From Rufibacter ruber (GTDB lineage: Bacteria; Bacteroidota; Bacteroidia; Cytophagales; Hymenobacteraceae): 36,199 bases of DNA. Positions 1-36,199 of this stretch are shown piece after piece (the first letter of the stretch is position 1; each line of letters opens with the position of its first letter). The stretch lies in contig NZ_LRMM01000057.1 of assembly GCF_001647275.1 (NCBI RefSeq), positions 1 to 36,199 on the forward strand, in the 5' to 3' direction. Made by a program: the position numbers and the translations under genes. The notes beneath the pieces were generated by a model. The model worked only from the letters and a program-made list of their open reading frames with translations. It had not been told where the DNA came from and made no database searches.

Positions 1-124
1 TCAGGATGATTCATTGCTAAATCAGCCAAAACTTTACGGTTCAGGTTGATGTTTGCTTTTTTCAGACCGCCCATCAACTGGGAGTAAGAAAGGCCGTTTT
101 ATACGGGCAGCAGCGTTTGATACG
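1..124 (-). pseudogene. rplT: Degenerate 3' fragment of ribosomal protein L20 gene
   Basis: Read on the minus strand from 98 to 3, the frame encodes [18 protein letters not shown] followed by [13 protein letters not shown]. This is the conserved C-terminal third of bacterial ribosomal protein L20. The frame is closed upstream by a stop at 99-101. Removing one A from each of two A runs (around 96-99 and 115-118, plus-strand T runs) extends the match to RINAAARIN, also an L20 motif. Further upstream (125 onward) I see no convincing L20 sequence, so the first two thirds of the gene are missing. The fragment runs off the left edge. I read it as a truncated, frameshifted duplicate of rplT; a true rplT with sequence errors is less likely because the upstream part is absent. 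Confidence 0.75.
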
Positions 125-398
125 TTGGCGAAAACAGATATTAGTGCGGGGGAACAACCTTACCCGGCAGCCTTTGCCTGCCAGTTTCAAAAAATCTAAC
201 CAGCTTCATCATCAAGAAACATATTTCATTTTTACTCTTGAGTGATGAATAGGTCACTTAACTATCAACGAAATCAAACTCCCTGTTGGTCTTCTGTAGT
301 CAGATAAATAAACTTGCTGCTGCAGTGGCTCCCAGGCACTGATTCCTCCCCACTGAATTATTTAGATTACTTAGTTTGCTGAACCCTGGTAAAATAAT
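125..398. other. Intergenic stretch without recognisable gene
   Basis: This lies between the L20 remnant and the terminator of the minus-strand arm. No frame in it looks like a protein I know, and I see no RNA gene. Confidence 0.5.
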
Positions 399-454
399 GA
401 CAGGATCAGCAGACGGCTTCTCCCTCTCAGAAGCCATCTGCTGATGTACCTGTC
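399..454 (-). terminator. Intrinsic terminator of the minus-strand pectin arm
   Basis: The arm at 399-421 (GACAGGATCAGCAGACGGC then TTCT) pairs with 429-454 around a 7-nt loop. There is one G-U type mismatch and a 3-nt bulge (GTA at 446-448). It begins one base after the stop codon (456-458) of the giant pectinesterase. In the transcript it is followed by ATTATTTT (plus-strand 391-398), which gives a U-rich tail. Confidence 0.75.
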
Positions 455-455
455 A

Positions 456-3400
456 CTACTGAACCACTAGCATCTTACGAACGCTTCTGCCGCCGTCTGT
501 GATCAGATGGTAATAGTAAATACCACCTGGTAAAGAGGTTCTAAAGAGAATAGCATGTGATCCAGTTTGCTTTATTCCCTCAGAGACCGTGGCTACTTTT
601 TTACCCATAGCGTCAAACACCTCTAAAGAAACCCGCGTTGCCCGCTTTACCTCATAAGGAATGGTGGTAGCGCCTGTGAACGGGTTAGGGTAATTTTGCT
701 CCAGCTTAGACACTTTGTTCTCTGTCTCATAAGCAGACCCGGTAACGTTGTACTCAACAGGCTCTGGCATCCAGTCAAAGCTGTAACTGGGGTGGGTTGC
801 CCTGGCAAAAATTTTGGCTACCGTATGGTCTGCGGCCTCTGTTGCCGTCAGCAACCTTGAGATACTGCTTCTGGCGTTGGTGGCCGCTCCCTGTCCCGTG
901 TTGTTGTACTCGCCGTACAAGGCGGGAGTGGTGTTCCAGGTGCTCCAACCTGCCGGGTTCAACGTGGCTGGCAAGACTGAGTTCATGAAAACTGTACGGG
1001 GAGCGGCTTGCCATGGTCTACCCAGGAAGAAGCTGGTAATGGCGTTCCCGTCAAACCCTACGGCAGACGCTTCTACGGTACTGTTCAAGAACACAAAGCC
1101 GTGTTTGGTATTAGCTTCTGTAGAGGCAGCCGTCAGCATTCCGCCATTGCGGTTTACCCTGATGGTACAGTGGTCAAACACCACAACCTGACGTCCAAAA
1201 ATAAAATCAACTGAGCCTTCCAAGAGACAGTCTTTCATGTACACTCGCCCCACTACTCTACCGCCCCATGCGTAATAGGTATCCTGGTAGCCCAAAATAC
1301 GGCAGTTGTAGAAAGCCTGGCGGTCACCGTTGGTTCTCAGCGCCACCGCCTGCTGGTTTCCTACAGATCCGTCATTCTTAACTGTGTTTTGGAAGGTGAT
1401 GTTCACGGCTGTAAAGTCATCTGCCTCTATAGCCACACTGTAGGAATTAGCAGTGCCTAAATTGTTTTTACCGGCATAGTCATCATACGTGAGGATAGCA
1501 GTAGCAGGGTTTTCACCGCGTAGTACTACGTTCACCTTTTCCCTCTGCAGAATCACCTTTTCATAGTAGGTGCCAGGCTTCACTAAGATAGTATACTTGC
1601 CTGTGTAGAAATTAGGCACCGCATCAAACGCCGCCTGAACAGTAGTGTAATCACCGGTGCCGTCTTTGGCCACCACCTTGGTTACATTTGCTGCCTGGGC
1701 CTGGGTGGTGAATGTTACTTCATTGCCGTAGCCGGTACCCTGGCTGTTGGTGGCAAATGCCCGCACATGGTAGGTAGTGTTAGGAGTCAAGTTAAAGAGG
1801 AGGCTGTTAAAGCTTCCTAAACCATTCCCTCCCTCTGCTTTCGCATCTGCGGTGGTGGGATTACCGGTGGTATTCCAGACAACCCCGCGGGAAGTTACTT
1901 CTGCTCCACCCCATGCCGTTACATTGCCCCCAATCTCAGCGGTTTTAGCAAGCACGTTGGTCGCAGCAGAGGTAGTCACGGTAGGCACCACCATTTCTGC
2001 CAGTGTGGTGAAACTCACCTGTACCCCATAGGCGGTTCCGGCGGCGTTGGTGGCGTAGGCCCTCACATAGTATTTTGTGTTGGGGCTGAGGCTGGTCATC
2101 TCACTGCTGAAGGCGCCTGAACCAGTGCCATTTTGAGTTTTATTCCCATCTACGGTAGGGTTCTCGCTGGTTCCCCACACCACACCCCTTGCCGTAACAG
2201 CCGAGCCGCCGTCTGTGGAGATGTTTCCGCCGCTGGTGGCAGAGGTGGTAGAAATTCTGCTCACCTGGGCTACGGTTGAAACAACTGCCGGATCAACGGT
2301 CACGCCAATGGCCGATCCCGTGATGGTGAATTTGTGCACCGCCACCAGTTTGGCCCAACCTTCTGCCATGGTGTTGTGCGGATAGATGCGCACGTAGAAC
2401 GTTTCATCTGAATTTACCGTGGCATTGAGATCAACCGAGATGGGCTCAACTTTATTTCCTACCAGCGCCCTGTCTGCCACCAGCAAGGTACGCTGGGCAA
2501 ATGACGGGTCTTTGGAATAATAGATAGCAGCCTTCAGGTTAGAGGAATACCACCCGCCCAAAGCAAGAGACACATTGGTAACGTGAAAGGAAGCCCCGGT
2601 TTTAGGTTTCACCGCATATTGAAAATACAAGGACTCCACCGGATTCGGTTCTGCCTGCCAATCCTGTGAAACTGTCTGCACGGCCATTACATTAACATTC
2701 GCATTGGTATCAGTGATAGGCAGATCGGTTTGGCCATAATATTTCATGGCAGGGCTGTAAGTGGGAGCCTGCCCTATCAGTGCGCCCGTCACCGAGAAGG
2801 TCTGGTCACTTGCCCACACAATCTGGGAAGGAACGGCCATTGCTTCGGTTTCACCAGAGATGGTCACATCCTGCAGGGTAATATACTTACCTGTTGAAGC
2901 AACATTATACCAAGGATAGAACCGCAGGTACAAACTATCCCCCTCTGCTACGCCTGCCGACAAGTTGACCGATACCGGCTGAAGCTCAGAATTAGAGACC
3001 ACGTAATCAGCGGCCCCGCTCCCACCCACTATCTCGGTGGCCGTCTTGAAGGAGCGATCAGTTGAGTAAAAAACCCTTGCACGCATACCATTCCCACTGT
3101 GAGAGGCGATTTTATAAGAAATAGACTTCACAGTGAGCTTGTTGTTTGCGGTGGCTGCCACAGAGAACTGCATGTAGGTGCCGGCAATGGTGTCCGTCTG
3201 TCCGGCAGGCCAGCTGTTGCCTAGTATGCGTGCCCGCTGGCTTGTGTTGATGCCGGTATAGCCGTTCAAATCCATATTCTTTAGCTGCTGCTTTGAAGCT
3301 GCCATTTGCCCAGCGGTGGCCACGGCCCCACCTGTTCCGCCTGTACTTGGGTTTGTCAACGCCCAAGTAGCAGAGGCCTGATTCATAGGCCCTGCAGGTA

Positions 3401-4688
3401 TCTGGTGAAAGGTGGCCGTGATGGCTTTTGCCGAATTCATAGTTAGGGTTAACGGGTTGGTCATACCCGTGGCAGCTCCGCTCCAGCCGCTGAACTGCCA
3501 GCCTGCCGCGGCGGTAGCCGTTAGCGTGACCATTTCCCCCTCTGAGTAGGTTCCACTATTGGGATTCACAAGGCCTTGCCCCACCGTAGTCACGGTTAAC
3601 GCATATGTGGTGGCGGGTACCTGTGTGAACGTAGCCGTGACAGCCTTATCTGCACTCATGGTAACCGTCAACGGATTTGCAGTACCCGTAGCGTCACCAC
3701 TCCAGCCGCTGAACTGCCAGCCTGCCGCGGCGGTAGCCGTCAAGATAACTTCTTCCCCCTGGTTGAACGATCCGCCGTTAGGAGAAACAGCCCCCTGACC
3801 AACAGTAGAAACTGTTAAAGTATGCCTGGTCGCTTGTATTTGGGTAAACGTAGCTGTAATGGCCTTGTTCGCATTCATGGTGACTGTGAGAGGATTAGTA
3901 CTCCCTGTAGCATCTCCGCTCCAGCCGCTGAACTGCCAGCCTGCTTCTGCAGTTGCCGTTAAGGTGACTTGCTCATCTTTGGCAAATGTGCCGGTGGAAG
4001 GTGATACCGCCCCTTGCCCCTGAGTAGTCACGGCCAGGCTATAGATAGTGGATGCCCCTGCTGCTTCCGTAGTGCCTGAGATAACTACATCTTTCAGGTT
4101 AAGGTATTTTCCTGTGAGGCTACTGGTTTGGTTGTGTAGCCATGGATACACTCTCACATAAAAAGTTTTCCCATTGGCCACCCGGCTGTTCAATTGGGCA
4201 GAGACAGCATACATGGAGCCGTTCGTCAACAGATCATTGGTGCCGGCTGAATATGGAATTTGGGTAGGGTTCCTGAAGGAAGGTTCTGTGGAATAATAAA
4301 TAGTAGCCTTCAGGTTACTACCGCCACTGCCGCCAATCTTAAGAGAGACGGTGTTTACAGTTAGATCATAACCCTCTTTGGGGGTTACAGAGAACTCTAC
4401 ATAGACATTGCTGATGGTATCTGTCTGACTGGCGGGCCAGCCAATGTTATTCATATAACTGAGACGCTGGCTACTTTCAGTTCCCGTGTACCCATTGATA
4501 GTTAAGATACTTAACTTTTCATCAGGGGCATTGATTTGTCCTGTAGCAGTGGCGGTAAGTCCAGTACCCGGAGTGGTGCCGGAGGGATTGGAAAGCGCCC
4601 ATGCAGCCGTTGCCGTCTGCGCGAACACCTGTGTAGAAAAAAAGCAAAGCAGCCATGCCAAGCCAAGTAAGAAGTAGATTTTCTTCAT
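456..4688 (-). CDS. Secreted multidomain pectin methylesterase (CE8) with InlB-like repeats and T9SS tail
   Basis: Pectinesterase that hydrolyses methyl esters of homogalacturonan, probably at the cell surface or released. Of 1410 residues, 1-24 are a signal peptide (ends FAQ). Residues 25-208, 438-613 and 623-795 are three related beta-rich domains (shared GYTG, SQR, W-PA-QTDTI, YYS-D-SF, FYVR-YP) that I cannot assign. Residues 216-430 are three 73-residue InlB/Listeria-Bacteroides-type repeats (AGWQFSGWSG). Residues 800-996 are two fibronectin-III-like domains. Residues 1002-1300 are CE8 with Q1113, D1136 (GYQDTYY), D1161 (SVDFIFG) and R1224 (LGRPW), so all catalytic positions are present. 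Residues 1328-1410 are a T9SS type A sorting domain (NYPNPF; ends RKMLVVQ). CE8 enzymes are usually 300-350 residues. It is the last gene of the arm and has its own operator-bearing upstream region, so it is probably a separate transcription unit. Confidence 0.93.
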   Translation of the reverse strand: MKKIYFLLGLAWLLCFFSTQVFAQTATAAWALSNPSGTTPGTGLTATATGQINAPDEKLSILTINGYTGTESSQRLSYMNNIGWPASQTDTISNVYVEFSVTPKEGYDLTVNTVSLKIGGSGGSNLKATIYYSTEPSFRNPTQIPYSAGTNDLLTNGSMYAVSAQLNSRVANGKTFYVRVYPWLHNQTSSLTGKYLNLKDVVISGTTEAAGASTIYSLAVTTQGQGAVSPSTGTFAKDEQVTLTATAEAGWQFSGWSGDATGSTNPLTVTMNANKAITATFTQIQATRHTLTVSTVGQGAVSPNGGSFNQGEEVILTATAAAGWQFSGWSGDATGTANPLTVTMSADKAVTATFTQVPATTYALTVTTVGQGLVNPNSGTYSEGEMVTLTATAAAGWQFSGWSGAATGMTNPLTLTMNSAKAITATFHQIPAGPMNQASATWALTNPSTGGTGGAVATAGQMAASKQQLKNMDLNGYTGINTSQRARILGNSWPAGQTDTIAGTYMQFSVAATANNKLTVKSISYKIASHSGNGMRARVFYSTDRSFKTATEIVGGSGAADYVVSNSELQPVSVNLSAGVAEGDSLYLRFYPWYNVASTGKYITLQDVTISGETEAMAVPSQIVWASDQTFSVTGALIGQAPTYSPAMKYYGQTDLPITDTNANVNVMAVQTVSQDWQAEPNPVESLYFQYAVKPKTGASFHVTNVSLALGGWYSSNLKAAIYYSKDPSFAQRTLLVADRALVGNKVEPISVDLNATVNSDETFYVRIYPHNTMAEGWAKLVAVHKFTITGSAIGVTVDPAVVSTVAQVSRISTTSATSGGNISTDGGSAVTARGVVWGTSENPTVDGNKTQNGTGSGAFSSEMTSLSPNTKYYVRAYATNAAGTAYGVQVSFTTLAEMVVPTVTTSAATNVLAKTAEIGGNVTAWGGAEVTSRGVVWNTTGNPTTADAKAEGGNGLGSFNSLLFNLTPNTTYHVRAFATNSQGTGYGNEVTFTTQAQAANVTKVVAKDGTGDYTTVQAAFDAVPNFYTGKYTILVKPGTYYEKVILQREKVNVVLRGENPATAILTYDDYAGKNNLGTANSYSVAIEADDFTAVNITFQNTVKNDGSVGNQQAVALRTNGDRQAFYNCRILGYQDTYYAWGGRVVGRVYMKDCLLEGSVDFIFGRQVVVFDHCTIRVNRNGGMLTAASTEANTKHGFVFLNSTVEASAVGFDGNAITSFFLGRPWQAAPRTVFMNSVLPATLNPAGWSTWNTTPALYGEYNNTGQGAATNARSSISRLLTATEAADHTVAKIFARATHPSYSFDWMPEPVEYNVTGSAYETENKVSKLEQNYPNPFTGATTIPYEVKRATRVSLEVFDAMGKKVATVSEGIKQTGSHAILFRTSLPGGIYYYHLITDGGRSVRKMLVVQ
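3387..4043 (-). repeat. Three tandem 219-bp repeats encoding InlB-like units
   Basis: A 41-bp block starting CTCCAGCCGCTGAACTGCCA occurs at 3481 and 3700. A diverged copy, identical for its first 26 bases or so, starts at 3919. The spacing is exactly 219 bp, or 73 codons. The blocks encode the AGWQFSGWSG core of each repeat. The near identity at DNA level points to recent duplication or gene conversion inside the gene. Confidence 0.9.
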
Positions 4689-4878
4689 AGGGTAAGGATT
4701 ATATAAAACTAAATGGAATTACTACTGCACGTGCCCAAGGCACTTTCACTACCTCCTGCTGTTTTACAACCGCAGGGTATATGGTACTTTCCTGATTTAT
4801 TAGCTTAATATTCTCCTGCTCAACCCGCACCAGCCCTTCTCTTGTACCCCTTCTTTTAGAAGCTACCTCTTTTCATGA

Positions 4879-4890
4879 GCAATCGATTGC
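4879..4890. promoter_or_regulatory. LacI-family operator upstream of the giant CE8 gene
   Basis: GCAATCGATTGC is a perfect 12-bp palindrome with a central CG, the form usual for LacI-family operators. On the minus strand it is directly preceded by CAAGTTTG (4892-4899), one mismatch from the Bacteroidota -7 element TAnnTTTG. I see no -33 element. It matches three other sites in the window (16649, 26621, 26829). Confidence 0.7.
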
Positions 4891-5095
4891 ACAAACTTGA
4901 ACTAAAAAAAGGCACTCATTTGCCTCCCTTTTTCTACCCCAGCACCGCCTGCCCCTCCTTAATATTTAAATATCATCAATTATCTTTTAATAATCAAGGT
5001 AAAAATACCTTTTTATCATTAAAATAGCTTTAAAATAGTTTTATTGCAATTTTTAACTCAGTCAAAAGGGCGATCTGGAGATGGATTTGCCGTGT

Positions 5096-5151
5096 TCACA
5101 GGTCTGTTTTTGACTTGATTTTTCAAAAACAGGCCAAAAACAAACCTGTGA
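5096..5151. repeat. Interspersed T-rich palindrome, copy 1
   Basis: The left arm contains CTGTTTTTGACTTGATTTTT and the right arm AAAAACAGGCCAAAAAC. The outer bases TCACAGGT and ACCTGTGA also pair. It lies about 100 bp 3' of the CE12 stop codon. Confidence 0.8.
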
Positions 5152-5251
5152 AATAATTTCTGCACTTACCCAAATGACTGTGGCTAATAGCATATTTCCC
5201 ACAGAACCAACTTCCCCAGCTTTGTGCCCTTAAAGAAACAGAGGGACGGTG

Positions 5252-6043
5252 TTATTTCTTTGCCAGGCTTTTCATTCCCTCAAACACCAGCCGGGCTACT
5301 TCTTTGGCTCCTTCGGGCTGGAAGTGGGTGTTGTCTTTCTGGCCGTCTGGGTAGTTTTTGTATTTGCCCGCCGGCAGGTTCATAAAATAGTGTTCGGTCA
5401 CATATACTTGGCCTTTGGCCGAGAAAGAATCAATGGACAGCTGCTGCAGGTCAATCAAGGGTACGTTCAACTCCCTGGCCACGTCTTTCACCGCCTGCGG
5501 ATATTCCCCGTGCACGTTCCCAATTTTACCGTCTTTCCAGGGGTAGTTGCGGGTTACGGGCGTGAGCAGGATTGGATACGCGCCTTTCTGCCTGGTTTGG
5601 TTCACGTACAGCCGAAGGTACTCTTTGTAGCCCTGCACGTTCACGTAGCGCTCCGGCTTGTTCTCTGCCGCATCATTGTGCCCGAACTGAATCATCACCA
5701 CGTCATTTTTCTTCAGCTCCTGGTAAACCGCTGCCCAGCGGCCTTCCTCAAAAAACGTACGGGTGCTTCTTCCGCCGCGGGCTTTGTCAAGCAAGAGAAC
5801 GCTGTCTGCTTTGATGAGGTTCTTCACTTTAGAAAGGCTGTCTGCCCGCAGATATGGCTGAAACACCTGCCCCCACCCCATCACCGGATAGCGTTTGTTC
5901 ATGTAGTCTTCGCCGTCATAGTCAGAGTAGTCTGCCACCGTAGAGTCGCCAATAAGATACACCCGCGCCACTTTCTTTTTGAAAGGGGCGAAGGCCATAA
6001 CCATCAGGAGCAGCACTACCGCAGGAACAAGTCTTTTTTTCAT
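5252..6043 (-). CDS. Rhamnogalacturonan acetylesterase-like SGNH hydrolase (CE12)
   Basis: This enzyme removes acetyl groups from pectin (rhamnogalacturonan or homogalacturonan) and probably acts in the periplasm. The 263 residues begin with a signal peptide or N-terminal anchor (1-20). The SGNH blocks are visible: IGDSTVADYS (nucleophile S34), the GRST region at 91-94, QFGHND with N123, and DNTHF with D237 and H240 completing the triad. Length and motifs fit the RhgT/YesT group of CE12. It lies between the GH28 gene (155 bp upstream) and the long leader of the giant CE8. Which acetylated pectin it prefers cannot be read from sequence. Confidence 0.9.
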   Translation of the reverse strand: MKKRLVPAVVLLLMVMAFAPFKKKVARVYLIGDSTVADYSDYDGEDYMNKRYPVMGWGQVFQPYLRADSLSKVKNLIKADSVLLLDKARGGRSTRTFFEEGRWAAVYQELKKNDVVMIQFGHNDAAENKPERYVNVQGYKEYLRLYVNQTRQKGAYPILLTPVTRNYPWKDGKIGNVHGEYPQAVKDVARELNVPLIDLQQLSIDSFSAKGQVYVTEHYFMNLPAGKYKNYPDGQKDNTHFQPEGAKEVARLVFEGMKSLAKK

Positions 6044-6071
6044 TGGGTAAGGGGAAATAGGGAGAGAATCA

Positions 6072-6122
6072 CCGTTTCTGTTTTGGAGCTGTTTTAGCCA
6101 AAACAGCTCAAAACAGAAACGG
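6072..6122. repeat. Interspersed T-rich palindrome, copy 2
   Basis: CCGTTTCTGTTTTGGAGCTG then TTTT pairs with AAAACAGCTCAAAACAGAAA then CGG around a 4-nt loop. The arms match over about 23 bp with one base missing on the right. It lies between the GH28 and CE12 genes, 28 bp upstream of the CE12 start codon. Confidence 0.85.
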
Positions 6123-6198
6123 CTTTTAGGTGAAGGTTGCTTCTGAAAAACTACCAGAAGGCTCCCAGACGCAGTGGCTACGCCGGCGGCCCTAAAGA

Positions 6199-7950
6199 TT
6201 ATTGCACTGAAACCGCGGCTTTCTTCAAGTCTTTCCCCTGTGAGATTTGGGTGGCGGAATTCTTAAAATCCTTGTTCTGCAGCTTCACATTCTGCGTCAA
6301 TGGCCCCAATATTTTCACGGCTGGCTCTTGGCTGTCTTTGTACGTAAGCCCCTGCACGTTCACGTTTTTGCTGTTGTAGATGGTCAGCGCCGGGCCTTTG
6401 TCAGTCAGCACCTTCACGTTTTTCAGCGTAATACCGGTGGCATCAACCGCCGTGATGCCTTTTTTGGCTTTCAGGAAAGCATTTTCAATAGACACGTTCT
6501 GCAAATTCATCTCGGGCAGTCCTTGCAAGGCCACCGCCTCATCTGCGCCAGACACAGTGATGTCCCGCATCCAGATATTTTTGAACGAAGGGGTTTCCTC
6601 CGTCACCGGCACCTGTTTCTCTACGCGGGCCTCAGTGCTGGCTTTCTGGTCTTCCTCCAAAACCGGGGAGTTGCCGCCATAGAACAGGTTGAAGCTGATG
6701 GCTTGGGTGGGAATGTTGATCATGTCAATGTTGGAGATCCAGATGTTCTCCACCACGCCGCCGCGGCCGCGCGTACTCTTGAAGCGCAGGCCAATGTCAG
6801 TGCCCATGAACGTGCAGTTAGACACGTGAATGTTTTTCACGCCACCCGACATTTCACTGCCCACCACAAAACCGCCGTGGCCGTGGTACACCACGTTGTT
6901 TTTCACAATGGCGTTTTCAGTGGGAATTCCTCTGTCACGGCCGTCTTTGTCTTTGCCAGATTTGAAGCAGATGGCGTCATCGCCCACGTCAAAGGTATTG
7001 TTGTACACCAGCGAGTTTTTGCAGGACTCCAGGTCCAGGCCGTCGCCGTTCTGGGAATACCACGGGTTGCGCACGTTCAGGTTGCGCAGGATCACGTTCT
7101 GGCACATGAGCGGGTGCAGGTTCCAGGCCGGTGAATTCTGGAACGTAGGGCCATCCAGCAGCACCCGGTTGCAGTTCACCAGACTCAACAACACCGGACG
7201 CAGGTAGTCTTTCACCGCCTCAAACTCTTCTTTGGTTTTAAAGTTGGGCACGTTGAAATTGTCTTTCCCATCCCCTTTCTTAGACTTCTCAGAAGGATAC
7301 CAGGTCTTCCCGTCTTCGCTCAAAACTCCAGTTTTAGTAAGGTTCTTCCACTGGGCATCGGTCATTTTGCTTTTCTTCACGGGGCGCCACGCATCCCCGT
7401 TGCCGTCAAAGGTGCCGGAGCCCGTGATGGCCACGTTTTCCAGATTATTACCGGAGATGGGCGACTGGCAGCGGTAGGTGTTCAAGCCTTCAAAGCTGGT
7501 CTTGATCAACGGGTAATCCTCAAAGTCACGGCTGAAGATGACCATGGAGCCCGCCTCGGCGTGCAGGTTGATGTTGCTTTTCAGCACAATGGGCCCCGTG
7601 TACCACAGCCCCCTGGGGATCACCACTGTTCCGCCCCCTTTGGCGGCCACCTCGGCAATGGCTTTTTCAAACGCCAGGGTATTCTTGGTGATGCCGTCGC
7701 CCACGGCGCCGAACTGGGTAATGCTTACCTTGTAGGCCGGGAAGCTGGTTTCCTGCACCCTTGGCATGTTGAACTCAATGCCCTGGTAAACTTGCTCCAA
7801 GGTGAGAGCGTCTTTCCCAACGCCTGCGCTGCCGCCGGTGGTTTGGGAAGCAGCGGCGGCGGCGGGCGTTGCCACCCCGGTTGGCTGCCGCTGGCACGAA
7901 AACTGAACTAAACCGGCCATGCCTATTGCCAGTAGTACTCGGTTCTTCAT
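6199..7950 (-). CDS. GH28 polygalacturonase-family lipoprotein
   Basis: Glycoside hydrolase of the right-handed beta-helix GH28 family. It cleaves galacturonate or rhamnogalacturonate linkages and is probably membrane-anchored. I place the start at the ATG at 7950 (583 residues), because it is preceded by GAGGAA and gives a compact lipoprotein signal ending LVQFSC (Cys19). An ATG at 7962 is also possible; the longer frame to 7980 needs TTG. GH28 signatures are intact: NGDGLD (301-306), GDD with D324/D325, HGHGG with H356/H358, and RFK (389-391). An extra segment at about 195-245 (rich in K, G and D) sits between early helix turns, as in the roughly 600-residue GH28 proteins of Bacteroidota. 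Whether it acts endo or exo is not clear. Confidence 0.9.
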   Translation of the reverse strand: MKNRVLLAIGMAGLVQFSCQRQPTGVATPAAAAASQTTGGSAGVGKDALTLEQVYQGIEFNMPRVQETSFPAYKVSITQFGAVGDGITKNTLAFEKAIAEVAAKGGGTVVIPRGLWYTGPIVLKSNINLHAEAGSMVIFSRDFEDYPLIKTSFEGLNTYRCQSPISGNNLENVAITGSGTFDGNGDAWRPVKKSKMTDAQWKNLTKTGVLSEDGKTWYPSEKSKKGDGKDNFNVPNFKTKEEFEAVKDYLRPVLLSLVNCNRVLLDGPTFQNSPAWNLHPLMCQNVILRNLNVRNPWYSQNGDGLDLESCKNSLVYNNTFDVGDDAICFKSGKDKDGRDRGIPTENAIVKNNVVYHGHGGFVVGSEMSGGVKNIHVSNCTFMGTDIGLRFKSTRGRGGVVENIWISNIDMINIPTQAISFNLFYGGNSPVLEEDQKASTEARVEKQVPVTEETPSFKNIWMRDITVSGADEAVALQGLPEMNLQNVSIENAFLKAKKGITAVDATGITLKNVKVLTDKGPALTIYNSKNVNVQGLTYKDSQEPAVKILGPLTQNVKLQNKDFKNSATQISQGKDLKKAAVSVQ

Positions 7951-7998
7951 CAAATTCCTCATATCTGTTTTACTCGTCAATTACTAAACTTACTTTTT

Positions 7999-8037
7999 CT
8001 GTTTTTAGCCTGTTTTCTGAAAAACAGCCCGAAAACG
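7999..8037. repeat. Interspersed T-rich palindrome, copy 3
   Basis: CTGTTTTTAGCCTGTTTT faces AAAACAGCCCGAAAACG with a short CTGA spacer. It lies 8 bp 3' of the GH43 stop codon. Confidence 0.8.
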
Positions 8038-8044
8038 CACTCAC

Positions 8045-9700
8045 TCAAGGTGTGATCCTGAACCAGTCATAGTCGGCGAAGCCGGAGTCATTGGTTTTGT
8101 CTTCCCGCGTAGCGAAGATGCCCACTTTTGCCCCAATCCAGCGGCCGGGCACGGCGGTAAAGACCTCTCCCGCCTGCTTGAAATTCTGCCAGTCTTCACT
8201 GTAGCTGAACTGGCACTTGGCGCCCGCAGTTACCTTTACCCTCAACTGCACCTCGTTGCCGCTCAATTTGCCAAGAATCTGCTCTTTCTCAGGAGTACCC
8301 TTGTGCGATTTCAGGGCAGAGGCATACGTCAGGTACAGCCCGTCTTTTTTGCTTACAATGGAGAGGTGGGCATAGTCTTCGCCCATGACTACCAAACCGG
8401 TGCGCTCCTTCTCCAGCTTTGGGTTTGGCGTAAATTTCACTTTGGTGGTGGCGGTAAAACTCTGCGCCGGAAACTTCTGCAGGAGCAGGTTGGGCACATC
8501 CCAGAGGTTCTTGCCGCCTTCGGGTAGCTGGTGGGTGTACAGCCGTAATACGCCGCGGTTGGTGGTGAAAGCCCAGGTGGACTTGGGGTTGGCGTGCCAC
8601 TGCCACTGCAGGCCCAACGTTGAGTCATTGAACTCATCTGATTCCTTCGGGGTCACCACCGGATAGGTCTTGCCTACGTTTGGCTTTTGGTAGACCATCA
8701 CGGGCTGACCTTTGCCGTCGCCGTCTGGGTCTTCGCCAATCACCGGCCAGTTGTTCACCCACTTCATGGGTTGCAGGTGCACCACGCGGCCATAGGCCTC
8801 CTTGTCCTGGAAGTGCAGGAACCAGTCTTCGCCGGAAGGCGTGTCAACCCATGCGCCCTGGTGCGGGCCGTTAACGGTGGTTTTGCCCTGATCCATCACA
8901 ATCCTCTCCTCATAGGGGCCGTACACGTTCTTAGAGCGAAGTACCAGCTGCCAACCCGTGGCCACCCCGCCCGCCGGCGCGAAGATGTAGTAATACCCGT
9001 TCCGCTTGTAGAACTTGGGGCCTTCCACGGTAGGGTGGTTCTCATGCCCGTCAAACACCAGCACGCCCTCGTCCAGAACCTTGGTACCCTCAGGGTTCAT
9101 CCTGTTCACGGTGAGAATGCTCTTGATGCCCGCCCGGCTTCCGGCCCAGCCGTGCACCAGGTAGGCCTTGCCGTCTTCATCCCAGAACGGGCAGGAGTCA
9201 ATCAGGCCTTTGCCCGCTTTTACCAGCACGGGTTCCTCCCACTTACCCTCGGGGTCTTTGGTCTTCACCATGTAGATGCCAAAGTCAGGATCTCCCCAGT
9301 AGATGTAGAATTCATCGTTGTGGTGCCGGATGGAGGGCGCCCATACGCCGTTGCCGTGCTGCGGTTGGGAGAAGTGCTCAAACGGCGGTTGGCGTTCTAG
9401 CGCATAGCCAATGATCTTCCAGTTCACCAGGTCCCTGGAGTGCAGGATCTGCAGCCCCGGAATGGCATTGAAGCTGGAGGAGGTCATGTAGTAGTCATCT
9501 CCTACCCGGCAAACGTCAGGGTCTGAGTAGTCGGCGTCAATTACCGGGTTCTGGTAGGTGCCGTTGCCTTTGTCTGCCACCCACACTTTTGAAACTTCGC
9601 CGGTGGGCGCAGCCGCTGAGGCAGGTGGACGGGTAGAGGGTTTCTCTGCCTGACAGGCCATCAGTAAGAGCAATCCGGCGGTGTAGTACTTTATACGCAT
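8045..9700 (-). CDS. GH43-family glycosidase lipoprotein (side-chain trimming)
   Basis: Five-bladed beta-propeller glycosidase, likely a beta-xylosidase or alpha-L-arabinofuranosidase acting on pectin side chains (for example xylogalacturonan or arabinan); the exact substrate is inference. I chose the ATG at 9700, which gives 551 residues. The longer frame (to 9766) adds a hydrophilic stretch ahead of an obvious lipoprotein signal MRIKYYTAGLLLLMAC (Cys16). GH43 catalytic residues appear: base D60 (YSDPDV), pKa-tuning D168 (LIDSCPFWDEDG) and acid E226 (TVEGPKFY). The C-terminal part, about 360-551, is a beta-sandwich of the concanavalin-like type found in GH43 xylosidases. It is flanked by the PL1/T9SS gene and the GH28 gene in the same direction. 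Confidence 0.9.
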   Translation of the reverse strand: MRIKYYTAGLLLLMACQAEKPSTRPPASAAAPTGEVSKVWVADKGNGTYQNPVIDADYSDPDVCRVGDDYYMTSSSFNAIPGLQILHSRDLVNWKIIGYALERQPPFEHFSQPQHGNGVWAPSIRHHNDEFYIYWGDPDFGIYMVKTKDPEGKWEEPVLVKAGKGLIDSCPFWDEDGKAYLVHGWAGSRAGIKSILTVNRMNPEGTKVLDEGVLVFDGHENHPTVEGPKFYKRNGYYYIFAPAGGVATGWQLVLRSKNVYGPYEERIVMDQGKTTVNGPHQGAWVDTPSGEDWFLHFQDKEAYGRVVHLQPMKWVNNWPVIGEDPDGDGKGQPVMVYQKPNVGKTYPVVTPKESDEFNDSTLGLQWQWHANPKSTWAFTTNRGVLRLYTHQLPEGGKNLWDVPNLLLQKFPAQSFTATTKVKFTPNPKLEKERTGLVVMGEDYAHLSIVSKKDGLYLTYASALKSHKGTPEKEQILGKLSGNEVQLRVKVTAGAKCQFSYSEDWQNFKQAGEVFTAVPGRWIGAKVGIFATREDKTNDSGFADYDWFRITP

Positions 9701-9786
9701 GTCACTTGGTTCACTTGGTACTGCTAAAGAGTGCGGGTCTGGTCTTCCGCCAAAGGCGGGAACCAACCGGCCTTCCCGTCAACTTT

Positions 9787-9825
9787 CTGTTTTTGGCCTG
9801 TTTTTGTAAAAACGGCTCCAAAACA
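9787..9825. repeat. Interspersed T-rich palindrome, copy 4
   Basis: CTGTTTTTGGCCTGTTTTTG faces AAAAACGGCTCCAAAAC. It ends 4 bp from the stop codon of the PL1 gene at 9829. A separate 5-bp stem (CCGCC/GGCGG, 9747-9759) lies next to it. Confidence 0.8.
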
Positions 9826-9828
9826 CAC

Positions 9829-11529
9829 TTATTCCTTTACAAGGGCTACACGCCTCACCACCACATCATTACCTACCTGCAGCGAAACCAGGTAAAGACC
9901 GGAGCCCATTGAGCCGCCGTGGCTGTCTTTCCCGTTCCATTCCACCTGGTGGGTTCCCGGGGTAACCGTTCCCTGGAAAACTGTGGCGACCACCTTGCCG
10001 GTTAAATCAAGTACCCTCACCAGTGCCTGGGCCTTTTGGGCGGCGGTGAACACCAGGGTGGTGGAGACCGTGAAAGGGTTGGGATACAGACGGGTGGCAA
10101 TAACCGCCTTTTCCTCTGCAGAGGAGGTGAGAGTTGCTGCCGGTACCAGGCTGTTCAGGTAATCTTCCAGGTTGGTGTAGCCGTTGCTGTTGCGGTCCCC
10201 GTTTCGGTCTGAAGCATCATTTGGGTTTAGGCCGTTCTGATTTTCCCAGGCATCTGGCATGCCGTCTTTGTCAGTGTCTGCGGGCGCCGGCAGTGACTCT
10301 AAGGTTGGCCAACCACCCACGGTGCCCTGGGTATCTATAATCCCCTTGCTGGCACCATAGGCTCCCCCATACGTAGCAGTACCGGTACGCACCTCATTGA
10401 TGATCCTGGTGTCAACCGCATCCCGCTTCAGGCTAGCCCCGGCCCCGGCCAAAACTGCCTCATACGCCTCAAGGGCGGTATGGGTCGTTTCCATGTGGTA
10501 ATCAATGGGCGCCTGCAGCCGCACGCTGGTTCTTTGGGCCGTGGTAATATTTGCGTCATAGTCTACGCCACCGGCCCAGTTGTCGGCGGTGACGGTGGCG
10601 TTGCCGTGCACGTAGTTGCCGTTGATGTAGAAGGTGCCATAGCCTGCCCCGAACTGGGGATCTGACTCATAGGAGACCTGCACAATGCGTTTACTTTTAC
10701 TGCTTGGGGTAGCCGGACCAGGTTTATAATAATTATTGACCATGTTGTATTTACCGTTCTCGCCGCCGTAGGCACTGTTATCGCCCCAGTTGTAGAGCAC
10801 ATTGTTCCTGAAATCAACATGCTCATTGGGATAGGTACCTCCGTTGATCCCAGACCGCCCGCCGCCGTTGAAACGGGGATTACGGCTGGTATGGTGGGCT
10901 AACAGGTTATGGTGGAACGTAGCCTGATCGCCGCCCCAAATGCCGCCATAGCCATGGTTGCCCTTGTTATGGACAGATTTGTACAGGCTTTCGCTCAAGA
11001 GACACCACTGCATGGTGAAATTCCTGTTCAGGTAAAAACTGGCCGTCTCATCTACTGACCAGCTCATGGTGCAGTGGTCAATAATTATATTCTGCTTGTT
11101 CCTGCCCCAGATGGCGTCATTCTCTACCTGCGCCTCATCTCCCAGCCTGAACCGCATGTACCGGATGATCACGTTGTCTGCGTCTACCGTCACAGTTTGG
11201 TTGCTGATGCAGATGCCGTCACCGGGTGCGGTCTGGCCCGCAATGGTGAGGTTTCCGTTTTTAATAGGCAGGGCCGAAAGCAATTTGATAGTGCCGCTCA
11301 CCCGGAAGACAATGGTTCTGGCGCCCGTTGCATTGACCGCCGCCCTAAAGCTGCCGGTGCCGGAGTCATTCAGGTTGGTGACCTCAATCACCGTGCCGCC
11401 CCTGCCCCCGGTGGTAAAACGCCCAAACCCTTCGGCCCCCGGAAAAGCCAGCTGCTGCGCAAAACCGACAGAGGTTTCAAGGGCCAACAGCACGAGTAGT
11501 GCCATGATATGTGGTAGTTTTTTTCTCAT
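9829..11529 (-). CDS. Secreted pectate lyase (PL1) with T9SS sorting domain
   Basis: Pectate lyase that cleaves polygalacturonate by beta-elimination and leaves unsaturated uronate ends. The 566 residues start with a signal peptide (cut near GFAQ, residue 24). The PL1 helix starts at LAFPGAEGFG. Calcium-site and active-site motifs include IIIDHC (D151), SWSVDE (D160, E161) and the TSRNPRF arginines R216 and R219. At about 418-455 a D-rich loop (DTDKDGMPDAWE, then DRNGDRNSNG) resembles a calcium-binding thrombospondin type 3 or dockerin-like segment. The last 85 residues, from LYPNPF, are a T9SS type A sorting domain, so this one of the three PL1 paralogues is exported across the outer membrane. 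A 411-bp gap full of palindromes separates it from the upstream CE8. Confidence 0.93.
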   Translation of the reverse strand: MRKKLPHIMALLVLLALETSVGFAQQLAFPGAEGFGRFTTGGRGGTVIEVTNLNDSGTGSFRAAVNATGARTIVFRVSGTIKLLSALPIKNGNLTIAGQTAPGDGICISNQTVTVDADNVIIRYMRFRLGDEAQVENDAIWGRNKQNIIIDHCTMSWSVDETASFYLNRNFTMQWCLLSESLYKSVHNKGNHGYGGIWGGDQATFHHNLLAHHTSRNPRFNGGGRSGINGGTYPNEHVDFRNNVLYNWGDNSAYGGENGKYNMVNNYYKPGPATPSSKSKRIVQVSYESDPQFGAGYGTFYINGNYVHGNATVTADNWAGGVDYDANITTAQRTSVRLQAPIDYHMETTHTALEAYEAVLAGAGASLKRDAVDTRIINEVRTGTATYGGAYGASKGIIDTQGTVGGWPTLESLPAPADTDKDGMPDAWENQNGLNPNDASDRNGDRNSNGYTNLEDYLNSLVPAATLTSSAEEKAVIATRLYPNPFTVSTTLVFTAAQKAQALVRVLDLTGKVVATVFQGTVTPGTHQVEWNGKDSHGGSMGSGLYLVSLQVGNDVVVRRVALVKE

Positions 11530-11569
11530 ATTTCCTGTTGGTCTTAATTGGTCTTTTATCAGTTTGCTT

Positions 11570-11617
11570 CTTTCCGTTTTTGGCTCGTTTCTAGAAAATC
11601 AGGCCATAAACGGAAAG
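11570..11617. repeat. Interspersed T-rich palindrome, copy 5
   Basis: CTTTCCGTTTTTGGCTCG then TTT faces AAAATCAGGCCATAAACGGAAAG around CTAG. The outer ends CTTTCCGTTT and AAACGGAAAG pair perfectly. Confidence 0.85.
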
Positions 11618-11646
11618 ACACTGCTCTTCCTTTGTTCTTCTCTGCT

Positions 11647-11670
11647 CTTTCGGATTTATCAATCCGAAAG
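11647..11670. repeat. Hairpin: perfect 10-bp stem
   Basis: CTTTCGGATT and AATCCGAAAG pair perfectly around a TATC loop. It is the first hairpin of the 11647-11872 cluster. Confidence 0.8.
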
Positions 11671-11712
11671 TCCTCTGTCGTCTATCCCTGTTTTCCAGGT
11701 CTTGCCTCAACG

Positions 11713-11729
11713 GGGGATTAGAAATCCCC
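11713..11729. repeat. Hairpin GGGGATT/AATCCCC
   Basis: A 7-bp perfect stem with an AGA loop. It shares the GGATT/AATCC core with the hairpins on either side. Confidence 0.7.
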
Positions 11730-11738
11730 GACAGTGTG

Positions 11739-11780
11739 GTTCGGGATTTGAAATCCCGAACAGCTGATCAGCTGATCAGC
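11739..11780. repeat. Hairpin GTTCGGGATTT/AAATCCCGAAC plus overlapping GATC palindrome
   Basis: An 11-bp perfect inverted repeat (11739-11749 with 11751-11761) is followed by GCTGATCAGCTGATCAGC (11763-11780), an 18-bp perfect palindrome made of two overlapping GCTGATCAGC units. Confidence 0.8.
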
Positions 11781-11856
11781 GTTTATAGCCGAGAATCAAG
11801 CGGTATTTTCATTATAGCCCCGGCTTTTGCTACTTTTCCCGCTTCGTCCTTCCCTA

Positions 11857-11872
11857 CCCCCTCCAAAGGGGG
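11857..11872. repeat. Hairpin CCCCCT/AGGGGG
   Basis: A 6-bp G/C stem with a CCAA loop. It is the last element of the cluster, about 20 bp before copy 6 of the T-rich palindrome. Confidence 0.6.
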
Positions 11873-11892
11873 ACGGAATGCGTGTTACTTTT

Positions 11893-11936
11893 TTCCGTTT
11901 TTGCCTGTTTTCATAAAAACAGGCCAAAAACGGAAA
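11893..11936. repeat. Interspersed T-rich palindrome, copy 6
   Basis: TTCCGTTTTTGCCTGTTTT pairs with AAAACAGGCCAAAAACGGAA (one unpaired G) around CATA, the cleanest copy. It lies 4 bp 3' of the CE8 stop at 11941. Confidence 0.9.
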
Positions 11937-11940
11937 GTCA

Positions 11941-12930
11941 TTACTTTCCCGCCTGCGGGGTTTGCTTAGTTGCCAATGGGTCCCAGTCTCCGAAGATTTT
12001 TTCCAGGGTATATTCCTGCGCTTCTTCTGCCGTCAGCTGTTTAGACCAGCTTACCCGTTGCTTTGGGGCTGCCCCTGGTCCGGTAGAGCCAAACTCAGCA
12101 TAAAAAGTGGACTTCTCAGCGTCTGGTTTGCTCCAGTTATGCCAGCCTTCGGGTTTGATGTGCTTGCCCAGGTAGCTGTTGAGGAATACCGTCTTGGCAA
12201 ACGGCCGCCAGGGCCGGCCCAGATAATAAGAATTCTCAGGGGCATCGCCGGTAAGGCGGCAGTTGAGGAAGACAAAGCCATACGGCGTGCCTTCTAAGGT
12301 AGAGGCCGCCGTCACAAAACTCCCGCCTTTCTTGCTGTAGATCTCACACCCCTCAAACACCGCCGTTGACCACCCGAAGATGAAGTCTGTGGTGCCTTCT
12401 ATGTAGCAGTTCTTATAGTACTGGCGGCTCTTTTCGCCGTGCGGATACAGGGTGTCCTGAAAACCCAGAAACCGGCAGTTCTTGAACATGACCTTATCCC
12501 CGTCTACCCGCACGGCCACCGCCTGCCCCACCGGGCCAGCCGAGTTCTCAAACGTGATGTTCTCAGCCGTAAAATCGTCACCGTACACAAAGAAGCTGGA
12601 GGAGCCGGTGGTGCCCATCTCCTCGCCAAAGCGGTTTTTCTTAGCGGCATAGTCATCATGGGTGAGAACGGTTTTCTGCACGTCCTGCCCCACCAGTTTC
12701 ACATTGGTTTTGGTGGAAGGCAAGGTAAGTTTCTCCTTGTACACCCCGTTTTTGATATAGATGGTGGTCTGGTTCTTCCGGAAATCAGGTACAGCGTTGA
12801 TGGCCTCCTGCACCGTTTTGAACTGCCCGCTGCCGTCTTTGGCCACTACAAAGTCATACCGTTGGGCATACGCCGGTTCCAGCAGAATCAGGGACAGCAG
12901 GAACAGTAGAATAACTTTTCTAACTCCCAT
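11941..12930 (-). CDS. Pectin methylesterase (CE8), periplasmic
   Basis: Demethylates homogalacturonan so that pectate lyases can act. The 329 residues start with a signal peptide (about 1-22, PAYAQ), and no anchor or T9SS tail is visible, so a periplasmic location is inferred. CE8 features are complete: VGQAVAV (Q136), GFQDTLY (acid D159), TTDFIFG (nucleophile D182) and YYLGRPWRP (R239). Length is normal for the family. It starts 5 bp after the GH105 stop codon, so the two are almost certainly co-transcribed. It is closely similar in design to the CE8 at 14257-15204 but clearly diverged from it, so the pair reflects an old duplication or separate acquisition. Confidence 0.94.
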   Translation of the reverse strand: MGVRKVILLFLLSLILLEPAYAQRYDFVVAKDGSGQFKTVQEAINAVPDFRKNQTTIYIKNGVYKEKLTLPSTKTNVKLVGQDVQKTVLTHDDYAAKKNRFGEEMGTTGSSSFFVYGDDFTAENITFENSAGPVGQAVAVRVDGDKVMFKNCRFLGFQDTLYPHGEKSRQYYKNCYIEGTTDFIFGWSTAVFEGCEIYSKKGGSFVTAASTLEGTPYGFVFLNCRLTGDAPENSYYLGRPWRPFAKTVFLNSYLGKHIKPEGWHNWSKPDAEKSTFYAEFGSTGPGAAPKQRVSWSKQLTAEEAQEYTLEKIFGDWDPLATKQTPQAGK

Positions 12931-12935
12931 GGGCT

Positions 12936-14171
12936 CTATTTATTTGATGCCTGTGCCCTACCCATTTCCTCAAATTCCAGGGAAGCCATGATGAACGGAG
13001 AAACGGCTTTGGGGTCATTGTCACGGCGCTCCTCGTTGATGTAGTATTCATAGGTGCCGTCACGGTACGGGTTACCGCCCAGACCGGCCACGGCGCAAAC
13101 CTGCGTGATGCTGATGGTGCCGTCTGCCTCTTTCCTGATCAGGTTCTCTAAGATGCCGTTGTAGGCTTTCCGCGCCAGCGGAAGATATTTCCCGCTGTCT
13201 ATGTAGCCTTTTTTGCTGGCCTTCACCAAAAAGTAGGTGAACATGCTAGACGCCGAACCTTCTAAGTAATTTCCCTCTCTGCCGCCTTGGTCTACCACCT
13301 GGTACCACAACCCGGTTTTGGGCTCCTGGTACTGGGCCAAGGCGCCCGCCATTTTCTTGGTGATGGCGATGACCTCGTTGCGTTGCGGGTGGTTCTGCGG
13401 CAGGAAATCAAGCGCATCTACTAACGCCATGGCGTACCAGCCCATGGCGCGGCCCCACACGTTGGGTGAAAGCCCGGTTTTGGGGTCTGCCCACTTCTGC
13501 TCGCGCTTCTCGTCCCAGCCGTGGTAGAACAGGTTCTTCTCCTTCACATAGGTGTACTTGTCTACCAGAATGATCTGTTTGGCCACGTCATCAAACAGCG
13601 CAGGCTCATTATACGTGGCGCCGTACTGGGCCAGGAACGGCGAGGCCATGTACAGACCGTCTAGCCACATCTGGTGCGGATAGATTTTCTTGTGCCAGAA
13701 ACCGCCCTCTGAGGTTCTGGGGTGGGTACGCATCTGGTCGCGCAGTTCATCCAGGGCAAGCTTGTATTTCTGCTGACCCGTCTCCTGGTGCAGGAAAATC
13801 AGGAATTTACCCGGGTTCACGCGGTCTATGTTGTAGTCTGTTTTCTTGTAGGTTTTGATCTTGCCCTCCGCCGTGATCATGGTATCTGCGAAGGCCTTGA
13901 TGTACGTAAAATACTTGCGGTCACCGGTGCGCTTGAACACCCGCTCCAACGCACTGGCGAATAAGCCTTGGGTATAGTCCCACTTGGGCTCGGGCCGGAA
14001 GTCAATCATCCAGCCCTCCGGACTGCGCTTCATCTCTGAGTCAGCCATCCAGACAGAATAGGGTTTACCTGCCGGGGACGTTGGTACTTGGGTACTTCCG
14101 GTCTGGCCGGAGCGGCAGGCAACAGTTGCTACCAAGAACGCAAGCAGGAGATAGAGGGACGTTTGTTTCAT
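12936..14171 (-). CDS. GH105 unsaturated uronyl hydrolase lipoprotein
   Basis: Removes the 4,5-unsaturated galacturonate that PL1 leaves at the non-reducing end of pectin oligomers, by hydration of the double bond (YteR/YesR family, (alpha/alpha)6 barrel). The 411 residues begin with a lipoprotein signal MKQTSLYLLLAFLVATVAC (Cys19). Conserved parts include PKWDYTQG (63-70), YNIDRVNPG with D116, and HQMWLDGLYMA with D171, which match the YteR aspartates. Also present are GRAMGWYAMAL and the C-terminal SSMFTYF segment. It sits 5 bp upstream of a CE8 and 85 bp downstream of another CE8. Whether it prefers galacturonyl-rhamnose or galacturonyl-galacturonate cannot be told. The unsaturated monomer it releases feeds KduI and KduD. 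Confidence 0.92.
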   Translation of the reverse strand: MKQTSLYLLLAFLVATVACRSGQTGSTQVPTSPAGKPYSVWMADSEMKRSPEGWMIDFRPEPKWDYTQGLFASALERVFKRTGDRKYFTYIKAFADTMITAEGKIKTYKKTDYNIDRVNPGKFLIFLHQETGQQKYKLALDELRDQMRTHPRTSEGGFWHKKIYPHQMWLDGLYMASPFLAQYGATYNEPALFDDVAKQIILVDKYTYVKEKNLFYHGWDEKREQKWADPKTGLSPNVWGRAMGWYAMALVDALDFLPQNHPQRNEVIAITKKMAGALAQYQEPKTGLWYQVVDQGGREGNYLEGSASSMFTYFLVKASKKGYIDSGKYLPLARKAYNGILENLIRKEADGTISITQVCAVAGLGGNPYRDGTYEYYINEERRDNDPKAVSPFIMASLEFEEMGRAQASNK

Positions 14172-14212
14172 GGTTTGTCAGATAAGCGTAAGCGGTTCTA
14201 GCGTTTCATTTT

Positions 14213-14251
14213 CTGTTTTCGCCGCTTTGTTTGAATAACAGGCCGGAAACA
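14213..14251. repeat. Interspersed T-rich palindrome, copy 7 (degenerate)
   Basis: CTGTTTTCGCCGCTTTGTTT faces AATAACAGGCCGGAAACAAG. The arms are recognisable but have several mismatches. It lies 5 bp 3' of the CE8 stop at 14257. Confidence 0.6.
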
Positions 14252-14256
14252 AGGGG

Positions 14257-15204
14257 TTAGTGTTTGGTTGGGTTCCAGTTGTCTTTGCCGGCCAGGACTT
14301 TCTCTGGAGTAAATTTCTTAGCCTCTTTCCGGGTGAGCTGCTTTGACCATGGCACCCGCTGGTCTTTGGCAGCCCCGGGCCCCGATGATTTATATTCGGC
14401 GTAAAAGGCGGTTTTCTCAGCTTCAGGTTTCTTCCAGTTGTGCCACCCCTCAGGTCTGATGTGCGCGCCCAGCTCTGAATTCAGGAACACCGTCTGCGCA
14501 TACGGCCGCCAGGGCCGGCCCAGATAGACCTTAGTGGCCTCTGCTGAGGCCGTGTTGATCTTGCAGTTCAAAAACACAAACCCGTAGGGTTGGTCTTTGG
14601 GCGTAGACGCGGCGGTGATGTAGGAGTTCTTTTTGCAGTGGATGGTACAGTTCTCAAACACCGCCGTGGCCGGCCCGAAGATAAAATCTGTGGTGCCTTC
14701 TATGTAGCAGTTCACATAGTACTGGCGGCTGTTGTCTACCCCGGCGTACAGCGTGTCCTGGTCGCCAATGATGTTGCAGTTTTTGAACACGCAGCGGTCT
14801 GCCTCCACGTGCAGGGCCACCGCCTGCCCTACCGGGCCTGCGTTGTTTTCAAAGGTGATGTTTTCGGCCTGAAACTCATTGCCCTGCACCAGTACCGTGT
14901 AAGAGGTAAAGGTGTTGATCTCGCCTTTGCCGGAGTAGTCATTCCAGACTATGCGGGTTTTGTCCCGGTCTTCCCCTTTAAAAGAAATCCTGGTCTTCCA
15001 GGAAGGGATCACCAGTTTCTCCCTATACACGCCGTTCCTGATCCTGATCTCGATCCTCTCCTCCGGGAAAGCCGGGATAGCGTCTACCGCCGCCTGAATG
15101 GTGGTATGGTCACCGCTTCCGTCTTGCGCCACCACCAGCTGCTTCTGCTGGGCGTGGGCCAGGAAACCGGTCAGGAATAAAATAAGTAAGATCTTCCACT
15201 TCAT
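14257..15204 (-). CDS. Pectin methylesterase (CE8), periplasmic
   Basis: Second free-standing CE8, 315 residues with a signal peptide (about 1-19, AHAQ). The catalytic set is intact: VGQAVAL (Q127), GDQDTLY (D150), TTDFIFG (D173) and VYLGRPWRP (R230). GDQDTLY instead of the GFQDTLY of the neighbour changes a residue beside the catalytic acid, which may alter substrate contacts. It starts 10 bp after the stop codon of the PL1 gene at 15215, so lyase and esterase are probably made from one message that the operator at 16649 controls. No T9SS tail or lipobox is seen. Confidence 0.94.
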   Translation of the reverse strand: MKWKILLILFLTGFLAHAQQKQLVVAQDGSGDHTTIQAAVDAIPAFPEERIEIRIRNGVYREKLVIPSWKTRISFKGEDRDKTRIVWNDYSGKGEINTFTSYTVLVQGNEFQAENITFENNAGPVGQAVALHVEADRCVFKNCNIIGDQDTLYAGVDNSRQYYVNCYIEGTTDFIFGPATAVFENCTIHCKKNSYITAASTPKDQPYGFVFLNCKINTASAEATKVYLGRPWRPYAQTVFLNSELGAHIRPEGWHNWKKPEAEKTAFYAEYKSSGPGAAKDQRVPWSKQLTRKEAKKFTPEKVLAGKDNWNPTKH

Positions 15205-15214
15205 TCTTATGCTC

Positions 15215-16597
15215 CTACTTTACCAGACTGTTCAAATACACTTCTACGTTGGTATAGAATTTATTCAGGGTCTTGGCCGAGGCATCTGCCGCGCTGCCCG
15301 GGTTCAGTTTATGCTGCTGCTCCCAGGCATCTGGCATGCCATCCTGGTCTTTGTCGGCGGGTGCCGGAAGTGATTTCAATTCTGGCCAGCCACCCACATC
15401 CTGCTGGGAGTCAATGATGCCGTTTTTATGCTTTCCGTTGGTAGACCTGCCGGCTCTCACCTCCTGCACAATGCGGGCATCTACGGCATCACGTTTCAGG
15501 CTGGCACCCGCTTGGCTGAGCACAGCTTCAAAGGCCGCCTGCGGTTCCTGCGTGGGCACGCTCACTACGGTGAACTGTTTTTCGGCTTTAGCCGCCTGAA
15601 CAGAGTCTTTGTGATCTGGCTGCACGCCGCCACGCCAGTTGTTTTTGGTGACTGCCGGGAAACCGTCTACATAATTGCCCGCCACGTAGAATTTCCCATA
15701 AGGGGCAGAGGGGTTCACGATTCTGTCTCTCTTAGACTCCTGCGTGGCCAAACCAGACTTGTAGTAGTTGTTGACCATGTTGTAACGGCCTTTCTCGCCC
15801 CCGTAGGTACTGTTATGCCCCCAGTTGTAGACCACGTTGTTGGTAAAATCTACCAGTTCATCTGGCGGGTTGGGCACAGACTTAGAGCCGCTGAACCTGG
15901 GGTTTCTGCTGTTGTGGCTGGCCAACAGGTTATGATGGAAAGAGGCTCCCCTGCCCCCCCAGATCCCGCCGTAGCCGTGCTCCCCTTTGGCGTGTACAGA
16001 GGCATTCAGACTTTCTGAGATAATGCACCACTGCAGGGTAAAGTTTTTGTTGTAGTAGAACGAAGCGCACTCATCTGTAGCCCAGCTCATGGAGCAGTGG
16101 TCAATGATGATGTTGTTCATGCCTTTGTTCGCACCCACCGCATCTGCCTGCTGCGCGGCTTTGTCCCCCATCCGGAAGCGCATGTACCGCACTATCACGT
16201 TGTCTGCTTTGATACTGACCGGATAGTTTCTGAGGCAGATCCCATCACCGGGGGCAGACTGGCCGGCAATAGTAAGATCCCCGTTGTTAATATCAAGCGG
16301 CGACTCCAGGTCTATGTTACCTGACACCGCAAAGACAATGATACGCGGCCCCTTCTTCCGGACGGCCTCCCGGAGACTGCCGGGCCCGTTGTCGTTCAAA
16401 TTGGTCACCACCACCACCTGGCCGCCGCGGCCGCCCGTGGCGTACTTGCCAAACCCTTCGGCCCCCGGGAAGGCCAGCGCTTCTTTCTCTTCTGCCGCCG
16501 CGGTGGCTGCGGCAGAAGCTGCTTTCTGGGCGCACCCGGTTAAACTGGCAAACTGGAAGGCGAGGCCTAAGAGGGTAAACTTTCTGAGTGCGTTCAT
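15215..16597 (-). CDS. Pectate lyase (PL1) lipoprotein
   Basis: Second PL1 of the locus, 460 residues. The N-terminus MNALRKFTLLGLAFQFASLTGC is a lipoprotein signal (Cys22), followed by an A/E-rich linker and then the family start LAFPGAEGFG. Motifs IIIDHC (D166), SWATDE and NSRNPRF (R231, R234) match the other two lyases. The C-terminal D-rich segment (DKDQDGMPDAWE) is kept, but the protein ends at YLNSLVK without a sorting domain, so it stays membrane-anchored. It heads a likely transcription unit: a LacI-type operator with an outer inverted repeat lies 52-76 bp upstream, and the CE8 gene follows 10 bp downstream. Confidence 0.93.
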   Translation of the reverse strand: MNALRKFTLLGLAFQFASLTGCAQKAASAAATAAAEEKEALAFPGAEGFGKYATGGRGGQVVVVTNLNDNGPGSLREAVRKKGPRIIVFAVSGNIDLESPLDINNGDLTIAGQSAPGDGICLRNYPVSIKADNVIVRYMRFRMGDKAAQQADAVGANKGMNNIIIDHCSMSWATDECASFYYNKNFTLQWCIISESLNASVHAKGEHGYGGIWGGRGASFHHNLLASHNSRNPRFSGSKSVPNPPDELVDFTNNVVYNWGHNSTYGGEKGRYNMVNNYYKSGLATQESKRDRIVNPSAPYGKFYVAGNYVDGFPAVTKNNWRGGVQPDHKDSVQAAKAEKQFTVVSVPTQEPQAAFEAVLSQAGASLKRDAVDARIVQEVRAGRSTNGKHKNGIIDSQQDVGGWPELKSLPAPADKDQDGMPDAWEQQHKLNPGSAADASAKTLNKFYTNVEVYLNSLVK

Positions 16598-16637
16598 ACG
16601 TTAAAGGTAAGTAGTGAATGGTTTCTACCTTAAGCAC

Positions 16638-16679
16638 TGCGCAGGTGTGCAATCGTTTGCCCTCACCTGCGCAAAAATT
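16638..16679 (-). promoter_or_regulatory. Operator/promoter of the PL1-CE8 unit with nested palindromes
   Basis: The inner core GCAATCGTTTGC (16649-16660) is the LacI-type operator, read as GCAAACGATTGC on the minus strand. A second, perfect 10-bp inverted repeat, TGCGCAGGTG (16638-16647) and CACCTGCGCA (16664-16673), encloses it almost concentrically. On the minus strand AATTTTTG (16672-16679) is one base from TAnnTTTG. TTTG at 16698-16701 lies 18 bp further upstream as a possible -33, which places the operator just after the likely start point. Confidence 0.65.
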
Positions 16680-16718
16680 CTGTTTTTTGGCTGTTTTCAA
16701 AAACAAGGCCAAAAACAG
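16680..16718. repeat. Interspersed T-rich palindrome, copy 8
   Basis: CTGTTTTTTGGCTGTTTT faces AAAACAAGGCCAAAAACAG. It lies 50 bp 3' of the DUF4861 stop and directly upstream of the PL1 promoter region, so it may also supply a -33 element. Confidence 0.8.
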
Positions 16719-16767
16719 CCAATGATCAAGCAGCAATAGAAATTAATCTTGCTACCTCTACAGGAAA

Positions 16768-18057
16768 CTATTTGCTGATTTTCACCTTCACAGGGTTGGC
16801 CAGCTCTTCTGCCAGCTGCGCCAGGTACTGGTGAAACTGCTCTTCTGTCTTGATCCCGTTTTGCTCCAGCTCCCACGCAGCCAGAAAATAATATTGGGCC
16901 TGCCCGTTGGTGGGTTTTAACAGCACCACATGGTTCAGCGGGTCTTCAGTGATGGAGAGCAGGTCCTGGGGTTTGAACAGCACGGCTATTCCCACATTGT
17001 CTGGGGGAGAGTTTAAGCTTTGCGGCCCATAGGTGGCAATGTAGCCGTATCTTTTGCCCGCCTCCCCTTTAGAGGACACGAATTTAGCGGCTTTGTCTTT
17101 GATGAGTCCGGTGCTGATGTTCTGCGGTTGCCCCCGCTCCAGGCGCATCTGATGGTGCGTGGCTCTGGTGCCGGCATGAATACTCAACTGGGAGTGTACA
17201 TTCAGCTTGAGGCCCGCTACCTGCCAGCCGTAATAGTCAGTGAGGATAGAAGAATAAACAGGTCCGTTTTGCAGGATTCTGGCATAGGTGCTGTCTGTCT
17301 TCTCTACCCGTACCGCTTTGCCCTGGTCAAACATGGCTAATGAGCCAACGCCTAAGGCTTTGCCCACCTTCAGGACATCCATGCCCCACGGCTGTAGGTT
17401 GTGGTAAGAATCATACCCATCTTGCCCTACCTGCTGGAGCACCATGTTTGCTGTTCTTTTGCCAAACACATCTACCCCGTTTCGCCAATCCAGGTAAAAG
17501 CGGTAGCCCACTTTGTCTGACTCCCACCCCGGCCCCTCGTAACGCAGGTAATAAGAATGGTCTGTGAGCTCATCTGGTACGCGCAGGGAGTCTATATTCT
17601 GAAAAGTGCCACCCAGGTATTTCCGGTTCTCCCAGCGGCCTCCTACTTTCTTGGAAAGCTCAGCCTGGGTGCGTTTGGGGTAGTTTCTTTTGTTGCTGCC
17701 TGTAGGGTTGAAGTGGATGGTCAGCTTACGCGTCTCCCCGGCTTTCATGTTCTCCAGCACCAGCGCAACGCCTTTGTTGAAGTGGTCTTTGCCGTTGTAC
17801 TGGCTAGGGATTTCTGTTGGGCCGTCCATGACCACAAAGGCCTCTGGGTTAAATTGGGGGTTGTTTTTGCGAAGCTCCTCCCCGTCTACCAATACCAGGC
17901 TGCTCTCCCGCCCACGGTTCAAAGGATTGGTTACCTGTATTGTAAATGACTTCGGAAATTCTGAAGAGGCGGCAGGTTGGGTAGTGGCACAGCTGGTGCT
18001 AAACAGTAGCAGAAAGGCTGAGACCCCATTTACCCAATTTTTAAAACTTCTATTCAT
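16768..18057 (-). CDS. DUF4861-family lipoprotein, function unknown
   Basis: The start at 18057 gives 429 residues with a clear lipoprotein signal MNRSFKNWVNGVSAFLLLFS ending TSC. The frame extends to 18129 but adds an unlikely hydrophilic leader. I recognise the DUF4861 pattern: an N-terminal beta domain (FTIQVTNPLNR, LVVDGEEL-like) followed by a conserved core with YEGPGWESDKVGYRFYLDWR, NGVDVFGK, QPWGMDVLKVG and a region rich in H, Y and R (THHQMRLERG). These clusters of charged and aromatic residues look like an enzyme active site or a sugar-binding cleft, but I cannot name the reaction. It lies between two PL1 lyase genes, so a role on pectin oligomers is a reasonable inference. It should be treated as an uncharacterised PUL protein. 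Confidence 0.8.
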   Translation of the reverse strand: MNRSFKNWVNGVSAFLLLFSTSCATTQPAASSEFPKSFTIQVTNPLNRGRESSLVLVDGEELRKNNPQFNPEAFVVMDGPTEIPSQYNGKDHFNKGVALVLENMKAGETRKLTIHFNPTGSNKRNYPKRTQAELSKKVGGRWENRKYLGGTFQNIDSLRVPDELTDHSYYLRYEGPGWESDKVGYRFYLDWRNGVDVFGKRTANMVLQQVGQDGYDSYHNLQPWGMDVLKVGKALGVGSLAMFDQGKAVRVEKTDSTYARILQNGPVYSSILTDYYGWQVAGLKLNVHSQLSIHAGTRATHHQMRLERGQPQNISTGLIKDKAAKFVSSKGEAGKRYGYIATYGPQSLNSPPDNVGIAVLFKPQDLLSITEDPLNHVVLLKPTNGQAQYYFLAAWELEQNGIKTEEQFHQYLAQLAEELANPVKVKISK

Positions 18058-18131
18058 GGTACACTTCTGTTGTAAATAAACTCCAGCATTGCTGCTGTGG
18101 TATTTGCCCCATCGCCCATACACCGGCATGA

Positions 18132-18172
18132 CCTGTTTTTGGGCTGTTTTCTCAAATATAGCCTAAAAAAGG
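18132..18172. repeat. Interspersed T-rich palindrome, copy 9
   Basis: CCTGTTTTTGGGCTGTTTT faces AAATATAGCCTAAAAAAGGG, with imperfect pairing. It lies 12 bp 3' of the PL1 stop at 18185. Confidence 0.65.
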
Positions 18173-18184
18173 GAAGGGAACTGG

Positions 18185-19678
18185 TTACTGCTTCTGCCCT
18201 TGGGTGATGGGTTTAACCAGGCTGTTGATATACACCTCTACATTGTCATAGGCAGTGCTCAGGTTTCTTTCATTGGCATTGGCCTTGGCGGGATCTAACT
18301 TATTTGCTCTTTCCCAATCATCTGGCATGCCATCACGGTCAGTGTCTACCGGAGCCGGGGCCGTCTGCAGCGCTGGCCAGCCACCCACATCAGCGTGGCT
18401 GTCAATAATTCCGTTGGTACTGCCTTTGGAGCCCGGAAAACTGAAGGTTGTATTTTTCACATTTTCCAGAATTCGCACGTCCACGGCATCTCTTTTCAAA
18501 GACGCACCCGCCCATGCTAAAACCCGGGTATAAGCATCCTGGGCACTATGGGTTGCCACGTTCTTATTGATAGAATGGGCAACTGCCAATTTCATGGCAT
18601 TTTTTTCTGCCTCTGGAACGGTACCGTAACTCTCATGAAACTGATTGAATACGCCATACGCCCAGTTATCAGCAGTGGCTCTGGTGCTTCCTTCAACGTA
18701 ATTCCCATCAATGAAGAACTTCCCCCAGGTGTCAAACACTTCTGTTCCAACATTCTTGTTTTTGTCAGGAGAGAAGATTCTTTCTTTTTTAGTAGTGGCT
18801 GGCCCTGGTTTATAGTAGTTGCTCACAATATTGATATTCATCGCTTCCCCTCCGTAGGCACTATTGGTGGGCCCCCAATTGTAGATGACGTTGTTGCGCA
18901 CGTCAACCAGATCTGTCAACGCAAATGCTTTGCCAGCCTCTTCTCCAAATCTTGGATTCCGGCTGTCATGGTGGGCAACCAAATTATGGTGAAAAGTAGC
19001 CTTCTTTCCTCCCCAGATGCCGGCATACCCGTGTGCCCCTTTGTCATGCACAGAGTTTTTCAGGCTTTCTGCAATAATGCTCCACTGCAGGGTGAAATTC
19101 TCGTTGGCGTAGAACGATACACACTCATCTGTGGACCAGCTCATGGAACAATGGTCAATGATAATGTTCTTTCTGAATCGCCCACCTACAGCATCTGCTT
19201 CCTGCGCTCCCTCATCACCCATTCTAAACCGCAAAAACCGGATCATCACGTTGTCTGCATTCACAGTAACGGGGAAGCTTTTAAGAGTTATGCCATCACC
19301 GGGAGCCGTTTGTCCTGCAATGGTTACGTTCCCGTTGTTGATTGTGAGGTTAGACTGCAGCTCAATGGTACCAGAAACCTTAAATAAGATGATCCTGGCA
19401 CCAGACAAACTAATGGCTTCCCGTAAACTGCCAGCCCCACTGTCATTCAGGTTGGTCACATACACCACAGCTCCCCCTCTACCTCCCGTCACATCCTTCC
19501 CAAAGCCTTCTGCCCCAGGAAAAGCCAAGGGTGCTTCCACCACAGGCGTTGGGGTTTCAGTTGGTGAAATAGGCTCAGGTTCCTCTTTGGGTTCTCCTTT
19601 GCAGCAGGTAAAGGAAAGATTAACCATAATACCCAAAAGTGTCAAAAATTTACTGACATTGAGGTGTTTGAATTGCAT
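18185..19678 (-). CDS. Pectate lyase (PL1) lipoprotein
   Basis: Third PL1, 497 residues. The signal MQFKHLNVSKFLTLLGIMVN then LSFTCC gives an anchored Cys at 25 or 26. KGEPKEEPEP follows; such an acidic stretch just after the Cys resembles the surface-export signal of Bacteroidota lipoproteins, so cell-surface exposure is inferred. A P/T-rich linker (about 30-50) leads into LAFPGAEGFG. Motifs IIIDHC (D175), SWSTDE and DSRNPRF (R240, R243) are intact, and the D-rich DTDRDGMPDDWE loop is kept near the end. It is the first enzyme gene after the binding and transport genes, 61 bp downstream of the DUF5123 gene. Its GC content is between that of the AT-rich susCD block and the other enzyme genes. 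Confidence 0.93.
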   Translation of the reverse strand: MQFKHLNVSKFLTLLGIMVNLSFTCCKGEPKEEPEPISPTETPTPVVEAPLAFPGAEGFGKDVTGGRGGAVVYVTNLNDSGAGSLREAISLSGARIILFKVSGTIELQSNLTINNGNVTIAGQTAPGDGITLKSFPVTVNADNVMIRFLRFRMGDEGAQEADAVGGRFRKNIIIDHCSMSWSTDECVSFYANENFTLQWSIIAESLKNSVHDKGAHGYAGIWGGKKATFHHNLVAHHDSRNPRFGEEAGKAFALTDLVDVRNNVIYNWGPTNSAYGGEAMNINIVSNYYKPGPATTKKERIFSPDKNKNVGTEVFDTWGKFFIDGNYVEGSTRATADNWAYGVFNQFHESYGTVPEAEKNAMKLAVAHSINKNVATHSAQDAYTRVLAWAGASLKRDAVDVRILENVKNTTFSFPGSKGSTNGIIDSHADVGGWPALQTAPAPVDTDRDGMPDDWERANKLDPAKANANERNLSTAYDNVEVYINSLVKPITQGQKQ

Positions 19679-19739
19679 ATGTCAGAAAGAAATTACCAGG
19701 TGCAGGAAATGTTCCCCACACCTAGTGCTTATCTTAAAT

Positions 19740-21353
19740 TTATCTCCATCTAGGATCACCAGCCGTTACATTGGTAGGCATTCCGGGGAAGTTGGCATCT
19801 TTAATTTTAAAATTCCCATTCTTAGGATCCTGCCACAAAGCCAGAGAGGTACCGCTGTAGGCTTTTATTCCGGGAATTGGAAACGCCCCAGTGGCAGCAA
19901 GAACATAGTCAGACGTAGTGTAGCTGTTATTTGCTTCTACTGCAGTACTAGTTCCAACTCTGACCCCCCTTACAGATTGGTTACCCGCTTTCCCTATTCC
20001 TAAAATTGTATTATTAATTTTAACACCCTGAGACACATTATTGCTTCCTGTAGTGGAGTAGTCAACCAGGTAGTTGTTCGCTAGTGGAGACTCATTAACT
20101 GTTACATTCTCAAATAAAACTGACGTTGAATTGTTTCTGCTTACAACTATCTTCTCAGCCTTATAAATAGTGGTGTTTTTTATTACTATGTTCTGCGCCT
20201 GGCTAGTGGCAACATCAACGTTTATTACACCATAGCTACCAAGGCTGTCAACTATACTATTGTTCATAGTAAAATTTGTTATGACAGTAGGAGCAGATTG
20301 TAATCTAACTATGCCCCTGAATTTGCCAGCTCTCACATTTTCAAAGGTCATTGTACCAATAGTAGAGGTTTTGTTTATATTAAACACATACTTTGCAGTA
20401 GCATCACTCCCTGTCAGTACTACATCTCTGAAAATTATATAATCAATATTACTTCCCTCAGCAATAGCAAAGTTGCTAGTAAAATAAACAGAAGCTAAAT
20501 TGGGTTCTGTCAAATCTGTGCCACTAGTGATGGTGACAGATTTGTTAAGCAATGTTTCTGCAGAAATATTATACGTTTGACCTCTCTTAAGAATAATTGT
20601 ACTACCATTAGGTATTTGAGTAATGGTATCTTGTAATACAGATGGTCTACCTGTGATTCCTCTTAGATCAACAATGTTTCCGGAAAGTGGTTCTTTGGTT
20701 TGGAAAGTGGTTACACCATTTGATTTAGTTCCTGCAAATATCTCAGCTCTGTAATTTGCACCTGAGGTTAAACCATCTACTATCAAAAAACCAGAGGTAA
20801 GATCTGATGGAGAGAGAGTAATTTCTCTTGCCGTTCCGCCTGTTGGCGTTACTACTACCCTGGTGGTATTTGGTCTTGCAATAAAACGAAGCCGTACAGA
20901 TCTATCTGTAATATCTTCTGATTTCACAGGAACATCAGTAAATAATTGAATACCCCTAATAGAAAACCCGTTACTTGTTAACCATTTAGACTCTGGCGTA
21001 TCTCCCTTCGCGTTTGTCTTGATACGGGCAAACAACTTCTGTTTAATCGGGATATTATCATCTGTTAGTGTGATGGCCGCAGTATCAGCAACTGCAGAAT
21101 AGATGACAGGTGTTGCAAATAAAGTATCTGCAGCTACTTCAACCGTGTAAGTAACACTTCCTGGCACAGTATTAGGCGGGGTTTTCCATGTTAGCTTTAC
21201 AGAAGTTTCACCACTAGAGGAAGCTATTTGTCCTGCAGGCATAAACAAGCGAGAGGGAGTTAATTTTTCCTCCTCTTCATTACAGGAAACCAAGCTTAGC
21301 AGGAACAATACTGGATAAAATAACAACAAAAACTTTGAATACTTCTTTTTCAT
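19740..21353 (-). CDS. SusE-position surface lipoprotein, fibronectin-III plus DUF4957/DUF5123-like beta-helix
   Basis: 537 residues with lipoprotein signal MKKKYSKFLLLFYPVLFLLS then LVSC (Cys24). The next residues NEEEEK resemble a surface-export signal, so the protein is probably on the outside of the outer membrane. Residues about 40-130 look like a fibronectin-III domain (ETSVKLTWKTPPNT, YTVEVAADTLF), and about 135-215 may be a second one. From about 225 a repetitive, N/T/V-rich right-handed beta-helix follows and ends GDPRWR, as in DUF4957/DUF5123 proteins of pectin PULs. No PL or GH catalytic motif is seen, so glycan binding in the SusE/F manner is the likeliest role; a lyase activity cannot be excluded. 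It lies 30 bp after susD in the AT-rich block. Confidence 0.8.
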   Translation of the reverse strand: MKKKYSKFLLLFYPVLFLLSLVSCNEEEEKLTPSRLFMPAGQIASSSGETSVKLTWKTPPNTVPGSVTYTVEVAADTLFATPVIYSAVADTAAITLTDDNIPIKQKLFARIKTNAKGDTPESKWLTSNGFSIRGIQLFTDVPVKSEDITDRSVRLRFIARPNTTRVVVTPTGGTAREITLSPSDLTSGFLIVDGLTSGANYRAEIFAGTKSNGVTTFQTKEPLSGNIVDLRGITGRPSVLQDTITQIPNGSTIILKRGQTYNISAETLLNKSVTITSGTDLTEPNLASVYFTSNFAIAEGSNIDYIIFRDVVLTGSDATAKYVFNINKTSTIGTMTFENVRAGKFRGIVRLQSAPTVITNFTMNNSIVDSLGSYGVINVDVATSQAQNIVIKNTTIYKAEKIVVSRNNSTSVLFENVTVNESPLANNYLVDYSTTGSNNVSQGVKINNTILGIGKAGNQSVRGVRVGTSTAVEANNSYTTSDYVLAATGAFPIPGIKAYSGTSLALWQDPKNGNFKIKDANFPGMPTNVTAGDPRWR

Positions 21354-21383
21354 GTCTTTAACTTTTAATAATCAACATCTTGA

Positions 21384-23258
21384 TTAATAGCCATAATCTT
21401 GGGTAAGCCTGAAATTAGCGTTCAAAGCACCGGTGGGTATTGGGAAAAGCTCTGACTTATTTGCAGTAAATTGGCTTGCGAATGCTCTATCTGGTCCAGA
21501 AATGTGCAGATCTGTAATTGCAGCTCTCCAATTTACTTTCTCATACCCTGACCCCTCTGGAGCAGTAGCAGTTGGTGCAGGTTGGTACATGACCTGATTC
21601 ACATTTCCAGATATAGGCGCTCCATTTGTTCCTATTCCTGCTAATAATTGAAAGCTGAGGGCCTCTTCATGGGCTGTTACATTTCTTCCTAGCAGTTGAT
21701 TAGGCTTAAAGAAAACATGTTGTGGAACATTAGCATAACGACCACTGCCTTCTTTCATAGCAAGCATCTTTGCTCTTGTCTCTATAATTGTGGATTCTAA
21801 TAAATTCCAACGGATTAGATCATATTTACGAATGCCTTCACCTCCAAACTCTAAAAGCCTCTCTTTCACAATCGCTTTAAAAAATACGGGTTTAGTTGTA
21901 GGAGTAGTACCCATTCTATTTTCCCATTGATCAAAAAAAGCACGTTTTCTAACTTCTTCAAATGCAGCAATAGCTTCTAAAGTAGGTCCACTCAACTCGT
22001 TCTCTGCCTCAGCAAACATCAATAAGACATCTGCATATCTAATAAGTGGCCAGTTAATACCTAGTGTTTGAATTAAACCGTTAAAATTTGTCCAATATTT
22101 TCTAAACTTGCCCTCTCTCATTAATAGTGGAGTGGTGAGTGTCTTATTATTATTTGCCTCAACAGCAAAATAAGCTAACGTTACATCTCTTCTAGAATCC
22201 CCTATGGAATCAAACTCATAGAAATAAGTAGGAACAGCTTCAATCAATCCATTTGCCTGACCATAATTAGGATTTGCTTGATTAATTCTTGGCCCATTGG
22301 CATAACCCAACTTTGTATCAGTCTGTGTACCTCCGCCGTAGGCTCCTACTTCCCAAATCAATTCTCTATTAGCCCCAGCAGATCTTGAGCTGCCATGTAG
22401 CGCTCTAAACACATCTTCATAAACTGGACTTAAGCCATTCTCATTCTTCAAAATAATATCACGACATTCTTTTCTAGCAATTGCATAGAAGTCTTGATAA
22501 TTACTTCTGCGTTCCATCTTTTTTGTATCTCTCCTAAGAGAGTACCCTCCTCTTGCCAAAGCAATTCTTGCTCGTAAAGCCTTAACAGCGGCTTTGCTTA
22601 CTCTGGTAGACGGCTCACCAGTTTCTGAACGCCAAGGAACTAAATCTGCAGCCTGAGCCAAATCAGCCAATAACTGATCATATATTTCATCCTGATTTGT
22701 TTTAGTGATATAAAGATCAGGAATATCAGAAGAAGGCTGGAATTGAGCTGGAACATCTCCCCAGTTGCGTACAAGCTCATAATAAAACTGAGCTCTCAAG
22801 GTCAATGCTTCCCCTAAAAACTTTCGCATTTTAGCTTGTTCACTTGCTGTACCACTTGTATAAAGAGGTGATAAGGGAATATTTTTTATACAAATATTTG
22901 CTCTCTCAATACCAGCATATAATTGATTAAAAGGACGCTCTAATTCAGTATTGCCTGGTGAAACACCATAGTGGGCAATTCCTTGTCTTCCTTGTGTATT
23001 TTGATCCCCACTAATTCTAAAATCATCTGCTGCATTAGGAAAAATGATAGAAATCCTATTGCCATACCCATGATCTCCTGGAAGCTGGTTATATACACCA
23101 ACCAAAGCAGATTCTGTATTAGAAATACTCGCAAAGATTGCATCCTGCGTTAATGTAGAATCATTCTCAATTGTAAGAAACTCTTCACAACCTGATAATG
23201 TTAATACTCCCCCAATTGTAGTTGCAAGAAGTAGAGACTTAATATATTTAGTATTCAT
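21384..23258 (-). CDS. susD: SusD/RagB-family pectin-oligomer binding lipoprotein
   Basis: Outer-membrane surface lipoprotein that caps the SusC channel and binds oligosaccharide. 624 residues; lipoprotein signal ends TLSGC (Cys24), then EEFLTIEND. The family pattern is seen in the N-terminal TPR-like helices (GVYNQLPGDHGYGNR, LRAQFYYELVRNWGDVP, KAAVKALRARIALARGGYS) and in the C-terminal LIRYADVLLMFAEAENEL and RLLEFGGEGIRKYDLIRWN. It ends with FRLTQDYGY, typical of the family. It starts 18 bp after susC, so the two are one transcript. The symbol is by homology to the family; the ligand is inferred to be homogalacturonan or rhamnogalacturonan oligomers from the enzymes around it. GC is about 35-42% in the lines I counted. 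Confidence 0.95.
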   Translation of the reverse strand: MNTKYIKSLLLATTIGGVLTLSGCEEFLTIENDSTLTQDAIFASISNTESALVGVYNQLPGDHGYGNRISIIFPNAADDFRISGDQNTQGRQGIAHYGVSPGNTELERPFNQLYAGIERANICIKNIPLSPLYTSGTASEQAKMRKFLGEALTLRAQFYYELVRNWGDVPAQFQPSSDIPDLYITKTNQDEIYDQLLADLAQAADLVPWRSETGEPSTRVSKAAVKALRARIALARGGYSLRRDTKKMERRSNYQDFYAIARKECRDIILKNENGLSPVYEDVFRALHGSSRSAGANRELIWEVGAYGGGTQTDTKLGYANGPRINQANPNYGQANGLIEAVPTYFYEFDSIGDSRRDVTLAYFAVEANNNKTLTTPLLMREGKFRKYWTNFNGLIQTLGINWPLIRYADVLLMFAEAENELSGPTLEAIAAFEEVRKRAFFDQWENRMGTTPTTKPVFFKAIVKERLLEFGGEGIRKYDLIRWNLLESTIIETRAKMLAMKEGSGRYANVPQHVFFKPNQLLGRNVTAHEEALSFQLLAGIGTNGAPISGNVNQVMYQPAPTATAPEGSGYEKVNWRAAITDLHISGPDRAFASQFTANKSELFPIPTGALNANFRLTQDYGY

Positions 23259-23276
23259 GGCTCTGTTTAAATATTT

Positions 23277-26200
23277 TTAAAAAGTAACATTCACCCCACC
23301 TAAGACATAACGGCTCCTAGGATAAGCTGCATGATCTACACCTGGTGTCAATCCAGTTCTTCTTCTCGTATTTGCTTCAGGGTCATAACCTGAATATCCT
23401 GTTATGGTAGCCAAGTTATTAACTGTTGCATACACTCTAAATTTAGAAATAACTCTAGTCCTCTTTAATAGTGACTCTGGCAATGAATATCCTAAGGTCA
23501 AATTTGATATTCTTAAATAGGATCCGTCTTCAATTGCGAATGAATGCAGAAAGTAATTACCTCTTACCGGTGTCCAATACTTAGCATCTTTATTCATTTC
23601 AGCTAATTGCTCTGGATTTGTAACTAACAGACCATTATTATCATACCAATTCCAGCGGTCACGCATAAAAGACAGCATATTATTATCCCTTGTTTCATAC
23701 AGTGTAGTAAACTCCAACTTATTGGCATTATATACTTTTGCTCCGTATGAGAAATTAAGGAATATACTCAAATCAAAACCTTTATAGGTTAATTGTTGAT
23801 TTAATCCACCGAAAAACTTAGGTTGGTTATTTCCTAAAACAGTTCTATCATCTGCTCCTACCATTGAAGTACCATTATCAGGGGTTAAATCTTTTAATTT
23901 AAGATCACCTGGCTGTGGTGCTCTATTACCTAAAGCTATTTCCCTACTATTAGCTATACCGTCTTTCAACACATATGTCCAAGAGTTAGAAGCTGCATTG
24001 TAAGTAGAATTAAAATCTTCAAGTTTATAGTAACCATCAGTTACATAACCATAAAACTGCCCCACAGGGCCACCAACTTGAACTAAGAAATCATTGTATG
24101 TGACAGATTGTGTTGGCAACCATCCAGAAGGGAAAGGATATGATTTCAAAGGTTGTCCAGAAGGATCAATTCCTAGGCTCATAATTCTGTTCTTCTGATG
24201 TGTAATATTGAAATTTGCTGTCCAGGTAAAATCGCCTTTATCCATTACTACTCCATCTAACTGAAGCTCTACCCCTCTATTGCGGGTTTCACCTACGTTC
24301 TGAAGCTGGCGGGTATAACCACTAGTTGGTGGTATTTGCGCTTCAATCAAAAGGTCATTTGTCGTATTCTCATAAACATCAATGCTGGCATTCAACCTGC
24401 TATTCCACAAGGACATATCTACCCCTAAATTTTTTGACATAGTTGTTTCCCAGACCAAAGCTCTGTTTGCCAAAATTGGCGCATAATAACCTGGAGTAAC
24501 AGATTCACTAAATGCATACCCATAGTCAGCACTAGCACTGAAATTAGATCTCCACTGATCTGGATCTATACGGTTATTACCAACTGCTCCATATCCAAAC
24601 CTTAGTTTGAGATCATTTAACCAGCTTTTGGTATTAGCCATAAAGCTTTCCTCTCCAACATGCCAAGCCAATGAAACAGTTGGGAAATAACCCACCTTGT
24701 TTTCAGGAGCAAACAACGAAGAAGCATCACGTCTTAGAGCAAAATTTAATCTGTATTTTTCTCTAAAATTATAACCAACAGAACTAAACAAAGAGAAAAG
24801 AGCTTCTCCAGTTATAAATGTTGTAGCAGGTGATTGAATAGCATTTGCGGGAGGTGTAGCTTTGTCAATACCTGCAAAGGCTTGCTCAGGAGTAATGTCA
24901 ACTGGCAGCCATCTCACTGCTACGCCATAATCCTCCCTATTCCTTTTCCAGGTTTCCTGCCCTACTAATACATTTATTTTGTGATCTTCTCCAAAAGAAG
25001 CACGGTAATTCAAGGTATTTGAGTTCGTGTAAGTTAGCGCCTTTCTATCTGTCAAGTTTACTATGGGTTGACCATTTTCTCTTAATGCAGATGAGGTGGC
25101 AGGGCCAAAGAACTCATTTACTCTTCTTTCACCTGAGGTAACCCCAAATACACTTTTAAAAGTTAAATTCTTGATTAGATCTAAACTAAAATAGCCATTT
25201 AAGATAATGTCATTACGCTTATCATACCGTAATTCTTGTCTTGCTAAAAGAACAGGGCTGATCAAGTTAGAAAACTCATAATCTATTGGATCAAATTCAT
25301 TAACCTGATCTTCAAATCCTGGAGCGACAAAAGGTCTGAATCTCACAGCATTTCTCAACCGGCTAAACCCTACATTACCTGTAGACGACGAACCAGTACC
25401 CTCAATTTCTTGACGGCTATAGCGGGTAGTAAAACCAATCTTAAATCTATCGTTAACTTTATGGTCAAACTTAAGGGAGGCAAGTGTACGAACATTGCCA
25501 GAATTAATCATAATACCTTCTTCATCAACATGATTAAGTGTGATATTAAAGGAAGTTGTTTTACTTCCCCCAGTCACACCTAAAATGTGATTTTGGCTAA
25601 CAGCAGCTCTACCAAAAACTTCTTCCTGCCAATCAGTTTTAGGCATACTGCGATATATATCTAAATCCTCAAAGCGACCATAGCGATCCCGAAAGCTCTC
25701 CCGTGATCGCTCATCTCTATTATAGTTATATACTTGATACTGATATAAGGCAAAATCATAAGGATCCATTACATCTAGCTTCTTAACTATTTGCCTTACA
25801 CCTACAAATCCATTATAAGTAACCTGGGTGGGCATATCTCGGCCACCTTTGGTAGTGATTACAATTACCCCGTTAGATCCCCTCGCTCCATAAATAGCAG
25901 TTGACGCGGCGTCTTTTAACACATCAACAGATTGAATTTCTTGAGGAGAAAGAAAGTTCAGAGCGTTCTCTACCTGAATACCATCTACGATATACAATGG
26001 CTCGTTACTCTGAGTAATAGAATTACCACCTCTTACCCGTATGGTCACTTCAGCTCCTGGCTGCCCTTCAGAAGAAGTAACCTGAACGCCAGCCAACCTT
26101 CCTGCTAAGGCGTCTGCTGCTGTGCTCACTGGTATATCCTGCAATTGCTTGGCATTCACCGAAGACACCGAACTGGTTAATTCCTTCCTAGTTACTGTCT

Positions 26201-26549
26201 GATAACCAACCACCACCACTTCATCAACAAATTTTGTATCAGATGACAATGACACATTAACAGTTGACTTCCCGGCAATAGCCACTTCTTTTGGCTGAAA
26301 CCCAATATAGGAGAACACCAGCGTACCGTTCAGGTTTGGAACGGTCAGGGTGTAGTTTCCCTCAACGTCAGTAGCGTTTGCCGTGGTGGTTCCTTTTAAC
26401 AGAACCGTCACACCGGGCAAGCCCTCCCCCTTTTCATCGGTCACTTTCCCTTGAACAGTAGCAGACTGCGCAAAGGCTCCTAACACGGCGTAAAAGAACA
26501 GAGGCAGCACCAGCAAGTACCGGATCTTCTTTTGTAAGGCTTGTTGCAT
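23277..26549 (-). CDS. susC: SusC/RagA-family TonB-dependent transporter
   Basis: Outer-membrane importer of pectin oligomers, energised by TonB. I use the ATG at 26549 (1090 residues); the frame reaches 26558 only through a TTG. A signal peptide (about 1-28, GAFAQ) is followed by a carboxypeptidase-regulatory-like domain (TVQGKVTDEKGEGLPGVTVL), the DEVVVVGYQ segment, and the plug with SVDVLKDAASTAIYGARGSN and GVIVITTKGG. The large beta-barrel carries the usual late motifs (LRISNLTLGYSLPESLL, FRVYATVNNLATITGYSGYD) and ends GGVNVTF. It leads the minus-strand arm, and its start region carries a candidate promoter and LacI-type operator. The first 300-350 bp are about 52-57% GC in the lines I counted, while the rest is near 37%; this looks like a recombination joint. 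Confidence 0.96.
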   Translation of the reverse strand: MQQALQKKIRYLLVLPLFFYAVLGAFAQSATVQGKVTDEKGEGLPGVTVLLKGTTTANATDVEGNYTLTVPNLNGTLVFSYIGFQPKEVAIAGKSTVNVSLSSDTKFVDEVVVVGYQTVTRKELTSSVSSVNAKQLQDIPVSTAADALAGRLAGVQVTSSEGQPGAEVTIRVRGGNSITQSNEPLYIVDGIQVENALNFLSPQEIQSVDVLKDAASTAIYGARGSNGVIVITTKGGRDMPTQVTYNGFVGVRQIVKKLDVMDPYDFALYQYQVYNYNRDERSRESFRDRYGRFEDLDIYRSMPKTDWQEEVFGRAAVSQNHILGVTGGSKTTSFNITLNHVDEEGIMINSGNVRTLASLKFDHKVNDRFKIGFTTRYSRQEIEGTGSSSTGNVGFSRLRNAVRFRPFVAPGFEDQVNEFDPIDYEFSNLISPVLLARQELRYDKRNDIILNGYFSLDLIKNLTFKSVFGVTSGERRVNEFFGPATSSALRENGQPIVNLTDRKALTYTNSNTLNYRASFGEDHKINVLVGQETWKRNREDYGVAVRWLPVDITPEQAFAGIDKATPPANAIQSPATTFITGEALFSLFSSVGYNFREKYRLNFALRRDASSLFAPENKVGYFPTVSLAWHVGEESFMANTKSWLNDLKLRFGYGAVGNNRIDPDQWRSNFSASADYGYAFSESVTPGYYAPILANRALVWETTMSKNLGVDMSLWNSRLNASIDVYENTTNDLLIEAQIPPTSGYTRQLQNVGETRNRGVELQLDGVVMDKGDFTWTANFNITHQKNRIMSLGIDPSGQPLKSYPFPSGWLPTQSVTYNDFLVQVGGPVGQFYGYVTDGYYKLEDFNSTYNAASNSWTYVLKDGIANSREIALGNRAPQPGDLKLKDLTPDNGTSMVGADDRTVLGNNQPKFFGGLNQQLTYKGFDLSIFLNFSYGAKVYNANKLEFTTLYETRDNNMLSFMRDRWNWYDNNGLLVTNPEQLAEMNKDAKYWTPVRGNYFLHSFAIEDGSYLRISNLTLGYSLPESLLKRTRVISKFRVYATVNNLATITGYSGYDPEANTRRRTGLTPGVDHAAYPRSRYVLGGVNVTF

Positions 26550-26620
26550 AGGTAACAATTTGAAATTTTGTTAATGATTAGGATAAGTATTTTCAACGGA
26601 CGGTTAAACAGGTAAACTGC

Positions 26621-26632
26621 GCAACCGATTGC
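26621..26632. promoter_or_regulatory. LacI-family operator at the susC promoter
   Basis: GCAACCGATTGC, a 12-bp palindrome with one mismatched pair, is extended on the left as TGCGCAA. It lies 72 bp upstream of the susC ATG and touches the candidate -7 element, so binding would block transcription. Confidence 0.7.
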
Positions 26633-26663
26633 ATATTTAACACATTTTAAATTCTTTCACAAA
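26632..26663 (-). promoter_or_regulatory. Candidate susC promoter (Bacteroidota -33/-7 type)
   Basis: On the minus strand TTTG (plus 26660-26663) is followed after 20 bp by TAAATATG (plus 26632-26639), one mismatch from TAnnTTTG. The spacing fits the usual 19-21 bp. Confidence 0.5.
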
Positions 26664-26669
26664 AAAAAC

Positions 26670-26703
26670 CTGTTGTTTTTTAGCAGTTTTCTAAAACACC
26701 CCT
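26670..26703. repeat. Weak T-rich palindrome-like sequence
   Basis: CTGTTGTTTTTTAGCAGTTT then TCTAAAACACC resembles the left half of the interspersed palindrome, but the right arm is poor. It is listed because of its position between the two promoters. Confidence 0.3.
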
Positions 26704-26812
26704 CCCAGAGTACGTATTTTTAACATATTTTAATCTCACCCTCTTTTCCACAGAAACCCTTTCAATAATCTTTTCCAACCTTTTCCTTCCCCACTTTTAT
26801 ACATTGTATTAA

Positions 26813-26820
26813 TAAATTTG
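26813..26820 (+). promoter_or_regulatory. Candidate kduI -7 element
   Basis: TAAATTTG is an exact match to the Bacteroidota -7 consensus TAnnTTTG, 38 bp before the kduI ATG. No clear TTTG is seen at -33. The predicted start point falls just before the operator at 26829. Confidence 0.5.
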
Positions 26821-26828
26821 TAATTTGC

Positions 26829-26840
26829 GCAAACGATTAC
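26829..26840. promoter_or_regulatory. LacI-family operator at the kduI promoter
   Basis: GCAAACGATTAC lies within TTGCGCAAACGATTACATC and differs from the core GCAAACGATTGC at one base. It is about 10 bp after the -7 element and 18 bp before the kduI ATG, a position suited to repression. Confidence 0.65.
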
Positions 26841-26858
26841 ATCAATCTGCCTAGAATT

Positions 26859-27698
26859 ATGAGCATACACCACACCACCAGGCACGCCATACACCCGGCT
26901 GATGCGAAAGGGTATGACACCCAAAAACTACGGGAAGCTTTCCTGATTGAAAACCTCTTCAGAAAGGATGCGATAGAATTGGTGTACACTTTATATGACC
27001 GCCTGATAGTAGGCGGCGTGCACCCCGTGAACTCTCCGGTAAAATTGGAAACAATCCCCACCCTCAGATCAGACTACTTCCTGGACCGCCGGGAAATGGG
27101 CATCATTAACGTAGGTGCTCCGGGCACTGTCACTGTAGATGGCCAGGAATTTTCTCTTGAAACGAAAGAAGCTTTATATATAGGCAAAGGTGCCAAAGAC
27201 GTAGTTTTTCATCCGGCCGCAAACGGTACCGCCTATTTTTATTTCAACTCAGCCCCTGCCCACCACACTTATCCTACTAAAAAAGTAAGTTTAGCCGAAG
27301 CGGAAACGGTGGAATTGGGCTCTCTGGAAAACTCTAACCACCGCACCATTAGAAAAGTGTTGATCAATTCTGTGGTAGAGACCTGCCAGCTGCAGATGGG
27401 AGTGACCGAACTGAAACCCGGCAGTGTCTGGAACACCATGCCAGCGCATACCCACGACCGCCGCATGGAGGCGTACTTCTACTTTGAACTTCCAGAAGAC
27501 CAGACGGTTTGCCATTTCATGGGAGAACCCCAGGAGACCAGACACCTCTGGGTAAAGAACCACCAAGCCATCATTTCTCCACCCTGGTCCATTCACTCTG
27601 GCGCCGGCACCTCTAACTATACCTTTATCTGGGGCATGGCCGGTGAAAACCTGGATTACAATGACATGGACAAAGTGGCCCCTACTGATTTAAAATAG
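26859..27698 (+). CDS. kduI: 5-keto-4-deoxyuronate isomerase
   Basis: Cytoplasmic KduI converts 5-keto-4-deoxyuronate (DKI, formed spontaneously from unsaturated galacturonate) to 2,5-diketo-3-deoxygluconate for KduD. The 279 residues match the family length (278 in E. coli). KduI segments are clear throughout: FLIENLFRKDAIELVYTLYD, RLIVGGVHPV, REMGIINVGAPGTV and YIGKGAKDVVF. The metal-site region is MPAHTHDRRMEAYFYFELP with two His and a Glu, followed by WSIHSGAGTSNYTFIWGMAGEN near the end. It is the first gene of the plus-strand arm, 7 bp before kduD, and is controlled by the promoter and operator just upstream. There is no signal peptide. Confidence 0.96.
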   Translation: MSIHHTTRHAIHPADAKGYDTQKLREAFLIENLFRKDAIELVYTLYDRLIVGGVHPVNSPVKLETIPTLRSDYFLDRREMGIINVGAPGTVTVDGQEFSLETKEALYIGKGAKDVVFHPAANGTAYFYFNSAPAHHTYPTKKVSLAEAETVELGSLENSNHRTIRKVLINSVVETCQLQMGVTELKPGSVWNTMPAHTHDRRMEAYFYFELPEDQTVCHFMGEPQETRHLWVKNHQAIISPPWSIHSGAGTSNYTFIWGMAGENLDYNDMDKVAPTDLK

Positions 27699-27705
27699 TA
27701 TTACA

Positions 27706-28493
27706 ATGCTGAATTTATTTGACCTTTCCGGGAAAACTGCCCTAGTCACCGGCGCCACCCATGGTTTGGGCATGGCCATGGCAACTGCCCTGGGTAAAGC
27801 GGGCGCCACGCTAGTAGTCAACGGCAACACGCCAGAGAAAATGGAAAAAGCGTTGCAGGCGTACCAGGCAGAAGGACTCTCGGTGAAAGGGTATCTTTTT
27901 GACGTGACCAATGAAGGATTAGTGAAGGAGAACGTGGCGCGTATTGAGCAGGAAATGGGCCCAATTGACATTCTAGTGAACAACGCCGGCATGATCAAAC
28001 GGATTCCGGCACTTGAGATGGAGGTAGAAGATTTCAGAAAAGTCTTAGATGTTGACCTTACCGGACCTTTCATCATGTCAAAGCACGTGGGCAAGTACAT
28101 GGTGGAGCGCAAGCGCGGGAAAATTATCAACATCTGCTCCATGATGAGCGAACTGGGCCGTGATACAGTCTCTGCGTACGCGGCGGCAAAAGGAGGTCTA
28201 AAAATGCTCACCCGCAACCTGGCCACAGAATGGGCCAAGCACAACGTACAGGTCAATGGCATTGGCCCCGGATATTTTGCCACCGACCAGACAGCCCCTA
28301 TCAGGGTAGATGGCCACCCGTTCAATGAATTTATCATTCACCGCACCCGGCCGGTAGATGGGGAAACCCTGAGGACCTGGCAGGTGCCACCATTTTCTTG
28401 TCCAGCAAAGCCAGTGATTTTGTCAACGGCCAAATCTTATATGTAGATGGGGGCATTTTGGCTACCATTGGAAAACCAAGCAACGAACGGTAA
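27706..28493 (+). pseudogene. kduD: 2-deoxy-D-gluconate/KDG 5-dehydrogenase, frameshifted
   Basis: Short-chain dehydrogenase that reduces 2,5-diketo-3-deoxygluconate to KDG. The uninterrupted frame runs 27706-28446 (246 residues) with the Rossmann motif TGATHGLGMA, NNAG, and the catalytic Ser, Tyr and Lys in ICSMMSELGRDTVSAYAAAK. After HRTR the sequence turns to nonsense ([12 protein letters not shown]). Adding one C to the CCC run at 28346-28348 restores [20 protein letters not shown] and then [18 protein letters not shown], ending IGKPSNER with a stop at 28491-28493. That gives 262 residues, the normal KduD length, so a single-base deletion is the simplest reading. It could be a true mutation that removes the C-terminal part of the enzyme, or a sequencing error in a C run. 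kduI precedes it by 7 bp. Confidence 0.9.
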
Positions 28494-28541
28494 TTTTAAG
28501 CAACAACTTTTTTGAGTTAGATCTTTAAACTCACTGCTTTT

Positions 28542-29597
28542 ATGGCCACTAAAACCAAAGTAACCATTCATGATATTGCTGAAAAGCTGAATATCACGGC
28601 CTCTACCGTCTCCAGGGCATTGAATGACAACCCCAGAATCAGCGAGGTCACCAAGAAGGCAGTCTTGAAAGCAGCCAAGCAGCTGAATTACCAGCCTAAC
28701 AATATTGCGGCCGCTTTACGCAACGGCAAAAGTTACATCATAGGCATCATTGTGCCCACCGCAGACCGCGCGTTCTTTGCCTCTGTGGTCAGAGGAATTG
28801 AGGAAATTGCCAATAAACTTAACTACAAGGTGATCATCTCCCAGTCTTATGACAACTATGAGAAGGAGGTGCAAACCATTGATGCCTTATTGAGTGCACG
28901 GGTAGACGGCATCATTGCCTCTATTGGGAAGAACACAGAGAACTTTGACCACTTCAAACGGCCCCAGGAGAAAGGAATCCCGCTGGTTTTGTTTGACCGT
29001 ACCACAGATGCGCTGGAGGTAAGCCAGGTAATGATAGATGATTACCTGGGGGCCTACAAAGTAGTGGAGCATCTCATACAACAGGGGTGCCGCCGTATTG
29101 CCCACTTTACCAGCCCCAAAAAGGTGAGCGTGTTTAAAGAGCGTCTGAGGGGGTACATGGATGCCCTCCGGGATTACGAAATTCCCTTTCAGGAGGAGTT
29201 GGTCATCAAGAGCAACCTCCAGCTGGAAGATGGCCGCAGCGGCATGGAGCAACTCCTGCAACTGAAAGAATGGCCAGATGCTGTTTTCTCCGCCAGTGAT
29301 TACGGTGCCATGGGGGCTATGCAGGTGCTGAAAGAGAGAAAGATTGCCGTTCCTGATGTGATTGCTTTAGCCGGGTTCGGGAATGAGCCGTTCACCTCTT
29401 TCTCAGACCCAGCCCTCACCACCGTTGACCAGTTCAGCCTGACCATGGGTAGAATCACCGCCGAACTCTTCTTTGAGAATTTTAAGGCGGGCCCTGACAA
29501 AAAATTGGTTCCGCAGAAGACCGTGCTCAAGCCTGAATTGATCATCAGGGGCTCCTCGCTTAAAGCAAAGGCACCCACTAAGAACACCAAAGCATAA
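28542..29597 (+). CDS. LacI-family transcriptional regulator of the pectin locus
   Basis: 351-residue regulator. The N-terminal helix-turn-helix VTIHDIAEKLNITASTVSRAL (about 7-27) is followed by the hinge region (LNYQPNNIAAALRNGKS). A periplasmic-binding-protein-like sensor domain then spans about 60-340 (IIGIIVPTADRAFFASVVRG, VDGIIASIG, PLVLFDR, GFGNEPFTSFSDPALTTVDQ). It lies inside the catabolic operon, about 48 bp after the restored kduD stop, and is the only regulator seen in the window; there is no HTCS or sigma/anti-sigma pair. The four GCAAWCGATTGC sites with central CG are the expected type of target, so I infer it represses susC, kduI, the PL1-CE8 unit and the giant CE8. An inducer such as KDG or a related keto sugar acid is likely but cannot be read from sequence. 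Confidence 0.93.
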   Translation: MATKTKVTIHDIAEKLNITASTVSRALNDNPRISEVTKKAVLKAAKQLNYQPNNIAAALRNGKSYIIGIIVPTADRAFFASVVRGIEEIANKLNYKVIISQSYDNYEKEVQTIDALLSARVDGIIASIGKNTENFDHFKRPQEKGIPLVLFDRTTDALEVSQVMIDDYLGAYKVVEHLIQQGCRRIAHFTSPKKVSVFKERLRGYMDALRDYEIPFQEELVIKSNLQLEDGRSGMEQLLQLKEWPDAVFSASDYGAMGAMQVLKERKIAVPDVIALAGFGNEPFTSFSDPALTTVDQFSLTMGRITAELFFENFKAGPDKKLVPQKTVLKPELIIRGSSLKAKAPTKNTKA

Positions 29598-29687
29598 CAA
29601 CTATTTCACCTGAAAAAGAGGTCACTCCTCAGAAGCAACCCAATCACCATTAGTAAGCTGAACCGTCAGTTCCAAAAGCAGAAACGT

Positions 29688-31112
29688 ATGCAATCCTTAA
29701 ACAGAAATACCGCCGGTGTCACCACCACCCACCCAGTGAAAGTCCTTCAATTTGGAGAAGGGAACTTCTTGAGAGGTTTTGTTGACTGGATGATTGACAT
29801 CCTCAATGAGAAAACCTCCTTTCACGGTTCAGTGGAGATTGTACAGCCAATTGACAAAGGCATTGTGCATCTTCTGAACCAACAGGACGGACTTTACCAT
29901 CTCATTCTGGAGGGGATTCAGAACGGTGAGGCCACTCAGGAAAGAAGACTTATCACGGCTGTTGCGGGCGGGCTGAACCCATATGCTGATTATGAAGCTT
30001 ACCTGCAGCGCGGGGAGAATCCAGAACTGGAATTCATCATCTCTAACACCACTGAGGCAGGTATCTGCTTTGACGCCGCTGATACTACGCCTGAGTCCAT
30101 CCCAAGCAGCTTCCCTGGTAAATTAACTGCTCTGCTGTACCGCCGCTACACATATTTTAATGGGGCCTCAGACAAGGCGCTTACCATCATTCCGTGTGAA
30201 CTGATTGAAAAGAACGGCGAAACCTTGCGTGACACAGTACTACAGTTTGCCAAACACTGGAACCTGCCAGAGGGCTTCAGCACCTGGATCCAGAATGACA
30301 CTATCTTCTGCAATACCCTGGTAGACCGCATTGTTCCGGGCTTCCCGAAAGATACGATCAAGGAGATTCAGCAGGAAATAGGCTATGAAGACAACCTGGT
30401 GGTGAAAGCAGAGCCCTTCCACCTGTGGGTCATTGAGGCGCCCGCCTCTGTGGCAGCGGCCTTCCCTACAGAAAAGGCTGGTCTGCAGGTAAAGTTTGTA
30501 GAGGATCTCACCCCGTACCGCACCCGCAAAGTGCGTATCCTGAACGGCGCCCATACCGCTTTAGTACCGGTTGCCTATCTGCAGGGTTTACGTACGGTGA
30601 GAGAAGCGGTAGAAGATGAAAAAGCCGGCAAGTTCATCAGAGAAGCTATTTTTGAAGAGATCATTCCCACGCTTGACCTTTCAGCCCAGGAACTGAACCA
30701 GTTTGCCAATGATGTGATAGAGCGGTTCCAGAACCCGTTCATCCGGCATGAGCTGATGTCTATTGCCCTCAACTCCGTCTCTAAATACAAAGTAAGGGTG
30801 CTGCCTTCCGTACTGGAGTACATTCACAGAAAAGGCCAGCTGCCACAGCGTCTGCTGACCTCCCTGGCTGCCTTGATCCTGTTTTACAAAGGGGAGTGGA
30901 ACGGAGAGCAGATCCCCTTGAATGACACAGCAGAGGTGTTATCCTTCTTCCAAAGCGCATGGGCCAAAGAAACGGCGGCTGAAACCGTTCATGCCGTACT
31001 GGCGAACCAGGACTTCTGGGAAACCGATCTCACCAGCGTGCCTGGCCTGGAACAGGCTGTACAGCAGGCATTAGAAAACCTTCAAGCTCAGGAGCAACTG
31101 CGCTCCGTTTAG
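29688..31112 (+). CDS. uxaB: Tagaturonate reductase (altronate oxidoreductase)
   Basis: Cytoplasmic NADH-dependent reductase that converts D-tagaturonate to D-altronate. The 474 residues belong to the mannitol dehydrogenase family: an N-terminal Rossmann part with VLQFGEGNFLRGFVDWMID, then ISNTTEAGI, and FCNTLVDRIVPGFP. The C-terminal helical domain contains the family signature region KVRILNGAHTALVPVAYLQG with its active-site Lys, Asn and His. Length fits UxaB (about 480) rather than mannonate oxidoreductase, and uxaC next door supports the galacturonate branch. It is 90 bp after the regulator gene. A T-rich palindrome follows its stop codon. Confidence 0.93.
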   Translation: MQSLNRNTAGVTTTHPVKVLQFGEGNFLRGFVDWMIDILNEKTSFHGSVEIVQPIDKGIVHLLNQQDGLYHLILEGIQNGEATQERRLITAVAGGLNPYADYEAYLQRGENPELEFIISNTTEAGICFDAADTTPESIPSSFPGKLTALLYRRYTYFNGASDKALTIIPCELIEKNGETLRDTVLQFAKHWNLPEGFSTWIQNDTIFCNTLVDRIVPGFPKDTIKEIQQEIGYEDNLVVKAEPFHLWVIEAPASVAAAFPTEKAGLQVKFVEDLTPYRTRKVRILNGAHTALVPVAYLQGLRTVREAVEDEKAGKFIREAIFEEIIPTLDLSAQELNQFANDVIERFQNPFIRHELMSIALNSVSKYKVRVLPSVLEYIHRKGQLPQRLLTSLAALILFYKGEWNGEQIPLNDTAEVLSFFQSAWAKETAAETVHAVLANQDFWETDLTSVPGLEQAVQQALENLQAQEQLRSV

Positions 31113-31166
31113 AGGAACCATTTGATACTAAATCCTCCAAAAAGAGACGGCAATTAAAAAAGCTAT

Positions 31167-31205
31167 CTGTTTTTGACCTATTTTCACAAAACTAGCCCAA
31201 AAACG
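31167..31205. repeat. Interspersed T-rich palindrome, copy 10 (plus-strand arm)
   Basis: CTGTTTTTGACCTATTTT faces AAAACTAGCCCAAAAACG. It lies about 55 bp 3' of uxaB and is the only clear copy in the catabolic arm. Confidence 0.75.
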
Positions 31206-31271
31206 CACCTCCAGTAACCAGGAGGTTGTGCCACTTTTTAGGCGGTTTCACTTAATCATAACCTAGATACC

Positions 31272-32669
31272 ATGTCCTTTTTAGACGAAAACTTTCTTCT
31301 AGAGACTAAGACAGCCCAAAGGCTTTACCATGAGCATGCCAAACACATGCCCATTATAGATTACCACTGCCATCTTTCCCCGGAAGACATTGCCAATGAC
31401 CGGAAGTTCCAGAACCTGACTAACATCTGGCTGGAAGGCGACCACTACAAATGGCGGGCTATGCGCACCAACGGCATTGCTGAAGAGTACTGCACCGGAG
31501 CAGCAGATGATTACGCAAAATTTGAGAAGTGGGCCCAGACGGTGCCTTACACCATGCGCAACCCTCTCTACCACTGGACGCACATGGAACTAAAAAGGCC
31601 GTTTGGCATTGAAAAAGTGCTGAAACCGGAAACAGCCCGTGAGATCTATGACGCCGCCACAGACATGCTGCAGTCAGATGAGTACAGTGTGCGCGGCATT
31701 TTAAAGAAAATGAACGTGGAAATCATCTGCACCACAGATGACCCGGTAGATTCATTAGAGCATCACCAGAAAATCAAGGCAGATGATTTCGGGCTGAAAG
31801 TATTGCCTACTTTCAGGGCAGACAAGGCCATGGCCATTGAAGATGCTGGCTTTTTAGCCTATCTGCAGAAACTGGAGCAGGTTTCAGGCGTTTCAATTTC
31901 TACTTACCAGGGGCTGCAGGATGCGTTGAAACAGCGTCATGATTTCTTCCATGCCCAAGGCTGCCGCCTGTCTGACCACGGGCTGGAAACCATTTACGCA
32001 GAAAACTACACAGACGAGGAAATCAATGCCATCTTCAGCAAAGCCCTCCAGAAACAGGCGCTGAGCAGCGAAGAGGTACTGAAGTTCAAATCTGCCATGC
32101 TGGTGTTCCTGGCCCTGATGGACCATTCCAAAAACTGGACCCAGCAGTTCCACCTGGGGGCCCTGCGCAACAACAACACCCGCATGATGCGGGAGTTAGG
32201 CCCAGATACCGGTTTTGATTCTATTGGTGATTTTGACGTAGCCAGGCCTCTGTCAAAGTTCATGGACAAACTGGACAACTCAAACCAGCTGGCCAAGACC
32301 ATTCTGTACAACCTGAACCCGAGCCAGAACGAACTGTACGCCACCATGATTGGGAACTTCAATGATGGCAGCACACCCGGTAAGGTTCAATATGGTTCGG
32401 CGTGGTGGTTCCTGGATCAAAAAGACGGCATGGAGCGCCAGATGAACGCCCTCTCTAACATGGGCTTGCTGAGCCGCTTTGTAGGTATGCTCACAGACTC
32501 CAGAAGCTTCCTCTCCTACCCGCGCCACGAGTACTTCAGAAGAATTCTCTGCAACATGCTGGGCAACGACGTGGAGAGCGGACAGTTACCGGCTTCAGAG
32601 CTGGACTGGATTGGCCAGATGGTGGAGAACATCTGCTACAACAACGCAAAAAACTTCTTCAACTTTTAA
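31272..32669 (+). CDS. uxaC: Glucuronate/galacturonate isomerase
   Basis: Cytoplasmic uronate isomerase of the amidohydrolase superfamily; it turns D-galacturonate into D-tagaturonate. 465 residues, close to the usual 470. Metal-site and substrate motifs include IDYHCHLSPEDIANDR near the N-terminus, NLTNIWLEGDHYKWRAMR, IICTTDDPVDSLEHH in the middle, and a late TDSRSFLSYPRHEYFRRILC. All parts of the family are present without breaks. It comes after uxaB with a 159-bp gap holding a palindrome, and 9 bp before kdgK, so uxaC-kdgK-aldolase look like one tight operon segment. Confidence 0.96.
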   Translation: MSFLDENFLLETKTAQRLYHEHAKHMPIIDYHCHLSPEDIANDRKFQNLTNIWLEGDHYKWRAMRTNGIAEEYCTGAADDYAKFEKWAQTVPYTMRNPLYHWTHMELKRPFGIEKVLKPETAREIYDAATDMLQSDEYSVRGILKKMNVEIICTTDDPVDSLEHHQKIKADDFGLKVLPTFRADKAMAIEDAGFLAYLQKLEQVSGVSISTYQGLQDALKQRHDFFHAQGCRLSDHGLETIYAENYTDEEINAIFSKALQKQALSSEEVLKFKSAMLVFLALMDHSKNWTQQFHLGALRNNNTRMMRELGPDTGFDSIGDFDVARPLSKFMDKLDNSNQLAKTILYNLNPSQNELYATMIGNFNDGSTPGKVQYGSAWWFLDQKDGMERQMNALSNMGLLSRFVGMLTDSRSFLSYPRHEYFRRILCNMLGNDVESGQLPASELDWIGQMVENICYNNAKNFFNF

Positions 32670-32678
32670 GCAGCGGGC

Positions 32679-33698
32679 ATGGGCAAGGTATTATCCTTTG
32701 GAGAACTGTTGTTGAGAATCTGCCCAGACGCAGAAGGGCAGTGGCTGCAGGAAAACAGCCTTCCCTTCTACGTAGGCGGGGCAGAACTGAATGTAGCCAC
32801 CGCCCTTGCCCTCTGGGGTGTTCCTTCAGCGTACCTGACGGCATTGCCAGAGAACTTCCTTTCTGAGCAGCTGATGGGGTATATGCAGGAGCGGCAGATT
32901 GACACGTCGCCGGTTGTCCTTCAGGGGGAACGGGTAGGCCTATACTACTTACCCAAAGGCAAGGATGTGAAGAACGCGGGGGTGATTTATGACCGCGCCG
33001 GTTCTGCCTTTGCCGGCCTTACCACCGGTACCATCCAGTGGGACTCTGTTTTTGAAGGGGTGAGCTGGTTTCATTTCAGCGCAATTTGCCCCGCCATTAA
33101 CCAGAACCTGGTAGACGTCTGCGCCCAAGCCCTGCAAGTGGCCACAGCCAAGGGCATCTTTGTTTCCCTGGACCTGAATTACCGCGCCAAGCTGTGGAAA
33201 TATGGCAAAGAGCCGGTTGAGGTAATGCCAGCCCTGGCAGCGTCCTGTGACCTGATCATGGGCAATGTTTGGGCCGCTAACAAAATGTTGGGAATGCCCC
33301 TGCAGGAAGAGCTGGTACAGGACATTGAAAAAGAAAAGCTGGTGCAGCACGCACAGCTTACCTCAGAAGCCATTCTGCGCGAGTTCCCCAAATGCAAAAC
33401 CGTAGCCAACACCTTTAGGTTTGACCACGGCCAAGGCATCAGGTATTTCACCACCCTTTACCACCAGAACGGGCTGCACGTCTCCCATGAATATGTGGCC
33501 GACCAGATCCTGGATAAAGTGGGCAGCGGCGACTGTTTCATGGCTGGCCTCATCTACGGGTTCTACCACGGCAAATCAGCCGCTGAGACGCTAGAATTTG
33601 CCACAGCGGCGGCCTTCAAGAAATTGTTCATTCTCAGTGATGCCACCACCAGCACTGTGGCAGACATTGAAGCAACCATCACCACCTATGCAAAATAG
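32679..33698 (+). CDS. kdgK: 2-dehydro-3-deoxygluconokinase (PfkB family)
   Basis: ATP-dependent kinase that phosphorylates KDG to KDPG in the cytoplasm. 339 residues of ribokinase/PfkB type: MGKVLSFGELLLRICP start, sugar-binding FYVGGAELNVATALALWG, and the second signature DKVGSGDCFMAG with catalytic base D285 (GSGD where GAGD is usual). The family match gives KdgK; the substrate follows from its place between uronate isomerase and KDPG aldolase. The start is 9 bp after the uxaC stop, and its last 11 bases overlap the aldolase start, so the two are translationally coupled. Confidence 0.92.
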   Translation: MGKVLSFGELLLRICPDAEGQWLQENSLPFYVGGAELNVATALALWGVPSAYLTALPENFLSEQLMGYMQERQIDTSPVVLQGERVGLYYLPKGKDVKNAGVIYDRAGSAFAGLTTGTIQWDSVFEGVSWFHFSAICPAINQNLVDVCAQALQVATAKGIFVSLDLNYRAKLWKYGKEPVEVMPALAASCDLIMGNVWAANKMLGMPLQEELVQDIEKEKLVQHAQLTSEAILREFPKCKTVANTFRFDHGQGIRYFTTLYHQNGLHVSHEYVADQILDKVGSGDCFMAGLIYGFYHGKSAAETLEFATAAAFKKLFILSDATTSTVADIEATITTYAK

Positions 33699-34347
33699 AG
33701 AAACCGCCCTGCAAGCTATCTTAGACCAGGGACTGCTCCCTCTGTTCTTCTATGAAGACGCTGAAGTAAGTCTGCAGGTCATCAAGACGCTCTACAACGC
33801 CGGTATCAGAACGCTGGAATACACCAACCGGGGGCCTGCCGCACTGGAGAACTTCAAGTTTCTAAAATCTAAGCTGAAGGATCTGCAAGACCTGCACCTG
33901 GGGATAGGCACCATTAAAACGGTGAAAGATGCAGAAGCTTTTTTGGCTGCAGACGCAGATTACATTGTCGCTCCCATTGTAGAACCGGCTGTTGGGCAAC
34001 TGGTGGGTGAGGCGGGTATGCTGTGGATTCCCGGTTGCTTCACACCTACCGAGATACATACCGCGCAAACCGCAAAGGCGGCGCTGATCAAAATCTTCCC
34101 CGCCAACATTGTGGGTCCGGCCTTTATATCTTCTATCAGGGAACTGTTCCCCGGCCAGCTGTTCATGCCAACCGGTGGAGTAGAAATGGAGGCCGACAAT
34201 ATCAAGAGCTGGTTTAAAGCCGGGGTCTGTGCCGTAGGCATGGGCAGCAAGCTTATCAGCAAAGAGGTACTGGCGCAGCGTCAGTATGAACACCTGCACA
34301 CACAAACCCAGGAGGCGATCCGGCTGGTTCAGGCAAACCGGCCTTAG
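33688..34347 (+). CDS. eda: KDPG aldolase (bifunctional Eda type)
   Basis: Class I aldolase that cleaves 2-keto-3-deoxy-6-phosphogluconate to pyruvate and glyceraldehyde-3-phosphate. I use the ATG at 33688 (219 residues), which overlaps the end of kdgK by 11 bp. The open frame extends upstream to 33598, but that leader is just kdgK read out of frame. Active-site residues are E44 (RTLEYTNRG), the PGCFTPTEI phosphate/substrate loop, and Schiff-base lysine K135 (ALIKIFPAN), then FMPTGGVE and AVGMGSKL near the end. Length is typical for Eda (about 210). It closes the KDG route. Confidence 0.95.
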   Translation: MQNRETALQAILDQGLLPLFFYEDAEVSLQVIKTLYNAGIRTLEYTNRGPAALENFKFLKSKLKDLQDLHLGIGTIKTVKDAEAFLAADADYIVAPIVEPAVGQLVGEAGMLWIPGCFTPTEIHTAQTAKAALIKIFPANIVGPAFISSIRELFPGQLFMPTGGVEMEADNIKSWFKAGVCAVGMGSKLISKEVLAQRQYEHLHTQTQEAIRLVQANRP

Positions 34348-34542
34348 CGCATGTTTACATTTGTCTTTTGCGCTGCAAATGTGTATCAAAAGAACCTGAC
34401 ATCGCATTTTTCTCCCACCATAGCGCGCTGCTATGCTGCTCAAAAAACGCTTCGTCAGAACCTTTCGCTCCCAAATTTCGCTCGCAAAACCAAAATTTAA
34501 ACAAGCTCTTAACCCAAACACACAACCAAACGAAACAATCAT
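34348..34542. other. Intergenic region before the transporter
   Basis: This 195-bp stretch has a weak stem ACATTTG/CAAATGT (34357-34363 with 34376-34382) and an AC/A-rich part just before the start codon. No operator of the LacI type and no -7 element could be picked out with confidence. Confidence 0.4.
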
Positions 34543-35939
34543 ATGTCTCTAACGCAACAAACAAAACTGGCGGACACCGCCCAGGAGAAGTTGGGCCGTT
34601 ACCGGTGGACAATCTGCGGGCTGCTTTTTTTTGCCACCACGGTCAACTATCTGGACCGGCAGGTACTGAGCCTTTTACAACCCCTGTTAGCTGAAAAGTT
34701 TGGCTGGTCAAACACTGACTATGCCAACATTGCAGCGGTTTTCCAATTCACCTACGCCATCTCCATGCTGTTTGCCGGCCGTATTATTGACCGGCTGGGC
34801 ACCAAATGGGGCTATGCCTGGGCGTTGATCATCTGGTCACTGGCGGCCATTCTTCACGCGTATGCTGAACCATTGGGCAGAGCCGTGAGCCCCGTTTTCA
34901 CTGCCATTGGGTTTGCGGCCGTTCCGGTCTCAGTGCTGGGCTTTATGGTGGCCCGGGCTTTCTTAGGTTTTGGGGAGTCGGGTAACTTCCCGGCGGCCAT
35001 CAAAGCCACTGCAGAGTATTTCCCTAAGAAAGAGCGCTCTTTTGCCACTGGTATTTTCAACTCCGGCTCCAACGTTGGGCCATTCTGGCACCGGTTACCG
35101 TTCCCTGGATTGCCTCTCACCTGGGCTGGGAATACACCTTCTTTATCATTGGAGCCATTGGTTTTCTCTGGCTGGCCTTCTGGTTCTATTATTATGAGAT
35201 TCCAGACAAGCAAAAGAGGCTCTCAGCGGCAGAGCGGGCGTATATCAGCAGTGACAGTGAGCCCGTGCTGGAGCCAGACTCCACCGCTTCGGCTGAGAAA
35301 GTCTCCTGGTTCAAGCTGCTTAGCTATAAGCAGACGTGGGCTTTTGCTTTCGGTAAATTCATGACCGATGGTGTGTGGTGGTTCTTCCTGTTCTGGCTAC
35401 CGGCTTATTTGAAGGCGCAGTACGGCTTAACAGGAACTGAAGTGATGCTGCCGTTAGGGATCCTCTACAGCATGACCATGTTCGGAAGCATTTTTGGGGG
35501 CTGGTTCCCGGTGTACTTCATTAACAAAGGCTATAATCCCTATGAAGGCAGAATGCGGGCCATGCTGGTGATTGCGCTATTCCCACTCCTGGTATTGGCG
35601 GCACAGCCGTTAGGGCATATCAGCTTCTGGTTCCCGGTGTTCTTTATTGGCATAGGGGCTTCCGCCCACCAGGCGTGGTCAGCCAACATCTTTACCACTG
35701 TGTCAGACATGTTCCCTAAAAAGTCAGTGGCCTCGGTTACCGGTATTGGCGGCATGGCCGGTGGTATTGGGGGCGTGGTAGTGACCAAGGTTGGGGGCTG
35801 GCTGTTTGACCACTATGAGAGCATTGGCCAAATTGAAACCGGCTATACCATCATGTTTGCATTCTGCGCCCTGGCCTACCTCATTGCCTGGTCTGTTATG
35901 AAATCACTAGTACCTAAGATGAAGCCAGTGGCTCTATAA
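34543..35939 (+). pseudogene. MFS hexuronate transporter (ExuT-like), frameshifted
   Basis: Inner-membrane proton symporter of the anion:cation symporter type that would bring galacturonate or its derivatives into the cytoplasm. The first frame (34543-35364) starts MSLTQQTKL and has WTICGLLFFATTVNYLDRQV, FAGRIIDRLGTKWGYAWALI and GFGESGNFPAAIKATAEYFP, typical of ExuT-like proteins. After NSGSNVG it turns to nonsense. Inserting one G in the GGG run at 35077-35079 gives VGAILAPVTVPWIASHLGWE and joins the frame that continues to the stop at 35937-35939 with the remaining membrane segments (KFMTDGVWWFFLFWLPAYL, GIGGMAGGIGGVVVTKVGGW). The joined protein is 465 residues, a normal length. The break is at about codon 178. 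It is either a real loss-of-function deletion or a sequence error. It is 195 bp after the aldolase gene. Confidence 0.9.
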
Positions 35940-35951
35940 CCACACAATTCT

Positions 35952-35996
35952 CATAACAAAAAAGGCAGGGCAGCAAATCCTGCCTTTTTTGTTATG
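35952..35996. terminator. Perfect bidirectional terminator after the transporter
   Basis: CATAACAAAAAAGGCAGG (35952-35969) and CCTGCCTTTTTTGTTATG (35979-35996) are perfect 18-bp inverted arms around a 9-nt loop. The GGCAGG/CCTGCC core followed by a T6 run is a classic intrinsic terminator and would work in either direction. It starts 12 bp after the transporter stop codon. Confidence 0.9.
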
Positions 35997-36018
35997 AAAA
36001 ACTCTTCATGGAAGCTGG

Positions 36019-36199
36019 ATGTACTTTCTGAAACTGCCGGGCAAAGGCACCCTGGAAAAGTACTTAACCATTCCATGCCTTCTGTTTTCGGGCTGTTTTT
36101 CGCCGTACCGGGACTGGTTTCTGAGCAACACGCCCCTCAACCTGGTGCTGGCCACGGCGCTGCTGTTCTGGAACCACCAAGGGCTTACGGTTAGAATGG
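36019..36199 (+). CDS. Start of a membrane protein gene, possibly carotenoid biosynthesis (CruF/DUF422-like), cut by window edge
   Basis: The frame is open from 35998 to the end of the window with a first ATG at 36019 (MYFLKLPGKGTLEKYLTIPC), about 60 residues. It continues with a hydrophobic stretch and WFLSNTPLNLVLATALLFWN. That last part resembles the N-terminal region of DUF422-type carotenoid biosynthesis proteins, but this rests on one short motif. Third-position GC is high, as in the other host-like genes, which supports this frame over the competing one that starts at 35994 and stops at 36194. It lies after the terminator, so it is not part of the pectin locus. Confidence 0.4.
   Translation, partial: MYFLKLPGKGTLEKYLTIPCLLFSGCFSPYRDWFLSNTPLNLVLATALLFWNHQGLTVRM

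Follow-up and report, generated by a model that had tools for sequence, protein, structure and literature searches.

When palindromes occur in high copy between genes, the usual explanation is either a selfish repeat of the REP type or an RNA hairpin, and for the REP/BIME elements of E. coli, in connection with gyrase, a role in supercoiling has reportedly been proposed. In the available text of two reports, the elements of the REP/BIME and RAYT/TnpA-REP systems appear as short, high-copy intergenic palindromes often located between convergent genes (PMC3733652, PMC1525189), and the latter report cites REPs as sites of gyrase and IHF. Subclass 2.6 of the Y1 proteins is, according to the accessible part of PMC6006769, found mostly in Bacteroidetes, and the structures that flank it are atypical and have further copies in other parts of the genome. 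REP-like counts were tabulated for three Bacteroidota genomes in PMC12306157, in whose available text Hymenobacter and Rufibacter are absent; palindromes of such a general kind are thus known in the phylum. The DNA uptake sequences of Neisseriaceae, as far as described in the accessible portion of PMC3630211, occur at very high copy number, in dialects and as inverted pairs near gene ends that are associated with terminators. Among the matches listed in a search of open full-text papers, no title or start of an abstract described the element of Rufibacter ruber reported here.

The window, i.e., the whole 36,199-bp stretch of R. ruber DNA that was analysed, contains a PUL. All ten T-rich palindromes that an earlier note had located in it were present, with starts that shift slightly under the present arm motif; they were intergenic according to the ORF calls of the window, lay above chance expectation and were grouped as one family by a repeat search. 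Each copy was scored by its match to CYGTTTTNGGSCTGTTTT plus its reverse complement (maximum 34), and the ten copies reached values of 26–32. At a score of at least 24, 211 places were found in 436,199 bp of the R. ruber genome (G000) and none after this sequence had been dinucleotide-shuffled once.

No strand was assigned to any copy. Copy 1 (5104–5143, score 30/34) lies 108 bp after the stop codon of the GDSL hydrolase gene (5252–6043, minus strand) and copy 2 (6078–6117, score 29) 81 bp after that of the GH28 gene (6199–7980, minus). Seven copies follow a stop codon within 60 bp, in agreement with the earlier note: copy 3 (7999–8038, score 32) by 6 bp, after the GH43 gene (8045–9766, minus) and in a gap of 64 bp; copy 4 (9787–9826, score 31) by 2 bp, after the ORF 9829–11529 (minus) and in a gap of 62 bp; copy 6 (11894–11933, score 30) by 7 bp, after the pectinesterase gene 11941–12930 (minus); copy 7 (14213–14252), with a score of 26 the weakest clear copy, by 4 bp, after the pectinesterase gene 14257–15204 (minus); copy 8 (16680–16718, score 31), which has a 3-bp centre, by 49 bp, after the DUF4861 gene (16768–18129, minus); copy 9 (18133–18172, score 30) by 12 bp, after the ORF 18185–19678 (minus) and in a gap of 55 bp; and copy 10 (31167–31206, score 29) by 54 bp, after the mannitol-dehydrogenase-family gene (29688–31112, plus). 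Copy 5 (11574–11613, score 29) is located 44 bp upstream of the ORF 9829–11529 and shares a 411-bp gap with copy 6. A doubtful eleventh copy with one good arm (26673–26710, score 25) was found in the divergent gap between susC (23277–26558, minus) and the KduI/IolB gene kduI (26859–27698, plus). It is true that no copy lies inside the susC-susD-DUF5123 block, but this absence says little because the gaps there measure just 18, 30 and 61 bp.

The density in R. ruber was approximately 475 copies/Mb, which extrapolates to approximately 2,600 copies in the 5.5-Mb genome, and one core pattern was matched exactly at 1,561 places. With this density and a length of approximately 40 bp, the element falls within the definition of a REP as a 20–40-bp extragenic palindrome of high copy number. 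The PUL is not special, because ten copies in 36 kb are slightly below the density of the genome; given the genome-wide copies and their presence throughout the genus, the suggestion that they set the ratio of enzymes to transporter was dropped and a PUL-specific function was rejected. The four-box form was found in 16/16 genomes of the genus vs. 0/184 other genomes of the family. A search of the phylum, run with a pattern of wrong spacing, gave 254 matches in R. ruber, 0–3 in the other 394 genomes and 0–4 in the reversed controls; the pattern with the right spacing was searched at the order level. Among the matches listed in a scan of genome contigs, none was named as a genus member; a tolerant scan of the 80 named loci from this listing gave 63 matches in 1.42 Mb vs. 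14 in a shuffle; these were taken as chance matches, and most of those examined were in AT-rich records.

The element is a dyad in which a 4-bp centre separates two half-sites of inverted orientation. In R. ruber, the half-site is close to CYGTTTTnGGsCTGTTTT, and each half-site has two T-boxes 11 bp apart, which corresponds to about one helical turn. Analysis of the flanks of 179 copies revealed just a preference for T (0.56) at the two positions adjoining CYG. Lone half-sites (score of at least 15, outside dyads) numbered 2 in 516 kb vs. 245 dyads in R. ruber, the thresholds of the two counts differing by 2; with lone half-sites nearly absent, a drive acting on them was rejected.

The favouring of gene 3′ ends by a coherent family, as proposed in the earlier note, was borne out, and genome-wide the copies proved to be abundant and non-randomly placed rather than rare or random. 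Among spacers of at least 44 bp in seven species, the element was present in 129/151 convergent, 249/484 co-directional and 61/144 divergent ones (convergent vs. divergent, P about 5e-15). Copies inside called ORFs (27/245 in R. ruber, 14/120 in genome G005) were left out of these spacer counts, and gene prediction relied on a simple script (ORFs and hexamers), which tends to place starts too early. Short convergent spacers (80–199 bp) carried the element in 14/15 cases in R. ruber and in 20/23 cases in G005, where 3.0 and 5.6, respectively, were expected from the density in long convergent spacers (P 8e-10 and 2e-10), and 33 of the 34 occupied ones held exactly one element each. Of the 133 co-directional copies in R. 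ruber, 75 followed the upstream stop codon by no more than 60 bp and 31 preceded the next start by no more than 60 bp, and 6 of 222 copies were deeper than 300 bp inside an ORF.

Comparison of orthologous gaps revealed conservation in place, with the element found in other species in 74/95 gaps where R. ruber has one vs. 2/74 where it has none (P 9e-26). In one gap, the element was present in 16/16 species, with the box edge 6–13 bp from the same stop codon, and one conserved copy immediately preceded a predicted start codon in 9/9 species. The sequence follows species-specific dialects, as determined from consensuses built only from copies with at least 13 of 16 pairs, and the dialect differences affect both arms together; the letters shift to species versions while the positions at gene ends persist. 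The one clear gain examined, in genome G012, was a piece of approximately 125 bp.

That the element acts as an RNA hairpin in the 3′ UTR, stabilising, processing or attenuating the message as had been proposed in the earlier note, is very unlikely. Either strand is foldable and more than half of the co-directional copies closely follow a stop codon, as counted above, but on the mRNA strand of seven species G·T mismatches equalled A·C mismatches (331 vs. 335). In the co-directional gaps of R. ruber and G005, mismatches were evenly distributed over the 5′ and 3′ arms (258 vs. 272) and the centre 4-mers were without strand preference (69 vs. 69). The arms were nearly independent, the C/G position 11 pairing in 0.55 of the R. 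ruber copies vs. 0.47 by chance; some covariation was seen at position 8 in R. ruber (0.47 vs. 0.30) and at positions 7, 8, 9 and 11 in G005, and in the 23 perfect copies it reached its maximum, at position 8 (0.74 vs. 0.24). A T-rich stretch (at least 5 T in the 8 nt after the hairpin) was present in only 10/257 reading directions, at least 5 A in the same 8 nt were present in 34/257, and Rfam gave no match in the window. Based on the mismatch classes, the near-independent arms and the missing U-tract, the RNA hairpin was rejected; there is no sign of RNA-level selection, and the signal is at the DNA level and symmetric. A mobile palindrome family, the other possibility raised in the earlier note, was not supported either. 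Across the offsets and lengths that were tried on 179 copies, no clear target-site duplication was found: flank identity exceeded that of a one-rotation control by at most 0.05. The mean pairwise identity of the R. ruber copies was 0.715 vs. a column expectation of 0.717. Copies were likewise no more alike than their columns predict in G005, G012, G004 and G009, and slightly less so in G015, whose copies are near noise (a shuffle would yield approximately 8 of the 55 counted); a few identical copies exist, the maximum pairwise identity being 1.0 in R. ruber, G012 and G004. Recent transposition was rejected on these flank and identity tests. Spread and maintenance of a REP-like element by the Y1 (TnpA-REP-like) proteins of the genus, with later fixation in place, is rather unlikely, although one Y1 subgroup leaves room for it. 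Y1 proteins of approximately 182 aa occur in 15/16 genus genomes, and by eye their motifs resemble those of subclass 2.6 as given in the accessible part of PMC6006769; yet genus member G006, without a Y1 match, has 607 core matches. One Y1 orthologue group has the element 38–41 bp upstream in 5/5 genomes, and in two related groups, picked post hoc, 5/8 loci are flanked on either side by copies no more than 300 bp away (P 0.003 vs. 94/621 ordinary genes). Over all loci examined, the same count was not clearly above that of ordinary genes, both for 20 Y1 loci of seven genomes fetched by place (6/20 vs. 94/621; P 0.11) and for a second set (5/28 vs. 88/607; P 0.59) comprising 28 of 30 loci, a fragment and a weak match being left out, from a parent search with 52 matches. 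Copies were recognised by different procedures in the two counts, and the results for individual loci do not always agree: an upstream copy of the R. ruber orthologue, seen when the orthologue group was inspected, was missed in the 28-locus count. For a Y1/REPtron relationship, the orthologue group was suggestive, but no clear enrichment was found over all loci examined. Unlike REP/BIME elements, the R. ruber element is a plain dyad with a 4-bp centre, has no conserved GTAG or CGTC tetranucleotide in the flanks of 179 copies and does not clearly flank Y1 genes overall; its place is conserved across the genus and its copies are not extra alike.

A motif like the DNA uptake sequences, in which the inverted pair is the unit and spreads through uptake bias and recombination, would account for more than 1000 copies, for species dialects as in Neisseriaceae (PMC3630211, accessible portion), for change in place without copying and for the excess of information. 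We nevertheless consider it highly improbable, since lone units are almost absent here and few copies lie within genes; moreover, the motif is approximately 40 bp long, and the near-saturation of short convergent spacers is not predicted by uptake bias alone. Somewhat less remote, but still unlikely, is a site of chromosome architecture at which a nucleoid protein or a type II topoisomerase would handle the positive supercoils of convergent transcription, with no effect on transcript ends needed. Convergent spacers being the most and divergent ones the least occupied is in line with such a site, as is the REP parallel of gyrase and IHF sites between convergent genes (PMC1525189, available text). 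The symmetric 4-bp centre and the T-boxes nearly in helical phase would, by their geometry, fit a symmetric wrapping or cutting enzyme; on the other side stand the many copies in co-directional gaps and the dialects of a strict 51-bit motif. Such strictness is unlike gyrase, whose sequence preferences are loose.

We tentatively favour the reading of the element as a double-stranded DNA site for a putative DNA-binding protein of the genus, which would form a boundary in both directions where genes end. The placement, the conservation, the symmetry at the DNA level, the dialects shared by both arms and the rarity of lone half-sites count for such a boundary site. From these we infer that the putative protein would bind the dyad as a symmetric dimer or tetramer and that one symmetric complex would serve both directions: it may impede RNA polymerase from both directions or, alternatively, absorb the torsion of meeting polymerases, and neighbouring transcription units, above all convergent ones, would be kept apart. 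Against a boundary count the start-adjacent copies (the one conserved in 9/9 species and 31/133 in R. ruber), some arm covariation and the few identical copies. The site information of 51.4 bits, where approximately 11 bits suffice for locating 2,600 sites, far exceeds the need of simple recognition and likewise counts against the favoured reading. Conceivable, with more doubt attached, is a genus-specific boundary system in which one protein would mark most convergent junctions via around two thousand symmetric sites; protein and sites would have changed specificity together, in place and several times, without copying of the sites. The usual marks of REP-type repeats and RNA hairpins were weak or missing and the marks of in-place selection strong; with this element, the function of such sequences at gene ends can be tested cleanly, as can the way in which a motif present at thousands of sites is able to diverge in sequence within a genus and yet stay in place.

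With bidirectional intrinsic terminators, the element has in common that one symmetric element serves two convergent genes; unlike them, it has a fixed sequence and an inverted polarity, with the T-rich arm first, the A-rich arm second and rarely a U-tract. Some copies of this gene cluster lie in gaps of 55–64 bp, where a mere 3–20 bp separate them from the next predicted start; complete termination at these places is impossible, which also counts against a boundary. Terminator-like hairpins of the ordinary kind were found in 25/91 convergent gaps of the genus vs. 12/31 in four other genera (P 0.26). With no clear depletion in the genus, there is no clear sign that the element takes their place, and replacement of ordinary terminators was discarded as an explanation. 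Ordinary A-stem-T hairpins coexist with the element, and the two touch each other in 13 of the 20 gaps having both.

The ten T-rich palindromes reported in the earlier note (5096, 6072, 7999, 9787, 11570, 11893, 14213, 16680, 18132 and 31167) were all recovered, scoring 26–32 of 34 against CYGTTTTNGGSCTGTTTT and its reverse complement. At a score of at least 24, 211 places were found in 436 kb of the genome of the window (G000; 5.5 Mb, 166 contigs) and none in one dinucleotide shuffle, the distribution over these 436 kb being bimodal with 188 places at 28–34 and 23 at 24–27. A strict pattern gave 336 forward matches in the whole genome versus 0 in the reversed control. The 245 copies in the 516 kb sampled (window included) correspond to 475 per Mb and, by extrapolation from this sample, to approximately 2,600 copies in the genome.

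Searching the order for exact matches to a dialect-independent core pattern revealed 1,561 in G000 and 1,134, 607 and 186 in the genomes G005, G006 and G008, respectively; the other 287 genomes searched had 0–15 each (reversed controls, 0–10). A four-box pattern was present in 16/16 genomes of the genus (3–642 matches) versus 0/184 others of the family. With a tolerant scan of 19–516 kb per species, 200–647 copies per Mb were counted across the 16 species, and the density was 0 in four other genera of the family (100 kb each). One conserved protein was 95–98% identical to that of G000 among members of the genus, the closest named record among the matches listed being from Pontibacter (90%). 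These identities agree with a place in Hymenobacteraceae; Rufibacter as the genus is a guess based on G+C content and the number of species.

In each element, two inverted half-sites, both containing two T-boxes at a spacing of 11 bp, flank a centre; among 105 oriented co-directional copies, 97 had a centre of 4 bp. Among 179 copies, T at half-site positions 5, 6 and 16–18 was conserved at 0.99–1.00, position 8 was almost unconstrained, and position 11 was C or G. The dyad holds 51.4 bits of information versus 11.0 bits needed for locating 2,600 sites; lone half-sites scoring at least 15 numbered two in 516 kb of G000 and none in 320 kb of G005. With both strands counted, the central dinucleotide CG was avoided (18 observed, 66 expected), and CA/TG and AG/CT were favoured. 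In G000 and the genus, AT was avoided as well and GC exceeded expectation; complementarity within the centre was under expectation in G000, G012 and G004, and not clearly so in G005 or G009.

Comparison of orthologous gaps in two syntenic blocks, with 16 species in one and 14 in the other, showed an element in 74 of 95 gaps where G000 has one versus 2 of 74 where it has none. Between genes g43923 and g44714, the element was found in 16/16 species in a gap of 75–92 bp, its box edge always lying 6–13 bp from the same stop codon. Half-sites built from 8 to 115 palindromes per species, selected for pairing, read ctGTTTTnGGSCTGTTTT in G000, gCGTTTAGGGGCtgTTTT in G004, CcGTTTTcGGGCTCATTT in G012, YCGTTTTTGGcCTRTTTT in G013 and ctGTTTTggGcCTGTTTT in G005, and the dialect of a species was seen on both arms. 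In G012 (loci L042 and L066), where the dialect is distinct, some copies were identical; one G012 copy occupied a gap in which 14 other species have no copy, the gained piece being an insert of approximately 125 bp and not a bare 40-mer.

In seven species, spacers of at least 44 bp held the element in 129/151 convergent, 249/484 co-directional and 61/144 divergent cases. A count of divergent spacers of 44–120 bp gave 0/12. Convergent spacers of 80–199 bp contained it in 14/15 cases in G000 and 20/23 in G005, where 3.0 and 5.6, respectively, were expected from the element density in long convergent spacers. Of the 133 copies in co-directional gaps of G000, 75 were no more than 60 bp away from the upstream stop and 31 no more than 60 bp from the start that follows, and only 6 of 222 copies scoring at least 27 lay more than 300 bp deep in a called ORF.

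An RNA hairpin was rejected as the selected feature. Counted along the mRNA strand for co-directional genes of seven species, G·T mispairs (331) were as frequent as A·C mispairs (335; P = 0.91); selection on RNA would favour G·U. Mismatches were equal on the two arms in co-directional gaps, the centre 4-mers showed no strand preference there, a T-rich tail was present in only 10/257 reading directions, and an Rfam search of the window gave no match. Pairing in G000 was in clear excess over independence at position 8 (0.47 vs. 0.30), weakly so at position 11 (0.55 vs. 0.47), and above independence at position 17, where few copies vary; G005 showed a mild excess at positions 7, 8, 9 and 11. The pairing of position 8 in the 23 copies without mismatch at the fixed positions (0.74 vs. 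0.24) is compatible to some degree with correction through a hairpin, or with the best copies being recent in origin.

A loose tie of the element to transcript ends is suggested by adjoining hairpins and by the gap g42727/g43251, where, by eye in 14 aligned species, the T-tract of a hairpin continues into the outer box. GC hairpins adjoined the element somewhat more often on sides at which a gene reads into it than on the other sides, at 57/257 versus 26/179 in G000 (P = 0.05) and at 21/127 versus 6/85 in G005 (P = 0.06), the shuffled-flank control giving 54/436 and 20/212, respectively. Ordinary A-stem-T hairpins are present in related genera, occurring in 12/31 convergent gaps of four other genera versus 25/91 in the genus (P = 0.26), where they coexist with the element and touch it in 13 of 20 gaps holding both.

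Nor is the element evidently mobile. No clear target duplication was found at the copies, and mean identity between copies equalled column expectation (0.715 vs. 0.717 in G000; 0.690 vs. 0.693 in G005), despite which a few identical copies exist. TnpA-REP-like Y1 transposases, considered as possible spreaders, were encoded in 15/16 genomes of the genus, yet G006, with its 607 core matches, has none. Y1 loci overall were not clearly enriched in flanking copies (6/20 vs. 94/621, P = 0.11; second set, 5/28 vs. 88/607, P = 0.59). Against the non-mobile reading, one Y1 orthologue group had a copy 38–41 bp upstream in 5/5 genomes, and two related groups, chosen post hoc, had copies on both sides at 5/8 loci. 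Some Y1 transposase-like genes, e.g., at L240 (G011) and L248 (G002), contain an internal stop codon.

The symmetry, strict letters, dialects and absence of RNA selection fit a double-stranded DNA dyad that would be recognised by a putative protein. Short convergent gaps are saturated by one copy each, which fits a possible two-way boundary role, in which the element would act on polymerase rather than on supercoils. Full termination cannot occur at the copies at 7999, 9787 and 18133, because only 18, 20 and 3 bp, respectively, separate them from the next predicted start codon; copies so crowded against a start more probably act as a partial obstacle or in a topological role.

Positions 456–35939 of the window read as a pectin utilisation locus, with three pectinesterases, GH28, GH43, GH88, a GDSL hydrolase, SusC/SusD, KduI, an SDR, a LacI regulator, UxaC, a PfkB kinase, a KDPG/KHG aldolase and an MFS transporter. 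The pectinesterase at 456–4688 has three InlB B-repeat-like (Flg_new_2) stretches, and its DNA three 133-nt copies spaced 219 nt. The MFS_1 gene (34543–35939) looks frameshifted, or affected by an assembly indel, since one transporter profile is split between the overlapping ORFs 34543–35364 (its first part) and 35265–35939 (its second part). After it, at 35948–36000, lies an A-stem-T hairpin with 22-nt arms (95% complementary) and a 9-nt loop, which resembles an intrinsic terminator and differs from the ten palindromes.
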